Source: Sulfurospirillum barnesii SES-3 (GTDB lineage Bacteria; Campylobacterota; Campylobacteria; Campylobacterales; Sulfurospirillaceae). Taken from it: a DNA stretch of 64,000 bases. The stretch is taken from NCBI RefSeq assembly GCF_000265295.1, contig NC_018002.1:1178001-1242000 (forward strand), written 5' to 3'. Below, piece after piece: positions 1-64,000 of the stretch. The notes under the pieces are model-generated. The model did not search any database, had not been told where the DNA came from, and saw only the letters and a list, made by a program, of their open reading frames with translations. A program made the translations under genes and the position numbers. Every line of letters starts with the position of its first letter. The first letter of the stretch is position 1.

Positions 1-393
1 CTTTGTATCTAGCATGGATGCAACAAAAGAGATAATCTCTTCAACCGTTTCTGTCGCTTTTGGCTCAATATCAGCATCCTTTACATGTAAAGCATGCATT
101 TCTGCTTTGTAACGCTCAATATAGTGCGATGTAATCGCTTCTAGGGATTGATGGCTCTCGTGCATTTTCTTAATAATTTTATCATCAATATCTGTAAAAT
201 TTTTGACAAATGTGACCTTATAGTTTAATGCAATAAAAACACGGCGCAATAAATCAAAAGCAATAGCACTTCTTGCATGGCCTAAATGAGCATCATCATA
301 AACGGTTGGACCACAGACATAAATTTTAACTTCATTGTCTCTAATGGGGATAAAGGGTAGTTTTTTCTTGTGTACCGAATCATAAATAAGCAT
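1..393 (-). CDS. cysS: Cysteinyl-tRNA synthetase, N-terminal part
   Basis: Charges tRNA-Cys with cysteine in the cytoplasm. Only the first 131 residues lie in the window; the gene runs off the left edge. The start MLIYDSVHKKK, the zinc-site stretch KIYVCGPTVYDDAHLGHAR with its HLGH (HIGH-type) ATP site, and KNFTDIDDKII are characteristic of class I CysRS. The start overlaps the end of murJ by 14 bases, so the two genes are probably co-transcribed. The palindrome TTTACATGTAAA at 80-91 is read in frame as LHVK. Confidence 0.96.
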   Translation of the reverse strand, partial: MLIYDSVHKKKLPFIPIRDNEVKIYVCGPTVYDDAHLGHARSAIAFDLLRRVFIALNYKVTFVKNFTDIDDKIIKKMHESHQSLEAITSHYIERYKAEMHALHVKDADIEPKATETVEEIISFVASMLDTK

Positions 394-1789
394 GAATAAG
401 TTCCTTTGCATAACGTAAAATGACCCATTCTAAAAGAAGTAGGGCGAGTAAAATCATCAGCTTTTTACTATACAGTATAGCAAAAAAGGCTCTAAAGCCA
501 AAAGAGCGGAGGGTAAAAAACAACAACACGCATCCTGCTAAAGAACCTGCCAATGCAAGCCCAGCAGCCCCCATAGGTTTGATGAGTGCCAAAGAAAAAA
601 GAAGGTTAGCAACCAGGGAATATGCGGCAATAACCGCAGCCTCTTTTTGGCGCATACGGGCATAAAGCCACAGTGAAAAGAGTTTAGCCAAGCCAAAAGG
701 TACCAGCCCTATCATGTACATCGCTAAGATAAACCCCGTATTTAGGGTGTCTTCTTTGCTAAAAGAGCCATGCTCAAACAAAAGCCAGACAATTTCATGG
801 CTAAGCATATAGCCACCAAGCGTAGACGTTGTCAGTAAAAAAGCTAAAATCCAAAAGCCTTGAGAGAGTAATTTGGATGCTTCTATTTCGTTATTGGCTT
901 TTAAAAGGCGTGTCATTTTGGGAAAAATTCCTGTGGTAAGCGCAATGGCAAAAAGTGCTAGGGGAAGCTGAAAAATGCGGTTACCATAATAAAGGTAACT
1001 AATACTTCCACTGATTAAAAAACTAGCCAATGTTGTGTCAACAAAGGAGACAATTTGTGGGGTTGAATTTCCTAAAATTGAGTGAAAAAAAGCACGGTTA
1101 AAGTTTTTATTGCTCTCTTTTAAAAGAGCATCTTTCTTCTTTCTATGTCGAAAAGCGAGGGTAAAAAGCCTGCAAAAATTATCTTTTTTGAGGGCAATAA
1201 GATGGACGATAACTTGTAAGATACCACCGACTAAGACACCATAACTGAGAGCATAGACAATGGTTTTTTTATCGTATCCTTGAAAGAACAATAAAGCACC
1301 TATCATACCAATGTTTAAAAGGGCGGTGGAAAAAGCAGTGACCGCAAAATGATGCTTGTATTGAAGCAGTGAGCCAAAAAGAGTGACACAAAAAATAAGC
1401 GGTAAATAGTAAAAATTAATAGCAACAAAAGGTGCGCTAAGCGTAATGGTTTCTTTATCAAAACCAAAGGCAATAATTTTGGCAAAAAATTCACTAAAGA
1501 GTGTTACAATCAGTGAAAAGAAAATCAGAAACAAGAAAAAACGTGTAAAAATAGTATAAGTAAAGAGCGCTTTTCTAGGTGTTTTAATAAAACTAGGAAT
1601 AAAACTTTGTGTAAAGGCTCCTTCAGCAAAAATACGGCGAAACAAATTAGGGAATTTAAAGGCTACAAAGAATATATCACTGTAAATATTTGCCCCTAAT
1701 ATAGAAGCACTAAGCATATCTCGAATAAAACCGAAAATGCGTGATACTAGGGTTCCAATACTGTTTGTAAAAAAAATTTTAATAAGCAT
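380..1789 (-). CDS. murJ: Lipid II flippase MurJ (MviN family)
   Basis: Inner-membrane flippase that moves the peptidoglycan precursor lipid II to the periplasmic side. The protein is about 469 residues, hydrophobic throughout with roughly 14 membrane segments, and begins MLIKIFFTNSIGTLVSRIFGFIRD, typical of the family; FKFPNLFRRIFAEGAF near residue 46-62 is the conserved MviN loop. An in-frame TTG two codons upstream (1795) is possible, but ATG at 1789 fits the family start. It lies upstream of cysS on the same strand and is divergent from the DUF342 gene. Confidence 0.95.
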   Translation of the reverse strand: MLIKIFFTNSIGTLVSRIFGFIRDMLSASILGANIYSDIFFVAFKFPNLFRRIFAEGAFTQSFIPSFIKTPRKALFTYTIFTRFFLFLIFFSLIVTLFSEFFAKIIAFGFDKETITLSAPFVAINFYYLPLIFCVTLFGSLLQYKHHFAVTAFSTALLNIGMIGALLFFQGYDKKTIVYALSYGVLVGGILQVIVHLIALKKDNFCRLFTLAFRHRKKKDALLKESNKNFNRAFFHSILGNSTPQIVSFVDTTLASFLISGSISYLYYGNRIFQLPLALFAIALTTGIFPKMTRLLKANNEIEASKLLSQGFWILAFLLTTSTLGGYMLSHEIVWLLFEHGSFSKEDTLNTGFILAMYMIGLVPFGLAKLFSLWLYARMRQKEAAVIAAYSLVANLLFSLALIKPMGAAGLALAGSLAGCVLLFFTLRSFGFRAFFAILYSKKLMILLALLLLEWVILRYAKELIHAYL

Positions 1790-1872
1790 GCGCAATGGTA
1801 TCTAAAAATCGTTTAAACGAAATTTTTATCTATTTTTTGCTACCATTCCCTAATCTTTTACATGGCATTCGC

Positions 1873-1878
1873 CGATAT
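1873..1878 (+). promoter_or_regulatory. Possible sigma-28-type -10 element
   Basis: CGATAT lies about 44 bases before the proposed start of the DUF342/FapA-like gene, in the 105-base gap shared with murJ. Campylobacter sigma-28 promoters have a CGATWT -10 box, so the site and the flagellum-linked gene agree. The -35 side is not convincing. Confidence 0.25.
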
Positions 1879-1921
1879 GTAATCACACCGTTATAAGTTT
1901 ATGTCACTAAAGGTTATTATT

Positions 1922-3853
1922 TTGGGAATATTTGATAAAATTAAAGGTCAAACTTCAGACAAAACAACAGAGGTTTCTCAAGTATCGCCTGAATTTAAAT
2001 CTATTATTATCGACACCAACAATGTTTTAAAAGAGATTAAAAATGTTGCCACAGCCAATCGACTAAACAGTTCAGATTTGGCGTTTAAACTACTTAAAAT
2101 CATTACGTATTACAGTGATGAAAAAAGTGAAAATCATGAAATGACGCAAGAAGAGATGTCCTTGCTCCTTGATGATAGTTTTTTACTCAATCCCAATCTG
2201 AAAATTACACAAACTTACCGAGTAGAAATTTATAAAATAGGGCAAGAAGAGACGCCTATGGCGCATTTACCTGAAATCACACTCAGTGGAAATAAAAATT
2301 TAACCAAAATTATTGCAACGGTTGCCCAAAGCCATGATGTGACCTACAGTTCTGATTTAGAACAACGCATGATTGATGATATTCAAATTAAAAAAATTAA
2401 AACAGGCATTTTGGTAGGTATTCGTGATCACAACATGTATCAAGAAGTTAAAAAGTTGGTGGCTATGATTCATGTGAATGGTTTTTTAGATAAAAATCAT
2501 TCTTTTATTGTTTGTGCGGGTGTGGATGAAATCGCTCCAATTAATGATAATTTGGTGTTCCATTACAAGAAAAAAATGAATGCGAAAAGTTCGGATGGAA
2601 AAGTAGATTACTCCAAACGGGGTTTTATTTTAGCGGTTGAAAAAGATGAGTGTATTCTTGAATACATCAAACCTCAAGCAGGTACCCCTGGTCGTAATTG
2701 TCGGGGTGTTTTTATAGCGGTTCCTGAGCCTCGTGTTTCTCATACTGAAGTGATAACAACAACAGAACATATTACAAAAAAAGAGAGTGAAACCAGCATC
2801 AAATATATCGCAAATCGTGGAGGATATGTCAATATTGATAAAGGTACCTATGATATTCAAGAGCATATGGAAATTAATGAAATTAGCTTTAAATCCACAG
2901 GTTCTATCGATGCCAGTTTGGATTCTAATATCAAGATAAATATTAAAGAGACGGATATTCTCAAAGATGCCATTGGTGCGGGAATGAGTGTAGAGACTGC
3001 TGAAGTGCATGTGCAAGGGAATGTAGGCAGCGGAGCAAGGGTAAAAGCAAAAGTGGTTGAAATTGGTGGACAAACGCATCAAAGCTCTTACATTGAAGCG
3101 GATAAAATTAAAGTAACGGTTCACCATGGTGAAGCCAATGGTCAGGATGTTGAAATCGAACGCTTAGAAGGTGGTAAAGTCATAGCCGATACGGTCTATG
3201 TGAAACATATGACAGGCGGAGAAATTATTGCTAAGGTGATTAAAATTGACAATTTGATGTCCAATGCAAAAATTACGGCTTCGGAAAAAATTGAAATTGC
3301 GGAGTTTAAAGGAAGCAATAATAAACTGATTATTGATCCCAGCGTCACGAAAGAATTTAATGAAATGATAGCGTCTATTAATAAAAAAATTGAAGTTTTA
3401 GAAGAAGAACTCAAAGCCTTTCCACGACAACTTACCAGTAAAAAAGAGTTTATTGACAAAAATAAACCTATGGCAGAGATGGTCAAAGAAAAAATCATGG
3501 AGTTAAAGCGTAACAATGTTGAACCCCCTATAACGCTTTTTGCAAAAGTAAAAGACTTTCAGGAAAAAGTGATGGACTACAACGCTTTTTTACAAATTTT
3601 TAAAGATAAAAAAGAGGAATTACGTGAGTACAAAGAAGAGCTTAATGGTGTTCAAAATAAAGTCTTTTTGGCAAAAATCATTAACCACTCAACCTGGAAA
3701 GAGTTCAATGAGGTTCGGTTTAAATTGATTTATCCACCACGTGACATGACGTATAATCCAAAAGAGAATGAAATTATCCGTGAAATAAGCCTCAAAGATA
3801 TGGGTACAGGAGAGTATCGTATTATACGGGCAAGTGAGTACAGTCGTTCATGA
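1922..3853 (+). CDS. DUF342 (FapA-like) flagellar assembly-type protein
   Basis: About 643 residues. The centre (roughly 290-480) is rich in short beta-strand repeats (for example GNVGSGARVKAKVVEIGG), as in the FapA beta-helix, and a long charged coiled coil follows (about 485-600). In Vibrio the family member FapA affects polar flagellum assembly; the role here is inferred. The start is uncertain: ATG at 1901 has no ribosome site, while TTG at 1922 has AAGG eight bases upstream and gives the start MGIFDKIKG, so it is preferred. The stop overlaps the ruvA start by 4 bases (ATGA). Confidence 0.8.
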   Translation: MGIFDKIKGQTSDKTTEVSQVSPEFKSIIIDTNNVLKEIKNVATANRLNSSDLAFKLLKIITYYSDEKSENHEMTQEEMSLLLDDSFLLNPNLKITQTYRVEIYKIGQEETPMAHLPEITLSGNKNLTKIIATVAQSHDVTYSSDLEQRMIDDIQIKKIKTGILVGIRDHNMYQEVKKLVAMIHVNGFLDKNHSFIVCAGVDEIAPINDNLVFHYKKKMNAKSSDGKVDYSKRGFILAVEKDECILEYIKPQAGTPGRNCRGVFIAVPEPRVSHTEVITTTEHITKKESETSIKYIANRGGYVNIDKGTYDIQEHMEINEISFKSTGSIDASLDSNIKINIKETDILKDAIGAGMSVETAEVHVQGNVGSGARVKAKVVEIGGQTHQSSYIEADKIKVTVHHGEANGQDVEIERLEGGKVIADTVYVKHMTGGEIIAKVIKIDNLMSNAKITASEKIEIAEFKGSNNKLIIDPSVTKEFNEMIASINKKIEVLEEELKAFPRQLTSKKEFIDKNKPMAEMVKEKIMELKRNNVEPPITLFAKVKDFQEKVMDYNAFLQIFKDKKEELREYKEELNGVQNKVFLAKIINHSTWKEFNEVRFKLIYPPRDMTYNPKENEIIREISLKDMGTGEYRIIRASEYSRS

Positions 3854-4410
3854 TAGTGGGCATTGAGGGAAGTGTTGTCAAAAAAGAAGTGACATCGGTT
3901 TGCATTAAGACGGCTTCAGGATTAAGTTATAAAGTGTTTGTCTCACTCTTTAGTATTTCAAAAATTAATAAAAATGAAACAATTTCTTTACATGTAAGTC
4001 AGATTATTCGTGAAGATCAGCACAGTTTGTATGGTTTTATAGATGAAAATGAACAAAAAGTTTTTGATACCTTGATTAAACTTAATGGTATTGGTCCTTC
4101 CACCGCCCTTGCCATCTGTTCAACCTTAAGCCCTGATGATTTTGCGGGGGCACTGCTTTCTCAAAATATTAGTGCTTTCCAAAAAGTTCCAGGCATTGGT
4201 CCAAAGAGTGCAAAACGTATTTTGGTGGAGCTGAGTGATTTTTCATTGCAATTGTTGAACGATGAACATAGCAATAGCAGTATGCAAGAAGCCTCTATGG
4301 CGCTTGAGAGTTTAGGATTTAAAAAAGAGATGATTCGTAAAGTTTTAAGCACACTTCAAGGGAACGATACCCAAAGTATTATTAAAGAAGCGCTGAAAAA
4401 GCTTTCATAA
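3850..4410 (+). CDS. ruvA: Holliday junction helicase subunit RuvA
   Basis: RuvA tetramers hold four-way DNA junctions and direct RuvB-driven branch migration. The 186-residue length matches the family. The N-terminal OB-fold starts MIVGIEGSVV; two helix-hairpin-helix motifs are seen at about 71-85 (LNGIGPSTALAI) and 106-120 (VPGIGPKSAKRIL); the C-terminal RuvB-contact domain contains ALESLGFKKEMIRKVL. It overlaps the upstream DUF342 gene by 4 bases and precedes ddl by 13 bases, so translation is probably coupled. Confidence 0.96.
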   Translation: MIVGIEGSVVKKEVTSVCIKTASGLSYKVFVSLFSISKINKNETISLHVSQIIREDQHSLYGFIDENEQKVFDTLIKLNGIGPSTALAICSTLSPDDFAGALLSQNISAFQKVPGIGPKSAKRILVELSDFSLQLLNDEHSNSSMQEASMALESLGFKKEMIRKVLSTLQGNDTQSIIKEALKKLS

Positions 4411-4423
4411 GAAAAGGAAAAAG

Positions 4424-5458
4424 ATGAAAATAGCCGTTTTATTTGGCGCACAAAGTTTTGAACATGAAATTAGTGTGGTGAGTGCCATTGCTTTAAAAAA
4501 AGTCTTAAAGAGTGAGATAGTTTATATTTTTTGTGATTATGAGCGAAATTTTTATCTCATCCCAACGGACACCATCAACGCTAAGCGTTTTAGTAGCGGT
4601 GCCTACAAAAAAGATAAGAGCCTTGTTCTAAAACAAGGAGGATTTTTTGCACAAAAAATGTTTGGTGAAGAAAAAGTGGCGTTTGATGTCCTGATAAATT
4701 TAGTACACGGACGAGATGGTGAAGATGGTAAATTAAGCTCTTTACTTGAGTTTTTCGCTATTCCTTACATTGGCCCTCGTATAGAGGGAAGTTGCATCAG
4801 TTATAACAAGCTTTTTACAAAACTCTATGCAAAAGAAGTGGGTGTTGATGTATTGGATTACCAAGTTTTGCACAAAGAAAGCAAAGACGATATTCGCATT
4901 GCGTATCCTTTTATTGTCAAGCCTTTACGTTTGGGAAGTTCCATTGGCATTGGCATTGTGAAAGACGAAAAAGAGCTCTCCTATGCCCTTGATGTTGCAT
5001 TTGAGTTTGACGATACTGTGCTTATTGAACCTTTTATGCAAGGGGTCAAAGAGTATAACCTTGCAGGATGTAAAACCGATGGCTTTATTTTTTCAATTAT
5101 TGAAGAGCCTCAAAAAGAGGAATTTTTGGATTTTGATAAAAAGTATTTGGATTTTTCACGTACCAAAAGAGTCACTGAAGCACATCTTGATGTCAAAATA
5201 CAAGAAAAAATTCGTGAAGCTTTTGTAAAACTCTACGATCCGCTTTTTTTAGGGGCATTGATTCGTTGTGATTTTTTTGTGATTGATGAGACAATTTATT
5301 TGAATGAAATCAACCCAATTCCAGGAAGTATGGCAAATTATCTGTTTGATGATTTTGATACGATTATTACATCTTTAGCTCAGTACTTACCTCGTACTAC
5401 AACCGTTATGAAAGCGTATCATTATATTCATTCCATTCAAGCTGCTAAAGGGAAGTAA
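4424..5458 (+). CDS. ddl: D-alanine--D-alanine ligase
   Basis: Joins two D-alanines with ATP for the peptidoglycan stem peptide. 344 residues, ATP-grasp fold. Visible signatures are FGAQSFEHEISVVSA at the N-terminus, the lid region RLGSSIGIGIV near 168-178, and the metal-binding end LNEINPIPGSMANYLF near 300-315. AAGGAAAAAG just before the ATG is a good ribosome site. It follows ruvA closely and feeds the same pathway as murF, found 1.3 kb downstream. Confidence 0.96.
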   Translation: MKIAVLFGAQSFEHEISVVSAIALKKVLKSEIVYIFCDYERNFYLIPTDTINAKRFSSGAYKKDKSLVLKQGGFFAQKMFGEEKVAFDVLINLVHGRDGEDGKLSSLLEFFAIPYIGPRIEGSCISYNKLFTKLYAKEVGVDVLDYQVLHKESKDDIRIAYPFIVKPLRLGSSIGIGIVKDEKELSYALDVAFEFDDTVLIEPFMQGVKEYNLAGCKTDGFIFSIIEEPQKEEFLDFDKKYLDFSRTKRVTEAHLDVKIQEKIREAFVKLYDPLFLGALIRCDFFVIDETIYLNEINPIPGSMANYLFDDFDTIITSLAQYLPRTTTVMKAYHYIHSIQAAKGK

Positions 5459-5511
5459 AAGTCTTTTTTACATAAGATAATACATAAAATTTTGTGAAAA
5501 AGGTTTTTTGT

Positions 5512-5736
5512 ATGACCTATACTAAAAATGAAATTATGACAGCAACTGATATGGTGCGTAATTTTAGCTCTGTATTGGGAAGCCTTAGCAAGGGTGAGCA
5601 TAAGCGTATTGTCATTGTTAAAAATAATCGTTTTGAAGCAGTGATGGTAACAGTGGATGAATATGAAAAAATGAGCGAAGCGGTTAGTATTTTAGAAAAA
5701 ATTTATGCGAGCACCAAAAAGAAGAGTGATGGCTAA
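5512..5736 (+). CDS. Phd/YefM-like antitoxin-type protein, no toxin partner
   Basis: 74 residues beginning MTYTKNEIMTATDMVRNFSSVLGSL, the usual N-terminal DNA-binding half of Phd/YefM proteins, with VIVKNNRFEAVMVTVDEYEKM matching the middle of the family. A GTG at 5494 is in frame, but ATG at 5512 has AAGG nine bases upstream. No RelE-, Doc- or YoeB-like gene is adjacent: the next gene is a hydrolase that overlaps its end by 8 bases. It may be a stable chromosomal regulator rather than half of an active toxin pair. Confidence 0.78.
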   Translation: MTYTKNEIMTATDMVRNFSSVLGSLSKGEHKRIVIVKNNRFEAVMVTVDEYEKMSEAVSILEKIYASTKKKSDG

Positions 5737-6448
5737 GAAAGAGATTGTTTTTCAGGGAAACACTTACACGCTTAGCTACGAGATTCTTCATCTTCATCAG
5801 CCCAAAATAATTCTCTTTTTACACGGTTGGGGCAGTACGAAAGAGATTATGAAACAAGCGTTTGGAAAGACGTTTGGAGGGTATCAACATCTCTATCTTG
5901 ATTTACCTGGATTTGGAAATTCTTCTGTTCACGAAGTCCTTGATACGGCTATGTATGCACGTATTGTTCAACTTTTTTTAGAGGCATTACATGTAAAGCC
6001 TGATATTGTTTTTGGGCACTCCTTTGGTGGAAAAGTAGCCACACTTTTAGAACCTCAGGTGTTAGTTTTACTTTCCAGCGCTGGGGTTGTTGTTCCAAAG
6101 TCATTGAAAGTGAGGGCAAAGATAGCTTTATTTAAAGCATGTAAGCCTTTTTTTCCACAGCGTTTTTATCGTTTTTTTGCGAGTAAAGATGTGGAAGGAA
6201 TGAACCAAAGAATGTACGAGATTTTAAAGCGGGTGGTGAATGAGGATTTTACACCTCACTTTCTTACATGTAAAGCGCAAACCTTTATTTTTTGGGGAAG
6301 AGAAGATAGTGCAACACCGCTTAGCAGTGGAGAAAAAATAGCTTCTTTGATCCAAAAAAGCCATTTTTATCCTTTAGAGGGAGACCATTTTTTCTTTGTT
6401 AAGAAGGGAAGAGATATTGAAAAATTGTTGTTGGAGCTTGGTTTTTGA
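5729..6448 (+). CDS. Alpha/beta-hydrolase fold protein
   Basis: About 239 residues with the alpha/beta-hydrolase layout: oxyanion-hole motif LHGWGSTK near 31-38, nucleophile elbow GHSFGG with Ser98, and a C-terminal EGDHFFF that supplies the catalytic histidine near 223; Asp in FWGREDSATP near 199 may complete the triad. The substrate cannot be told from sequence. ATG at 5729 overlaps the antitoxin-like gene by 8 bases, and the stop overlaps the acyP TTG start, indicating one operon through to murF. Confidence 0.85.
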   Translation: MAKKEIVFQGNTYTLSYEILHLHQPKIILFLHGWGSTKEIMKQAFGKTFGGYQHLYLDLPGFGNSSVHEVLDTAMYARIVQLFLEALHVKPDIVFGHSFGGKVATLLEPQVLVLLSSAGVVVPKSLKVRAKIALFKACKPFFPQRFYRFFASKDVEGMNQRMYEILKRVVNEDFTPHFLTCKAQTFIFWGREDSATPLSSGEKIASLIQKSHFYPLEGDHFFFVKKGRDIEKLLLELGF

Positions 6449-6717
6449 ATACGTATAAATTAATCGTTACGGGGCGCGTACAAAAAGTAGGATACCGTCG
6501 TTTTGTGATAGAAATGGCTGAAACGCTGGGGTATAGAGGGTATGTAAAAAATACGACTGATGGGAATGTTGAAGTTGTTATTAATGCAAGTTATGAAGAA
6601 GATTTGGAGTTTTTTATTTCCAAATTGTATGATGGTTCCATGTTTTCACATGTCGAAGATGTGACATGCCAAAAAATCGATTCTTGTATTTTTCGTTCTT
6701 TTGAAAAGAGGTCGTAA
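6445..6717 (+). CDS. acyP: Acylphosphatase
   Basis: Small enzyme (90 residues) that hydrolyses acyl phosphates such as carbamoyl phosphate or acetyl phosphate. The phosphate cradle GRVQKVGYR (10-18) holds the catalytic Arg18, and YVKNTTDG gives Asn36. Lys14 replaces the usual glycine of the GxVQGVGFR consensus, which is tolerated in some members. It starts at TTG overlapping the upstream stop (TTGA) and its stop overlaps the murF start (TAATG), so the genes are translationally coupled. Confidence 0.9.
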   Translation: MNTYKLIVTGRVQKVGYRRFVIEMAETLGYRGYVKNTTDGNVEVVINASYEEDLEFFISKLYDGSMFSHVEDVTCQKIDSCIFRSFEKRS

Positions 6718-8153
6718 TGGAAATATTCCTCACCAGTGTGGTGCATTTTGCTTTTGTATTGTGCATCGGGTATTATTTTATGACGGCAATGCAATGGTAT
6801 AGTTATCGATTAGAACGTATTTTATTCCATTATAATCGTTATGATTGGCATCTTTATTTTTTTATTTTTCCCTTATTTGCTTATTATCTGCTCGATGGTA
6901 TTGTGTTGTATTGTTTTTCCATTCTTCTGATTATTGCACTGAGCCTGTGGAACAAGAAAAATGATAAAAAACTGGTTTTTACCGCACGGGTGAAGCGTTT
7001 TTTTCTTTTTTTAATTTTTGCAACACTTTTTCAAAACACCCTGTGTCTTACGTATATTTCGTGTCAAAAATTTGGTATTGTGATACCACTTGGTCTAGCC
7101 CAACTTTTAAGCATGATTTTTGAGAAAATTCTTTTTGAAAGTTATAAAAAAGAAGCGTTTCATAAAGTGATGCAACGCTCATCTATGAAAGTGATTGCGA
7201 TTACCGCAAGTTACGGAAAAACAAGTATTAAAAATTTTTTAGCCCAGATACTTTCAAAGCAATTTTTAGTTTACAAAACCCCTCGCAGTGTGAATACTAT
7301 TGGTGGAATTATCAAAGATATTAATACGGATTTACCTCAAGCATGTGATGTTTATATTGTCGAAGCAGGTGCGCGTCTTAAAGGGGATATTGATGCGATA
7401 GCACGTCTAGTTAATCCCCATATAGCAATTGTTGGACGTATTGGGGCGCAACACATTGAGTATTTTAAAACACTTGAGAATATTCGCAATACCAAAATGG
7501 AAATGATTCATTCAAACCGTCTTGAAAAAGCTTTTGTTCATGAGAGTGCACAGGTAAAAGCTTCTGAGACAGTTGTCTGTTTTGGTGATGATCTTAAAGA
7601 TGTAGAAGCAACACTCGATGGTGTAAAGTTCACGATGGTTATTGATGGGAAAGAAGAGCGCTTTTTTTCACCTCTTTTAGGTGATTTTAATGCCATCAAT
7701 CTTGGCGTGTGTATTCATGTAGCTAAAGAGCTAGGCATGCGTTTGGAAGCCATTAAAGAAGCCATTAAAGAGCTTAAAGGGGTAGAACATCGCCTTCAAA
7801 AAATTGAAGCAGGTGGAAAAGTGATTATTGATGATAGTTTTAATGGGAATTTAGAAGGTATGCTTAGTTCCTATGCATTGGTGGCATCGTATGCAGGGCG
7901 AAAAGTCATTGTAACACCTGGTATTGTGGAAAGTACAGTAGAAGCCAATGCTCTGTTAGCACAAACAATCGATGATGTTTTTGACCTTGTGATTATTACA
8001 GGAAAAAGCAATGCAGCGATTTTAGGATTACATGTAAAGAAAGCACAAAAAATTGTTTTAGCGGATAAGTCACAGTTACAAACAGTTTTAGCAGAACAAA
8101 CACATGTAGGCGATTTAATTTTATTTTCTAATGATGCACCAAGCTTTATATAA
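6717..8153 (+). CDS. murF: UDP-MurNAc-tripeptide--D-Ala-D-Ala ligase, membrane-extended form
   Basis: Adds D-Ala-D-Ala to the UDP-MurNAc-tripeptide. 478 residues. The first 130 or so are hydrophobic with about four membrane segments, an extension seen in Campylobacterota MurF and absent from the E. coli enzyme. The Mur-ligase core follows: ATP loop TASYGKTSIKN near 160, central NPHIAIVGRIGAQHIEYF, and DDSFNGNLEGM in the C-terminal domain. A TTACATGTAA site (8028-8037) is read as LHVK. The start overlaps acyP by one base. Confidence 0.94.
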   Translation: MEIFLTSVVHFAFVLCIGYYFMTAMQWYSYRLERILFHYNRYDWHLYFFIFPLFAYYLLDGIVLYCFSILLIIALSLWNKKNDKKLVFTARVKRFFLFLIFATLFQNTLCLTYISCQKFGIVIPLGLAQLLSMIFEKILFESYKKEAFHKVMQRSSMKVIAITASYGKTSIKNFLAQILSKQFLVYKTPRSVNTIGGIIKDINTDLPQACDVYIVEAGARLKGDIDAIARLVNPHIAIVGRIGAQHIEYFKTLENIRNTKMEMIHSNRLEKAFVHESAQVKASETVVCFGDDLKDVEATLDGVKFTMVIDGKEERFFSPLLGDFNAINLGVCIHVAKELGMRLEAIKEAIKELKGVEHRLQKIEAGGKVIIDDSFNGNLEGMLSSYALVASYAGRKVIVTPGIVESTVEANALLAQTIDDVFDLVIITGKSNAAILGLHVKKAQKIVLADKSQLQTVLAEQTHVGDLILFSNDAPSFI

Positions 8154-8255
8154 AGAAGACGTAAAAATTCTATATTATAGTATAGTTCTTAGATAGCTCT
8201 TAAATGATTATGCGTATGATTAAAGCATTTGCAGAAGTAAACACAAAGGAGTGAA

Positions 8256-10364
8256 ATGCAAACGAAAAGTTTATATATTTCATCGTTAGAATCAGCAGCG
8301 GGCAGCCTGATTGTGACGATGGGTATTATGGAGTTGCTAAAAGGTCGTCTGGGTAAGGTTGCTTTTTTTAGACCCGTCATCGCAAGTGAGCATGAGCCTG
8401 ATCAAGATATTAGTTTTATGTTGGAGTATTATGCTCTTAAAATGGCGTATGAAGATACGTATGGTTACACCGTGCATCAAGTCGAAAGCCTTATTGCCGA
8501 GAATAAATACAATGAGGTTTTAGAAACCCTTATTGAAAAGTTTAAACTCTTAGAAAGCCAGTATGATTTTGTGCTTGTGGAGGGGCTTAATCAATCTATT
8601 TTTTCAAATACCCTTGACTTTGACATCAATCTTTCCATCGCAAAAAATCTTAGTTCCCCCTTTATTAGTGTGTTAAAAGGAAAAGGGAAAAGTGTTAAAG
8701 AAGTGGTGGATGAAATTCATATTGAAACCGAAGCCATTCGTGCGACAGGATGCCAACACTTTGCTACTTTTGTCAATCGTTTGGGACAATCTGAAGCCCA
8801 AGCACTCAAAGAGCTTGCAAACTCTCTTGCGCTTCAATCAACACCGATCTATTTTTTAGAAGAAGTGCCAGAACTTGACACTCCAACCGTGGCTGAAATT
8901 CAGAAAAAATTAGGGTGTATGCATATTTATGGTGAAGAGAAAGATTTAAGACGTGTGGTCAAACAGAGTAAAATTGCGGCGATGCGATTGGAAAATTTTT
9001 TAGAACATATCGAAGAGGGTGATTTGATTATTACACCAGGTGATAGATCTGATGTCATTGTTGGGTGTTTAGGAACAGTGTTGTCTAAAAACTATCCTAA
9101 TATTTCAGGCATTTTGCTCACAGGTGGCTTGCTTCCCCATAAATCGATTAATAAACTTTTTTTAGGTTTTAATGATTTTTCTGTTCCTGTCCTAAGTGTT
9201 GATACGGATACGTATCATACTGCTGTTAATGTTGCACAAGTTCCTGCAACGATTACCGCACAAAGTGTTCGAAAAATTGCCTTAGCGATGGGACTTTTTT
9301 CATCCAATGTGAATACCAAAGAGATTGAGACAATGATTAACGCTGAATCGTCACATGCTTCCATTACACCTGTGATGTTTGAATACGCACTGTTTGAGCG
9401 TGCACGAAGTGATCGCAAAAAGATTGTACTTCCTGAGAGCAGTGATGAGCGTATTTTAAGAGCAACAGAGATTTTATTGCGTCGTAATGTTGCAGATATT
9501 ATTCTTCTTGGAAACCCTGAAGAGGTTTTGCGTAGAAGTGCTTCTTTGGGATTAGACATTAGTAAAGCAGAGATTATTGATCCGATTCATTCTCCGCTTA
9601 TGGAAGAGTTTGTGACTGCTTTTTATGAAATGCGAAAAGCCAAAGGGCTCTCTTTGGAAGTGGCACGTGATAGTATGATGCTTACCAATTATTTTGCAAC
9701 CATGATGGTCTCTTTAGGCTATGCCGATGGTATGGTCTCAGGAGCAATTCATACCACGCAAGAGACAATTCGTCCTGCCCTTCAAATTATTAAAACCAAA
9801 CCAGGGATTTCCATTGTTTCAAGCCTTTTCTTTATGTGTTTGGATACCCGTGTTCTTGTATACGGTGATTGTGCGGTCAATCAAGACCCGAATGCAGAAG
9901 AGCTTGCACAAATTGCCATCTCTTCAGCAGATACCGCAAGCATGTTTGGAATTGAACCAAAAGTCGCCATGCTCTCGTACTCAACAGGGGATTCAGGAAA
10001 AGGTGAAGAGGTTGAAAAAGTAAGGCTTGCAACAAAAATTGTTAAAGACTCACGTCCTGATTTAATGGTAGAAGGTCCTATTCAATACGATGCAGCCATT
10101 GATCCTAGTGTGGCTAAAACAAAACTTCCTAACAGTAAGGTTGCAGGTGAGGCTACGATTTTTATTTTCCCTGATTTAAACACAGGGAATAATACCTATA
10201 AAGCGGTTCAACGAAGTTCAGGTGCTGTGGCTATTGGTCCTGTCCTTCAAGGGCTTCGCAAACCTGTTAATGACCTCAGCCGTGGCTGTTTGGTTCCTGA
10301 TATTGTCAACACAGTAGCGATTACTGCGATTCAAGCACAAACCAATAATGGAGTAAACAATTGA
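8256..10364 (+). CDS. pta: Phosphate acetyltransferase, long form
   Basis: Interconverts acetyl-CoA and acetyl phosphate. 702 residues, the three-domain type: an N-terminal BioD/P-loop-like part (1-220), a DRTGG domain (220-350; GDLIITPGDRSDVIVG), and the catalytic PTA domain (about 375-702; VLPESSDERILRA, MLSYSTGDSGKG). AAAGGAG lies seven bases before the ATG. It overlaps ackA by 4 bases, forming the acetate/acetyl-phosphate operon. The 102 bases upstream hold AT-rich possible -10 boxes but no clear -35. Confidence 0.96.
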   Translation: MQTKSLYISSLESAAGSLIVTMGIMELLKGRLGKVAFFRPVIASEHEPDQDISFMLEYYALKMAYEDTYGYTVHQVESLIAENKYNEVLETLIEKFKLLESQYDFVLVEGLNQSIFSNTLDFDINLSIAKNLSSPFISVLKGKGKSVKEVVDEIHIETEAIRATGCQHFATFVNRLGQSEAQALKELANSLALQSTPIYFLEEVPELDTPTVAEIQKKLGCMHIYGEEKDLRRVVKQSKIAAMRLENFLEHIEEGDLIITPGDRSDVIVGCLGTVLSKNYPNISGILLTGGLLPHKSINKLFLGFNDFSVPVLSVDTDTYHTAVNVAQVPATITAQSVRKIALAMGLFSSNVNTKEIETMINAESSHASITPVMFEYALFERARSDRKKIVLPESSDERILRATEILLRRNVADIILLGNPEEVLRRSASLGLDISKAEIIDPIHSPLMEEFVTAFYEMRKAKGLSLEVARDSMMLTNYFATMMVSLGYADGMVSGAIHTTQETIRPALQIIKTKPGISIVSSLFFMCLDTRVLVYGDCAVNQDPNAEELAQIAISSADTASMFGIEPKVAMLSYSTGDSGKGEEVEKVRLATKIVKDSRPDLMVEGPIQYDAAIDPSVAKTKLPNSKVAGEATIFIFPDLNTGNNTYKAVQRSSGAVAIGPVLQGLRKPVNDLSRGCLVPDIVNTVAITAIQAQTNNGVNN

Positions 10365-11569
10365 AAATTTTAGTCTTAAATGCAGGCAGTTCTTCCGTTA
10401 AATTCCAACTTTTCAATATGCAAGATAATTCTGTTTTAGCCAGTGGGCTGATTGAGCAGATTAGCGAGCCTATGTCACGTATACGTATGAAATATCAAGA
10501 TTCTACAGGGATTGAACAGGTTGTGGAGCAAACATTGCCTATTTCAGACCACCACGATGCTTTAAGAAAAATGAGTGCTTTATTGATTGAATCAGGTGTG
10601 ATTCATAATTTAAATGAGCTAGATGGTATTGGACATCGTGTGGTGCAAGGAGGTGCTTCGTTTCAGGCACCTGCTATGGTCGATGAATATGTCATGTCAG
10701 AGATAGAAAGGCTTATTCCCCTTGCACCTTTACACAATCCTGGGCATCTCTCAGGAATGAAAGTCTCTGTTGAGCAAAGCCCTAGTGTGCCTCAAGTTGC
10801 TATTTTTGACACAGCCTTTCACTCCACGTTACCAAAATATGCTTACATGTACGCCTTACCGTATAAATATTATGATGAACTTAAAATTAGACGTTATGGT
10901 TTTCATGGAACCTCCCATCGTTATGTTGTCAAAGAAGCAGCACGCTATTTAAAGCAAGACATTCATACCCTCAATGCGATTACTTTGCATTTGGGAAATG
11001 GAGCAAGTGTTGCGGCCATTGAAAATGGAAAGAGTGTGGATACTTCCATGGGACTCACCCCACTAGAGGGCTTAGTAATGGGTACACGCAGTGGTGATAT
11101 TGACCCTGCGATTTTATTTTATTTGGCACGAAAGCGGGGACTCACACTGGATGAGTTAGACCATATGCTCAATAAAGAGAGTGGCCTTAAAGGGATTTGT
11201 GGAAGCAATGATATGCGTGAAATTAGCCGTTTAGCCCATGAAGGCAATGAACAAGCACAACTTGCACGGGATATGTTTAATTACCGTTTGAAAAAGTATA
11301 TTGGTGCTTATAGTGCGGTTTTAGGACGTGTGGATTGTATTGTTTTTACAGGAGGCATTGGTGAAAATGACAGTGAAACACGAAAAGAGTCTTGCAGTCG
11401 CTTAGAAAATTTAGGAATTAAAATTGACGCAGAGCGTAATGCATTACGCAGCAGTGGTATCATGCAAATCAGTACCGATGATAGTGCTGTTAAGGTTTTG
11501 GTGATTCCTACCAATGAAGAGCTAGAAATCGCTGTTGAAACAATGGAAATGATCGAAAAACATTGTTAA
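10361..11569 (+). CDS. ackA: Acetate kinase
   Basis: Converts acetyl phosphate and ADP to acetate and ATP, completing the Pta-AckA pathway. 402 residues, normal length. ASKHA-fold signatures: NAGSSSVKFQLF at 6-17, RYGFHGTSHRYV near 175-186, LHLGNGASVAA, and FTGGIGEND near 328. The start is TTG, overlapping the pta stop (TTGA). A strong inverted repeat follows the stop at 11576-11608. Confidence 0.97.
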   Translation: MKILVLNAGSSSVKFQLFNMQDNSVLASGLIEQISEPMSRIRMKYQDSTGIEQVVEQTLPISDHHDALRKMSALLIESGVIHNLNELDGIGHRVVQGGASFQAPAMVDEYVMSEIERLIPLAPLHNPGHLSGMKVSVEQSPSVPQVAIFDTAFHSTLPKYAYMYALPYKYYDELKIRRYGFHGTSHRYVVKEAARYLKQDIHTLNAITLHLGNGASVAAIENGKSVDTSMGLTPLEGLVMGTRSGDIDPAILFYLARKRGLTLDELDHMLNKESGLKGICGSNDMREISRLAHEGNEQAQLARDMFNYRLKKYIGAYSAVLGRVDCIVFTGGIGENDSETRKESCSRLENLGIKIDAERNALRSSGIMQISTDDSAVKVLVIPTNEELEIAVETMEMIEKHC

Positions 11570-11575
11570 ACTTCG

Positions 11576-11608
11576 TTTACATGTAGAGATAATTTCTCTA
11601 CATGTAAA
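11576..11608. terminator. Hairpin terminator between ackA and the YqeY-like gene
   Basis: Perfect 14-base arms (TTTACATGTAGAGA at 11576-11589, its complement at 11595-11608) around a 5-base loop, between two convergent genes. It is probably a shared terminator. Each arm carries one copy of the window-wide ACATGT palindrome, an arrangement also seen for uptake sequences in Neisseria. Confidence 0.75.
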
Positions 11609-11609
11609 T

Positions 11610-12056
11610 TTAAGCTAAAAGCTCTTTTGCGATGGCATTAATTCTCTTACCATCAGCAACGCCCTCACATTCAGATAAAACCGCACCCATCAGTTTTCCA
11701 ATCTCTTTCATATTTGACAAACCAAGGGCTTGAATGTGTTTAGAAAGAATTGCTCTTAATGCTTCATCACTGAGCTGTTCAGGCAAGTAGGCTTTGAGAA
11801 TGGAGGCTTCTTTCATCTCTTTTTCATACAAATCCATTCTTCCCGCTTCTTTAAAAGCAAGGGATGCATCGTCTCGTTGTTTCAGCGATTTTTGAATGAT
11901 TTTAATAATATCCGCATCACTAAGCTCTTTACGTTCATCCACTTCAATTTGCTTTAGCGCACTCATTAAAAAGCGAATCACATCACGCATGAACGTATCT
12001 TGAGTTTTCATCGCATTTTTAAGGTCATTTTGAAGTTTCATTTTTATTTCAGACAT
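11610..12056 (-). CDS. GatB/YqeY domain protein
   Basis: 148 residues. It matches the YqeY family: MSEIKMKLQNDLKNAMKTQD at the start, LKQIEVDERKELSDADIIKIIQK, then a GatB-tail-like C-terminus (MGAVLSECEGVADGKRINAIAKELL). The related domain in GatB contacts tRNA; the role of stand-alone YqeY is not settled. ATG at 12056 was chosen because AAAAGGAAACAG precedes it; a longer open frame upstream has no such site. It is convergent with ackA and divergent from flgH. Confidence 0.88.
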   Translation of the reverse strand: MSEIKMKLQNDLKNAMKTQDTFMRDVIRFLMSALKQIEVDERKELSDADIIKIIQKSLKQRDDASLAFKEAGRMDLYEKEMKEASILKAYLPEQLSDEALRAILSKHIQALGLSNMKEIGKLMGAVLSECEGVADGKRINAIAKELLA

Positions 12057-12137
12057 TCTGTTTCCTTTTTTGCTTAAGACTTCATTAGCAGAGTATTTTA
12101 TAGTATAATCTCGTAAAATAGAATAAAATGGAGTGTT

Positions 12138-12851
12138 ATGAGAGTTTTTACATGTAGCGTCTTTGCTGCTTTTGTCCTTGTTGGATGTTCGAGTCATCCT
12201 GCCAGTCCAGAGATAAATATGAAACCTCCTGTGTATGTCGATGAGATGCCTACTCGTGTGAATGAAAATACAGGATCCAATCCTGGCAGTCTCTTTGGAC
12301 AGGGTGATAATCCCCTTTTTGCGGATTTAAAAGCAATGCATGTCAATGATGTTGTTACCATAACCATTACGGAAAAAACCGCTCAGACATCTTCTGGGAA
12401 AAAGTCCCTAGAGAAAGAGAGCAGTAGCGACTTAAATGCAGGGGTCATAGCAGGTGTGCCTTTTGGAGGTCCTGTGGGAAAAGTAGCAGATAAGATAGCA
12501 ACTAAATCAGCCAATTTAGGATTTAACGCAGGTTCGACCAACTCTTTTTCAGGTACGGGAAGTCTAAGCCGTAATGAGAGTTTTGCAACAACGATCTCGG
12601 CTCGCATTATTAAGGTTTTAAGCAATGGGAACTATTTTATTGAAGGAAGCCGTGAATTGCTCATTAATGGTGAAAAGCAAATGATACAAGTTAGCGGAGT
12701 GATTCGTCCTTACGATATTGACCAATACAATAATATAGACTCAAAATATATTGCGGATGCTAAGATTCTTTATAAAACAGAAGGGGATATTGACCAAACA
12801 ACCACAAGACCATGGGGTTCCAAATTTATGGAATCCATTTGGCCATTTTAA
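12138..12851 (+). CDS. flgH: Flagellar L-ring lipoprotein FlgH
   Basis: Outer-membrane ring of the flagellar basal body. 237 residues with a lipoprotein signal: hydrophobic stretch ending LVGC, with Cys17 as the lipidation site. Family motifs follow: GSLFGQGDNPLFADLKAMHVNDVVTITI near 50-77 and NGNYFIEGSRELLINGEKQ near 162-180. GGAG lies before the ATG, and TATAAT stands near 12105, though no matching -35 is clear. The gene is isolated from other flagellar genes here, as is usual in Campylobacterota. ACATGT occurs near the start. Confidence 0.95.
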   Translation: MRVFTCSVFAAFVLVGCSSHPASPEINMKPPVYVDEMPTRVNENTGSNPGSLFGQGDNPLFADLKAMHVNDVVTITITEKTAQTSSGKKSLEKESSSDLNAGVIAGVPFGGPVGKVADKIATKSANLGFNAGSTNSFSGTGSLSRNESFATTISARIIKVLSNGNYFIEGSRELLINGEKQMIQVSGVIRPYDIDQYNNIDSKYIADAKILYKTEGDIDQTTTRPWGSKFMESIWPF

Positions 12852-12894
12852 AACGAAAATAGTTTATGTTATTATTTAATAAAGGATAGTTCAT

Positions 12895-13338
12895 TTGGAA
12901 ACACGTAATCCACCTAAGTTTATGGAAAGAGACAAGCTTTTTAAAGGCAAAGATATTATTGTTGCGCTGAAATACTTTGGTGCAAGTTTTGATAAACTCA
13001 AAACCAATACCCCCAATCGTGCCCGTGCACTTGTTCTTGGCTATAAAGCATGGAAATTAGGACTCAATGAGGCACAATTACGTTCCGTCTTGCCACGAGA
13101 AATCAGTGATAAAGAGATATTAGAAGTGCTCGAATATAAAGAGAAAAAAAGTATTCGCAGCTGGAGTATTTTTACCAAAGTAAAAGAAGACGATTATAAA
13201 ATCAAAGTTGAGCGAATGTGGTGTAAAAAATTAGGAGCCATTTGTCTTATTGCAAAATTAGGACAAAAAGAGCTTATCGCATTGGCCAAAGAGAGGTTTG
13301 AAAATGACCTTGATTGTACTATTCCTAAAGAGTTTTAA
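12895..13338 (+). CDS. Conserved-looking protein of unknown function
   Basis: 147 residues, basic (many Lys and Arg), no membrane segment or signal. It starts at TTG with AAAGGA upstream (start METRNPPKFMERDKLFKG). The middle (LKTNTPNRARALVLGYKAWKLGL) is helical and basic, so nucleic-acid binding is possible but not shown. I do not recognise the family. It follows flgH by 43 bases on the same strand and ends at a bidirectional terminator. Confidence 0.75.
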   Translation: METRNPPKFMERDKLFKGKDIIVALKYFGASFDKLKTNTPNRARALVLGYKAWKLGLNEAQLRSVLPREISDKEILEVLEYKEKKSIRSWSIFTKVKEDDYKIKVERMWCKKLGAICLIAKLGQKELIALAKERFENDLDCTIPKEF

Positions 13339-13346
13339 GCAATTTT

Positions 13347-13374
13347 AGCCTTACATGTAAAAAGATGTAAGGCT
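13347..13374. terminator. Bidirectional hairpin terminator
   Basis: AGCCTTACAT (13347-13356) pairs with ATGTAAGGCT (13365-13374), followed by CTCTCTTTT. It lies between the convergent 147-residue gene and the type II secretion F-like gene and can serve both. The left arm contains a full TTACATGTAA. Confidence 0.7.
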
Positions 13375-13379
13375 CTCTT

Positions 13380-14621
13380 TTACGACTTAACCGCTTTTGC
13401 CATGTCCCACATGGGCATAAAAATACCCAGAGCCATTAACAGTACCATACCCGCAATAAATCCTAACAAAATAGGCTCAATGTAACTTGCAATATTGTCA
13501 ATGATTTGGTTAAAACGAGATTTTAAATACAGTGTTACTTTTTCTAACATTTTATCAAGTGTTCCACTTTGTTCTCCCGCTTGAATCATCTGAATCAGCA
13601 TTCCCTCAAATAAATTTGTGTCACGAAAAGATTCAGTTAGTGAAATTCCACGTTGTACAGAGATTTTTACAGAAGAGAGTCTTTTTTTAAGATGCGTATT
13701 TTCTAAGGTCAACAATGACGTATCCAAAGCATCAGCAATGGGAATACCTGCTCGAATAAGTTCTGTAAAAACAAGGCAAAAACGACTGAGTGTTGCGTAG
13801 AAAATAATATCGCCAATGAGATACACTTTAAGAATATATTCATCAAAGTTTTTCTTAAACTCCTCATTCGTGTTGAGTAAATACTTAATAAGAACAAAAC
13901 TCAAGATAATACCTGCAAGTAAAAAGAAGCCATACTGATTAATCATATGCTCCATAAAAAGAAGGATTTTGGTGGGCAAAGGCAGTTCTGCTTTGAGCTT
14001 CTCAAAAATATCTTTAAATTTTGGTACAACATAAACCATTAAAATGGTAAAAGCAATGGCAATAGCAATTACAACGGTGATAGGGTAGCGTAATGCTTTT
14101 TTAAATTTTTGCCTGTTTTCTTCAATCTCTTCAAGAATATCTGCAAGTTTTTCAAGCGATTCTGCCATGTTACCAGTACTTTCACCTAGTTCCACCATAG
14201 CGATGGTGACATCCCCAACACTCTCACGATAAGACATCAGTGATTGTGTAAGGCTTAATCCTGAATTCAAGTCGTCATTTACCGTATGAAAAATCTCTTT
14301 TAAAGAGGTGTCTATGGTAGCATTGGCAACCTCTTTAACACTGTCATGAATTGAAATACCAGCATTTGTCATAACACTTAATTGCCTAATGGCAGCAATC
14401 AATGAGGTCATTTTTATTTTTTTGCGTAAGAAGGTTCCTAAAAGTTCATTTTTAAAGCCACGCAATTGATCTTCAAGGGGTGCGGATGTTTCTTTAATGG
14501 TTAAAATAATCCCAGGGACTTTATTTTTGGCAATTGAGATTGCATCTTTACGATCAGGAGATTTAATAATGGTTTTGGATTTTTTACCTTTAAAAAGGTA
14601 ATTGATTTCAAAATATTTCAT
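13380..14621 (-). CDS. Type II secretion/type IV pilus inner-membrane platform protein (GspF/PilC/MshG-like)
   Basis: Inner-membrane platform on which the assembly ATPase acts. 413 residues with two T2SSF domains (about 75-195 and 280-400), three membrane segments (about 170-190, 220-240, 385-405), and the repeated motif ELGESTGNMAESL / QAGEQSGTLDKML. Corresponds to CtsF of Campylobacter, which is needed for natural transformation. It is the last gene of the minus-strand cluster, overlapping the ATPase gene by 4 bases and ending at a terminator. Confidence 0.93.
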   Translation of the reverse strand: MKYFEINYLFKGKKSKTIIKSPDRKDAISIAKNKVPGIILTIKETSAPLEDQLRGFKNELLGTFLRKKIKMTSLIAAIRQLSVMTNAGISIHDSVKEVANATIDTSLKEIFHTVNDDLNSGLSLTQSLMSYRESVGDVTIAMVELGESTGNMAESLEKLADILEEIEENRQKFKKALRYPITVVIAIAIAFTILMVYVVPKFKDIFEKLKAELPLPTKILLFMEHMINQYGFFLLAGIILSFVLIKYLLNTNEEFKKNFDEYILKVYLIGDIIFYATLSRFCLVFTELIRAGIPIADALDTSLLTLENTHLKKRLSSVKISVQRGISLTESFRDTNLFEGMLIQMIQAGEQSGTLDKMLEKVTLYLKSRFNQIIDNIASYIEPILLGFIAGMVLLMALGIFMPMWDMAKAVKS

Positions 14622-16369
14622 TCTTTTGCGACCCTTATGATTTCATCTAAGGTTGTCACACCATTAGCTGCACGTATGATACCATCATGGTACATATCAA
14701 TAAAGCCTTCGAGTAGTGCTTGTGCTTTAATCTCGCTTTTCCCCGCTCCTTGTGCAATCATACTGGAAATTTTTTCACTAATAACAAGAATTTCAGAAAT
14801 CATCTCACGCCCAAGATAGCCTGTTTGTGAACATTTCTCGCACCCTGTGTTTTTATAAAATTGATAATTCTCAGGTAGCATATCTTTAATTTCATCGTAA
14901 GCTGTTTTAGGGAGTGTGTGTTTGACTTTACAATGCGGACACAATTTACGCACCAAGCGTTGTGCTTCAATAGCAATGAGTGAACCGCTCATAAGATAAG
15001 GCTCAATCCCCATATCAACCACCCGAGTTACAGCACTTACTGCATCATTGGTATGCAGAGTAGAAAAGACTAAGTGACCTGTAAGTGCCGCTTGAACTGC
15101 AATACGTAGTGTTTCTGTGTCTCGAATCTCACCAATCATAATAACATCAGGGTCTTGTCTTAAAATAGAACGTAGGGCAGAAGCAAAGGTAAGGTTGGCT
15201 TTTTCATTGACCTGAACTTGCTGTGTCAATGTCAATTGATACTCCACAGGGTCTTCAACGGTAATAATTTTAGTTTGTACACTCTTAATCGCATTCAGTG
15301 CAGCATATAAGGTTGTTGTTTTACCGCTTCCTGTTGGACCCGTGACTAAAATAATCCCATAAGGTGAATGCATGGCTTGCTCAAATTTGACATAATTATG
15401 AGGGTGCATGCCCAAATCTTCAATTTTAATCATGACTTTAGATTTATCTAAAATACGAATAACAATAGATTCACCATTAATGGTTGGAAGTGCTGAAATC
15501 CTAAAATCGTATTCTCGATTTAAGATGGTTGCCGAAAAACGACCATCTTGTGGTTTTCTTTTTTCCGCAATATCCATATTAGAGAGCAATTTCATACGTG
15601 AACCAAGAGGAGGATAAATGTCTTTGTCAAAAATAAATGTTTCGGTAAGCATCCCGTCTATTCTGCTACGAACAATACAGTTATTTTCTGTTGGTTCGAT
15701 ATGAATATCACTTGCTCGTGCTAAAATAGATGTTTTTAGAATAATCTCAATGAGTTTTAAGATACCTGATGATTCTTGAGGGTTATCAATAGCGCTAGAA
15801 GAGATCTCTTTACGAATTTCGCCAATCAACCCTTTAATACTTTCACCAAGCTCCATTTTGACAAGGTATTTGTCAATTTGCATGGGTTGTGCAATAATGA
15901 TTTTAAGCAGTTTTCTGGGAAATAATCGTTGAATGCCCTCTTGCGCATGAAGATCCAGAGGGTCTTTTAGTGCCACATATATATTAATTTCATCTTCTTT
16001 AATGGGAAGTGCTTTAAACTTTTTCAGTTGCATAAATGGCAACTTTGATGCGAGACGATAGTCAATGTCAATAGAATCTAAGTCCAAATACTCACATTTT
16101 AAATTTTTTGCCAAAGCCTTTAAAAAAATCTCATCTTCAATGGCAAAGTGTTCATCTACATCATCAAGGCTTATGTGCCCCTTTTTGAAACATTCAATAA
16201 CAAGACTAAGCATATCTTCTTTGGTTAAAATAGCGTTATCCATAAGAATTTCACCTAGAATTTTATGTGCATCTATTTTAGTTTCTTCTCTCAAGCGTGT
16301 TGCAGTTGGTTCATCAATGAGATGCGTATGAATAAGGTGTGTTAAAACAGGGCTTATAATATCACTCAT
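14618..16369 (-). CDS. Type II secretion/pilus assembly ATPase (GspE/PilB/MshE-like)
   Basis: Hexameric cytoplasmic ATPase that powers pseudopilus assembly. 583 residues: an N-terminal MshEN/GspE-N-type region (1-170), then the ATPase core with Walker A GPTGSGKTTT near 345, Asp-box/Walker B DVIMIGEIRD near 410, and a zinc-binding pair CPHC (near 476) and CEKC (near 512). Counterpart of CtsE in Campylobacter. The gene overlaps the downstream platform gene by 4 bases and is separated from the upstream TPR gene by 55 bases. Confidence 0.94.
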   Translation of the reverse strand: MSDIISPVLTHLIHTHLIDEPTATRLREETKIDAHKILGEILMDNAILTKEDMLSLVIECFKKGHISLDDVDEHFAIEDEIFLKALAKNLKCEYLDLDSIDIDYRLASKLPFMQLKKFKALPIKEDEINIYVALKDPLDLHAQEGIQRLFPRKLLKIIIAQPMQIDKYLVKMELGESIKGLIGEIRKEISSSAIDNPQESSGILKLIEIILKTSILARASDIHIEPTENNCIVRSRIDGMLTETFIFDKDIYPPLGSRMKLLSNMDIAEKRKPQDGRFSATILNREYDFRISALPTINGESIVIRILDKSKVMIKIEDLGMHPHNYVKFEQAMHSPYGIILVTGPTGSGKTTTLYAALNAIKSVQTKIITVEDPVEYQLTLTQQVQVNEKANLTFASALRSILRQDPDVIMIGEIRDTETLRIAVQAALTGHLVFSTLHTNDAVSAVTRVVDMGIEPYLMSGSLIAIEAQRLVRKLCPHCKVKHTLPKTAYDEIKDMLPENYQFYKNTGCEKCSQTGYLGREMISEILVISEKISSMIAQGAGKSEIKAQALLEGFIDMYHDGIIRAANGVTTLDEIIRVAKE

Positions 16370-16424
16370 GCATTATCCATTTTCTAAATTTTTACTATTG
16401 TAGCATCTATCGGGTACATTTGGA

Positions 16425-17165
16425 TTACTCAATGCTTGCACCAATACTCATCTGCTGTAGCAAACTCTCCGCAGCCTTTGATTTATGATTTTTTAAATAG
16501 GCTTTGAGTGCTCCTTGAGCATCTTCTTTATGCCCCAATTTGAATTTTGATTTTGCAAAGAAAATCCAACTTTTTTCATTTTCAGCATCAAGATTATTCG
16601 CAATTAACGCCCATTTATTACTTTCACTATAATTTTTATTTTTATAATACTCTTCACAAAGCATCAGTGCAAACACAACATTGTGTGTTTTATCAAATCG
16701 TTCTTTAAGGTATTGGATTGTGTCAACATCTTTTGTTTCAATATGAATCACACTTTTTTCTTTGTTCTCATTCATCAGTGGTGGAGGTAAGAGTGTTGTG
16801 TCCAACCACTTTTCTTCTTTGGGATCATTTGAAAAATCATCCTTTGGTAGAGGGATGTTGCTTATGCGTGTCTCTTGCATGGTGACATGCGATACATTGG
16901 TTTCAACACGGGGTAATTGCAAGAGCAGAGGTTGCTTTTTCTCGCTTACAAGAGGTAACAAGGGTAGGGCGCTATGGGTAGAAAGATTGCTTTCGTAGGG
17001 TGGGGGTGTTTCATCTTTTTGTGTATCTACACAGAGGAAAAAATAAAAAATTATATAGGTGCTGATTGCTAGAACACTTAGCCCAAGAATAGGGCGAAGT
17101 TTTTGCTTGAAGCGATAGCGAAAAACTCTTTTTTCCAGCTCTGCTATTTCGTGTGCATTAAGCAT
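16425..17165 (-). CDS. Single-pass membrane protein with TPR-like C-terminus (MshN position)
   Basis: 246 residues: a short cytoplasmic basic start, one membrane segment at about 27-46 (LGLSVLAISTYIIFYFFLC), a proline-rich linker, and helical TPR-like repeats after residue 160 (NKWALIANNLDAENEKSWIFFAKSKF). Its place between the AAA ATPase and the secretion ATPase is that of mshN in Vibrio and of a membrane protein gene in the Campylobacter cts locus. Function is inferred from position. It overlaps the upstream gene by 8 bases. Confidence 0.75.
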   Translation of the reverse strand: MLNAHEIAELEKRVFRYRFKQKLRPILGLSVLAISTYIIFYFFLCVDTQKDETPPPYESNLSTHSALPLLPLVSEKKQPLLLQLPRVETNVSHVTMQETRISNIPLPKDDFSNDPKEEKWLDTTLLPPPLMNENKEKSVIHIETKDVDTIQYLKERFDKTHNVVFALMLCEEYYKNKNYSESNKWALIANNLDAENEKSWIFFAKSKFKLGHKEDAQGALKAYLKNHKSKAAESLLQQMSIGASIE

Positions 17166-17967
17166 GAATCATCCCTAAACTAATTCCAGCCATTTGCACA
17201 TACTTTACATGTAAAGCGTGGGGTGAGAGGTGTGATGGCTTATTCAGGTCATAATATTCTAAGATTTCAAATAATTTGTACATCAGTTTATTGATGCTCC
17301 TTAGGTTTCCATTGGTGAGTGTTGCGATGATTTTATAGTGTTTGTCGGAAAAAAGAGTGGTGTGTTCGAAATGTTTATGAAAAAGTAGTTTTTTTTCAAT
17401 GTATGTTTTTATCTCTTTAAAAGAAGCATTGTCTATTTCTATGGTCTCCCAAATACGTGTTTGAAAATAATCTTTTGCCAAGAGGTCTTCTTTGTCTGTT
17501 TTGTGAACCGTAAAGAGAAATTTGAATAACCTTGAATCTGCCATAAGACGAATTTTTTCAATCAAATCACTCGGATAAAGTTGTGCCTCATCAATTAAGA
17601 CTGTAATGGCTTTTTCTTTGGAGACAATATGCTCTCGCATAACTTCTAAAAACTCATTGTAATGTTTGAATTTAGGAGATTTTTGCTTCATGACTTCTTC
17701 ATAAAGAGCTTCAATAAAAGCTTTTTCTTCAAAAAAAGGTCGAGGAAAAAAAACAATAGGCTTTTCATTTTTATAATCATGGTAAATTTTTTGAAGTAAA
17801 AATGTTTTACCTGTCCCTGGTTTTCCGTAAAAAAGAATCAACTTCAATGGTTTGTCAATTGTTTGAACCAATTTGTCATACGTGCTTACAGACTTATCCA
17901 AATGAATATAATCAAAGACTTCACCATCAACAAAAATGGTTTTAAGATTACTATAAAGACTATTCAT
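17158..17967 (-). CDS. AAA/ExeA-type ATPase (MshM/CtsP-like)
   Basis: 269 residues with Walker A YGKPGTGKTFLL near 45-55 and Walker B TVLIDEAQLY near 118-127, as in the ExeA/MshM family. No peptidoglycan-binding tail is present, so it is the short MshM form. The family helps secretin assembly in some systems; in Campylobacter the corresponding CtsP is required for DNA uptake. The gene overlaps its neighbours by 8 bases on both sides. A 14-base TTTACATGTAAA-type palindrome at 17203-17216 lies near the 3' end. Confidence 0.85.
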   Translation of the reverse strand: MNSLYSNLKTIFVDGEVFDYIHLDKSVSTYDKLVQTIDKPLKLILFYGKPGTGKTFLLQKIYHDYKNEKPIVFFPRPFFEEKAFIEALYEEVMKQKSPKFKHYNEFLEVMREHIVSKEKAITVLIDEAQLYPSDLIEKIRLMADSRLFKFLFTVHKTDKEDLLAKDYFQTRIWETIEIDNASFKEIKTYIEKKLLFHKHFEHTTLFSDKHYKIIATLTNGNLRSINKLMYKLFEILEYYDLNKPSHLSPHALHVKYVQMAGISLGMIHA

Positions 17968-19507
17968 AGATTTTTTGACTGTACCCTAAATCTTTCAGTG
18001 TAGCTTTGTCTGTCCCTTTCGCACCAATAATGCGAGGAGTAATCACAAAAACAAGCTCTTTGGTTTTAAGCGTCTCTTCTGAATGCTTAAAGGCTTCACC
18101 CAGAAAAGGAATACTGCTTAAAAGAGGTACACTTGAATTTTCTTGACCTCTCTCCGATGCAATAAGACCCCCTAAAATAATCGTACTACCATCATTTACT
18201 TTCACCACAGTAGAGAGCTTTTTCTCTTGAGTATCTGGCGCCATAACCCTTTCATTCCCAACACTTCTTTGGGCATCATCGCTTGCATATTTAAAGCTAC
18301 TCACCGATGGATTGATGCGTAAAATAATCTCATTATCTTCTGAAATTTCAGGGGTGATATTCAGCAAAACACCGATAAAAATAGAGTAGTTTGTGTAGGT
18401 TGTCGTTAGTGTTGTATTAGTTGTTGCAGCGGTATTCGTGGTATCCTCTGGAACACGGTAATTAATATTATCTCCAATGGTAATAAGGGCTTGTTGGTTA
18501 TTCATGGTTAAAACTTTTGGACTTGAAACCACTTTTGCATCCCCACTGCTGCCTAAAAAATCAATTAAGCCAGAGACAGAAAAAACGGCATCATTAACAA
18601 CGGTTAGATTATTATATGTTCGAGTAATAGCAGAATCAATAGCGGTATCAGAGGATGTAGAACTTGTATTAGTGTATGTATGGCTTGTTCGATTATTATT
18701 GTTACTGTTATTAAATATACTACTGCTACTAAATCCTAAAGAAAATTTACTCCAATCAATACCTGTTTTATTGGTGTTATCCAGAGCCACCGAAATAATA
18801 GAAACATCAATGAGTACTTGTTTATGTAAGCGTTCTCTTAGAAGATCAATATAGTCTTTCGCACGGTCTAACTGTTTTTTGGTAGCGGTCACTGTAATAA
18901 TTCCAGCATTAGCATTAATCATAGGAGATTGTGCATGATAACTCTCTGCACCTGTGTTAATAACAGCCATCAGTTCGGTAGCAATTGTTTTCCAAAAATC
19001 AAAGGTCTCATTAGAAGAAATACTGTTTTGGCTTTGCATGGTCTGATCTTTTGTTCCACCTTCTTCTGTAGGAGTGGAATCAACCGATGCATTAATCACC
19101 GCAGTACCTGTGCGTACGGAGGTAACATAATCGACTTTAAATGATTTTGTTGCCAGTGCAGAAATTTTTAGAAAATTTTTATCGTAGGTGTAGAAAAGAT
19201 CATTGTCATGAATGACAATTTGAAACACTTCATCTAAAGAGAGGTTTTTTATATTAATACCATTGAGATTTTTAGCCAGAAGCTTCTCTGCCTCAGCATC
19301 TTTTACAACAATACTAAAGTCACACATTTCAGCCAATTCATTTAAAAATTCAGCCCCAGTTGCTTTGTTGTTGGTTTTAATGGTAAAGGAACGATACTCA
19401 CATGCATTTCTATTTTTTTCAGCACCTAAAAGAGGTGAAAGGGCAAGCGTTACCAACGCTATCAATGCGATAAATTTATTTGGAAAATATCTGGATGTTA
19501 TGTGCAT
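17960..19507 (-). CDS. mshL: Secretin, MSHA/type II family (MshL/CtsD-like)
   Basis: Outer-membrane gated channel. 515 residues: signal peptide (about 1-29), an N-terminal STN/N0-like domain (GINIKNLSLDEVFQIV), an N1-type domain near 205-235, and a C-terminal secretin domain (about 240-505) with VSSPKVLTMNNQQALITIGDN and VNDGSTIILGGLI. A Ser/Thr/Asn-rich insert lies near 265-295. In this setting it would be the outer-membrane pore for DNA or pseudopili. It overlaps both neighbouring genes (32 and 8 bases). Confidence 0.92.
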   Translation of the reverse strand: MHITSRYFPNKFIALIALVTLALSPLLGAEKNRNACEYRSFTIKTNNKATGAEFLNELAEMCDFSIVVKDAEAEKLLAKNLNGINIKNLSLDEVFQIVIHDNDLFYTYDKNFLKISALATKSFKVDYVTSVRTGTAVINASVDSTPTEEGGTKDQTMQSQNSISSNETFDFWKTIATELMAVINTGAESYHAQSPMINANAGIITVTATKKQLDRAKDYIDLLRERLHKQVLIDVSIISVALDNTNKTGIDWSKFSLGFSSSSIFNNSNNNNRTSHTYTNTSSTSSDTAIDSAITRTYNNLTVVNDAVFSVSGLIDFLGSSGDAKVVSSPKVLTMNNQQALITIGDNINYRVPEDTTNTAATTNTTLTTTYTNYSIFIGVLLNITPEISEDNEIILRINPSVSSFKYASDDAQRSVGNERVMAPDTQEKKLSTVVKVNDGSTIILGGLIASERGQENSSVPLLSSIPFLGEAFKHSEETLKTKELVFVITPRIIGAKGTDKATLKDLGYSQKIYE

Positions 19508-19904
19508 CTTTTGTCCTTAGTAAAAGTTCTTTTTGTTCAATTCCATTTTTGAGAATAACACGATTCGAAGAAACATCACTGAGCTCAAAAAGCCCAACGA
19601 AATCATTTTTTTTATACCATGTTCCATCAATTTTTGCTTTTTGATTTAAGGTTGCTTCAAGGATATAAGCAGGTTCATGAATACTTGCATTCGTATCTTC
19701 TCCCTCAAGAGGTTTTGTCATAACAACAAAAGGGTTTTCCAATGAATCAATCATAATGGCATTGGCACCTAAGCGTTTTTCTGCAATTTTATCAAATAGA
19801 GTATCGTAAACCTTTTTATCATTATTTAATGAAACAAGATCGTTTGAATAGAGTACATTAACAATGAGTAAACAGAGGATACTTTTTATACCGATTGTTT
19901 TCAA
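19476..19904 (-). CDS. Small secreted/periplasmic PilP- or MshK-like protein
   Basis: 142 residues with a signal-like start (MKTIGIKSILCLLIVNVLYS) and a C-terminal beta-rich part that includes GTWYKKNDFVGLFELSDV, as in small periplasmic pilus proteins that link the inner complex to the secretin. TTG at 19904 was chosen because it overlaps the preceding stop (TTGA) and opens directly into a signal peptide. Function is inferred from position (mshK slot, directly before the secretin gene). Confidence 0.7.
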   Translation of the reverse strand: MKTIGIKSILCLLIVNVLYSNDLVSLNNDKKVYDTLFDKIAEKRLGANAIMIDSLENPFVVMTKPLEGEDTNASIHEPAYILEATLNQKAKIDGTWYKKNDFVGLFELSDVSSNRVILKNGIEQKELLLRTKDAHNIQIFSK

Positions 19905-20551
19905 TATTTCATCCCCCAAATGGCAATATTAAACTCCCCTTCTAATTCTTCTTTCCCTAGCCATGTAAGATCATGAATATCCACTACCAACTCACTCTCC
20001 TCAATAGCATTCATAAATTTCATTGTATTTGCAAAAGACCCATTAAACGTAAGTTTTAAACTTAAAATTTGTTCAATTTTTTGCAGATTTGGTTCATTCA
20101 TTTTGTTTTCAAGAAGTTTAATTTTTACAGAATATTTTTGTGCCAAGAAGGTAATAGAATCAATAAATTTTGCCCAATTTTCATTATTGAAAAGTAAATA
20201 GGAAAGGTCTCTTAATTTGGTATCAATATACAAATTGGTATCTTGCGTTTTTTCAAACAGTATTTTTGCATCTTCTATTTCTAAGGTCACTTTTTTGATG
20301 AAATAGTTTGAATCACCCTCTTTTGAAACAGAGGCAAGATACGCTTGTTCATCACGAAGTTTTCTCTCTATTTCTTGTGCGTTTCTTTGGGTTCTTTTTA
20401 GTAAATCCTGTGTTATAGGACTCACATACGAGTAAGTAAAAAAAGCAATAGAAGCAAAAATCATTAAGAAAATTAAGTAGACCTCGCTCTCTTTTTTATC
20501 GCCAAAGTAACGATCAATCTTATTTAAAAGCGTATCAATACGGTTATTCAT
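19901..20551 (-). CDS. PilO/MshJ-like inner-membrane assembly protein
   Basis: 216 residues: cytoplasmic start, one membrane segment at about 23-41 (VYLIFLMIFASIAFFTYSYV), a coiled coil (about 45-105), then a ferredoxin-like half (KIEQILSLKLTFNGSFANTMKFMNAIEESELVV) typical of PilO/MshJ. It would form the inner-membrane subassembly with the product of the upstream gene. It overlaps neighbours by 8 and 4 bases. Confidence 0.75.
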   Translation of the reverse strand: MNNRIDTLLNKIDRYFGDKKESEVYLIFLMIFASIAFFTYSYVSPITQDLLKRTQRNAQEIERKLRDEQAYLASVSKEGDSNYFIKKVTLEIEDAKILFEKTQDTNLYIDTKLRDLSYLLFNNENWAKFIDSITFLAQKYSVKIKLLENKMNEPNLQKIEQILSLKLTFNGSFANTMKFMNAIEESELVVDIHDLTWLGKEELEGEFNIAIWGMKY

Positions 20552-22070
20552 GGCTCAATCCTATTGCTATTTTACTTGTATAGAATTTTAACGTATCATC
20601 GTATTGGATTTTGTCCGTGTTGACATAGTATGTTTTTAAAGCAGTTAAATCTTTGATAAATTCTGTAATTTTCTTTTCATCGCTATTGCGTATATTAAAA
20701 TGAAAGACATTTTTTTTGAACTCTATGGATTCTAATCTGCACCCATTCTTATTGGATAAAGCAAAAATTTCTGTCAGAACGACTGCTTTCATTGGATAGG
20801 ATATTTTTTTACTGTAAATTTCATTTAATAATTTTTTTCTAAATTCAAATTTAGAAGTTTCACTGCTAACTAAAGCATCAATTTTTGCTTTTTCTGTTTT
20901 TAAAAGAGCTAATTCTTGACGAATAAGGGAAGTTTGTTGAACAATGGTGTTGTACGTATTTGTTTGTTGATTCATTTTTAGAGTTAAAAAGGAGTGATAA
21001 ACAAATTGGTACGCAGGATAGGCAAAACCAATAAGAAGACTTACCGCCATAACACCTAATAATTTACCAGCGGGTCTTTCTTTTAAGGCAGGAGGACGTT
21101 TGTAGAGTGAGAAATTGAGCCTATCATCTAGGTTTTCTATATAATGCTGTGCTGTTAGCATCATCAGAATATGTATTTGATCAATATACCACTCTTTTGA
21201 ATTAATCGCTATATTAAAATTAAATTCAAAAGGCTCTAGCCCTAAATAATTTTTTGTGTATTCATCTGTTCCAAAAAAAGAACCTACTTCTGAGCCTATA
21301 TAAATTTTATCGACATAATCAATGGCGTATGTTCGTTTAGTGAAAACAAGCACATCACTGATGTATAAAAATATTTCTTCAAACAGTTGTGCTAAATACT
21401 CTTTATACAGCGTATTAGACTTTCTTAGACCCTCGTGGGTAAGAAGCTTATAAAAATCATCCTCATCAATACGTTCACCCATAAGTTCACAAAATTTTTC
21501 ATTCATTTCACGTAAAGAGTAGTGAAGCGATTTTGAGTAGAGGTATTCACCGTTTTTATAAAGCGCTAAAAAAGCATCAGCTTTTTGAAAATAGACAAAA
21601 CCGTGTGTGCCATCCGCATCAATGAAGTTTTTATGATAGAGCGATTTTAAAAGAAAAGGAGCGGTTGTAATGTAATCAATATAAGGAATTTTATCACACA
21701 CAAAACGGAATTTTGTGTTGAGAAGGTTTGTGTCAATTAGAAAAACATTAAAGGATCTATTTTTTGTATCGCTTGAATCGGTTTCCGTATAATTCATGCT
21801 ATAGGCAATCGAAGAATCCAGTGCCAGTTCGTCATATACTTTGATTTCAATAGCATCGTTTATATCACTATCAGGAATGTTTCGGCTAATGTCAATAATG
21901 GTGCTAATAACATCACGTGTGTGTAAATAGGAGATGAAAAAAGCGTCTTTATTGCTTTTTTCAAGATTATTCAGTTTGATTTCATTTTTAGAATAGATAT
22001 AAGAGGCAAGAGTTTGTGAATCAATGGAGATAATCTCTGTCGTAGAACGCTTCCCCTCATGTATATTCAT
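20544..22070 (-). CDS. PilM/PilN-like fused assembly protein (MshI position)
   Basis: About 508 residues. The N-terminal 300 look like the actin-like PilM/GspL part; a membrane segment sits near 330-350 (LLGVMAVSLLIGFAYPAYQFV) and a PilN-like coiled coil and ferredoxin-like domain follow. So PilM and PilN functions appear fused, as in MshI. ATG at 22070 was preferred because AAAAGG stands eight bases upstream; a TTG at 22139 would overlap era and lacks a site. It is the first gene of the secretion cluster, 50 bases after era. Confidence 0.75.
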   Translation of the reverse strand: MNIHEGKRSTTEIISIDSQTLASYIYSKNEIKLNNLEKSNKDAFFISYLHTRDVISTIIDISRNIPDSDINDAIEIKVYDELALDSSIAYSMNYTETDSSDTKNRSFNVFLIDTNLLNTKFRFVCDKIPYIDYITTAPFLLKSLYHKNFIDADGTHGFVYFQKADAFLALYKNGEYLYSKSLHYSLREMNEKFCELMGERIDEDDFYKLLTHEGLRKSNTLYKEYLAQLFEEIFLYISDVLVFTKRTYAIDYVDKIYIGSEVGSFFGTDEYTKNYLGLEPFEFNFNIAINSKEWYIDQIHILMMLTAQHYIENLDDRLNFSLYKRPPALKERPAGKLLGVMAVSLLIGFAYPAYQFVYHSFLTLKMNQQTNTYNTIVQQTSLIRQELALLKTEKAKIDALVSSETSKFEFRKKLLNEIYSKKISYPMKAVVLTEIFALSNKNGCRLESIEFKKNVFHFNIRNSDEKKITEFIKDLTALKTYYVNTDKIQYDDTLKFYTSKIAIGLSHE

Positions 22071-22119
22071 TTTTAAAACCTTTTCATGTGTAAATTTACT
22101 ATTTTTTATTGAGTGTGTT

Positions 22120-23010
22120 TTATTCGACCGCGTAACCAATTTTTTTCAAGAGGTCTTTGTCTTGACTCCACCCTTGTTTCACCACTACCACTAATTTTAA
22201 GAAAAGGCGTTTTTGTGACAAAGATTCTATCAGTTTTCGTGCGTGTGAGCCAATACGTTTAATGGTTTGCCCCTCTTTACCGATAATAATCCCTTTTTGG
22301 CTCTTTTTATCGACAATAATAGTAGCATAAATGTTGTCGATTGTCTCTTTTTCTTCTACTTTATCAATAATAACATCTGCAAAATAAGGTATTTCATCAC
22401 TGGTATTCTCAAAAATAGCTTCACGAATAAGTTCTTTATAAATATCACGAGAACGCTCTGTTGTAAGGATTTCAGGGTCATACAGGTACGGGTGTTCTGG
22501 CATATATTTTGAAATGGCTTCCAAAAGATAGGATTGTGAGGTTCCTTTTTTGATGGAAACGGGGACTAAGGCAGCAAATTTGTCTTGATATGCTTGGTAT
22601 TCACCTAGCTTATCAAAAAGGGCTGTTTGTGAAATCGTGTCTGTTTTACTGAGCAAAACCATATGCGGGGTATTGCGTTTATTTAAGGATAAAAAATCAC
22701 TGTAATTTTGAAGAGAGTCACTTGCTGGGGCTAAAAATAAAATAAGATCACAATCGCCCATGGCTTTCATGGCCTCTTCAAGCATAAATTGATTTAAAAG
22801 GCGCTCTTGTTCATGAATACCTGGGGTGTCAATGAAAATAATTTGCGTATTTTCATGCATAGCAATAATATTTAAGCGTTTTCGTGTGGCATTGGCTTTA
22901 TGCGAAACAAGGGCTAGTTTTTCACCTACGAGCCAGTTGAGTAGGGAGCTTTTCCCTGCATTAGGTCTGCCGATGACTGCAACGTAGCCTGTTTTTGTTT
23001 TTTCGTTCAT
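22120..23010 (-). CDS. era: Ribosome-biogenesis GTPase Era
   Basis: GTPase that binds 16S rRNA and helps 30S maturation. 296 residues: G1 GRPNAGKSS near 14-22, G3 DTPG near 61-64, G4 SKTD near 121-124, and a C-terminal KH domain with GIIIGKEGQTIKRIGSHAR. It is followed by the secretion genes on the same strand and preceded by hslU with a 13-base gap, so it likely belongs to the same long operon. Confidence 0.97.
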   Translation of the reverse strand: MNEKTKTGYVAVIGRPNAGKSSLLNWLVGEKLALVSHKANATRKRLNIIAMHENTQIIFIDTPGIHEQERLLNQFMLEEAMKAMGDCDLILFLAPASDSLQNYSDFLSLNKRNTPHMVLLSKTDTISQTALFDKLGEYQAYQDKFAALVPVSIKKGTSQSYLLEAISKYMPEHPYLYDPEILTTERSRDIYKELIREAIFENTSDEIPYFADVIIDKVEEKETIDNIYATIIVDKKSQKGIIIGKEGQTIKRIGSHARKLIESLSQKRLFLKLVVVVKQGWSQDKDLLKKIGYAVE

Positions 23011-23023
23011 TGTACTTCTTTAC

Positions 23024-24349
23024 TTATAAAATATAGCGACTGCTATCTTCGCTCTCTACGATGGCATCAAGCTTTTCATGGACAAGTTCTTTGTTTACAT
23101 GTAAGGTTTCGCCACTGTGTTCATCGGCTGTATAACTAATGTCTTCTAAGACTTTTTCAATAATGGTATGCAAACGTCGTGCCCCAATATCTTCTGTTTT
23201 TTCATTGGTAATCTGCGCAATTTTAGCGATAGAGCGAATGGCTTCATCTTCAAAGACAAGTTCAACACCCTCGGTTTTCAACAAGGCTTGGTATTGACGA
23301 AGCAATGAATTTTTAGGTTGTGTTAAAATTTGATACAAAACCTCTTCTGTGAGAGAATTGAGTTCAACACGCAGTGGAAAACGTCCTTGTAATTCAGGAA
23401 TTAAATCGCTGGGTTTGCTCACATGAAAAGCACCTGCTGAGATAAAAAGGATGTGGTCTGTTTTAATACTGCCATACTTGGTATTGACATCACTGCCCTC
23501 AACAATAGGGAGTAAATCTCGCTGAACACCTTCTTTGCTTGGGTCACTGCGGTGCGACATGGACGCACTCACTGCAATTTTATCAATCTCATCAATAAAG
23601 ATAATACCGCCATTTTGCGCTCGCTCTCTGGCTTCACTCTTTACCGCTTCCATATCTAATAGTTTCTCGCTGGCTTCGCTTTTGAGTGCTTCTTTCGCAT
23701 CTTTGACCCGCATCTCTTTTTTAATGGGAGCATGTCCTGAGCCTAAAATTTTGATGAAGGATTCTTGCACCTTAATCATTTCAGGAGGAAGCGATGAATC
23801 ACCTAAGTCAGAACTGTTTTGAGCTATTTCAATTTCAATTTTGAGTTCATCCAGCTCACCATCACGAAGCTTCTGACGCATTTTTTCAACACTTTTTTCA
23901 TAATCACTTTTTTTCTCTTCACTCACACCTTTAGGAAGAGGAGGAAGAAGCTTTTCAATAATGGTTTTTTCTACATGTAAAGCAATATCAGCTTGATTTT
24001 TTTCCTTGTGTTCTGCTTTGACAAGGTTAATAGATGCCATCATCAAATCTCTGACCATCGACTCAACATCACGCCCTACAAAACCCACTTCTGTATATTT
24101 ACTTGCTTCAACTTTCACAAAGGGCAAGGAGAGCATTTTTGCCATACGTCTAGCAATTTCGGTTTTACCTACCCCTGTTGAACCAATCATGAGAATATTT
24201 TTTGGCATGACTTCCTCAGCCATATCCCCTTCAAGTTTAAGGCGACGGTAACGATTTCGAAGGGCTATTGCAATCGCTTTTTTGGCATTAAACTGTCCAA
24301 TAATATACTCATCCAAATACGCAACGGTTTGTTTAGGTGTTAAATTCAT
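23024..24349 (-). CDS. hslU: HslU ATPase subunit of the HslUV protease
   Basis: AAA+ unfoldase that feeds proteins to the HslV chamber. 441 residues: Walker [10 protein letters not shown] near 57-65, [10 protein letters not shown] pore-region motif near 88-97, Walker [11 protein letters not shown] near 248-257, C-terminal sensor-2 [16 protein letters not shown]. The I-domain is in the middle (about 110-240). The start overlaps hslV by 4 bases. Two ACATGTAA sites lie within the gene. Confidence 0.97.
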
Positions 24350-24891
24350 GCTTCTTTACTCTCTAGGACAAAGGTTTTAATGCGATCATTGGTGTAAATA
24401 CACAATTCGCTGGCAATTTTAAGGCTCTCTTTGACAAGGGTTTCCTCATCTAATGAGGCATGTCTATCTAGCGCACGGGCTGCAGATATGGCATAGTTTC
24501 CACCACTACCAATGGCTGCAATTTTTCCATCTTCTGGTTCTACCACATCTCCCGTGCCACTTAAAATAAAAATGTGCTCACAGTTTAAAACAATCATCAT
24601 TGCTTCTAAACGTCGAAGCATTTTATCTTTGCGCCACTCTTTGGAAAATTCAATAACTGATTTATACAAATCACCTTTTTTCTGCTCTAAGATATTTTCA
24701 AACATATCAAAAAGATTAAACGCATCGGCGGTACTGCCAGCAAAACCAGCTAAAATTTGACCATTATAGAGTTTACGAATTTTGGTTGCGTTATTTTTTA
24801 AAACGGTATTGCCAAATGTGACTTGTCCATCACCGCCAATAACCGCTTTTTTATCGCCACGGCACGCAAGAATGGTGGTTGCTTCAAACAT
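24346..24891 (-). CDS. hslV: HslV peptidase subunit of the HslUV protease
   Basis: Threonine peptidase forming a double hexamer. 181 residues: [27 protein letters not shown]. Processing before the first Thr of TTIL would remove MFEA and expose the catalytic threonine, a short propeptide like that of other Campylobacterota. [14 protein letters not shown] near 128-141 is the conserved C-terminal block. It lies 5 bases after rplI and overlaps hslU. Confidence 0.96.
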
Positions 24892-24896
24892 AGTGT

Positions 24897-25343
24897 TTAT
24901 TCTCCGATAATAATCAACGCTAATTTAGCATGAATACCATGCCCTAGCTTGATGCTAATGTCAAAATTGCCAGTAGTTTTGATAGGATGTTCCATCTCAA
25001 CCATTTTTTTATCGATTTCAATGCCATATTGGTCTTTAAGCTCATGGGCAATTTCGTCTTTGGTTACAGCACCAAATAAACTTCCATTAGCGCCTAGTTT
25101 TCGTTTTAGTGTAAGTTTTAATTCGGCGATTTTTTTCTCAATACTTTTTAAATTAGCAAGCTCTTCAGCATCTTGTGCTGCTTTTTTGCGCTGATCAGAT
25201 TCGTATTTACGAAGTACCTCATTGGTAGCTAAAAGCGCAAAGCCTTTACCAATTAAAAAGTTTTGACCGTAGCCATCTTTTACCTCTTTAAGTTCACCTT
25301 TTTTTCCAAGGTCTTTAACATCTTTAATCAATAAAACTTTCAT
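24897..25343 (-). CDS. rplI: 50S ribosomal protein L9
   Basis: Binds 23S rRNA at the base of the L1 stalk. 148 residues, normal length, with the N-terminal signature [30 protein letters not shown], a long connecting helix and a C-terminal domain (about 75-148). It is placed one base after the rhodanese-like gene, directly before hslV. Confidence 0.97.
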
Positions 25344-25769
25344 TTATTTTCCTTCAGTTCTAATATTTTTTGGAAGTGGGGCATTTTTGATTTTTTCACC
25401 TTTATACTCAATAATGCCCCCATGCAAATGGGCAATATTTGAAAAGCCCATACGCTTTAAAATATGTAACAGTTGCAGTGTTCGGTTGGCACTTCTACAA
25501 TAAAAAATAAGCAAAGTACCATGGAGCTTTTTAAGCTGCTCCATGTGAAGGTGAATGGTTGATGTAGGAAGCAAGAGATCCGTTCCTTTGATACTGAGCT
25601 GTGTATATTCGTATATTTCTCGAATATCAACCAGTAAAAAATTAAGCTTTCCTTGTGCTCTTAAATTGAGCATTACATGTAATGTTTCAGGCGTGACTTC
25701 TAAGCTCTTTGTGAGCGTTTGTACTAAATTCATAAGGGCTTCTTCACTCCATTCATCTGGTAAATCCAT
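25344..25769 (-). CDS. Rhodanese-like domain protein
   Basis: 141 residues from ATG at 25769. The rhodanese fold is visible as LLVDIREIYEY near 46-56 and the active loop FYCRSANRT with Cys91, plus HLHGGIIEY near the end. Single-domain rhodaneses move sulfane sulfur; the substrate is unknown. A much longer in-frame start would run into argG, and the shorter one, 7 bases after the argG stop, is preferred. A TTACATGTAA at 25673-25682 is read as LHVM. Confidence 0.85.
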   Translation of the reverse strand: MDLPDEWSEEALMNLVQTLTKSLEVTPETLHVMLNLRAQGKLNFLLVDIREIYEYTQLSIKGTDLLLPTSTIHLHMEQLKKLHGTLLIFYCRSANRTLQLLHILKRMGFSNIAHLHGGIIEYKGEKIKNAPLPKNIRTEGK

Positions 25770-25776
25770 ACTAAAT

Positions 25777-27006
25777 TTATGCTTTGCCTTGTTTTTTTCT
25801 ATTTTTACCGCTAATAATAAAGCGAAGTGCGTTGAGTTTAATAAACCCTTCTGCATCTTTTTGGTTATAGACTTCATCTTCTTCAAACGTACAAAATGCT
25901 TCATTGAAAAGATTGTTGGTTTTCGAATCTCTTCCAATCACAGAAACATTACCTTTGTAAAGTTTGAGTTTAACCGTGCCGTTGACGCTCTCTTGTGATT
26001 TGTCAATCGCTGCTTGCATCATTTCACGCTCTGGTGAGAACCAAAAACCGTTGTAAATTGTTTTTGCATAGCGAGGCATAATCTCATCTTTAAAGTGTGC
26101 CGCTTCACGATCCAGCGTAATGCTCTCAATCGCACGGTGTGCTCGAAGCATAATCGTACCACCTGGTGTTTCATAGCACCCTCTACTTTTCATACCCACA
26201 AAGCGGTTTTCAACGATGTCCGTACGACCAATCCCATGTTTACAACCCAACTCATTAAGTTTGGTAAGCATAGTTGCAGGGCTTAGTGTAACGCCGTTCA
26301 ATGCAACGGGATCGCCTTTTTCATAGGTGATTTCAATGACTTCAGCAACATCAGGTGCTTTTTCAGGGCTTACTGTCCATCGCCACATATCTTCTTCTGG
26401 CTCTGCATTAGGGTTTTCAAGTACCAATCCCTCATACGAGATATGAAGGAGATTTGCATCCATAGAGTAGGGTGATTTACCTGGCTTTTTCTCGATGCTA
26501 ATGCCATTTTTCTCTGCATATGCCAATAATTTTTCACGAGAGTTTAAATCCCACTCACGCCATGGCGCAATAATCACCAAATCGGAATTCATACTAAGAT
26601 ACCCCATCTCAAAACGGACTTGATCATTCCCTTTACCCGTTGCACCATGACTCACGCCATCCGCACCAACAAGGGCTGCAATTTCTGCTTGACGTTTTGC
26701 AATGAGTGGACGTGCAATAGACGTTCCTAAAAGGTATTCACCCTCATAAATTGCATTGGCTCTAAACATAGGAAATACATAGTCTTTAACAAATTCTTCT
26801 TTTAAATCTTCAATAAAAATATTTTCTGGCTTTATGCCCAAAGAGATCGCTTTTTTGCGTGCAGGCTCCAACTCTTCACCTTGACCAATATCAGCCGTAA
26901 AAGTAACCACTTCGCATTTATACTCATCTTGGAGCCATTTCAAAATAATACTGGTATCAAGACCTCCAGAATAGGCTAAAACGACTTTTTTGACATTTTT
27001 TTTCAT
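25777..27006 (-). CDS. argG: Argininosuccinate synthase
   Basis: Joins citrulline and aspartate with ATP in arginine synthesis. 409 residues from ATG at 27006, which has GAGGA upstream; a few more codons to 27021 are open but unsupported. Motifs: P-loop-like AYSGGLDTS at 11-19, and [13 protein letters not shown] near 115-127 that binds aspartate/citrulline. First gene of the long minus-strand run down to 13380. A TTTACATGTAAA at 27088-27099 lies in the upstream region and its minus-strand TTTACA, with TATAAG 18 bases on, could serve as a promoter. Confidence 0.97.
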
Positions 27007-27169
27007 AGTATGAATCCTCACAGAATTGATAGAATGACGTGATGGTATCGCAAGTTTGTAAAAACTTTGCTTATAATCTTGGATGCCTTTACATGTAAAA
27101 GCTTAAAAAGCAAATTTAAATATTCTTTCGATAAAATGAACACCAAATCCTAATTTAAAGAAGTTTTTG

Positions 27170-27418
27170 ATGCGTGTTGATAAATATTTAAACAGTGTAA
27201 ATCTGACAAAGCGCCGAGCGGTTTCTGAAGATATGTGCAAGAATGGCGTTGTAAGCATCAATGGTATTGTGGTCAAACCTGCCAAAGATGTCAAAGTAGG
27301 GGATATTATTACCCTTACCTATTTAGAAAAAACAATGAAGTATGAAGTCTTGCAAATTCCTGAGACAAAAACGATTCCAAAAACGAAACAAAATGAGTAT
27401 GTAAGGGAAGTTCAATGA
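27170..27418 (+). CDS. S4-domain RNA-binding protein (HslR-like)
   Basis: 82 residues consisting of one S4 domain: MRVDKYLNSVNLTKRRAVSEDMCKNGVVSINGIVVKPAKDVKVGD. The related HslR/RqcP proteins bind stalled 50S-tRNA or rRNA; the role here is inferred. ATG at 27170 with AAAGAAG upstream was chosen over an adjoining upstream TTG. The stop overlaps the trpD start by 4 bases. Confidence 0.88.
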   Translation: MRVDKYLNSVNLTKRRAVSEDMCKNGVVSINGIVVKPAKDVKVGDIITLTYLEKTMKYEVLQIPETKTIPKTKQNEYVREVQ

Positions 27419-28398
27419 CTTATCAAGAAGCTTATGAAAGATTTGATGCATTATTTGAGAATCAGTTAAGTTCTGAAGAGGCGGCACGTTTTTTAGTAGA
27501 GTTATATGAACGAGGCGAACGTTTTGAAGAGATAGCAGCTGCAGCACAAGTAATGCGAGAACACAGTATAAAATTAAATATCCCCGAAAAATTAAAATCC
27601 CAAATCATTGACATCGTAGGTACAGGTGGAGATAAAAGTGGGTCTTTTAATATCTCCACAACCACTTCCATTGTTTTAGCAAGCCTTGGATGCAAGGTAG
27701 CCAAACATGGTAGTGGTTCAGCTACTTCTCTTTCGGGGAGTGCTGATGTGCTTAAAGCGTTGGGTCTCAATCTTAGTTTGACGCCAGAAAAACAAGTAAA
27801 AATGCTTGAAGAGTGTGGGTTTGTCTTTATGTTCGCTATGAATCATCACCCGTGCATGAAACATATTATGCCCATTCGAAGAAGCCTCTCCCATCGCACC
27901 ATTTTTAATATGCTAGGTCCTTTAGCCAACCCAGCAGGAGCGCAAAAACAGGTTATCGGTGTTTTTCATGTAGATTATATTGAACGTTTTGCTCAAGCAT
28001 TAAATGCTTTGGGTACCAGTAAAAGTATGGTTATTAGTTCACTTGATGGTTTGGATGAAGTCAGTATTTGTTCGCTTACACGTTATATTATGATTGAAAA
28101 TGAGACGATGCATGAGGGGGAAATTGACCCTCAAGCGTATGGTTTTAAACTTGCACCACTTGAGGCGATTCGAGGCGGAGAGAGTGTGGAAAATGCTGAA
28201 ATCACCCGTGCTATTTTACGGGGCGATGAAAAAGGTGCAAAGCGTGATATTGTACTTTTAAATGGGGCATGTGCTTTGATGGTGGATGGTAAAGCCAGAG
28301 ATATGCAAGAAGGCCTTGAAATGATGAAAGAGGCACTTGAGAGTAAAAAAGCATGGGATAAGCTTGGAGAAATAATCAAGCTTTCGTATCTTATATGA
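27415..28398 (+). CDS. trpD: Anthranilate phosphoribosyltransferase
   Basis: Transfers phosphoribose from PRPP to anthranilate in tryptophan synthesis. 327 residues; key motif VGTGGDKSGSFNISTTTS near 66-83 binds PRPP, followed by KHGSGSATSLSGSADVL near 97-113 and the second metal site region. No other trp gene is nearby, so it is a detached trpD, as in some Campylobacterota. It overlaps both the S4 gene and tsaE by 4 bases. Confidence 0.93.
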   Translation: MTYQEAYERFDALFENQLSSEEAARFLVELYERGERFEEIAAAAQVMREHSIKLNIPEKLKSQIIDIVGTGGDKSGSFNISTTTSIVLASLGCKVAKHGSGSATSLSGSADVLKALGLNLSLTPEKQVKMLEECGFVFMFAMNHHPCMKHIMPIRRSLSHRTIFNMLGPLANPAGAQKQVIGVFHVDYIERFAQALNALGTSKSMVISSLDGLDEVSICSLTRYIMIENETMHEGEIDPQAYGFKLAPLEAIRGGESVENAEITRAILRGDEKGAKRDIVLLNGACALMVDGKARDMQEGLEMMKEALESKKAWDKLGEIIKLSYLI

Positions 28399-28826
28399 GA
28401 GAATCCTTTGATATTGTGTGTGATATAGCACACCTAGATGTTTTAGCAGAGGAGATAAAAGCGAGTTTGGGTGATGCTGGTGTCTTACTTTTACGGGGTA
28501 ATCTTGCGAGTGGGAAAACCACTTTTGTCAAAGCTTTTGCAAAACAGTTGGGTATTAAAGAGGCTATTGCTTCACCTACCTTCTCGATTTTACATGAATA
28601 CGAAGACAAACTTTTTCACTATGATATATATCAATGTGGTACAGAGGGATTCTTAAAAAGTGGTCTTATTGAGAAGTTTGATTGTAAAGGCTACCATTTG
28701 GTGGAATGGGGAGAAGGTGAATTTGAAAACCTTTTACGCCATTTTGGCATTGCTTATGGTACTATTGACATTACACCCAATGATTTAAAACGACATTACA
28801 AGGTTAAGATTCATGCATACGCTTAA
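28395..28826 (+). CDS. tsaE: tRNA threonylcarbamoyladenosine synthesis ATPase TsaE
   Basis: ATPase of the TsaB-TsaD-TsaE complex that makes t6A37 in ANN-decoding tRNAs. 143 residues: Walker [18 protein letters not shown] near 34-50, the family block [12 protein letters not shown] near 57-68, and HYDIYQC and LVEWGE further on. It overlaps trpD by 4 bases and lptB by 14. Confidence 0.94.
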
Positions 28827-29535
28827 AGTTCAGCAGTTAGAAAAAACAATTAAAAAAACACAGATTATTCAAGGGGTATCCCTTGAGGTTCACAGCGGAG
28901 AAGTTGTAGGACTTTTAGGCCCTAATGGTGCGGGTAAAACAACGATGTTTTATATGATTTGTGGTCTTATTGAACCTAGTTCGGGAGAAATATATTTTGA
29001 CAACCAAAATGTAACTAAAATTCCTTTACATGTAAGAGCAAAATTAGGTATTGGCTATTTACCACAAGAGTCCAGTATTTTTAAAGATTTAAGTGTGGAA
29101 GATAATATTATGCTTGCTGCTGAGATTGTTTTTTCCAACAAAGAAGAGGCGATGAAACGTGTCGAGGAGTTACTTAATCTTTTAAATATTGAGCCGATTC
29201 GAAAACGAAACGGTGTGAGTTTAAGTGGTGGAGAGAGAAGACGGTGTGAGATTGCTCGTTCGCTTGTGTTACAACCCAAATTTTTACTGCTTGATGAGCC
29301 TTTTGCAGGTGTTGATCCTATTGCGGTTTCAGATATTCAAAGTATCGTTCAAGACCTTTCAAAACTAGGTATTGGTGTCTTAATTACCGACCACAATGTC
29401 CGAGAAACACTGGCTATTTGTGATAGGGCGTATGTGCTCAAAGATGGAGCACTTCTTGCCAGTGGAAACAGTGAAGAAGTTTCTCAAAATAAATTGGTTA
29501 AAACCTATTATCTTGGCGAAGATTTTCGGTTTTAA
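28813..29535 (+). CDS. lptB: LPS export ABC ATPase LptB
   Basis: Cytoplasmic ATPase that drives lipopolysaccharide transport to the outer membrane with LptF, LptG and LptC. 240 residues: Walker [10 protein letters not shown] at 36-44, Q-loop [10 protein letters not shown] near 77-86, signature LSGGERRR near 137, Walker [14 protein letters not shown] near 156-168, and switch DHNVRETL. No other lpt genes are in the window. rpoN follows after 19 bases, the usual order in many proteobacteria. A TTACATGTAA is read as LHVR. Confidence 0.95.
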
Positions 29536-29554
29536 CGTTTAAAGGAGAAAGCGT

Positions 29555-30826
29555 TTGAAACTTAGGGTTTCTGGTACACAAACCACCAAACAAAAGTTTT
29601 CCTCAACCCTTCGAGGTTGGCTTCCTATTTTACAAGCCAATCTTGATAATCTCATGGAAACACTTGAACCTTTTGTACAAGAAAATCCTTTTATCACTGT
29701 GACCTCAGGTTCAGAAGTGGTTGAAAAAAAATTTGAAAAGAAAAACTTTTTTCAAGAAGCTTCTAAAACATCTGTCTCTGGGACGATTGAAGCCCTAACT
29801 TTGGATAAAAAATCACTCTTTCAAACGCTTCATGAGCAAATTAATCCACCTCTTTTCCCCACAGAAAAATCGCAACGCATTGCTTATGAAATTATTGAAA
29901 ATATTAATGCTGAGGGATATTTTGAAGCAGATGCTCTCCATGAAATTGCTCAGAAGTTACATGTAAAAAGTGAGGAAGTGGAAAAAATACAACAACGCTT
30001 TGCCTATCTCGAGCCTTTAGGGGTTGGAGCACTTGATCTGAAAGAGACTTTTTTATTTCAATTACAAGAGCTTAGCCTTGAAGAAACGCTGTATGAAAAT
30101 GTTGAAAAGTTGATTTTAAATTTTGAATCCATTGAGTCATTTAATAAAGAACCTTTATTTCACGAGTCCTTAAGTGTGATTAAACATTTTCGCAATCCGC
30201 CTGCCATTGATTTTATGGAAGAGACCAAAGAAGTGATTCCTGATATTTTTATTTATCCAGTGGATGAAGGAATTGAAGTCAGACTCAATGATGCGTATTA
30301 TCCTGAGGTCATGATTGATACAGAAGGGTTAGATGAAAATCATAGTTTTGTCTCACAAAAGATTAAAGAGGCAAAAGATTTGGTAGATGCTTTAGAGATG
30401 CGAAAAGCAACGCTGTATAAAATTGGTTTGATGATTATCGAGTATCAGTACGATTTTTTCTTTGGAAAAGCAATTAAGCCTATGAAACTCAAAGACCTTG
30501 CGGATGATTTGGGGCGCAATCCTTCTACTATTTCACGAGCTATTGCTGGGAAATACCTCTCATGTTCTCGTGGTATTATTCCTTTAAAACAATTTTTTGC
30601 AACTGCCCTTGAAGAAGATATTTCCAACAGCGCTATTAAAGAGTATATGCTTGAACTTGTGAAGTATGAAAATAAAATAAAACCACTCAGTGACCTAAAG
30701 CTTTTAGAATGTATTGAAACAAAATTTAACATAAAAATGGTGAGGCGTACCATTACAAAGTATCGCCAGCAGTTTAATATTGCAAGTTCTTCAGAACGTA
30801 AAAAACTCTATACGCTCACCTATTAA
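29555..30826 (+). CDS. rpoN: RNA polymerase sigma-54 factor
   Basis: Sigma factor for middle and late flagellar genes in Campylobacterota. 423 residues, starting at TTG with AAAGGAGAAAG upstream. Region I (about 1-50) is Gln/Leu-rich and binds activators; the core-binding part follows; the C-terminal helix-turn-helix (NPSTISRAIAGKYLS) and the RpoN box RRTITKYR at 397-404 bind the -24/-12 promoter. A matching promoter is seen before flgL in this window. The stop overlaps the convergent J-domain gene by 4 bases. Confidence 0.96.
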   Translation: MKLRVSGTQTTKQKFSSTLRGWLPILQANLDNLMETLEPFVQENPFITVTSGSEVVEKKFEKKNFFQEASKTSVSGTIEALTLDKKSLFQTLHEQINPPLFPTEKSQRIAYEIIENINAEGYFEADALHEIAQKLHVKSEEVEKIQQRFAYLEPLGVGALDLKETFLFQLQELSLEETLYENVEKLILNFESIESFNKEPLFHESLSVIKHFRNPPAIDFMEETKEVIPDIFIYPVDEGIEVRLNDAYYPEVMIDTEGLDENHSFVSQKIKEAKDLVDALEMRKATLYKIGLMIIEYQYDFFFGKAIKPMKLKDLADDLGRNPSTISRAIAGKYLSCSRGIIPLKQFFATALEEDISNSAIKEYMLELVKYENKIKPLSDLKLLECIETKFNIKMVRRTITKYRQQFNIASSSERKKLYTLTY

Positions 30827-31653
30827 GCAATTTTTATCTCAGCATGCCTAAAATGCATTTTTAACATTTCATAGGCGTATTGAATCTCTTGAAACTTTGC
30901 TACATACTTTACATGTAAATCACCATCGTAAAGCCCACAACTATCAGGATGGTATTTCTTAACCAACGAGAGATAATTACGTCGAATCATCTCAAAAGAG
31001 TCCTCCACTTTGCACCCTAAAATTCCAAAATATTCTTCAAGAAGTGAAAAAAGTGCATTATGGCGGCTTCGTTTTAAGCGTTTTGTTACAAAACTTTTTT
31101 TATACGAGAGTAAGGCTTCTTCTTGATAGTTAAACGCAACAAAACAACCAAAAAGTTCTTTTTGTTCCAAAAGTTTTTCTAAAAGACGTACGGTTTCATC
31201 CGAATTTGGATAAAGGGTAATGGTTCCATTTTTTGGACGAATTCTGACCAAATGGTCTTTAAAATAGCTCTTAAGATAAGAAGCAAACAGAGTATTGTGT
31301 GAACCTAGATGAAAAACAACAGCATAATTATCCTCAATCACAAGCTGAATATTCATTTTTTGTAAAAGTTGATTTGGCTTTAAAAGTGAAATCTTAATAC
31401 TCTTCTCAAGTGCTTCTTCAATAGTGATGGCGTTTTCATAATCATTTGTTTTACGCAAATAAATTTTACTCAGTAACTTTAAAAAATAACGACGCTGAAC
31501 GATCTCATCCTCTTCTTTAAAGATGATCATCTTCTCTTTACGTCCAATCTTCTTTTTAAAGTTTTTATCGGCAATGTTTTGCAAATAATAAAATGTTTTT
31601 GAATCTTCCTCAATCGTGATGGCTAACATGTCGTGTGTCAATGAAAGGTGCAT
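30823..31653 (-). CDS. J-domain (DnaJ-like) protein
   Basis: 276 residues. A J-domain occupies the C-terminal 65 or so (FEMIRRNYLSLVKKYHPDSCG, HPD near 237), which would stimulate an Hsp70 partner. The N-terminal 200 residues have no recognisable domain and no Gly/Phe or zinc region, so this is a class III-type co-chaperone. Similar genes are found in other Campylobacterota. Convergent with rpoN; the palindrome at 30909-30918 is read as LHVK within the J-domain. Confidence 0.85.
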   Translation of the reverse strand: MHLSLTHDMLAITIEEDSKTFYYLQNIADKNFKKKIGRKEKMIIFKEEDEIVQRRYFLKLLSKIYLRKTNDYENAITIEEALEKSIKISLLKPNQLLQKMNIQLVIEDNYAVVFHLGSHNTLFASYLKSYFKDHLVRIRPKNGTITLYPNSDETVRLLEKLLEQKELFGCFVAFNYQEEALLSYKKSFVTKRLKRSRHNALFSLLEEYFGILGCKVEDSFEMIRRNYLSLVKKYHPDSCGLYDGDLHVKYVAKFQEIQYAYEMLKMHFRHAEIKIA

Positions 31654-31718
31654 TTACTTCATCCTTTTAAGTCAGGTATATACCTTAAAAGCAAAAAGAA
31701 TTCCAACTTTTTAGAAGC

Positions 31719-32444
31719 TTAGTGCCACAGTGCTTCTTCATCGAGCTCTGGATTGCCCTTTAAAATTTGATACGGTTGGTAGGATGCCTTGTATTTAAGG
31801 CTTTGACATGCTTCAACGTAATAGCCTAAATAAATCCATTTGAGTCCATACTCTTTGGCTAAAAGGATTTGCTCATAAATTGAAAGACGTCCTAGGGACA
31901 AATGGGCGAAGTCGGGGTCATAATAAAAATAGATTGAAGAAATTCCGTTATCTAAAAAATCAATTAAATCAACGCCTATCAATTTTTTATCGTGAAAATA
32001 GAGGATTTCTTTTCCAAAATTGTGTGCACCACTGACATAAAGTTCATGATAACTTTGAGGTTTAAGATAATAATAGTGCCATCCACGCCTCTCTTCCATA
32101 AAACGGTGGTATCTCTCATAAAGCTCTAAGTGTTCTGTGCTCATAGTGGGAGCTTGTATAACATACGAAATACCTTCTGCTTTTTTGAAGGTTCGTTTAG
32201 CAGAACGTGAAAAATGATAATTTTCAACATCAATGCGCAGGCTTAAACAGGATTGACATCCCTTGCACTGAGGACGTGAATAGTAGTTTCCAAAACGTCT
32301 CCAACCTCGTTCAATCAAATCCTGATTGAGTTGCATGGAGGCATTTTCAATGTACTTGTACTCCATGCGTGTTTTGCACTCACTAATGTAGGAACATTGT
32401 GTATCGAGGGTTGAAAATTCTATGGTTCGGGAAGATAATAACAT
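31719..32444 (-). CDS. bpt: Leucyl/arginyl-tRNA--protein transferase (Bpt/ATE family)
   Basis: Transfers an amino acid from aminoacyl-tRNA to acidic N-termini of proteins, marking them for ClpS-ClpAP degradation. 241 residues; the N-terminal Cys cluster (CSYISEC and CKGCQSC near 57-64) and GWRRFGNYYSRPQC identify the family, and YLGYYVEAC near the C-terminus is the conserved acetyltransferase-like core. Bacterial Bpt uses leucyl-tRNA, but substrate choice cannot be read from sequence alone. It follows a tiny gene after only 3 bases. Confidence 0.93.
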   Translation of the reverse strand: MLLSSRTIEFSTLDTQCSYISECKTRMEYKYIENASMQLNQDLIERGWRRFGNYYSRPQCKGCQSCLSLRIDVENYHFSRSAKRTFKKAEGISYVIQAPTMSTEHLELYERYHRFMEERRGWHYYYLKPQSYHELYVSGAHNFGKEILYFHDKKLIGVDLIDFLDNGISSIYFYYDPDFAHLSLGRLSIYEQILLAKEYGLKWIYLGYYVEACQSLKYKASYQPYQILKGNPELDEEALWH

Positions 32445-32447
32445 GAC

Positions 32448-32618
32448 TTAGGATCGTTTTTTGACTCCAGAATTTTGCATAAACAGTTCAAAATTTTCGT
32501 GAAGTTTTTTCTCTTTCTCATTTTTTTGGGCTTCTATCATCTTCTCTTTGCTCTCTTTTTCTTCTTGACTCATTTTATCTTTCAAAGACTTTAGATCATC
32601 CAATAAATTGCCCTGCAT
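32448..32618 (-). CDS. Small charged coiled-coil protein of unknown function
   Basis: 56 residues, starting MQGNLLDDLKSLKDKMSQEE and almost wholly charged helix, with a Lys/Glu-rich coiled coil. AAAGG stands five bases before the ATG and the stop lies 3 bases before the bpt start, which supports a real gene co-transcribed with bpt. A TTTACATGTAAA palindrome is directly upstream (32627-32638). No family was recognised. Confidence 0.65.
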   Translation of the reverse strand: MQGNLLDDLKSLKDKMSQEEKESKEKMIEAQKNEKEKKLHENFELFMQNSGVKKRS

Positions 32619-32717
32619 TTGAAACCTTTACATGTAAAAATAAATAGGGCTTGATTATAGCAAAAAACAAGAGAAAAAAGATGGAAGTGAATGTTTTTTG
32701 GAAGTTAAAAAAAAGGG

Positions 32718-32736
32718 TGGTACTGAGGCCGGACTC
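32718..32736. repeat. Left attachment repeat of the integrated element
   Basis: An imperfect copy of the last 20 bases of tRNA-Leu(CAA): identical over CTGAGGCCGGACTC (32723-32736 and 48725-48738) and over the preceding TGGTA, with one C missing in the left copy. It marks the far end of the 16-kb element and is probably the displaced original tRNA 3' end. Confidence 0.8.
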
Positions 32737-32791
32737 ACTAGAATAGTTAAAAGACCTATACTACAGTATTCTAAGAATACATATTGTCCAT

Positions 32792-32811
32792 CAGTACCGT
32801 AATCAGTACCG
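32792..32811. promoter_or_regulatory. Possible integrase arm sites, left end
   Basis: Two direct copies of CAGTACCG (32792-32799, 32804-32811), 12 bases apart. The same core recurs near the integrase end (48585-48592, GAGTACCG at 48598-48605, inverted at 48548-48557). Repeated short sites at both ends of an element fit arm-type integrase or excisionase binding. Confidence 0.45.
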
Positions 32812-32819
32812 CTAAAAGC

Positions 32820-33220
32820 TAAAGTAAACACCCTAATTAGTGTATCATAATCATTTAATTATACTAAAACAAGAATTAATTGTTGCCATTATTTTTAACA
32901 TATTTATATGATAAAAATAATATAAATTTAAATAATTAGTATATATTATTAAAACTTTATTTTTTACATATATATGTAAAAAATTTCTGCCTTATAACTT
33001 AAGAAAAAATGCTCATCAACATCGAATATATCGAATATATTGACTTATATTTGTAAATCAAAAAAATTGATAATAAAAAGATAGCATAATTTTTTAGAAC
33101 ATCGATACAATGGGCATTTAACAACATGTTGTATCTAATTATTTTTGCCTATACTGAATGTTATAATTATGCCAGATATATCAATTTACTTATATAAACT
33201 TGAATAGACAAAAAGGAACA
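32820..33220. promoter_or_regulatory. AT-rich control region before the AlpA-like gene
   Basis: About 400 bases without a gene. It contains two tandem ATCGAATAT copies (33021-33029, 33030-33038), a 12-base palindrome ACAACATGTTGT (33122-33133) and a TATAAT box (33163-33168) 50-60 bases before the alpA-like start, with no good -35. Such repeats suit operator or excisionase sites. Confidence 0.45.
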
Positions 33221-33445
33221 ATGATGGACACAACAAATAGACTTATTAAATTGGACGAGGTAAGGCAATTGGTACCTTTAAGCCGAGCAAAAATTTATAA
33301 AATGATTAAAGATGAACAATTTCCTCGACAACTAAAAGAAGGTGGAAGTAGTCTCTGGAGTTTAGAAGATGTACTTAATTACATTAAAAAACTAGGAGAG
33401 AAGGGCAAAAAAAATGATGCTAAGAATTTAGAAATCAATAAATAA
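33221..33445 (+). CDS. AlpA/MerR-type excisionase or regulator
   Basis: 74 residues with an N-terminal winged helix-turn-helix: LIKLDEVRQLVPLSRAKIYKMIKDEQFPRQLKEGG, as in AlpA proteins that control prophage-like integrases. The end is Lys-rich. ATG at 33221 has AAAAGGAA directly upstream; the ATG at 33224 is also possible. First gene of the left half of the element; it likely regulates excision with the integrase at the other end. Confidence 0.82.
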   Translation: MMDTTNRLIKLDEVRQLVPLSRAKIYKMIKDEQFPRQLKEGGSSLWSLEDVLNYIKKLGEKGKKNDAKNLEINK

Positions 33446-33447
33446 AA

Positions 33448-33485
33448 CTCCCTTCGTTGAAAGTTGGTCGCTGGCAACGAGGGAG
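33448..33485. repeat. Hairpin between the AlpA-like and RepO-like genes
   Basis: CTCCCTTCGTTG (33448-33459) pairs with CAACGAGGGAG (33475-33485) with a single bulge, across a 15-base loop. No T-run follows, so it may be an attenuator or replication/processing structure rather than a simple terminator. Confidence 0.5.
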
Positions 33486-33580
33486 CAATTAAAGTCCTAG
33501 AAAGAGTCTTTAATCAATCTGCATTATACACTAGTGCTCTTGATTATTCAACCTTTTTTATTAATATAAAAGGCTTGGGC

Positions 33581-34063
33581 ATGGAAACATTTATACCAAA
33601 TTCCTTTCAAGTTCCCAATGCTTTAGTAGATCTTTTTCTACTAAAGCTGACAGAATTTGAACTTAAAATATATCTTATAATTATTAGGAAAACAAAAGGA
33701 TGGAACAAAGATTTTGATGCAATTTCAATTTCACAATTTATCAAGATCTTGGAAGTAAAAGATCAACGTACCGTTAAAAAAGCGATAAAGGGTTTAGCAG
33801 AAAAAAACCTAATTATTCGTCTTGAACAAATTGGAAAAGAAAGCAAATTTGCAATAAATCTCAACCCCCTACATGCAAATGAGGGGAGTCATCCAAATGC
33901 ACCTACATCACGATGTACCCCACAAAGTACCATTAATGAAAAGCAAGTTTGTAAAAGAAAAAAAGAACCAAAAATTCTAAATGTACAAAAAACTCCTAAT
34001 ACACTCATAGTTACTTATCCTCGTTTTCCTACGACTGTTAGACCTGCTAGGAGTTCACAATGA
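33581..34063 (+). CDS. RepO-like replication protein (phage O N-terminal type)
   Basis: 160 residues from ATG at 33581, with AAAAGG before it. The start FIPNSFQVPNALVDLFLLKLTEFELKIYLIIIRKTKGWNKD resembles the winged-helix N-terminal domain of phage replication protein O, which binds the origin. The C-terminal 60 residues are basic and low in structure. Upstream codons are open but lack a ribosome site. It overlaps the next gene by 4 bases and may initiate replication of the excised element. Confidence 0.7.
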   Translation: METFIPNSFQVPNALVDLFLLKLTEFELKIYLIIIRKTKGWNKDFDAISISQFIKILEVKDQRTVKKAIKGLAEKNLIIRLEQIGKESKFAINLNPLHANEGSHPNAPTSRCTPQSTINEKQVCKRKKEPKILNVQKTPNTLIVTYPRFPTTVRPARSSQ

Positions 34064-34242
34064 GCAATGAACTCTTCAAAACCTGCAACCGCCGTGAACA
34101 ACAAAAAATACAAGCAATCTTTTTTCTTTTACAAACTAAAAAGCTCAAAAATATTGAGAAAATCTTTGAAATTGTAAAAAATTTAATAAAAAAAGAGCGA
34201 AAAGATGCAAAGTGTAGAGCAAAAGAGAGGTTAGGAAAATGA
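34060..34242 (+). CDS. Small basic protein of unknown function
   Basis: 60 residues, strongly basic helix (IEKIFEIVKNLIKKERKDAKCRAKER). Overlaps the RepO-like stop and the next start by 4 bases each (ATGA), which argues for a real, translationally coupled gene. No family recognised. Confidence 0.6.
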   Translation: MSNELFKTCNRREQQKIQAIFFLLQTKKLKNIEKIFEIVKNLIKKERKDAKCRAKERLGK

Positions 34243-34985
34243 TTGCAACTAGCCTAGCGCAATTTAACCGTTACCCATTTTTTCTCTTTCTAACCTATGC
34301 CAAAGAGGCACGGTTGGATTTAGAAAAAAATGAGATACATACGGTAATCGAAGAGGAAGAGTTTAACGAAACCACGAAGCAGATGGAGACGTTTACGATT
34401 AATCGTATGTCACGCATTGAACCTGTACCTGTTTGGCAAGTCGTTTTAATGAAGTATATGCCAATTATTTTTTTACTCTATTGGAGTAATTTTCCAAATT
34501 CTAAAAACGAGTTTATTGTTGCACTTATATCTTTAGTCTATTTTAGTGCATTTGTGAGCCTTTTTAACTACAATCGCACCATTGCCAAGTATATTGGCAT
34601 TCTCTCAATCGTTTTGCTCTATTTTGTGCGTTTTAAGCTCGATGTGAGTGCTATACACATAAATTGGTTTATTGGTTACATGATGAGCTATACCATGATG
34701 TTCTACATCATCTTTGATATGTACAAAAAACGATATCTAAACTACTACAACCTTTTAGACCTTGGTGGTCAAAAGCGTATTCAGATCGCTACACGCCAAA
34801 AACGCCCACTTATCATGGTACCTTTTATGCGTAAAATGACAGGTGGAAAGAAAACAGGTGTTTTGCATGTAAACCAAGGCTTTAACCTTGGGTTCAATGT
34901 TTTTCTTAAAGGCTATTTTGTACGTATTACAAAAGAGATCAATGAAGAGAGCAAGGTGGGTTCATATGAAAACAGCACACTTTAA
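34239..34985 (+). CDS. Inner-membrane protein of unknown function in the element
   Basis: 248 residues with about four membrane segments in the middle (roughly 75-175: VVLMKYMPIIFLLYW, FIVALISLVYFSAFVSLF, IGILSIVLLYFVRF, MMSYTMMFYIIF), and a basic, soluble C-terminal tail. It overlaps the next gene by 20 bases and is likely co-translated with it. No family is recognised; a role in a membrane complex with the large downstream protein is inferred only from coupling. Confidence 0.65.
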   Translation: MIATSLAQFNRYPFFLFLTYAKEARLDLEKNEIHTVIEEEEFNETTKQMETFTINRMSRIEPVPVWQVVLMKYMPIIFLLYWSNFPNSKNEFIVALISLVYFSAFVSLFNYNRTIAKYIGILSIVLLYFVRFKLDVSAIHINWFIGYMMSYTMMFYIIFDMYKKRYLNYYNLLDLGGQKRIQIATRQKRPLIMVPFMRKMTGGKKTGVLHVNQGFNLGFNVFLKGYFVRITKEINEESKVGSYENSTL

Positions 34986-37581
34986 AAAGATTCTTTTAGC
35001 CTTGGCTTTATGTACTTCTTTCCTTTATGCGGAAGAAGTATCAACACCAACGGCTAGCGCAAACACCGTACTTGAAAACAACACGTATATCCAAGAGATG
35101 CCAAGTCAAAGTTCATGCACTTTTGCATGTCCTACGATGAAAGAGGGCTATTTTGCTCGTATTCGTGATGTAATCCCAAGCAGAGGTGAGACACAATGTT
35201 TCGTATACAAAGCAACGGATCCAAGCACTATCTTAGGGTATGTATCTGTACCTAATGAACAATGCAAAACACAATTTAATCTTACCGATAGTGAGAAGTT
35301 TCAAGTTAATAGACAGACACCTGAAATTAATGAATTTGGATTAGAGTCTCTTGAAAAAAAATATGCTGAACATTTTACCAATGTTGGAAGTGGTAGGGAG
35401 TATTTAAGAACCTCTAAATATGTGATTGCAGGTCTTACCGCAGATAGCGAAATTCTTGATATCCCAAACACCTTATTAAAAAATGAACTTGTGCTTAATA
35501 GTGGATACACCATCTACCCCAATGCAAATGCTTTGCCTGATGTAGGTACCGCACAAAAGATTCTTGATACCCTTGGTGGGTGGGTGTCAGGCGTAGTATC
35601 GTTTGTGTCGGGTGAAGAAATTGTAAAAGAAAAATACAAAGGCTATACGGCTGAACTTTCAAGCCTGAACGAAGTTGTTTTCTCAAATGTAATCGTTTTA
35701 ATATTAAATTGGCTCAAAGAATCCAATGAAGTCTTACTTGATATGAACTCAACGCTCTTTTTCTTTGTAGTACCATTTACAGCAGGCTTTTTTCTACTTG
35801 GAAAAGCCACGAAAGCCCTTGGAGATAAGCAAGATCACGAAGATAACTTTGAGAGAGTTTTTTTAACGTTCATTATTCTCTTTGTTTTCTATTTTTCATC
35901 AAGTGAAGTTAATGTACAAGATGAAAAAAAGATTACACAAACTAATTTTCAAACATGGTCACGCCCCATACTTTATGAGGGTGTAGAAATGGCTGATAAA
36001 CTCACTTTTGCTTTTACCAAGGCATACGTTGGCTATAAGGCAAAAGATGCGGGCTTGATTATTCAAGATGAGTACGGCAAAATTCATGATCAAACCAAAA
36101 TGCTAATTAAAGAAAATGAGGTCTTGGAAAAAGAGGGTGGCATGATTGGTACGTGTTATCAAGTGTATGACACCGATAGGCTCTATGCGCTTGCATCCGA
36201 AGCCGTTGGAGCTAATACGGTGTTCCCACCTTTGGGTTCACTTAATAAAGATAGAAGAGGCAAACCAAATTCCAAAGGTATTGATCAAAACTTTGGAATC
36301 TCTAATTTAGAAGAAACGTCATTTATGCACCCACAATATCGAAGAGCCACGCATGTACCAACACTTAGTGCATGTTACAACTTTGAACGCAGATACAAAG
36401 AAAATAAAAAGGTCATTGAAGCCAATCAAATCATCATGAAGCAATATGAGAGTGCTATCAACTCAAACAAAACCAAAGAGGGCATTAAGCTTGTTGCGGA
36501 GCTTCTATATAAAAATACAGCTGAAATGGGTTTTATCAATGCTTCTAGCATTGCATCAACGAATATTCTTATCAATAACCTTGATCTCTTTGTAAATGCA
36601 GATATTAAAGAGGCAAGCGTTGAGAAAGCGATGGAGCTTGACAATCAAATTAGCGACAGGTATGAAAAAAGTAATATTGTAAGTGGTGGACATATTTTTG
36701 CAGGGATGCGTTGGATAGCCATGAATAGTGCCTATATGATGGTACCGCCCGCATCAAGCATTAAGACGGAGATCGTGGAACCGTCTCTTGAGAGTATGCT
36801 TTACTTGGGGGATAAATTTTTCCATTTTTCAAAACAAATTGGTTCTTATATTTCAGGCGTAGGGACAATGGGAGTTTCATTCATTGCCGAAGAAGCATTG
36901 AAAAAGTTAGAAACACCTACCAAAAATTTAGAAGATAACCAATTTTTTAAAGCTCTTATATCGTTTATTGCACTGATAATAACCATTTTAATAATGCAAT
37001 ATTTATTAGCCTATATGCCACTTGTTGCAATTAGCGTAGCGGGATATTTGGCTATTGGTTTTTATTACGTTACGGTTGAAATCTTCTATCTCGTTTCACC
37101 ATTTGTAGCAATCTATGCGTTAAGTAACGATCAGATGCAAGTGCTTAAAAGCTTTTTTTCACGCTTTTTAGCCTTGGCATTTAAACCTGTTCTGATTGTA
37201 GTAAGTATTATCATGGCAATTATGGCAAATGAACTATTTGATAAATTGGCAATGCTTAGTTCGCATAAAACTTTTGATACATTCTTTGCTATTACCCAAT
37301 ATGACCGAACAGCTATTGACACCAATGCTAACTTTTTAACAAACATTCAGCAGTTAGGATCTTATGCCATTGATTTTAGTGATTACGGATTACTCTTTTT
37401 TAAAGGCACTTTATTGGTTGGTGCAAAAGTAGTTTCACTATTAGCAGTCTTCTATTTAGTCTTTTATGGTTCAACAATGGTGTTAAATATCTTCGGCATG
37501 AAAGATAGTGGTATTGATGCACAAGATACAGTTGGTAATTCTATTGAAAGTAAGTCAAGTAAATACAGTACATCTATGTAA
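34966..37581 (+). CDS. Large polytopic membrane protein, DotA/TraY- or TrbL-like
   Basis: 871 residues from ATG at 34966, with AAGG upstream and an N-terminal signal peptide (MKTAHFKKILLALALCTSF, Ala-Glu-Glu after). A Cys-bearing periplasmic part is followed by membrane segments near 240-310, a long middle periplasmic region with more Cys, and a cluster of membrane segments near 655-765 and 815-840. This layout is like DotA/TraY or TrbL/VirB6 conjugation channel proteins. No motor ATPase accompanies it. The coding region precedes a good ribosome site for the next gene. Confidence 0.6.
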   Translation: MKTAHFKKILLALALCTSFLYAEEVSTPTASANTVLENNTYIQEMPSQSSCTFACPTMKEGYFARIRDVIPSRGETQCFVYKATDPSTILGYVSVPNEQCKTQFNLTDSEKFQVNRQTPEINEFGLESLEKKYAEHFTNVGSGREYLRTSKYVIAGLTADSEILDIPNTLLKNELVLNSGYTIYPNANALPDVGTAQKILDTLGGWVSGVVSFVSGEEIVKEKYKGYTAELSSLNEVVFSNVIVLILNWLKESNEVLLDMNSTLFFFVVPFTAGFFLLGKATKALGDKQDHEDNFERVFLTFIILFVFYFSSSEVNVQDEKKITQTNFQTWSRPILYEGVEMADKLTFAFTKAYVGYKAKDAGLIIQDEYGKIHDQTKMLIKENEVLEKEGGMIGTCYQVYDTDRLYALASEAVGANTVFPPLGSLNKDRRGKPNSKGIDQNFGISNLEETSFMHPQYRRATHVPTLSACYNFERRYKENKKVIEANQIIMKQYESAINSNKTKEGIKLVAELLYKNTAEMGFINASSIASTNILINNLDLFVNADIKEASVEKAMELDNQISDRYEKSNIVSGGHIFAGMRWIAMNSAYMMVPPASSIKTEIVEPSLESMLYLGDKFFHFSKQIGSYISGVGTMGVSFIAEEALKKLETPTKNLEDNQFFKALISFIALIITILIMQYLLAYMPLVAISVAGYLAIGFYYVTVEIFYLVSPFVAIYALSNDQMQVLKSFFSRFLALAFKPVLIVVSIIMAIMANELFDKLAMLSSHKTFDTFFAITQYDRTAIDTNANFLTNIQQLGSYAIDFSDYGLLFFKGTLLVGAKVVSLLAVFYLVFYGSTMVLNIFGMKDSGIDAQDTVGNSIESKSSKYSTSM

Positions 37582-37593
37582 AAGGAGTAAAAA

Positions 37594-38010
37594 ATGACCA
37601 GTGAATTATTAAACAAACACGCAGAGTTTTTAAAAACTCTGCAACACGTTGAAATATTAGATACAGATGAAAGACGTATGACTATCGCACTTAATGTCAG
37701 AGGTGGCGAATACGTTGCAAGAGTGAAAAATAACGACCTACAAAACGTTATCATTGTGCTTGGATGGATTGAAAATTTTAACTTAGAAGAAGTCGATTAT
37801 GGCTATTTTAGAAAGCTATTAACTTGTGTTGGAAACGTAGATACACTTTTCTATCAGTCGCTTTTTTTAGGTGCAGATAATCTATCAAAAAGAGCTTTAG
37901 ATATCTTCGTACAAGCAAGCGAATACACCCTAACTTATAAGATCATCAATACAGAGCTTTTTCAAAGCTTGAAAGTGGAATTAGATGTTATTAACGCAAG
38001 AACAAATTAA
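37594..38010 (+). CDS. Unknown protein, 138 residues
   Basis: 138 residues, soluble, acidic-neutral, no motif recognised. AAAAGGAG precedes the ATG. A 22-base perfect palindrome lies at 37621-37642, codons 10-17, giving an RNA hairpin near the start. It overlaps the following Toprim gene by 26 bases. Confidence 0.6.
   Translation: MTSELLNKHAEFLKTLQHVEILDTDERRMTIALNVRGGEYVARVKNNDLQNVIIVLGWIENFNLEEVDYGYFRKLLTCVGNVDTLFYQSLFLGADNLSKRALDIFVQASEYTLTYKIINTELFQSLKVELDVINARTN
37621..37642. repeat. Perfect 22-base palindrome inside a gene start
   Basis: Arms of 11 bases (GCAGAGTTTTT and its complement) meet with no loop, 27 bases after the ATG at 37594. No T-run follows, so it is not a standard terminator. 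Confidence 0.6.
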
Positions 38011-38974
38011 AGCAATCTATGATGAAGCAAAGGGTCAGCTACATAAAGCTGACCCTTTGCCTATTCTGCAAGCTTTAAACCTTAATGTTATTCAAGTTAA
38101 TCCAGCAAGCTATAAGTTAACTTTGAGAAACGAAAATCATGCTTCAGCATTTATAAGCTTTAAAAACAATCGATGGATTTTCAAGGATTTCGGGAGTGGA
38201 GAAAATGGCACAATCGAAAATATTGTTATGCTTGTTAATCGTATAAATTATAAAGATGCTTTAACTTATTGCTTATCAACTTTAAATCAACATGAACCGA
38301 TTATACAAAATTCTTCAACTTATCCCAACTTATTACAAGCTACATACGTCTATAAGTCCAAGGTTATTCGAGTTAGTGAACCACTTGCTCCATCTATTTT
38401 AACGTATTTAAAATCGCGCAATATTATCAAAGTCCCACCCGAATTTAAAGCAATTGAAGGAGTTTACTACAATAAAAATAACGAGCCAAAAAAAGTGTTT
38501 GGTGTGGGTATTTTAAATGATTCAGAAGGCGGGGATATTCACTTTCTCAAACAAGTTGGAAGTCTCAAAACGATGAATTTAGGTGCAAAAGATATCTCAT
38601 TTTTTAAAAGAGAGAACACCTCTAAGATAGCGATTTTTGAAAGTAAAATGGACTATGCAGCAGCGTATCAAAGCCTTGATTTTATAGACGTTAACGTACT
38701 TGTTGCGAACTCAACTTCTAACATTCATAAGGTTCTCAAGTTACTTCAAGAATCTTCTTATAATATAATTACTATTTTTCAGCAAAACGATCCCCAAGGG
38801 CGTAATTTTGCACATGAAATCGTTAAGCAAGCGAATATTAAAAGCTTTATGTATGTTCAATACAATGACGATGAAGAAGGTTTGGATGTTAATGATTTAT
38901 TAATAAAAAGTACAAACATCCAAGAACGAGTTACTTCTCATGTTTATAGAAGAAAATCTCAACACAAGAAGTAA
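37985..38974 (+). CDS. Toprim-domain primase-like protein
   Basis: 329 residues. The N-terminal 100 look like a degenerate primase/DUF3991-type domain (FISFKNNRWIFKDFGSGENGTIENIV) with no zinc-binding cysteines. A Toprim core follows: IAIFESKMDYAAAYQ near 217-231 supplies the Glu, and FQQNDPQGRNFAHEI near 262-276 stands where DxDxAG would be. The second acidic pair is weak (NDPQG), so catalytic activity is uncertain. Probably part of the element's replication. A 14-base-pair hairpin sits 42 bases after the start. Confidence 0.7.
   Translation: MLLTQEQIKAIYDEAKGQLHKADPLPILQALNLNVIQVNPASYKLTLRNENHASAFISFKNNRWIFKDFGSGENGTIENIVMLVNRINYKDALTYCLSTLNQHEPIIQNSSTYPNLLQATYVYKSKVIRVSEPLAPSILTYLKSRNIIKVPPEFKAIEGVYYNKNNEPKKVFGVGILNDSEGGDIHFLKQVGSLKTMNLGAKDISFFKRENTSKIAIFESKMDYAAAYQSLDFIDVNVLVANSTSNIHKVLKLLQESSYNIITIFQQNDPQGRNFAHEIVKQANIKSFMYVQYNDDEEGLDVNDLLIKSTNIQERVTSHVYRRKSQHKK
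38027..38060. repeat. Perfect 14-bp inverted repeat inside the Toprim gene start
   Basis: GCAAAGGGTCAGCT (38027-38040) and its exact complement (38047-38060) around a 6-base loop, codons 15-25 of the Toprim gene. GC-rich for this element and not followed by T residues. Confidence 0.65.
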
Positions 38975-38991
38975 AAAACAGTGTACGTATT

Positions 38992-39009
38992 TATGATAGA
39001 ATTATCATA
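38992..39009. promoter_or_regulatory. Palindrome before the AbiTii gene
   Basis: TATGATA (38992-38998) and TATCATA (39003-39009) flank GAAT, 20 bases before the ATG and followed by AGC and seven T's. It could be a weak terminator for the Toprim gene or an operator for the AbiTii gene. Confidence 0.4.
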
Positions 39010-39028
39010 GCTTTTTTTAGGAGACGGG

Positions 39029-39925
39029 ATGAAACTTATTGATGAAATAATAGAAATTTTAAGTGCTGAAAATTCAAATCTAGAAAATGCTCTAATAAAA
39101 ACGAAGGTGTTACTTCATAAAATGGGAGAAAAGTCATTACTAACATGGGTTAATAATGAAATAAATGGCTATTCGCATGATGATATTGTCCCAGAATATA
39201 GAATTATTTTGACAAGTATCTATGGCACAGCAACTAATGGATATACGACTCGTTGGAATAATTATAGGTTACCGACAAATCATTTAAATAAAAAAATGCA
39301 AGAACAACTCTCGACTCAAGAAATGCGTGAGAGTATATCTGCATTAGATCTTCTAAGTAAATCTGAGAGTACTCTTCAAGCTCCTTTACCTACAGAATGG
39401 TGCTCATTATTTTCAAAGGGGCTTGCGCAAGGAATATATGTTGAATCATCATACAAACAGATTTCTCAATCACAAATCCTTCAAATACTAACTCAAATTC
39501 GTAGTCGACTATTAGATTTTTTGCTTGAATTAGCTGATAAGTTTGATAATTTTTCAGAAAATGGTGATATAAAAGCTGAATCAAAAAAAATTAAAACGCA
39601 AGAGCTATTCAATAATACAGTTTTTGGAAATAATACAACAATTATTATTGGAGATAAAAATTCAAATATTTCTCCTCAGATTATTAGTGGTAATATAGAT
39701 GAACTTTGTAAAGTATTAGTCAATCTCGGTATCACTAATGATGAAATTGATGAATTAAAAGTTTCAATAGATAAAGATCAAGACAGTACTACTAGCTCAA
39801 TAATAGAATATGGACAGAATGTCAAAAATTGGCTTAAAAAGATATCTGCTAAAGCTATCGAAAACAATTCTATAAAATATATTGGGGAAGCTTTAGATAG
39901 TTTTTATGGTTTCATTACAAACTGA
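39029..39925 (+). CDS. AbiTii-domain protein, possible phage defence
   Basis: 298 residues. The N-terminal 170 match the AbiTii domain pattern: LIKTKVLLHKMGEKSLLTWVNNEINGYS followed by an acidic VPEYRI stretch. This domain is found in abortive-infection loci; mechanism is not established. The centre has a polar beta-type stretch (NTVFGNNTTIIIGDKNSN). TTTAGGAGACGG before the ATG is a good ribosome site, and a palindrome lies just upstream, so the gene may have its own promoter. It ends 37 bases before the IS256-type element. Confidence 0.72.
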   Translation: MKLIDEIIEILSAENSNLENALIKTKVLLHKMGEKSLLTWVNNEINGYSHDDIVPEYRIILTSIYGTATNGYTTRWNNYRLPTNHLNKKMQEQLSTQEMRESISALDLLSKSESTLQAPLPTEWCSLFSKGLAQGIYVESSYKQISQSQILQILTQIRSRLLDFLLELADKFDNFSENGDIKAESKKIKTQELFNNTVFGNNTTIIIGDKNSNISPQIISGNIDELCKVLVNLGITNDEIDELKVSIDKDQDSTTSSIIEYGQNVKNWLKKISAKAIENNSIKYIGEALDSFYGFITN

Positions 39926-39961
39926 TACTAGTTTAAAACATTGTATCAAAATTCTTTTATC

Positions 39962-40057
39962 GGGAGTGTTCAAAAATCTGTGTCAGCACCAAGTAGTTCC
40001 TAAAATTGTGGGAGTGTTCAAAAATCTGTGTCAGCACCAAGTAGCTCCTAAAATTGT
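39962..40057. repeat. Tandem duplication of the IS left end
   Basis: Two 48-base copies (39962-40009, 40010-40057) of the left inverted repeat and adjoining DNA, differing at one base. The target duplication is next to the outer copy, so that copy was used in the last transposition. Confidence 0.88.
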
Positions 40058-40058
40058 A

Positions 40059-41261
40059 TCATAAATTTAAAGCCTTGTTGAGTCTGCCCTCAAAATAAAT
40101 TGAGAGTTGTGAGAGGGTTAGACTCCAATTTCGTATAGGCATTGTCCATTTTTTTTCTGCATTTTTGATTCCCATAAACAATAATTTGAGTAAGCTATCA
40201 TCATTTGGAAAAGCCCCTTTAGTCTTTGTGAGGGTTCTAAATTGGCGATGAACGGATTCAATAATATTGGTGGTATAAATAACACGTCTAATATCTTCTG
40301 GATACTGAAAGTACACTGAGAGATTCTCCCATTTGTTACGCCAAGATTGAAAAACAATAGGGTATTTTTTACCCCATTTTTCTTCCAGTTTATCCAGTTC
40401 ATTTTCAGCTTCTTCTTTGGAAAATGCTTGATAGACTGCTTTAAGTTCACTAGCAAATTGCTTTTGATTGATTGAGCCTATAAACCTGAGGGAATTGCGT
40501 ATTTGATGGACGATACACAGCTGAACTTCTGTATTGGGAAATACTGAAGTGATGGCTTCAGGAAATCCTTTAAGTCCATCGACTGAGGCAATCAATATAT
40601 CTTTCACTCCACGGTTTTGCAGATCTGTGAGCACTTGTAACCAGAACTTTGCTCCTTCACTTTCACCTAAATAAAGACCGAGTATCTCTTTTTTACCATC
40701 GGTTCTAACACCTAGTACGGTATAAAAGGCTTTAGAGATATAACGTCCTTCATCTTTGACTTTATAGTGAATGGCATCTAAAAATATAAAGGGATAGAGC
40801 TCTTCCAAGGGACGAACTCGCCATTCTTGTAGCATGGGTAGGATTTTATCGGTTACTGCACTTATCGTGGCTTTAGAGAAGCCCACTCCATAAATCTCTT
40901 CTATATGATCTGCTATTTGGCTATAACTGTTGCCAAGGGCATAGAGTGAGAGTATCTTTTGTTCTATTTGATCTGACATATGGGTCTGATTTTTCTTTAC
41001 AATTTGAGGCTCGAATGTGCCTGCTCTATCTCGTGGGACATCCAGTTCAAAACTGCCTACTTCACTCTTCATTGTTTTAGAGCTACTGCCATTTTTACGG
41101 TTTTTTACTAAATCCTGTGTGAGATGGGATTCTATCTCTGCTTGAAGCGCTGCTTCTGTCAGTTGTTTAATCAATGGAGCCAGTGCTCCATCTTTCCCAC
41201 CAAGGGCTTTACCCTCACGAATCTGTTGTAATATTGCCTCTGTGTCTATCTGAAATTCCAT
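40059..41261 (-). CDS. IS256-family transposase
   Basis: 400 residues, full length. DDE catalytic residues are visible: FLDAIHYKVKD near 162-172, SVDGLKGFPEAI near 228-239, and TNIIESVHRQFR near 345-356, with CIVHQIRNSLRF between. No frameshift or stop, so it is likely active. Alternate frames of this region are not separate genes. Confidence 0.95.
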   Translation of the reverse strand: MEFQIDTEAILQQIREGKALGGKDGALAPLIKQLTEAALQAEIESHLTQDLVKNRKNGSSSKTMKSEVGSFELDVPRDRAGTFEPQIVKKNQTHMSDQIEQKILSLYALGNSYSQIADHIEEIYGVGFSKATISAVTDKILPMLQEWRVRPLEELYPFIFLDAIHYKVKDEGRYISKAFYTVLGVRTDGKKEILGLYLGESEGAKFWLQVLTDLQNRGVKDILIASVDGLKGFPEAITSVFPNTEVQLCIVHQIRNSLRFIGSINQKQFASELKAVYQAFSKEEAENELDKLEEKWGKKYPIVFQSWRNKWENLSVYFQYPEDIRRVIYTTNIIESVHRQFRTLTKTKGAFPNDDSLLKLLFMGIKNAEKKWTMPIRNWSLTLSQLSIYFEGRLNKALNL

Positions 41262-41323
41262 CGTTCAATCCTTGTGTCTTTGAAATACTACCTGATTGAC
41301 ACAGAATTTCTAACGCTCCCCTT

Positions 41324-41878
41324 TTATCCAAAGATTTTTTGACATTTTGCCACGATTTCTTCACGTATTTCTTTGTTAATCCATTTTCTTGTCGAATCAA
41401 CGTAATCAAGTCCATGCAAATAACCATCGCTAATATTTTGAGCAGTATCATAATAAATATGAACGCTATTATTATAAGCAAATTTTACGATAATGAACAT
41501 ATATAGAGTACCCCAAAGATTTAGATATTTTGTGGCTGTTTTTTTCAACTCGCCATCCCCATCTTTAATATATGCTTGTTGAAATTCCTTGTAGTCTTTA
41601 TATGTTCTATATTTTGCTTCAACTAAATATGTTTCTTGAATGCCATTATTTTTACTAGGTTTAATCACTAAAAAATCAGGCATTGTCATGCATCGATGAA
41701 TGATTGGCATGGCTTTCTTTTTTGTATCTTCGTGGTTTTTTACATCTAAAAAATAAAATGCATTGCCAACAATCGTTTCTATACCAAATGGTTGCACCAT
41801 GTAACCATGTTTACGATAAAAATATGTACAAATTGATTCAGCTAGTGAAGCTTCTAAACATACATAGTCCTGATTCAT
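41324..41878 (-). CDS. PD-(D/E)XK-like nuclease
   Basis: 184 residues. MPDFLVIKP (Asp68) and YLVEAKYR (Glu87, Lys89) make the PD...(D/E)xK pattern of restriction-type nucleases, with a short loop between. The C-terminal half is mostly alpha-helical. No methylase partner is nearby, so it may act in defence or in element processing. The TAA stop falls within the IS target duplication, so its end is intact. It faces the AbiTii gene across the IS. Confidence 0.6.
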   Translation of the reverse strand: MNQDYVCLEASLAESICTYFYRKHGYMVQPFGIETIVGNAFYFLDVKNHEDTKKKAMPIIHRCMTMPDFLVIKPSKNNGIQETYLVEAKYRTYKDYKEFQQAYIKDGDGELKKTATKYLNLWGTLYMFIIVKFAYNNSVHIYYDTAQNISDGYLHGLDYVDSTRKWINKEIREEIVAKCQKIFG

Positions 41879-41888
41879 TTAAACCCCA

Positions 41889-42452
41889 TTAACAAAAATT
41901 ATTCATAATGTGCGTATTACCACGATACGATGATAGAAGCTTATTAACTTTAGATTGTTCTTGAATGTTGTTCTGTATATTTGAAGCCAATTTTATTGCT
42001 TTTCGATGATGCAATATGTCCTTTATCACAAAGAAGAAGATAAATAAAAATGCAGTAAGAAAGAATAACCCCGCATTGTTTTTTGCTGATCTTGGTGCAA
42101 ACATAACAGTAATCGCAATAAGAAATTGCAAGGGAATTAGCGGTAAAAATCCTTGAAAAATCAATAACAGATCACTTCTTTTAAAACGAATATTCTTCGA
42201 TAAATTCAATAGGGAAACAACTCCATATACATTGTCATATTTTGTCTTTTTACAGATCAAAATAACTTTATCACCAATCTTAAAATATGGAAGTTTTTTA
42301 GGAAGAATATATACGTTATTGTTTGCCATAATGCTTTTTTTGAAAGATTCTGAAACATTGATTGCAAGGTTATTACTTCCCTTAACCATATAAGAATCTT
42401 CTTGAAAATCTTCAACCGTAATACAGTGTACAATATAGGGGTTTTTAAACAT
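41889..42452 (-). CDS. Two-segment membrane protein of unknown function
   Basis: 187 residues: a soluble N-terminal region (1-95), two membrane segments near 98-117 and 127-145, and a cytoplasmic basic tail. GAGGAATAT precedes the ATG. Lies between the nuclease-like gene and the relaxase gene on the same strand. No family recognised. Confidence 0.6.
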   Translation of the reverse strand: MFKNPYIVHCITVEDFQEDSYMVKGSNNLAINVSESFKKSIMANNNVYILPKKLPYFKIGDKVILICKKTKYDNVYGVVSLLNLSKNIRFKRSDLLLIFQGFLPLIPLQFLIAITVMFAPRSAKNNAGLFFLTAFLFIFFFVIKDILHHRKAIKLASNIQNNIQEQSKVNKLLSSYRGNTHIMNNFC

Positions 42453-42493
42453 ATATATTCCTCACTTTTTTATTATCTGTAGCGTACAAAAAA

Positions 42494-43975
42494 TTAACTT
42501 TGTCGTTGTTTATTATGACTTTTTCCTTTATAAACATTACCCTTCTCAGCATAATATTCATCAGCCATATCCTGTACGCTTGCATCCTTCATTTTATAAA
42601 TGACACTTTTCGCTTGATCATCGGAAAAGGTATAAACACCTTTGTTACATGTAAGCAACCCTTTTTCCTCTAAGGCTTCAAAATCAGCCTTGGCATTATC
42701 AATAATTTGGATTGCTTCGGGAGTATCAGCCTTAATTTTTGAGAAGTCCATTTTACCGTCTAAAACAAGGCGCAATCTACTTGATGATGCACTTCCATCA
42801 GGAGCATTATCAAGAGCTTTTTGTACCTCTTTTTTATCTAAAGGCTTGGTATATTCAGCACGTTTAATATTTTTGGGTTTGCCTGCTTCAAGACGATCAT
42901 TCTCTTTTGATTGTTCTTGCGCTCTTTGAGCTTCTTTCAAAAGCTCACGTGAAATTTTTAACTCCTCTTGGAGCTTCACATTTTCATCTTCTTTTGCTTT
43001 ATTAAGAGCTTTCATATTTTCAAGTTGAGTTTTAAGATTTTCATTGGATTTTTCTAAGAGTTCATTTCTGCTAACTTGTGTTTTTAATAGCTCTTCTTTG
43101 CTTTTTACCGTTGCTTCCAATAACTGTTTTTGAGCTTTGTATCGTCCGATCAACGACTCAAATTTAACGTTCTCATTTTCAAGTGTTTTAACGTTCTCTT
43201 TGTAACTATCAACAGATGTCAATGGAATATCAAAATTATCTTTAAGTTGAATTATTGGATTTTCTTTTTTGTATTGCATTAATGGTATATATTTTTTACT
43301 ATTTGGAGTAATTTTTTCGATTGGCAACCCGCTAAACTTTTCACGAATGGCATCATTGAATTCTTGTTGAAATGCACCATAAGTTTTATTCTTCATCATT
43401 CGTGAGAACGTAGTATTATCGGGGACATCAAATATCGTATGAATGTGGATAGATGCTTGATCTGTATGTCCTGCAACGCCAATAGTATCAATATCAAGTT
43501 CAGGAAAGCTACTTTGCAATATTTTTAGAGCAATATCTTTCATTTTTATCAAGATATCTTCATCGTAATTAAGTGCATCTACGGGTGGAAACTTTGTAAT
43601 AGACCAAGAAGCTTCAACCAAGGAAGCTTCACGCCCTCTTCGAGCACGCTTGAAATTTTGTAGCTCCTTTTCTAAAAGCTCTACTTTGTTCTTGTTACGC
43701 TCCGCTGTTTTTAAATCACCTTTCTCTAAAGCCACTTGATATCGTTTTCGATAAACTGATAAATTTTTTGTAATTTTACTTGTACCTTGTTTTTTTAAAT
43801 CAATGTTGGCTGATTTTTCATAAGGCTGTAAAATGATTGCCCCAGACTCATGATCTGTTTTTTCAATTTCTTGACTGACACGTTTTTTATTTAAATTATG
43901 ATTTCTAAAAACATGTGCTACTTTTGCCCCCGCTTGAAGAGAATTAACTGGATTAAAGTTAATTGATGTATTCAT
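42494..43975 (-). CDS. MOBV (Pre/Mob)-type relaxase
   Basis: 493 residues. The histidine motif HTDQASIHIH near 170-180 matches the HxDExxPHxH relaxase motif of MOBV, and an N-terminal part with ARRGREASLVEASWSITK is of the same type; a long coiled coil follows (about 255-370). Relaxases nick oriT and stay on the 5' end. The element has no coupling protein, so it must use another system. GGAG precedes the ATG. Its LTCNKG region carries the only TTACATGTAA in the element. A likely oriT lies just upstream. Confidence 0.85.
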   Translation of the reverse strand: MNTSINFNPVNSLQAGAKVAHVFRNHNLNKKRVSQEIEKTDHESGAIILQPYEKSANIDLKKQGTSKITKNLSVYRKRYQVALEKGDLKTAERNKNKVELLEKELQNFKRARRGREASLVEASWSITKFPPVDALNYDEDILIKMKDIALKILQSSFPELDIDTIGVAGHTDQASIHIHTIFDVPDNTTFSRMMKNKTYGAFQQEFNDAIREKFSGLPIEKITPNSKKYIPLMQYKKENPIIQLKDNFDIPLTSVDSYKENVKTLENENVKFESLIGRYKAQKQLLEATVKSKEELLKTQVSRNELLEKSNENLKTQLENMKALNKAKEDENVKLQEELKISRELLKEAQRAQEQSKENDRLEAGKPKNIKRAEYTKPLDKKEVQKALDNAPDGSASSSRLRLVLDGKMDFSKIKADTPEAIQIIDNAKADFEALEEKGLLTCNKGVYTFSDDQAKSVIYKMKDASVQDMADEYYAEKGNVYKGKSHNKQRQS

Positions 43976-43990
43976 AGCATTACTCCATTT

Positions 43991-44104
43991 AGATACACAC
44001 GAAGGGTGTGTCTATGCTCTTTTCTCTTTTGCTCTTACACGCAATATGACAACACCCAACGAATTAACTTAGTTAATATAGTGATGTAGTCATATTATAG
44101 CGTG
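43991..44104. other. Candidate origin of transfer (oriT)
   Basis: Just upstream of the relaxase gene. ACACAC (43995-44000) and GTGTGT (44006-44011) form a hairpin that ends in GTGTG-T, the kind of nick site known from MOBV plasmids. Downstream CACGCAATATGAC (44038-44050) pairs with GTCATATT...GCGTG (44089-44104), enclosing ATTAAC-TTA-GTTAAT (44063-44077). Nested repeats next to a relaxase gene are typical of oriT. Confidence 0.65.
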
Positions 44105-44466
44105 AAATATAACTTTAGTTATTATAGCATCTTTGCTTAAAACTCGTAGGGTTTTTGGCATTCTTTTTTATTTTTTTATATACCCACACTTCAAATTGCA
44201 AGCTATTTTTTAATGTGCACCTGTGTGTTTATAAATGAAAAATTGATGTGTATGTATTAAAGAAGAGTTTGTTCGAGTGTTACTTACCTAAGTAAATTGT
44301 ACTCGAACTGTTTTGAAGTGCGGTGTAGAATAGTCTGCGTGTATCTATCGCTATTGGGATGTGATTTAGATAAAACAATGTTTTCGCAGAACAGTGTTTT
44401 ACTATAGCAGAATCACTTTCCTCCCAATATTGTAAATAAGCAAAGCTTAAACCTCATTAACAAATT
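44105..44466. other. 362-base gap with a strong hairpin
   Basis: No convincing coding region. A hairpin at 44271-44308 has outer arms GTTCGAGT/ACTCGAAC and inner arms TTACTTA/TAAGTAA. The rest is AT-rich with no further structure I can see. It may hold a small RNA, origin or promoter for the relaxase gene. Confidence 0.5.
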
Positions 44467-45156
44467 TTAACCAACGTATTTTTGAGTAAAGACTCTTTTC
44501 GATGGATATTCCAATGCGCTTAATGCGCCACCATAAACACATCCTGTAACAATACCACAGAAATGATTCGTTATCCAAGGCTCGTTAAAATGCTCATGTC
44601 CAAACACGTTAAATATAGGGTAATGCAGATAATTTTTTTCATAAGGGTAAAGAGGTTTTTGCACGCCGTATAGAATTGATTTTGAGATACGGTTATTACG
44701 CAAATACATAGGATTTTTTGATTGATAAAACGGTAATCCAAATCCATGTGTCACAAAAAGAGTTTTATTGTTTTCATCTTTGATGTTATATTCTAAATAA
44801 TCAGGTAAGCTTTTCATCCATGTTAAATGCTCTTGCAAATCAACGTTGGATAAGTTGATGTAACTTAACTTAGTTTGGTCTCCACCGTTACCGTAACTTA
44901 ACCAATCACACATATTCTTTGTTTCATAAGCTTCGACCATTACGGCTTCATGGTTGCCTTTAATACAATCGTATCCACCGTTTTTAACATACTCAACAAC
45001 ACGAGCAGAATCCTTGCCACGATCAATTAAATCACCTACAAAAATAAGATGTGATTTTTCTTTGTTAGGTAGTTGTTCGATCAGTTGCATTAGGGTAGTG
45101 TAACATCCGTGAACATCACCGATGATATAGACTTGTTTATGTTCAAACATCTTCAT
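44467..45156 (-). CDS. Calcineurin-like metallophosphatase (PrpA/ApaH-type)
   Basis: 229 residues. The metal-binding motifs are in order: GDVHGC near 13-18, GDLIDRGKDS near 41-50, GNHE near 70-73, and two later histidines (THG near 138, FGHEHFN near 190), as in the bacterial Ser/Thr phosphatase 1 or Ap4A-hydrolase family. The substrate is unknown. Carried by the element, it may alter host signalling or act in defence. Its start (ATG 45156) has AAGAAGCGA upstream. Confidence 0.85.
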   Translation of the reverse strand: MKMFEHKQVYIIGDVHGCYTTLMQLIEQLPNKEKSHLIFVGDLIDRGKDSARVVEYVKNGGYDCIKGNHEAVMVEAYETKNMCDWLSYGNGGDQTKLSYINLSNVDLQEHLTWMKSLPDYLEYNIKDENNKTLFVTHGFGLPFYQSKNPMYLRNNRISKSILYGVQKPLYPYEKNYLHYPIFNVFGHEHFNEPWITNHFCGIVTGCVYGGALSALEYPSKRVFTQKYVG

Positions 45157-45262
45157 TCGCTTCTTTTATACTTCCACGCTTGGAGTGTTAGTATATAGAT
45201 ACACAATAACTTTGACATTTGCGCTTGTGTCATTTATCACTCCTTTTGCATATGCACTTTAT

Positions 45263-45775
45263 TTAGATTTTGATGTTTAATTTTGCTTTGATCTCTTCAG
45301 CTTTTTTTGCCACTTGTTCTTTTAACTCTTCTTCTTTTTGGGCTTCTTCTTTGATTTTATTCATTTTATAAGTATCTACTAACTCTTCTAATATTTTATC
45401 CTTTGCCAATTCTTCAATAGTTTTTGGTCTCCAAAAAAATAGTTTCCATAATGTCCAAGGCTTTTTGATATGTGAAATATTTAACATATCAAGCGTATAT
45501 TTAGATGAAAAATCTTCAAAAAAAATATCAAAATTTCTTCTTTCTGCTTTGGTTGGCTTAAACCATAACTTACTAATGTAAAGTCCCACAAACACTGAAG
45601 CAAAAAATGAATATCGAAACACATAGAAAGCTACCCAAGATAAAAACACCATAAGTAAAATTGCAAAAATATTACTTTTATAACTTACTACAATCATGTG
45701 TGTTAAATTTGGAGTAAATTTTAAAAAAGGAATGCAAAAAAGCAATATCGAAATTACGAGTAATGCTTTCCACAC
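45263..45775 (-). CDS. Membrane protein with charged C-terminal coiled coil
   Basis: 170 residues from GTG at 45775, with membrane segments near 1-22 and 33-68, and a Lys/Glu coiled coil at the end (about 120-168). Its first 98 bases overlap the gene upstream in another frame, more than expected for normal coupling. Either a later start is used or the two were once one gene. No family recognised. Confidence 0.55.
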   Translation of the reverse strand: MWKALLVISILLFCIPFLKFTPNLTHMIVVSYKSNIFAILLMVFLSWVAFYVFRYSFFASVFVGLYISKLWFKPTKAERRNFDIFFEDFSSKYTLDMLNISHIKKPWTLWKLFFWRPKTIEELAKDKILEELVDTYKMNKIKEEAQKEEELKEQVAKKAEEIKAKLNIKI

Positions 45776-45998
45776 AATTTTTCCATAAGGTTATTCTATT
45801 CCTTATAAGGAAAAAAGCGATAAGAACTGTTAATATCCATAAATAATCATCCCCTCTTGCTTTTTGATATAAATGAGTTACAAGCCAATAAATAAATTGG
45901 CAAGGTAATATTATAACCATTGCGCCACCAAGCACACCAACCCACCAAATTGATAATGCCGTGATTATATTCGTTAATATTGATACATGTTTACCCAT
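45678..45998 (-). CDS. Small two-segment membrane protein
   Basis: 106 residues with membrane segments at about 12-42 and 53-66. A strong TAAGGAG precedes the ATG at 45998, so the start is real. Its C-terminal 30 residues overlap the next reading frame; the segment after residue 70 has no clear character. It may be broken by a frameshift. No family recognised. Confidence 0.5.
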   Translation of the reverse strand: MGKHVSILTNIITALSIWWVGVLGGAMVIILPCQFIYWLVTHLYQKARGDDYLWILTVLIAFFLIRNRITLWKNCVESITRNFDIAFLHSFFKIYSKFNTHDCSKL

Positions 45999-46014
45999 TT
46001 TTGACTCCTTAGTT

Positions 46015-46353
46015 TTAAGCCTGCTGATCTCTAAGGCTTTTTAAATCCTCTTTAATGCGTTCCTTGATTAACTTCATACCCTCTTCATGGGTTACTTCGC
46101 CTTTGGCTAATTTCACCAACATTTCAATATCAAAACGATCACAATAAAGATGCTCTATTGCTTGCCCTCGTATGGTACTTTCAATAGAAGCATATTTATC
46201 GTGAGGCAATGTATCTTTATACTCTTTGAGTATTGCCAAACTTTCACTCAAGCTTTTAGGCTGATACGGCATTTTATAGCTTTGTTGCATATATTCATCA
46301 AGAGCGTGATTGTATTCGTAGTCCGTTTCTGTTCTGCTGTCATTTTCGTACAT
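46015..46353 (-). CDS. Small protein, weakly VbhA antitoxin-like
   Basis: 112 residues. The C-terminal stretch DIEMLVKLAKGEVTHEEGMKLIKERI resembles the GE-x-EE turn in VbhA-type antitoxins of Fic toxins, but no Fic gene is near. AAAGGAG before the ATG is strong. Next to an unrecognised 157-residue gene with 11 bases between them, so the two may act as a pair. Confidence 0.5.
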   Translation of the reverse strand: MYENDSRTETDYEYNHALDEYMQQSYKMPYQPKSLSESLAILKEYKDTLPHDKYASIESTIRGQAIEHLYCDRFDIEMLVKLAKGEVTHEEGMKLIKERIKEDLKSLRDQQA

Positions 46354-46364
46354 GTGAGGCTCCT

Positions 46365-46838
46365 TTATTTATCAAATCCACATAAGACGTGCATGATCGT
46401 TCCTTGCACTCCATGTGCATTGTATGTTTTATTTATAAGAAATACTTTTGCATCATAAAAACTCATCGGTGTTTCAAGTACATAAGGAACATCAAAAAAA
46501 CCAAACGCCGTTAAAACTCTCACCATTGCTTTTTCAAATAGTATAGTCTCATGTTGCATTCTAATCGATTCAACTTCTTCCTTTTCTGCACACTGTATTT
46601 GCTTTTCATCAAATTCATCAGTTTCAAGTTCAAATTCATATATGCTATTTAACGTAAACACTGTTAAACATTTAGTGAATTTATCCCATGTAAAGCGTTC
46701 AATCTTGCTTGTTCTAAAACATTCCACATCATTTAAATACCACCATATCATTTTTCCAAAAGTAATGTCCGCATAAACATCTTTTGGCATACTGCAATCC
46801 ATACCTTTGTTTGTTGATGAAAGAAACTTAGCTCTCAT
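46365..46838 (-). CDS. Unknown protein, 157 residues
   Basis: 157 residues, soluble, acidic centre, no motif recognised. AAAGGGG precedes the ATG. Located upstream of the VbhA-like gene and probably co-transcribed with it. Confidence 0.55.
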   Translation of the reverse strand: MRAKFLSSTNKGMDCSMPKDVYADITFGKMIWWYLNDVECFRTSKIERFTWDKFTKCLTVFTLNSIYEFELETDEFDEKQIQCAEKEEVESIRMQHETILFEKAMVRVLTAFGFFDVPYVLETPMSFYDAKVFLINKTYNAHGVQGTIMHVLCGFDK

Positions 46839-46963
46839 ATTTTAACCCCTTTGCTAACTATAAACACAATGTATTTTTATTTTTTATATGAAAAAGTATA
46901 ACACAGTCTCTTTTAATTTAGTATTATATATAATATTATCAATAAGCATTATAAGGAGTTAAA

Positions 46964-47272
46964 ATGTACGATGATAACGAATCAGACTTGCATAAAATCT
47001 CTTCCAATATTCATTCTCTCTCAAAGACATTACATGAAGTAAAAACGCTTATCAAGGATAAAGAAGAGAAGCTTAAAGTCATTTCTAAGCGAGATAAAAA
47101 GAGACGAGAGAGCCTTAAAATTGCTCAAATGAAGTTTGTTAATGTATCAACCAATATTAAAGCCGAAGAGTATACGAAGTTAGAAAGCAGGCTCAAAGAG
47201 CTTAAGATGAGTAAGTCGGCTTATTTGAAGATGTTGATTGAAAGTGACTTGAATATCGCCAACAAAGTATAA
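46964..47272 (+). CDS. Coiled-coil protein with ribbon-helix-helix-like end (MobC/CopG type)
   Basis: 102 residues. Charged coiled coil (about 10-55), then a stretch like the RHH fold of CopG/MobC: NVSTNIKAEEYTKLESRLKELKMSKSAYLKMLIESDL. TAAGGAG stands before the ATG. In mobilisable elements such proteins help the relaxase at oriT or repress transcription. Its strand is opposite to its neighbours. Confidence 0.65.
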   Translation: MYDDNESDLHKISSNIHSLSKTLHEVKTLIKDKEEKLKVISKRDKKRRESLKIAQMKFVNVSTNIKAEEYTKLESRLKELKMSKSAYLKMLIESDLNIANKV

Positions 47273-47327
47273 AAATAGCTATTTTAAATAAAATATTATG
47301 TATTAATATATGTAAAATATATTATTT

Positions 47328-48542
47328 TTAATTTTTCAACCAATCAGCCCACCATTGAATAAGTTTTTTCTTTTCATCAAAATATTTCATAACATCAGTT
47401 CTATCGTAAGCTGCTCGAACTTTGTTTTTCTCTGCATGAGCTAAACAAGCTTCAATGACATCAGGATCAAAACTATGTTTTGTTTTATAGCGATTTGCTG
47501 TTGTTGAAAACATTGACCTAAAGCCATGAGATGTCATAGTGTTTTTATAACCGAGCTTCATTAAGGCATGATTTAACGTATTTTCACTTATTGGTTTTAA
47601 ATTACTTGTAGGGCTTGGAAATACAAATTTACTTTGCCCAAAAGAGTAGGGCTTTATTTTATTGATAATTTCTAATGCTTGGTTTGAAAGAGGAAGAATA
47701 AAAGATTGATTCATTTTCATTTTTTCTGCATCAATTTCAATATACGATTCTTTAAAATTTACTTCTGACCATTCTAAATTTCTAAGGTTAAAAGGGCGTA
47801 GAAAAACAAAAGGGGCAAGTCTTAAAGCATATATAGTTGATATATCAGCATTATAAGCCTCTCCATAACTATAAATATCTTTTATAAGCTCTTTGATTTC
47901 ATCTTCTTTTGTCAGAGCTGGTACATGTACAACTTCTTTTCTTTTTAAAGCACTTCGCTTATCTATATCTGCAATAATATTATGTTCTACAAAACCATAA
48001 GTAACAGCATATTTGTAAATGCGTTCAATATTATTAAGAACACGAGATGTTAACTCATAAATATCTTGCTTTTGCATATGATCAATTATTTTTAAAATAT
48101 CAAGACGTGTAATATCTTGGATATTCATGTGCCCAATAAAAGGATAAGCATGCTGTTCTAATCTTACTTTAGATTTTTGATGAGTGATAGGTTTCCATTC
48201 AGTGTGCATTTTATTGAGCCAATTTTCTGCAATAGCTTTGAATGTAGAAGAGAGAGTAGGGATGTTATTATTTTTATACTCTATAGGATCAATACTATCA
48301 AGAAGAAGTTTTTTTGTTTCATCTCTTTTTATACGTGCTTCTTTGAGTGAAATTTCAGGATATATTCCAAATGACATGGATTTACGTTTATTTTGAAAGG
48401 TATAGTCATATCTAAAGAATTTTGTACCATTATCTTTCACAACAAGATAAAGCCCTTGACCATCACTTAGCTTGTAAGTTTTGTCTTTAATTCTAGATTT
48501 TTTAATCTCTGTATCGCTCAGTGGCATCGTGTTTCGTGACAT
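47328..48542 (-). CDS. Tyrosine recombinase integrase (P4-like, DUF4102 N-terminus)
   Basis: 404 residues. N-terminal DUF4102-type arm-binding domain (SRIKDKTYKLSDGQGLYLVVKDNGTKFFRYDY), core-binding middle, and the catalytic residues Arg near 242 (LRPFNLRNLEW), HGFR near 337-340, His near 366 (LAHAEKN) and Tyr near 377 (RAAYDRT). P4-type integrases of this kind use tRNA 3' ends, and this gene faces the tRNA-Leu 180 bases away. Complete and probably functional. Confidence 0.95.
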   Translation of the reverse strand: MSRNTMPLSDTEIKKSRIKDKTYKLSDGQGLYLVVKDNGTKFFRYDYTFQNKRKSMSFGIYPEISLKEARIKRDETKKLLLDSIDPIEYKNNNIPTLSSTFKAIAENWLNKMHTEWKPITHQKSKVRLEQHAYPFIGHMNIQDITRLDILKIIDHMQKQDIYELTSRVLNNIERIYKYAVTYGFVEHNIIADIDKRSALKRKEVVHVPALTKEDEIKELIKDIYSYGEAYNADISTIYALRLAPFVFLRPFNLRNLEWSEVNFKESYIEIDAEKMKMNQSFILPLSNQALEIINKIKPYSFGQSKFVFPSPTSNLKPISENTLNHALMKLGYKNTMTSHGFRSMFSTTANRYKTKHSFDPDVIEACLAHAEKNKVRAAYDRTDVMKYFDEKKKLIQWWADWLKN

Positions 48543-48547
48543 TTTTA

Positions 48548-48605
48548 ACGGTACTCACTTTCATTAGAATTGGATAAATGGGTTCAGTACCGTATAGAGT
48601 ACCGT
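48548..48605. promoter_or_regulatory. Possible integrase arm sites, right end
   Basis: Inverted AACGGTACTC (48548-48557) and direct CAGTACCG (48585-48592) and GAGTACCG (48598-48605) upstream of the integrase gene, matching the pair at 32792-32811. They may also regulate the integrase promoter. Confidence 0.45.
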
Positions 48606-48718
48606 AAAAAACTTTAGATTTGTATAAACAAGTGTGGACGGGATAAGACAAGTAAGAGGCTAAAAGCTCTATTTTTAGGGGGTTTAGATACTGTATGAGA
48701 CAAGGAAAGAAAAAAAGA

Positions 48719-48803
48719 TGGTACCTGAGGCCGGACTCGAACCGGCACATATCTCTATACTAGATTTTGAGTCTAGCGCGTCTACCAATTTCACCACTCA
48801 GGC
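48719..48803 (-). tRNA. tRNA-Leu(CAA)
   Basis: 85 bases with acceptor stem GCCTGAG/CTCAGGT, T-loop TTCGAGT, a long variable arm as in Leu tRNAs, and anticodon CAA in the loop between CTAGA and TCTAG stems; it decodes UUG. CCA is encoded. Its 3' end is the integration site of the 16-kb element, and the intact 3' copy belongs to the element side. Confidence 0.96.
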
Positions 48804-48839
48804 ACGTATTAATTTAAGAGTTGGAAGTGTACAAAAAAA

Positions 48840-48875
48840 AAGCTTAAAACTCAGTAAAACTGAGATTTTAAGCTT
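48840..48875 (-). terminator. Intrinsic terminator of hup
   Basis: AAGCTTAAAACTCAG (48840-48854) pairs with its near-complement (48860-48875) around TAAAA; on the minus strand it ends in a run of nine T's. It terminates hup before the tRNA-Leu gene. Confidence 0.9.
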
Positions 48876-48889
48876 TTTAAGAGACGAAA

Positions 48890-49168
48890 TTACGCTTTTG
48901 CAACAACGTCTTTAAGTTTTTTACCAACTTTAAATTTTACAGCAGTTGTTTTTGCAACATCAACAACTCTATCCGTACCAGGTACTCTAGCTTTTCTAGC
49001 TGCTCTTGTTGCTGTACTAAATGTACCAAAACCAATAAAACTTACTTCTTTGCCCGCAACAAGTGCATCACTAATTGCTTCTAGTGCTGCATCAACAGCT
49101 TTTTGACTGTCCTTCTTTGAAAGACCTGCTTTCTCTGAAACCGCTTGGATAAATTCCGCTTTTTTCAT
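48890..49168 (-). CDS. hup: HU-family DNA-binding protein
   Basis: Histone-like architectural protein. 92 residues: MKKAEFIQAVSEKAGLSKKDSQKAVDAALE and SFIGFGTFSTATRAARKAR, the HU/IHF arm pattern. ATG at 49168 with AAGGAATTGGCA before it. Promoter and terminator are both clear, so it is monocistronic and probably well expressed. Confidence 0.96.
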   Translation of the reverse strand: MKKAEFIQAVSEKAGLSKKDSQKAVDAALEAISDALVAGKEVSFIGFGTFSTATRAARKARVPGTDRVVDVAKTTAVKFKVGKKLKDVVAKA

Positions 49169-49202
49169 TGCCAATTCCTTAAAATAAAGTGTTTGTGCGA
49201 GG

Positions 49203-49231
49203 ATTGTACAATTTTTTTTAAAAAAAGACAA
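49203..49231 (-). promoter_or_regulatory. Sigma-70 promoter of hup
   Basis: On the minus strand TTGTCT (49226-49231) and TACAAT (49203-49208) with a 17-base spacer rich in A/T. The start point would be about 28 bases before the hup ATG. Confidence 0.75.
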
Positions 49232-49284
49232 TAATTTTTAAAAAAAGTTAAATTATTTCCCCTTAAAGTCGATATTTGTCATAA

Positions 49285-49298
49285 GGAATTAAAATTGC
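49285..49298 (+). promoter_or_regulatory. Sigma-54 promoter of flgL
   Basis: GG (49285-49286) and GC (49297-49298) are exactly 10 bases apart in GGAAT-N5-TTGCTT, the form seen for Campylobacter sigma-54 promoters. It ends about 36 bases before the flgL ATG. RpoN is encoded at 29.6 kb. Confidence 0.75.
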
Positions 49299-49334
49299 TT
49301 GTCTATAATTTAAAGAAATCAAATGGAGCCAACC

Positions 49335-51737
49335 ATGAGAGTTACTGATGCACTAACCTTTAATAATTCAATTCGTAATTACCGCACATCTTCATCAAAA
49401 TTGTACGATGTCAACCAACAAATATATTCCGGTTCAAAAATACAGCAGAGTTATCAAAACACAAGTGTGTATATTGATGCTATGCGCCTTAACAGTGAAA
49501 TTACGACATTAGAACAATCCATTGGAAGTAGTAAAAAAGCAAAAGTTTTCGCCCAAAACACAGATACAACACTGACAAGTTTTACCAGTAAGCTTGATGA
49601 GTTCAAAACAAAACTAACGCAAGCGGCCAATGCATCAAACTCTCAAACCAGTTTAGAAGCCATTGCAAATGATTTAGAAGCCTATAAAGTAGAATTAATG
49701 AATTTAGCCAATACTTCCATTAATGGTCAATTTCTATTTTCTGGCTCTGCTTTATCTACAAAACCTATTAGTTCAGATGGTACATATAATGGAAATAACG
49801 AAAATTTAAGCGCTGTTGTTGGCTCAGGCGTGGAACTGACGTATAATGTCACTGGACAGTCTTTGTTTTTAGGAAAAGACAGTGATTACAGTAAAGTTGT
49901 CTCTACTAACGTGACCATGTACAACCAAACGAAACTCTATCCTAGTGTTATGGAAGGTTCTGGTACCAATACAACCTCTAGTGAAGTCTATTTAACAACC
50001 ACTGATACCATCCGTGATATGATTGGCGATACGGATAGTGATAAAACAAATGACCCAAATGCAGTTTTTTATCTCTCAGGTAGAGATACTGCAGGTGAAA
50101 CTTTTGCCACAAAAATAGAAATAAGCTCTAGCTCTTCAGTTCAAGATTTATTAGACAGTATAGGAAAGGCATATGGCAATACATCGACCAATAAACTTGT
50201 TGATGTAAGTATGAATAAAAGCGGTCAAATCGAAATAAAAGATTTAAAAACGGGACAGCAAGTCATAGAAATGAATATTTTTGGTGCAGTTGATAGAGAT
50301 GCCGCTGCTGGAACATCAGGCAATGCAAATCAAACAGATGTTAATGATTTATTAGCCTCTTCAAATGTTGATATTATTGCGTTTAATACCAGCAACTATA
50401 CAACAACAAATTCAGCAAGTACTATTAGTTCAAGAGCCGATAGCTACAACGAAGGTGTCTACCGTATCGGGTACACACTTCAAACAACAGAGGGAAGCGT
50501 TGCCAAGGGTAGTACTCTTTTAAGTGACATTATGCCAGAGGCTAATAATATTCTTTTTGGAAGTACTAACTTTGCTATTAACCCTACAACAACGGTACAA
50601 AATTTAATGAGTGCTATTGAGGCTGAATATAGTTTAAGTGCAGGTTCTGTGCGTATAGAAAATGGACAGATTATCGCAGATGATCCAACAGGAACACTGA
50701 ATGCAACACTGACTGCACGCAATGGCGTCACTCCTGTAGGAGGATTTAGTATTCCAGATGCAATTAACTATACACAACGTGGGTTTGAAAAAGATGGTAA
50801 TACGCTGCTAAGTAATGTCTCGCAAGTCAATAAAACAACGAATGAATATGCAACCAGTACAACCAAACTCAGTGAAGTGGCAGGCAGTGATACACTTGAT
50901 GGAAAAACGCTCACTATTGATTATAAAACAAAAAGCGGTGTGAGTGCATCCGCTAGCATTAATTTAAGCAATGCAGGAAGCAGTGTTGATGTGGATACCG
51001 ATAATGATGGTGTTATTGATACGACATTTTCTATTTTAGATGCCAATGGCAATCCAACCAGTGCTGATAATGTAAGTTATAAACAACTCACGGATATTAT
51101 TAGTATGCTCACCGCTGGAACGATTCCCACTAATGGAGTGCCTACTGCTACGAGTACGGATTTAGAAGAGTATCAATATGCAATAAAAACGGCACAAAAC
51201 AGTGTTGCAGTAAACCTTGATCAACAGGGGCGTATTGTTATAAAAGATAGTACGGCTTCTGAGTCTAAAATTGAATTGAGTATGGCTGATAGCAATGCAG
51301 GAGACTATAGTGGCACAACAAGCTCGGTTCTTTCCTTTATGGCCAATGATTCTGTAACAATCGCAAGTCCCTCTGTTGATATTTTTGCACAGCTTGATGA
51401 GATGATTGCAGCGGTACGAAGTGGGACATTTCGTATGGATTCAACATCATCCGACCCACGCAATATTGGTATACAAAATGCATTAGCCCAATTGGATCAT
51501 ATTGCGGATCATGTTACAAAAGCACACACACAAATTGGTGCGCTAAGCAACGCATTAACAGAGTCAACAACACGAGCAGAGACACTTAAGGTGAATGTAA
51601 AAACGGTTCAAACAGAATTGGTAGGCATTGATTTAGCCGAAGCCTATTTGGAATTAACCCAAGTTAGTAACTCTTATCAAGCCATGCTATCGGCGATTTC
51701 AAAAGTCAATTCAATGTCTCTTTTAGATTACATGTAA
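49335..51737 (+). CDS. flgL: Flagellar hook-filament junction protein FlgL, long form
   Basis: Joins hook and filament (HAP3). About 800 residues from ATG at 49335 (GGAG upstream; ATG at 49323 is also open). The N-terminus (MRVTDALTFNNSIRNYRTSSSKLYDVNQQI) and C-terminus (LDHIADHVTKAHTQIGALSNAL, LTQVSNSYQAMLSAISKV) are the paired flagellin-like helices; about 500 residues of beta-rich variable sequence lie between. Ordinary FlgL is about 300 residues; long forms occur in Campylobacterota. Preceded by a sigma-54 promoter. Confidence 0.93.
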   Translation: MRVTDALTFNNSIRNYRTSSSKLYDVNQQIYSGSKIQQSYQNTSVYIDAMRLNSEITTLEQSIGSSKKAKVFAQNTDTTLTSFTSKLDEFKTKLTQAANASNSQTSLEAIANDLEAYKVELMNLANTSINGQFLFSGSALSTKPISSDGTYNGNNENLSAVVGSGVELTYNVTGQSLFLGKDSDYSKVVSTNVTMYNQTKLYPSVMEGSGTNTTSSEVYLTTTDTIRDMIGDTDSDKTNDPNAVFYLSGRDTAGETFATKIEISSSSSVQDLLDSIGKAYGNTSTNKLVDVSMNKSGQIEIKDLKTGQQVIEMNIFGAVDRDAAAGTSGNANQTDVNDLLASSNVDIIAFNTSNYTTTNSASTISSRADSYNEGVYRIGYTLQTTEGSVAKGSTLLSDIMPEANNILFGSTNFAINPTTTVQNLMSAIEAEYSLSAGSVRIENGQIIADDPTGTLNATLTARNGVTPVGGFSIPDAINYTQRGFEKDGNTLLSNVSQVNKTTNEYATSTTKLSEVAGSDTLDGKTLTIDYKTKSGVSASASINLSNAGSSVDVDTDNDGVIDTTFSILDANGNPTSADNVSYKQLTDIISMLTAGTIPTNGVPTATSTDLEEYQYAIKTAQNSVAVNLDQQGRIVIKDSTASESKIELSMADSNAGDYSGTTSSVLSFMANDSVTIASPSVDIFAQLDEMIAAVRSGTFRMDSTSSDPRNIGIQNALAQLDHIADHVTKAHTQIGALSNALTESTTRAETLKVNVKTVQTELVGIDLAEAYLELTQVSNSYQAMLSAISKVNSMSLLDYM

Positions 51738-51789
51738 TAATTTGTTATAATACCCATACCGTATTATTTCTACATGTAAAGGATTTGTT

Positions 51790-53949
51790 ATTCTCAAAGA
51801 GACCTTATTTATTTTATTTATTGCTGTTTTTCTTTTTTTTGGAGTGGCAACGATCCTTCCTGATGCTTCAGTGGTAGGCAGGTTTGGTGCATATATTGGA
51901 ACATTTAATCGAGATACATTTGGGTATTTAGCCTTTATATATCCCTTTGTTTTAGTGATTCCTTCTTTTGCCTTGTACAAAGAGAGTCGTATTGATGAGC
52001 GACGCATTAGTGTAGTGCTTGCATTTATCATTTTTTCTTTTGCTTTTATTATGGCGCAATCTCTTGTTGTACATAGTGCCTTGCAAGGAGCCTTTGGACA
52101 TTCGATTGTAACGCATTTGAAAAGCCTCATAGGTATTTTAGGAGTGTGGTTTTTTATTATTGCTATTTTTTTACTTTCAATGAGTTTATTGGTCGAATCA
52201 AGCATTAACGACTTTTTAACATTCTTCAAATCACTCTTTTCAAAAAAAAGTGTTTCAAAAAGTTTTCCTATACAAGAAGACGAGTGTGTGTATGAACGTT
52301 ATCACGAAGAAGTAACCTCTCCTAAACCCATAACATTAGAAGCCAATAAGGACGTTTTAGTACAAGAAGTTTCACTTTTGGAAAAAGAAAAAAAACCTTT
52401 GGTTGAAGAAAATAGTGTTAAAGAAGAAGAGCCTAAAAAAAGCCTTGTTCGCCTTAAAAGTGCTTCTAAAGTTGAGATTTTAAGTGAAGTAGAGGAAAAT
52501 ACAAAACTTCTTTTAGAAATTGACCAAGGCGAGTGCGATAAACCGAAAGATTTTAAACTCCCTCCGTTAACATTTTTAGCCAATCCACCTACAAAAACAG
52601 TTCATGTCAATGAAAATGAAATAGACCAAAAAATTCAAGATTTGCTTGAGAAGCTCAGGCGTTTTAAAATCGAAGGGGACGTGGTACGCACCTACTCAGG
52701 TCCTGTGGTAACCACGTTTGAGTTTAAACCTGCCCCTCATGTCAAAGTCTCACGCATTTTAACCCTGCAAGATGACCTTGCTATGGCGCTTAAGGCGAAA
52801 ACCATTCGCATCCAAGCGCCTGTTCCTGGTAAAGATGTTGTGGGCATTGAAGTGCCTAATCATAAAATTGAAACCATTTATCTCAAAGAGATTTTAGAGA
52901 GCGATATTTTTAAAAAATCTTCCTCGCCTTTAACCATTGCACTGGGTAAAGACATTGTGGGTAATGCCTTTGTGACCGATTTGAAAAAATTACCGCATTT
53001 ACTCGTTGCTGGAACAACGGGAAGTGGTAAAAGTGTGGGAATTAATGCGATGCTACTCTCCTTGTTGTACCGTAATTCTCCTGATACGCTACGATTTTTA
53101 ATGATAGACCCAAAAATGCTTGAATTTTCGATTTACAACGATATTCCGCACCTTTTAACCCCTGTCATTACCAAGCCAAAACAAGCCATTGTCGCCCTTG
53201 CAAATATGGTGAGTGAAATGGAGCGACGCTATCAGCTTATGAGCAGGTCACGCACGAAAAACATTGAAAATTATAATGAAAAAGCTAAAAGTATCGGGGT
53301 TGAACCGCTGCCTTACATTGTCATTATTATTGATGAGTTAGCAGACTTAATGATGACCAGTGGAAAAGATGTGGAGTTTTACATCGCCCGTTTAGCTCAA
53401 ATGGCAAGGGCAAGTGGTATTCATATCATTGTAGCGACCCAACGTCCTTCAGTCGATGTTGTCACGGGTCTTATTAAGGCCAATTTACCCTCACGCATTA
53501 GCTTCAAAGTGGGGCAAAAAATTGACTCAAAAGTTATTTTGGATGCCATGGGAGCAGATTCACTCTTGGGTAATGGCGATATGCTTTTTACCCCTCCAGG
53601 TACCTCTGGACTTATTCGTTTACACGCACCTTATACCTCAGAAGATGAGATTGATAAAGTGGTAGAATACCTTAAAAAACAACGTCCTGTTCAGTATGAT
53701 GAGAGTTTTTTAAAAGAGAGTGAAGAGGGCTTTTCTTCTGGGGCTGGGAGTAAAGATAGCGGTGAATTGGATGAATTATTTGAAGATGCCAAAGCTATTG
53801 TCTTAAATGAGCGAAAAAGTTCCATTTCTTATATTCAACGAAGACTTAATATTGGGTACAATAGAGCCGCAACAATTGTTGAACAACTAGAAGCAATGGG
53901 TATTCTCTCCGCTCAAAATTCTAAGGGTCAAAGAGAAATTATTGTTTGA
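51790..53949 (+). CDS. ftsK: DNA translocase FtsK
   Basis: Septal motor that pumps chromosome ends during division. About 720 residues: N-terminal membrane segments (about 4-180), a linker, motor with Walker A AGTTGSGKSVG near 407 and Walker B VIIIDELADLM near 511, and C-terminal gamma domain (LLEDAKAIV-type winged helix, ISYIQRRLNIGYNRAATIVEQLE). No ATG, GTG or TTG stands at the expected start. AAAGGA lies six bases before ATT (51790), giving ILKETLFILFIA and the full first membrane segment. GTG at 51844 would cut this segment. Confidence 0.88.
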   Translation: MLKETLFILFIAVFLFFGVATILPDASVVGRFGAYIGTFNRDTFGYLAFIYPFVLVIPSFALYKESRIDERRISVVLAFIIFSFAFIMAQSLVVHSALQGAFGHSIVTHLKSLIGILGVWFFIIAIFLLSMSLLVESSINDFLTFFKSLFSKKSVSKSFPIQEDECVYERYHEEVTSPKPITLEANKDVLVQEVSLLEKEKKPLVEENSVKEEEPKKSLVRLKSASKVEILSEVEENTKLLLEIDQGECDKPKDFKLPPLTFLANPPTKTVHVNENEIDQKIQDLLEKLRRFKIEGDVVRTYSGPVVTTFEFKPAPHVKVSRILTLQDDLAMALKAKTIRIQAPVPGKDVVGIEVPNHKIETIYLKEILESDIFKKSSSPLTIALGKDIVGNAFVTDLKKLPHLLVAGTTGSGKSVGINAMLLSLLYRNSPDTLRFLMIDPKMLEFSIYNDIPHLLTPVITKPKQAIVALANMVSEMERRYQLMSRSRTKNIENYNEKAKSIGVEPLPYIVIIIDELADLMMTSGKDVEFYIARLAQMARASGIHIIVATQRPSVDVVTGLIKANLPSRISFKVGQKIDSKVILDAMGADSLLGNGDMLFTPPGTSGLIRLHAPYTSEDEIDKVVEYLKKQRPVQYDESFLKESEEGFSSGAGSKDSGELDELFEDAKAIVLNERKSSISYIQRRLNIGYNRAATIVEQLEAMGILSAQNSKGQREIIV

Positions 53950-53968
53950 ATCAGCTGAAGGAGTTTGA

Positions 53969-56527
53969 ATGAATTTTTTTGAAACGTATAACATTGAAGT
54001 TACTGAACGAGCCGCTTTGGGGATTCCTCCTCTTCCTTTGGACGCAAAAAAAACAGCAGAAGTCATTGAACTTCTTAAAAAAGAAGAAGGCGATCAGGCT
54101 TTTTTAAAAGCGTTACTCTGCGACCGTGTTTTACCAGGTGTGGATGACGCTGCGTACGTTAAGGCAGCCTTTTTAAATGATGTGGCTCAAAAAAAGCTTA
54201 CATGTAAAGCTATTTCTCCCCTAGAAGCGATAGAAATTTTAGGCACAATGCTAGGCGGCTACAATGTCCAACCTCTCGTGGATGCACTGAGCTCCACAGA
54301 TGCTTTGGTAGCACAAGCCGCCTGTAATGCGCTTAAAAACATTGTTTTAGTCTATGGCTCTTTTAATGACATTGAAGCTTTAGCCAAAACCAATGCGTAT
54401 GCTAAAGAGGTCATGCTTTCATGGGCGAACGCAGAGTGGTTTACATGTAAAGCCCCGTTGCCTGAAAAAATCACTGTAGCGGTTTTAAAAGTTTCTGGAG
54501 AGACCAATACCGATGATTTAAGTCCTGCCAGTGAAGCGTTCACCAGAAGTGACATTCCTTTGCATGCCAATGCCATGTTGGTTAAACGCCTACCAGGTTC
54601 GCTTGAAAAAATAAAGGAGCTCAAAGCCAAAGGGTATGAAGTTGCTTATGTCGGTGATGTTGTAGGAACAGGCAGTAGCCGAAAATCAGGCATTAATTCC
54701 ATTCAATGGTGGATGGGAAGAGAAATTCCTTTTGTTCCCAATAAAAAAACAGGCGGATTGATTTTAGGAACGACCATTGCGCCTATTTTCTTCAATACAG
54801 CAGAAGACAGTGGCGCACTTCCGATTGAAGTCAATGTTGAGGCTTTGGAGACAGGCGATATTATTGATGTCTATCCTTTAGCGGGGAAAATTGAAAAAGA
54901 GGGCAAAGTGGTTGCTACCTTTACCCTGATGCCAAATACCCTTGCCGATGAGTACCGTGCGGGTGGGCGTATTCCTTTGATTATTGGAAGAGGACTTACT
55001 TCAAAAGCAAGAGCCTCTTTGGGCATGGAACCTGAGAGTATTTTTGCCAAACCCGAACAACCTAAAGAGCAACAAGGGGTAGGGTATACTTTAGCGCAAA
55101 AAATGGTGGGGCGTGCGTGTGGTGTTGAGGGTGTTCGTGCGGGGATGTACGTTGAGCCTCAAACCCTCACCGTTGGTTCACAAGATACCACAGGACCGAT
55201 GACCCGAGATGAAATTAAAGAGCTTGCCGCTTTGGGATTTAGCGCTGATTTGGTGATGCAAAGTTTTTGTCATACCGCTGCGTATCCAAAGCCTAGTGAT
55301 GTGAAGCTTCACCATACCCTTCCTTCCTTTATCACCTCACGTAGTGGTGTGAGTTTGCGTGCAGGGGACGGTGTCATTCACTCATGGCTTAACCGTATGG
55401 TTTTACCCGATACGGTAGGAACAGGCGGTGATAGCCATACCCGTTTTCCTATTGGTATCTCTTTTCCTGCTGGCTCTGGATTGGTGGCGTTTGCAGCTGT
55501 AACAGGCAGTATGCCTTTAAATATGCCTGAATCGGTACTGGTTCGTTTTAAGGGTGAAATGCAAGCGGGCATTACGCTACGTGATTTGGTCAATGCCATT
55601 CCTTACTACGCCATTAAAAAAGGCTTGCTTAGCGTTCCAAAGAAAAACAAAAAGAACATTTTTGCAGGGCGCATCTTAGAAATTGAGGGACTTCCAAAAC
55701 TCAAAGTCGAACAAGCGTTTGAGCTCAGCGATGCAAGTGCAGAGCGTAGTGCAGCGGCGTGTAGTGTTGCTTTAGATGAAGAGAGCGTGATTGAATACTT
55801 AAAATCAAATATTGTGCTTTTAGAGTCAATGATTCAAGCAGGATACGAGGATGCCATAACGCTTCAACGACGTGCCGATAAAATGAAAGCATGGCTTAAA
55901 GAGCCAAAACTTTTAAAAGCCGATGCGAATGCTGAGTATGCAGAAATTATTGAGATTAATTTGAATGAAATTAAAGAGCCAATTCTTGCATGCCCAAATG
56001 ACCCTGATGATGTGGCAACGCTGAGTGAAGTACTCGCCAATCCTGAACGCCCACACGCCATTGATGAAGTGTTTGTGGGAAGTTGTATGACCAATATTGG
56101 GCATTATAGAGCGTTAGGAGAAGTGTTGCAAGGGGAGGGGAAAGTTCCTACGACACTGTGGATAGCGCCACCTACTAAAATGGATAAAAACCAGCTCATT
56201 GAAGAGGGGTATTATGCAATTTTTGGCAATGCAGGAGCTCGCATTGAAATTCCTGGTTGTTCACTCTGTATGGGCAATCAAGCCAATGTCCGTGAGGGTG
56301 CGGTGGTCTTTTCAACCTCAACTCGAAACTTTGATAACCGCATGGGACCTAACTCCAAAGTCTATTTAGGAAGTGCTGAATTAGCAGCCCTTTGCGCACT
56401 TTTAGGCCGACTTCCTAGTGTGGAAGAGTATATGAGTTTAGTGCCTAAAAAATTAGCGGGAAAAACCGATAAAGTGTACAAATACCTCAATTTTAATCTC
56501 ATTGAGAACTACGAACTTTCTAACTAA
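53969..56527 (+). CDS. acnB: Aconitate hydratase B
   Basis: Citrate-isocitrate isomerase of the TCA cycle with a 4Fe-4S cluster. 852 residues: HEAT-like domain at the N-terminus, then the swivelling domain ([15 protein letters not shown] near 178-192) and core with cluster cysteines in [10 protein letters not shown] (near 705) and CSLCMGNQ (near 765-772). AAGGAG precedes the ATG. Two TTACATGTAA sites are read as (L/F)TCKA. Ends at a hairpin terminator. Confidence 0.97.
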
Positions 56528-56533
56528 TACACC

Positions 56534-56561
56534 AAAGAGTCACTTTCACGTGTGGCTCTTT
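56534..56561. terminator. Terminator after acnB
   Basis: AAAGAGTCAC (56534-56543) pairs with GTGGCTCTTT (56552-56561) with one G-T pair. It is followed by a T-rich stretch (ACTTTTAC) that contains the start of a TTACATGTAA site. Confidence 0.65.
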
Positions 56562-56583
56562 ACTTTTACATGTAAGGATTCTT

Positions 56584-57081
56584 TTGACTATTACTAAAAA
56601 TTGCCTTGTAACCCTAGACTATACCCTTTTTGATACCCACAATACGCTCATAGACAGTGGGGCGAACCCTTTGATCTACCTGCATGGTGGATACGGTGAT
56701 GTTTTTGAAAGCATTGAAAAAGCCCTTGAGGGTAAAGGTGTGGGGGAGAGTATTCATTTAGAATTAAGCGCCAAAGATGCCTTTGGTGAACGTCAAGAAG
56801 CCTTGGTTTTGGTTGAAGATAGAGCCCTTTTTGATGAAGCCATTGCCGTGGGTGATGAGATGGAGATGGTTTTTGCTGAAGGGGAAGAGGATGAGCTGAT
56901 GATGAGTTATATCATTACACACATTGATGAGGATAAAGTGGTTTTAGATGCCAATCACTCTTTGGCTGGGATGAATATCGTCTTTGATGGTACGGTGATT
57001 GGGGTACGTGAAGCCACCAGTGAAGAGATAGAAAAAAGACTCCCCCAGCATGAAGAGTCTTTACATGTAAAACAATTTTAA
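56584..57081 (+). CDS. SlyD-like FKBP peptidyl-prolyl isomerase
   Basis: 165 residues. FKBP-type isomerase with an inserted flap: YTLFDTHNTLIDSGANPLIYLHGG and GVGESIHLELSAKDAFGERQ are typical of SlyD; ANHSLAGMNIVF near 119-130 is the conserved C-terminal FKBP segment. The His/Cys-rich nickel tail of E. coli SlyD is absent. TTG start at 56584 with AAGGA before it. Its stop overlaps the convergent ppsA by 4 bases, and the gene ends with the palindrome read as LHVK. Confidence 0.9.
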   Translation: MTITKNCLVTLDYTLFDTHNTLIDSGANPLIYLHGGYGDVFESIEKALEGKGVGESIHLELSAKDAFGERQEALVLVEDRALFDEAIAVGDEMEMVFAEGEEDELMMSYIITHIDEDKVVLDANHSLAGMNIVFDGTVIGVREATSEEIEKRLPQHEESLHVKQF

Positions 57082-59450
57082 AGCACTTTTGCTTCGATTT
57101 CTTCCACCACGTGGTGCATTTTGTAGAGAGAATCGGGATTGAGTGAAATAGACTCAATGCCTTCTCTGACCAAAAATTCTGTAATCTCAGGATAATCGGA
57201 GGGTGCTTGCCCACAAATACCTATGTATTTGCCTCGTCTTTTACACGCCTCTATGGCCATTTTGAGCATTGCTTTGACTGCTGGATTTCGCTCGTTAAAG
57301 ACATGAGCGATTTTTCCGCTGTCCCTGTCGACTCCTAACACCAGTTGGGTAAGGTCGTTGGAACCAATCGAATACCCATCAAAAATATCTAAAAACGCAT
57401 CGGCAATGATAACATTGGCAGGTATTTCGCACATGGCATAAATTTTAAGACTATTTTGCCCTTGCACTAAGCCTTGCGCATTCATAATCTCAATAACTTT
57501 TTTCCCCTCTTCAGGCGTTCTTACAAAAGGAAGCATAATAATGACATTGTCCAATCCCATCTCATCACGTACCTTTTTAAGGGCTTCACACTCCCATGCA
57601 AACGCTTCTTTATAGCTCTCATCATAATAACGACTCGCCCCACGAAAACCAATCATGGGGTTCTCTTCATCCACCTCATACACCTTGCCCCCTGGCATAT
57701 TGGCATACTCATTGCTTTTAAAATCGCTCGTTCGAATAATGACAGCTCGAGGGTAAAATGCCGCAGCAATCAGTCCAATCCCCTCACAAAGCTTATCAAT
57801 AAAAAAAGCCTTAGCATCCACATAAGGCTTCATAAAAGAGCGAATGTTTTCCTCTTCCTCAATCCCTTTTCCCTGATACAAATCCACCAATGCCATAGGA
57901 TGCGCATTAATGGAGTGCGTCATAATAAACTCCATGCGTGCCAACCCCACACCATCATTAGGCATTTTGGCTAAGTTGAATGCTTCGGCTGGATTGCCTA
58001 CATTCATCATTAATTTCGTTTTGGTGGGGTGTAAGTTCATGTCAATGGTCTTACATGTAAAAGGAAGTTTTCCCTTGTAAATGTACCCCTCTTCACCCTC
58101 AGCACAACTCACCGTCACTTCTGGAACATTCGCTAAAACGTCCGTGCCATTCCCACATCCCACCACAGCGGGTACACCAATTTCTCGTGCGACAATGGCA
58201 GCATGGCATGTTCTACTTCCTCGATTGGTCACCACAGCAGAAGCCTTTTTCATAATGGGCTCCCAATCAGGATTCGTCGTATCGGCTACCAAAATATCGC
58301 CTGCATTAAAGGACGCAAACTCAGACGTATCGTGAATAATTTTCACCGCTCCACTGCCTATTTTATCGCCCACAGCACGCCCCGTTGCTAAAATCGTTGC
58401 GTTTTTGCTACTGAGTGTATACTTCTCAATACTTTGAATATCTCGCTTGCTTTGTACGGTTTCAGGACGAGCTTGCACAATGTAGAGTTTGCCATCGTTA
58501 CCATCTTTTGCCCACTCAATATCCATGGGACGCTCATAATAGGCTTCAATTAAGAGTGCTTGATGGGCAAGTGCTAACACTTCATCATCATTGATGGAAA
58601 AATTATTTTGTTCTTCATTACTTGTGGGGACATTAATCGTTTGATGTAGATGATGATAAAGCATTCTCTCTTTTTTACTCCCTAAAGAGTGTTTCAAAAT
58701 GGTAGGAAAACCTTTTGCAAGCGTTGGTTTGAAAACAAAAAATTCATCCGCATTTACCCGTCCACTCACCACATTTTCACCCAGTCCCCATGTTGCATTA
58801 ATTAAAACAAGGTCGTGCGAACCACTCTCCGTGTCTATACTAAACATGACGCCACTGCTAGCTTTATCGCTTCGCACCATCTTTTGAACCCCCACAGAGA
58901 GTGCCACTTTAAAATGGTCAAACCCACGGCTAGAACGGTAACTAATGGCACGGTCTGTAAACAAAGAGGCGTAACACTGCTTGACACTTTGAAGCAATTT
59001 CTCAGGCGAGTCTATATTTAAAAAGGTCTCTTGTTGCCCTGCAAAACTAGCATCGGGTAAATCCTCAGCCGTGCCAGAAGAGCGCACCGCTACATCCACA
59101 TGTTCAACCCCATATTCACGTGAAAGCATGGCATACGCACTTAAGAGCTCTTGTGTTAGGCTTAAGGGTAGGGTTGCTTCTAAAATACAATCTCGAATGG
59201 CTTTACCGCTTGCTTGTAAAACATCTGTGTTGGAAACATCCACATGACGCAGGTGCTTTTCAATCATCGCCTTGATGCCATTTTCTTCAAGCAAAAGATA
59301 ATACGCCTCACTGGTTGTTGCAAAACCGTTGGGAACTAAAATACCTTTGGGGGTTAATTTTTGATACATCTCACCTAGACTGGCGTTTTTACCGCCCACG
59401 AGGGGAATGTCACTCAGTTGAAGTTCATTGAAGAAACGAATATAACGCAT
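57078..59450 (-). CDS. ppsA: Phosphoenolpyruvate synthase
   Basis: Makes PEP from pyruvate and ATP for gluconeogenesis. 790 residues: ATP-grasp domain at the N-terminus (GGKNASLGEMY near 20-30, VAVRSSGTAEDLPDASFAGQQ), phospho-His swivel GSRTCHAAIVARE near 412-424, and C-terminal barrel with GSNDLTQLVLGVDRD near 700-714. GGAGGATGAG upstream is a good ribosome site. The first hairpin and TTACATGTAA sites lie in the gap before tyrS. Confidence 0.95.
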   Translation of the reverse strand: MRYIRFFNELQLSDIPLVGGKNASLGEMYQKLTPKGILVPNGFATTSEAYYLLLEENGIKAMIEKHLRHVDVSNTDVLQASGKAIRDCILEATLPLSLTQELLSAYAMLSREYGVEHVDVAVRSSGTAEDLPDASFAGQQETFLNIDSPEKLLQSVKQCYASLFTDRAISYRSSRGFDHFKVALSVGVQKMVRSDKASSGVMFSIDTESGSHDLVLINATWGLGENVVSGRVNADEFFVFKPTLAKGFPTILKHSLGSKKERMLYHHLHQTINVPTSNEEQNNFSINDDEVLALAHQALLIEAYYERPMDIEWAKDGNDGKLYIVQARPETVQSKRDIQSIEKYTLSSKNATILATGRAVGDKIGSGAVKIIHDTSEFASFNAGDILVADTTNPDWEPIMKKASAVVTNRGSRTCHAAIVAREIGVPAVVGCGNGTDVLANVPEVTVSCAEGEEGYIYKGKLPFTCKTIDMNLHPTKTKLMMNVGNPAEAFNLAKMPNDGVGLARMEFIMTHSINAHPMALVDLYQGKGIEEEENIRSFMKPYVDAKAFFIDKLCEGIGLIAAAFYPRAVIIRTSDFKSNEYANMPGGKVYEVDEENPMIGFRGASRYYDESYKEAFAWECEALKKVRDEMGLDNVIIMLPFVRTPEEGKKVIEIMNAQGLVQGQNSLKIYAMCEIPANVIIADAFLDIFDGYSIGSNDLTQLVLGVDRDSGKIAHVFNERNPAVKAMLKMAIEACKRRGKYIGICGQAPSDYPEITEFLVREGIESISLNPDSLYKMHHVVEEIEAKVL

Positions 59451-59537
59451 CTCATCCTCCAGTAGAAAAAGTTACCTTTATAGTAGCACAAATGAGAATG
59501 AAAGAAGGTTAGAGTGTTTTACATGTAAAACAAAAAA

Positions 59538-59566
59538 TTGACTTCTCATAATTCACAAGCTATAAT
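59538..59566 (+). promoter_or_regulatory. Strong sigma-70 promoter for the tyrS leader
   Basis: TTGACT (59538-59543) and TATAAT (59561-59566), separated by 17 bases. Transcription would start near 59573, about 158 bases before tyrS, leaving a long 5' leader. Confidence 0.8.
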
Positions 59567-59572
59567 CCACCC

Positions 59573-59730
59573 CGTAATTTAATATTGTGCATAACGAAGA
59601 TTTGCATTGGCATTTCGGAGTATAAGAATGAGAAGGACACTGTGGTGTTTATTCTGTAAGCACAGTTGATTGTTGATTTCTTATAGACCTTGCAAATATT
59701 GAACAAAATATTTCGAGGAGATGTTAAATT
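59573..59730 (+). ncRNA. Structured leader or small RNA before tyrS
   Basis: Three nested stems make a rod: ATTTGCA (59600-59606) with TGCAAAT (59691-59697); TATAAGAA (59621-59628) with TTCTTATA (59678-59685); ACTGTG (59639-59644) with CACAGT (59661-59666). The internal loops are roughly symmetric. No T-box sequence (TGGNACCGCG) and no known riboswitch motif was seen. It may be a regulatory leader for tyrS or a separate small RNA. Confidence 0.6.
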
Positions 59731-60942
59731 ATGACATTATTACCACATGAACAGCTGCGTATTATCAAAAAAGGTGTCAATACGCTTATTGGCGAAGAAG
59801 AGCTATTGCTTAAACTTCAAAAATCTTACGATACAAAGCAACCTCTCACGATTAAACTAGGGCTTGACCCCTCCGCTCCAGATATCCATTTAGGGCATGC
59901 TGTTGTCCTTAGAAAAATCAAGCAAATGCAAGATTTAGGACATCATGTAGTCATTATCATTGGTGACTTTACAGGCAAAATAGGTGACCCTACGGGAAAG
60001 TCAAAAGGAAGAGTTGCCCTCAGTGAAGAACAAGTGAGAATGAATGCACAAACTTACTGTGAGCAAATTTTTAAAATACTTGACACGTCCAAAACGAAAG
60101 TCTGTTTTAACAGTCAGTGGCTTACTAAACTCACGTTTGAAGAGATTATTAAACTTGCAAGTACAACAACCATTGCTCGAATATTGGAACGTGATGATTT
60201 CCAAAAACGTTACCAAAACCAAGTCCCCATCGGTTTGCATGAATTTTTTTATCCCTTAATGCAAGCTTTCGATTCTGTCGAACTTAAAGCCGATATTGAG
60301 TTAGGTGGTACAGATCAAACATTCAATATTTTAATGGGACGAAGCCTTCAAAAAGCTCTTGGACTTGAAGCGCAAATTGCATTGTTTATGCCCCTCTTAG
60401 AAGGACTTGATGGAATTGAAAAAATGAGTAAAAGTTTGGGTAACTACATTGGTGTGAATGAAGCACCAGAGGTAATGTTCAAAAAAATTATGGAAGTTCC
60501 TGACAAGCTTATCTTAAAATACTTTGAACTTGCAACAGATGAACATCCTGCAACCATTGATGAAATCAAAGATGCGCTCGAACAAGGGGTAAATCCAAGA
60601 GATATTAAGTATAAACTTGCTCAGATTATTGTCTCATTATATCACTCAAAACAAAGCTTAGATGAGGCACAAATGTATTATGATACAGCCTTTTCCCGAA
60701 AAGCAATTCCTGAGAATATTCCTACACTCATCTTGAACAATGAACAAAAAAGTCTTGCAGAGATTATTCCTGAATTAATCGCTATTAAACTGCTCCATAG
60801 CAAAAGTGACTTTATACGATTACTGGCACAAGGAGGTGTTTCTATCAATGGAGTAAAACTCGATGAAAAAGAGCTTGACCATAAGATAAAAAGCAATGAT
60901 GTTTTAAAACTAGGAAAAAAACGTTTTGTAAGAATGGTGTAG
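59731..60942 (+). CDS. tyrS: Tyrosyl-tRNA synthetase
   Basis: Charges tRNA-Tyr. 403 residues: class I signatures HLGH at 53-56 and KMSKS near 231-235 (IEKMSKSLGNYIG), and a C-terminal S4 domain (DFIRLLAQGGVSINGVKLDEKE). GAGGAG precedes the ATG. Carries its own leader region; ends 12 bases before the tRNA-Pro gene on the other strand. Confidence 0.96.
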   Translation: MTLLPHEQLRIIKKGVNTLIGEEELLLKLQKSYDTKQPLTIKLGLDPSAPDIHLGHAVVLRKIKQMQDLGHHVVIIIGDFTGKIGDPTGKSKGRVALSEEQVRMNAQTYCEQIFKILDTSKTKVCFNSQWLTKLTFEEIIKLASTTTIARILERDDFQKRYQNQVPIGLHEFFYPLMQAFDSVELKADIELGGTDQTFNILMGRSLQKALGLEAQIALFMPLLEGLDGIEKMSKSLGNYIGVNEAPEVMFKKIMEVPDKLILKYFELATDEHPATIDEIKDALEQGVNPRDIKYKLAQIIVSLYHSKQSLDEAQMYYDTAFSRKAIPENIPTLILNNEQKSLAEIIPELIAIKLLHSKSDFIRLLAQGGVSINGVKLDEKELDHKIKSNDVLKLGKKRFVRMV

Positions 60943-60954
60943 TAAAAACTAAAA

Positions 60955-61032
60955 TGGTCGGAGCGACGTGATTCGAACACGCGACCTCTACCACCCCAAG
61001 GTAGCGCGCTAGCCAGGCTGCGCTACGCCCCG
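60955..61032 (-). tRNA. tRNA-Pro(GGG)
   Basis: 78 bases with acceptor CGGGGCG/CGCTCCG, D-arm GCGC/GCGC, anticodon stem CTACC/GGTAG around TTGGGGT, so anticodon GGG, T-arm with TTCGAAT and encoded ACCA end. It reads CCC and CCU codons. Confidence 0.94.
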
Positions 61033-61109
61033 ATTCCATTTAAGCGGAAGGATTTTAACAAAGATAACCAAAAAGTTTTATTATAATAAAATAAAAAATA
61101 CGAGAAACC

Positions 61110-62624
61110 ATGAAAGAGATTTTATTAACTACCTTTAACGCACGCTACACGCACACCTCGATTGCTCAGCGCTATTTATTTGCAAACCTAGAGGAGCTTC
61201 AAGAAAGAGCGCATATTTTAGAATTTGTCATCAATGGCAGTGTCGCAGATGCGGCAGAGGAGATTTTAAGCTATCAGCCAAAAATTGTTGGCATAGGTGC
61301 TTACATTTGGAATGCGTTAGAAGTGCAAGAACTTCTCTCTATCCTCAAAAAAGTAGCACCCAAAATTACTATTATTTTAGGGGGTCCTGAGGCAAGTCAT
61401 TTTCCCCATCGGGTTGATTTTTCTTTGGCTGATTATATCATTCAAGGGGAGGGCGATGTTGCTTTTTATACGCTGTGCAAAGCTATTTTAAGTGAGAATG
61501 CCCCCAGCGAAAAGGTGATAAAAGCACCAATGGTCGATATGAGCGCCATCAAACTTCCGTATGCGTATTACACCGAGCATGACATTAAAAACCGCTACTG
61601 TTATGTGGAGGCGAGTCGTGGGTGTCCTTTTACCTGTGAATTTTGCCTCTCTTCCGCCGATAAAAAAGTACGGGACATTGAGATAGGACGTTTTATAGGG
61701 GAGCTTGATAAACTCTGGCAACGAGGGGTTCGCAATTTTAAATTTATCGATAGAACCTTTAATTTAAGCATCGAAAACGCCACCAAACTTTTAGACTTTT
61801 TTCTGGAGAAAACAGAGGAGTATTTTGTCCATTTTGAGGTAATTCCTGATCATTTTCCCCAAAAACTTCGTGAAAAAATAGCCCAGTTTCCACCTGCGGC
61901 ACTGCAATTAGAAGTGGGCATTCAAACGCTGGACCCTCTCATTTCTAAAAATATTCATAGGCGTTTAAACCTTCCAAAAATTGAAGACAATCTTGCCTTT
62001 TTACAGCAACAGACCCATGCGCATTTACATGTAGACTTAATTATTGGCTTGCCAGGGGAGAGTTTAGCGGGGTTTGGGCGTAATTTGGACATGCTCTATG
62101 CACTTACTCAGTGTGAAATTCAAATTGGCATTTTAAAAAAGCTCTCAGGCACCACCCTTTCACGTCACGATGAAATCTATGGTATGGAATACTGCGATAA
62201 ACCGCCTTACGATATTTTACAAAATGACTTAATTCCCTTTGCACAGATGCAAAAAATGAAGCGCTTTGCCCGTTTTTGGGATATGGTCTACAACAGTGGA
62301 AATTTTAAAAGAAGTGCAGCGCTTTTATGGAAAGAGGGCAAGGTCTATGAGGGCTTTTACGCTTTTAGCGAATGGCTTTATAGCCAAACGGAGTCCACAT
62401 GGCAGATTTCACTTGACCGTTTGGCTCAGCTGATTTTTCGCTACCTCTGTGAGGTTTTAGACCATGAAGAGGAAGAAATCAAAGCAATATTGATTGAAGA
62501 TATTATGACGGTTCGTGGACGTAAAATGCCCTCATTCTTAAGGGAAAACTACGTACCCAAAGAGGAGCAAAAAGAGGGTGTTGCTAAGCTCAATAAACGT
62601 CAGTTAAAACATGCCACAGTATAA
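61110..62624 (+). CDS. B12-binding-type radical SAM protein (DUF4080)
   Basis: 504 residues. N-terminal Rossmann half (about 1-130: VGIGAYIWNALEVQELL, IILGGPEASHFP) is of the B12-binding type, then the radical SAM core with CPFTCEFC (Cys172, Cys176, Cys179), followed by a C-terminal DUF4080-like region. The substrate is unknown; many of this type modify lipids or cofactors. Start at ATG 61110 after an A-rich stretch. Confidence 0.88.
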   Translation: MKEILLTTFNARYTHTSIAQRYLFANLEELQERAHILEFVINGSVADAAEEILSYQPKIVGIGAYIWNALEVQELLSILKKVAPKITIILGGPEASHFPHRVDFSLADYIIQGEGDVAFYTLCKAILSENAPSEKVIKAPMVDMSAIKLPYAYYTEHDIKNRYCYVEASRGCPFTCEFCLSSADKKVRDIEIGRFIGELDKLWQRGVRNFKFIDRTFNLSIENATKLLDFFLEKTEEYFVHFEVIPDHFPQKLREKIAQFPPAALQLEVGIQTLDPLISKNIHRRLNLPKIEDNLAFLQQQTHAHLHVDLIIGLPGESLAGFGRNLDMLYALTQCEIQIGILKKLSGTTLSRHDEIYGMEYCDKPPYDILQNDLIPFAQMQKMKRFARFWDMVYNSGNFKRSAALLWKEGKVYEGFYAFSEWLYSQTESTWQISLDRLAQLIFRYLCEVLDHEEEEIKAILIEDIMTVRGRKMPSFLRENYVPKEEQKEGVAKLNKRQLKHATV

Positions 62625-62651
62625 TGGCACGATTTTTTAAAAGGAGAATAA

Positions 62652-63362
62652 ATGATACTCGATAAAAGCTGGCTCACCAATCTTGCAAGTATGGTTGTTA
62701 TACTGCTTTCATTTGCCCTGCCAGAACCTTATGCCAAATGGTCTTTACTCGCAGGGCTTTTTGCGCTCTCAGGTGCTATTACCAATCAAATTGCCATTCA
62801 TATGCTCTTTGAAAAAGTCCCTTTTTTCTATGGAAGTGGTGTCATTGAGCTTCGTTTTGAGGCGTTTAAAACCTCTATTAAAAACCTCATGATGACACAG
62901 TTTTTTACCAAAGAACAGCTGGATGCTTTTTTTACCAAAGAAGAAAAACACCTTGATTTAGCGCCGATTATTGCAGAAATGGACGTGAGCCCTGCCTTTG
63001 ATGCATTGACCAAAACCGTTATGGAGTCCTCTTTTGGAGGAATGCTAGGCATGTTTGGTGGAGCAAGTGCCCTAGAGGGACTTCGTGAACCTTTTAGTGC
63101 TAAACTGAAAAATTCCATTGTTGAAATTGCAAAAAGTAATGAATTTCAGCAAAAAATAGCACAAAATATACAAAATTCATCACTCAGTCACGATATGCTT
63201 CAAACGGTTGAGCAAATGATCGATGTAAGACTGAATGAGTTAAGCCCTAAAATGGTCAAAGAGATTGTTCAAGAGTTTATGAGAGAACACCTTGGTTGGT
63301 TGGTCGTTTGGGGTGGTGTTTTTGGTGGACTGATTGGTTTGCTTTCAAACGCTGTTCTTTAA
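62652..63362 (+). CDS. DUF445 family membrane protein
   Basis: 236 residues with hydrophobic segments at about 8-50 and near the C-terminus (WLVVWGGVFGGLIGLLSNAVL). The GAITNQIAIHMLFEKVPFFYGSGV stretch is typical of DUF445 proteins. AAAGGAG precedes the ATG. No function is established for the family. It follows the radical SAM gene by 27 bases on the same strand. Confidence 0.85.
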   Translation: MILDKSWLTNLASMVVILLSFALPEPYAKWSLLAGLFALSGAITNQIAIHMLFEKVPFFYGSGVIELRFEAFKTSIKNLMMTQFFTKEQLDAFFTKEEKHLDLAPIIAEMDVSPAFDALTKTVMESSFGGMLGMFGGASALEGLREPFSAKLKNSIVEIAKSNEFQQKIAQNIQNSSLSHDMLQTVEQMIDVRLNELSPKMVKEIVQEFMREHLGWLVVWGGVFGGLIGLLSNAVL

Positions 63363-63404
63363 TACATATAATTTTACATATAAAAATACATAAACTGGAG
63401 ATTC

Positions 63405-64000
63405 ATGGAGTGTTCATATTTTGGAAAATGTGGGAGCTGTACGCTCTATGCGTTAGATTATGAAGCGCAAGTTACCCATAAAAAAGAGGCGATGCAAACC
63501 CTCTTTGAATCTTTACATGTAAAGAAGTTTGATTTTTTTGAGTCAGCTTCAGAACACTACCGTGGACGGGCTGAGTTTCGCATTTGGAAAGAGGGTGAGA
63601 AGATTTCCTACGCCATGGGTGCGATGGATAAAAAAGGAGCGGTATGCATTGATGCCTGTCCAAAGGTAGAAGAGCGCATTGACACACTCATGCCAAAATT
63701 ACTCAAAGCGATTGAGGATGTCCGCGTGCTTCGTGAACGCATTTTTGCCATTGAGTTTTTAAGCTCTTCAGAGCATCTTTTAGTGACACTTATCTACCAC
63801 AAACCTTTAGATGAGGCATGGGAAGAAGAGGCTAAAAAGCTTGAGAAAGCGTTTGGTATTTTTGTAATTGGGCGCAGTCGTGGCATGAAAAAGGTATTTA
63901 GTCAAGATTTTGTCGAAGAGCGTTTTTCACTGGAGGGTAAAGCCTATCGCTACCATATCATTGAGGGTGGATTTTCCCAACCCAACCGTGCGATGAATCA
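63405..64000 (+). CDS. trmA: tRNA (uracil-5-)-methyltransferase TrmA, N-terminal part
   Basis: Methylates U54 of tRNA. The first 198 residues are here; the gene runs off the right edge. It starts MECSYFGKCGSC (Cys3, Cys9, Cys12, a cluster seen in Campylobacterota TrmA), then HYRGRAEFRIWKEGEKISYAM as in TrmA. GGAG precedes the ATG. RlmC-type enzymes are a possible alternative; the short N-terminus and lack of a TRAM domain favour TrmA. Confidence 0.88.
   Translation, partial: MECSYFGKCGSCTLYALDYEAQVTHKKEAMQTLFESLHVKKFDFFESASEHYRGRAEFRIWKEGEKISYAMGAMDKKGAVCIDACPKVEERIDTLMPKLLKAIEDVRVLRERIFAIEFLSSSEHLLVTLIYHKPLDEAWEEEAKKLEKAFGIFVIGRSRGMKKVFSQDFVEERFSLEGKAYRYHIIEGGFSQPNRAMN

Follow-up and report, generated by a model that had tools for sequence, protein, structure and literature searches.

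DUS of Neisseria are often paired behind genes, and both their receptor, ComP, and their effect on uptake have been demonstrated by experiment. The USS of Pasteurellaceae are in excess in intergenic DNA. Neisseria DUS are absent from newly acquired genes, being restricted to the core genome (PMC2397512), and their dialects have a common core (PMC3630211). The USS of A. pleuropneumoniae is found in 438 exact and 947 one-mismatch copies (PMC1939737). The cyanobacterial palindrome HIP1 is absent from islands in Synechococcus elongatus and was used there as an island marker (PMC3025956); it has a link with orphan methyltransferases, and both islands and highly conserved genes hold few copies of it (PMC3025956, PMC4390886). 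Campylobacter jejuni recognizes its own DNA for uptake by adenine methylation, through CtsM and methylated RAATTY (PMC10046745).

The DNA analyzed here, referred to as the window, is a stretch of 64,000 nt from Sulfurospirillum barnesii SES-3 (GCF_000265295.1, NC_018002.1, positions 1,178,001 to 1,242,000 of the forward strand). It includes a 16-kb element inserted at a tRNA gene, with the following features (window positions, with the strand where there is one).

32723..32736, left attachment repeat CTGAGGCCGGACTC, 14 bp
32737..48738, motif-poor mobilisable element (integrated; span includes one att copy), with att repeats, integrase, relaxase and Rep; site empty in L125
33464..34063, + strand, replication initiator, phage Rep O / Rep3-like (PF04492, E 2e-9)
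34888..37581, + strand, large membrane protein, conjugation-type (weak relatives, 21-22% identity, on Helicobacter and Campylobacter plasmids)
37985..38974, + strand, Toprim-domain protein, primase-like (PF13155)
39029..39925, + strand, AbiTii-domain protein, abortive-infection-type cargo (PF18864, E 7e-38)
40059..41261, - strand, Mutator-family transposase, one of about nine genome copies or relatives (PF00872)
42494..43975, - strand, MobA/VirD2-like relaxase bearing the element's only exact motif (PF03432, E 8e-4, below the curated cut-off)
47328..48542, - strand, P4-type tyrosine integrase (PF13356, PF22022, PF00589)
48719..48803, - strand, tRNA-Leu(caa), integration site
48725..48738, right attachment repeat CTGAGGCCGGACTC, 14 bp, within tRNA-Leu

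Attachment repeats at a tRNA gene, an integrase, a relaxase (below the Pfam curated cut-off) and an empty site in relatives, namely the tRNA-Leu(caa) site of Sulfurospirillum sp. SCADC (L125), identify a mobilisable integrated element. The repeats and the empty site bear out the boundaries given for it. The tRNA-Leu target, adjoining integrase, relaxase, Rep and defence cargo are common to tRNA-integrated mobilisable elements with a P4-type integrase. Unlike known elements of this kind, that of S. barnesii has a relaxase without relatives among PLSDB plasmids and with only one 29% fragment elsewhere among 43 family genomes. Relatives of the element on plasmids were limited to 21-22% matches of one protein.

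The ten-letter perfect palindrome TTACATGTAA is present in 23 exact copies in the window.

81..90, TTACATGTAA
3988..3997, TTACATGTAA
5987..5996, TTACATGTAA
6264..6273, TTACATGTAA
8028..8037, TTACATGTAA
13351..13360, TTACATGTAA, left half forming one hairpin arm 3' of a stop codon
17205..17214, TTACATGTAA
23095..23104, TTACATGTAA
25673..25682, TTACATGTAA
27089..27098, TTACATGTAA
29026..29035, TTACATGTAA
29957..29966, TTACATGTAA
30909..30918, TTACATGTAA
32628..32637, TTACATGTAA, about 100 bp beyond the element's left end
42645..42654, TTACATGTAA, sole exact copy in the element, in the relaxase ORF
51728..51737, TTACATGTAA
54198..54207, TTACATGTAA
54441..54450, TTACATGTAA
56566..56575, TTACATGTAA
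57061..57070, TTACATGTAA
58051..58060, TTACATGTAA
59519..59528, TTACATGTAA
63513..63522, TTACATGTAA

The original prediction held that the motif is nearly absent from the element, with one copy, in the relaxase gene, where about seven would be expected at chromosomal density, against 22 in the surrounding 48 kb. The counts were confirmed (1 within 32737-48738, 22 outside), and the expectation for the 16,002 bp was computed as 7.3 copies at flank density and 7.84 at genome density (1,230 copies in 2,510,109 bp), the latter giving a Poisson P(≤1) of 0.0035. The element's gene density was rejected as the cause of the depletion, since the expectation climbs to 10.2 copies (P = 0.0004) when separate coding and intergenic rates are applied. 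Only 1.7% of 16-kb genome windows hold one copy or none, and essentially all of them lie in 704-723 kb, in the tRNA-Leu element or in 2271-2320 kb. The element's own composition predicts 0.05 copies, a value that the observed single copy exceeds.

Over the whole genome, the 1,230 copies of TTACATGTAA compare with 6 of the reversed motif that was used as a control, a strong over-representation of one 9-12-mer as in DUS and USS, and also, as with HIP1, a palindrome present in hundreds to thousands of copies. An order-3 background predicts ~2-4 copies, so that the excess is ~600-fold and chance or composition was ruled out as its source. In the part of the genome profiled for mismatches, 1,211 exact copies were accompanied by about 280 one-mismatch forms; those changed at inner positions were near background (101 vs ~76), and those changed at an outer base were enriched (179 vs 8). 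The gradual excess of one-mismatch forms seen with DUS and USS was therefore not found, only outer-base variants being enriched, and this profile, nearer to HIP1 than to USS, counts against an uptake reading. So does symmetry: TTACATGTAA is a perfect dyad with symmetrical flanks rather than an asymmetric consensus and, to our knowledge, no described DUS or USS is palindromic. The outer base also distinguishes dialects, as genus g4 retains the TACATGTA core with C as the outer base, and some viable relatives have lost the motif altogether. Exact-string literature searches found no bacterial report of TTACATGTAA, which appears to be undescribed as a genomic mark in the literature so searched.

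Individual sites are strongly conserved. In a comparison covering 340 kb of the genome with a relative species at ~80% DNA identity (G015), 127 of the 141 aligned sites (~90%) were identical, compared with ~17% of the 10-mers located 20-40 bp away. The values were similar for coding (86/94 vs 14% for neighboring 10-mers) and intergenic sites (41/47 vs 24%). The motif is strong enough to alter protein sequences, as seen in LHV and TCK peptides; LHV tripeptides number 679 against 199 expected, 89.5% of them encoded as TTACATGTA. The conservation, the altered proteins, the species-level losses and the ~600-fold excess leave hardly any credit to a functionless product of neutral mutation or biased composition, even if the genome is AT-rich and context-dependent mutation could in principle produce such a motif.

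The copies are spread along the genome more evenly than random (variance/mean 0.66, P = 5e-4), with a mean spacing of ~2 kb. Even spacing would be needed of a binding site for a nucleoid or chromosome-segregation protein, and a conserved palindrome of the protein-site type agrees with this role. However, density showed no trend from origin to terminus, the palindrome has no orientation, the motif is family-specific, differs between dialects and has vanished completely from some viable relatives, and at small scale placement is dominated by gene ends; we consider such a role improbable. Neighboring motifs showed no clear helical phasing: a period of 10.5 bp gave P = 0.3, and 11.5 bp, which scored best of the seven periods tried, gave P = 0.007. 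Intergenic regions, 8% of the DNA, hold 35% of the copies, the density in convergent gaps reaches 5.5 per kb, and the preferred site is directly behind stop codons. This clustering, together with pairs 20-22 bp apart and with inverted partners (at least 9 nt within 50 nt) at 27% of intergenic but 7% of coding copies, would suit a transcription terminator or an RNA-level element. Yet about two thirds of the copies (811/1,230) lie within genes, where termination would be harmful and where the core is equally well conserved, and a terminator as the primary function is very unlikely. It is best seen as a secondary use, as with paired DUS.

The original prediction also stated that the motif marks resident DNA and that acquired DNA lacks it. 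This was borne out in part. Mobile elements were indeed generally depleted: a 42-kb two-integrase type I R-M island has 1 copy against 20.8 expected, six IS copies and a 10.2-kb integrase element of G015 have none, and compositionally foreign genome windows are motif-poor. The strict rule was rejected on three observations, namely a species-specific citrate gene block (568078-580017, 12 kb) with 7 copies, which is normal density, motif deserts of 10-14 kb in resident core operons (atp, i.e., ATP-synthase, ribosomal-protein and respiratory), and two plasmids of Sulfurospirillum (S. diekertiae) with the TACATGTA core at ~0.35 per kb, ~30-fold above chance. An integrase gene at 1913405 was dismissed as a normal-density island, as it lies in a 6-kb motif-free stretch and may be a remnant. 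The proposed correlation of density with islands and strain-specific genes held for mobile elements, but species-specific DNA had no more than a lowered density (0.30 vs 0.52 per kb). Like DUS and USS, TTACATGTAA is scarce in recently acquired and frequent in core DNA, with exceptions on either side. As a marker of recent DNA acquisition in Sulfurospirillum, motif density is fair but imperfect. Absence in islands does not by itself imply an uptake signal and was rejected as proof of one, because HIP1 in Synechococcus elongatus is likewise absent from islands; depletion of the element is expected for any genomic mark that accumulates slowly.

A candidate writer of the motif, encoded at genome positions 2225018-2225992, is an orphan D12 adenine methyltransferase, whose neighborhood has no restriction enzyme and which has no PDB relatives by sequence. 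Motif abundance loosely tracks the enzyme, with P = 0.002 by a Mann-Whitney test inside the genus and P = 0.005 by a Fisher test in family f17 (10-mer at least 31), both values ignoring shared ancestry. Four genomes (G017, G010, G027, G172) lack any D12 methyltransferase yet keep 340-934 copies of the motif, and in four others (G026, G040, G062, G066), which do have the enzyme, exact 10-mers are few or absent. More distant homologues, carried by plasmids of Psychrobacter and Bartonella and by two viral contigs, were discarded, with no TACATGTA enrichment and unconvincing ACATGT avoidance. These data bear on a HIP1-like explanation, in which an orphan DNA methyltransferase would act chromosome-wide on a methylated palindrome, its role being repair, recombination or the control of replication rather than uptake; sites would arise in place by mutation and be kept by selection, and new DNA would be without them because no time has elapsed. 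The perfect palindrome, the stringent core, the enzyme and the precedent of HIP1, a marker of resident DNA (PMC3025956) with ties to orphan methyltransferases (PMC4390886), speak for it. The two-way exceptions, a motif unrelated in sequence to GCGATCGC, and the strong 3'-end and convergent-gap bias, where HIP1 is apparently random over genes (PMC3025956), weigh against it, and we regard it as rather unlikely.

Competence machinery of the kind that accompanies DUS and USS is encoded, with ComEC in all well-assembled relatives and prepilin-like proteins, two of them directly upstream of comEC. Along with the D12 exceptions, two points count against an uptake reading: G009 has kept comEC and lost the motif, and no transformation data for the genus Sulfurospirillum were found in the literature. 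Enriched, stringent, conserved site by site, biased in location, split into dialects and depleted from mobile DNA, TTACATGTAA is best taken as a stringent self-DNA mark, probably DUS-like and possibly methylation-gated. Its conservation, 3'-end location and dialects fit an uptake-type mark and are not proof of one. Our preferred explanation, held tentatively and with a little less than even confidence, combines a recent element from a motif-free source with a self-DNA mark most likely read in natural transformation. The first half of this explanation is shown in the main: the element is a recent arrival in tRNA-Leu(caa). In resident DNA the motif is slowly built up and maintained, and recent mobile DNA is consequently nearly free of it. 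A stringent, two-fold symmetric reader would favor motif-bearing DNA in uptake or recombination, so that motif-bearing alleles would spread and mutated sites would be restored, as with Neisseria DUS. Given the perfect palindrome and its loose association with the D12 methyltransferase, the mark may be methylated, by analogy with RAATTY in Campylobacter jejuni. The full version, a methylation-gated uptake signal of Sulfurospirillaceae written by this enzyme and read by the competence pilus, we think unlikely. If true, it would join HIP1-type palindromes and DUS-type signals in one mechanism, and dialects would isolate sister genera. With a motif that rewrites proteins, ~90% site conservation, dialects and losses, the question left open by HIP1, whether selection, drive or methylation is at work, becomes testable in a lineage whose Campylobacter relatives choose DNA by methylation.

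Among the known systems, Neisseria DUS resembles TTACATGTAA as a highly conserved 10-mer at about one per 1-2 kb with dialects sharing a core, but it is non-palindromic and has an experimentally proven receptor, ComP, and uptake effect. With Pasteurellaceae USS the motif shares over-representation, intergenic excess and competence pilus machinery, whereas USS is asymmetric with many one-mismatch copies (~280 against 1,211 exact for TTACATGTAA, in part of the genome). Like HIP1 (GCGATCGC), TTACATGTAA is a perfect palindrome that exceeds its expected frequency by orders of magnitude and is rare in islands as well as in highly conserved genes, but sequence and lineage differ, and HIP1 is mostly in genes and apparently random, whereas TTACATGTAA is 3'-end biased; we know of no 3'-end bias for HIP1. 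The Campylobacter jejuni CtsM system belongs to the same bacterial order; unlike TTACATGTAA, RAATTY is a common hexamer that need not accumulate.

Named relatives assign the genome to Sulfurospirillum. No other 10-bp palindrome is as over-represented in the window as TTACATGTAA. Twenty-two of its 23 exact copies lie outside 32737-48738, and the only copy inside the mobile element, at 42645, falls within the relaxase gene. The complete genome (2,510,109 bp, of which the window is positions 1178001-1242000) contains 1,230 exact copies, compared to 6 for a control with the same letters read backwards and to the two to four expected by chance from order-3 composition. At the genome rate 7.8 copies would be expected in the element (P=0.0035), and 10.2 when coding and intergenic rates are considered separately (P=0.0004). 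The near-absence described in the original prediction was thus confirmed. The boundaries of the element and one of its cargo genes are as follows:

Window 32723 and 48725: 14-bp repeat CTGAGGCCGGACTC bounding the element, the second copy within tRNA-Leu(caa)
Window 39029-39925: AbiTii-domain protein, element cargo

The element also encodes a P4-type integrase, a relaxase (identified by a weak Pfam match), a replication initiator, a Toprim protein, and a Mutator-family transposase. The AbiTii-domain protein is a probable abortive-infection defence gene. An empty integration site is present in Sulfurospirillum sp. SCADC and, among 44 family genomes, the relaxase was found in this one only, save for one 29% fragment elsewhere; therefore, the element is most likely a recent insertion. 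Recent arrival very probably accounts for its lack of the motif.

Outside islands, motif spacing is more even than random (variance/mean 0.66, P=5e-4). The motif-poorest 16-kb windows of the genome fall in three places: the element, 704-735 kb, and 2276-2318 kb. The last region, a defence-type island, has 1 motif where 20.8 were expected (P=2e-8):

Genome 2276469-2318809: 42 kb nearly free of the motif, encoding two tyrosine integrases, several ATPases, and a type I restriction system

No motif was found in any of six copies of the Mutator-family IS, or in a 10.2-kb integrase-bearing element within the 340 kb compared of the related species G015 (about 80% identical DNA). Motif density is 0.52 per kb in DNA common with G015 and 0.30 in non-shared DNA (P=0.008); on the G015 side the values are 0.49 and 0.18 (P=0.0008). 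Windows of foreign composition, scored with the motif masked, are also poorer (rho -0.23), the most atypical 2% having 0.85 motifs per 8 kb versus 4.2. The proposal that the motif marks resident DNA and is missing from acquired DNA held for islands, IS copies, and foreign-composition windows, but not throughout. A species-specific 12-kb block (568078-580017; citrate lyase and TctA genes) has 7 motifs, a normal density, although it may be old DNA lost in G015 rather than an acquisition. Deserts of 10-14 kb occur in plainly resident DNA (the ATP-synthase, SecY/ribosomal-protein, and respiratory antiporter operons). Each of two S. diekertiae plasmids carries 4 exact 10-mers, fewer than the roughly 17 expected at host density (P about 2e-4); copies of the core TACATGTA, however, number 14 and 13 where chance would give about 0.5. 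The motif therefore indicates residence well but not infallibly, and the outcome named beforehand as refuting the proposal, normal motif density in other islands, was partly observed. The 704-735 kb block has 3 motifs and polyketide-synthase genes, and no integrase was seen in it.

The core is stringent, in that forms with a single mismatch at one of the four inner positions total 101, close to the background expectation of about 76, while C or G is tolerated at the outer base. The favoured context, CTTTACATGTAAAG, is symmetrical. About a third of the motifs are intergenic, in 7-8% of the DNA, and placement is densest in convergent-gene gaps and directly 3′ of stop codons. Within genes the motif reads mainly as Leu-His-Val or x-Thr-Cys-Lys/Asn. 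LHV tripeptides number 679 versus 199 expected, and 89.5% are encoded as TTACATGTA, where codon usage predicts 3.5%; thus, the DNA motif altered protein sequences. Of the sites aligned with G015, 127/141 are identical (86/94 in genes, 41/47 between genes), compared to about 17% of 10-mers 20-40 bp away, which argues strongly against a neutral origin. At window 13343-13380 (AGCCTTACAT-GTAAAAAG-ATGTAAGGCT) a half-motif forms one hairpin arm 3′ of a gene, and an inverted partner of at least 9 nt lies within 50 nt of 111/416 intergenic but 57/811 coding motifs, suggesting a secondary role in terminators. Elsewhere (genome 934455-937145, record L047) there is a CRISPR-like array of 42 repeats containing CTCGAACCGACACAAG with 64-67-bp spacing.

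All 24 genus members examined have the motif, in 49 to 1,496 copies. Sister genera of the family share the core with different outer bases; two members of one (g4) have 379 and 491 copies of TACATGTA but about 15 of TTACATGTAA, the outer base being C. Two complete genomes within the family have lost the motif, G009, which keeps comEC and lacks a close D12 homologue, and G026, which keeps the D12 enzyme; they are good natural controls. Outside the family the motif does not rise above background, save in a few genomes of family f17, two of which have 340-367 copies. A second occurrence beyond the family is found in a Campylobacterales bacterium and a Sulfuricurvum sp. (L150 and L145; 7 copies in 14.7 kb and 2 in 4.5 kb), enriched despite a G+C of 0.51-0.52 and placed outside Sulfurospirillaceae by 58% FtsK identity.

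As for proteins that could write or read the motif, ComEC is encoded by all well-assembled relatives searched, and prepilin-like proteins are encoded in this genome, including two in a cluster upstream of comEC. A candidate writer is:

Genome 2225018-2225992: D12-class adenine methyltransferase, no adjoining restriction partner

This enzyme is present in motif-rich genus members and absent from five (G009, G011, G020, G010, G017); members lacking it have lower counts (49-934; Mann-Whitney P=0.002, uncorrected for ancestry). In f17 it accompanies the motif (4/6 versus 1/19, P=0.005, likewise uncorrected). The motif occurs without the enzyme in G017, G010, G027, and G172, and conversely G026, G040, G062, and G066 encode the enzyme but have hardly any exact 10-mers or none; the 8-mer was counted in some of these genomes. 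The association is a lead rather than a demonstration. Both core-rich plasmids carry a D12 homologue. Nine of 14 cores lie in two clusters (NZ_CP059996.1, 1692-2732 and 20494-21355; also NZ_CP045454.1): the adenine methyltransferase gene contains four, and the other five lie in or around a LexA-family regulator adjoining a DNA polymerase IV gene; these are possible operators.

Absence from islands had been taken to point to an uptake sequence. It is a feature of DUS (PMC2397512) and also of HIP1 (PMC3025956), so it cannot tell whether the motif serves uptake or some other function across the chromosome. A HIP1-like role, which we consider rather unlikely, would agree with the palindromic form, the stringent core, and the methyltransferase association; the motif was not assigned to HIP1. 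A function as a nucleoid site is quite improbable. DUS-like marking of self DNA is our tentative reading. A methylation-gated version of uptake would be plausible because Campylobacter jejuni, of the same order, imports only RAATTY-methylated DNA (PMC10046745). The motif was left out of the DUS/USS class because neither asymmetry nor graded one-mismatch enrichment was found. Nonetheless, its position at gene ends, its dialects, the conservation of its sites, and its bias to the core genome agree with a DUS-like drive, and its outer-base dialects and losses resemble those of DUS.
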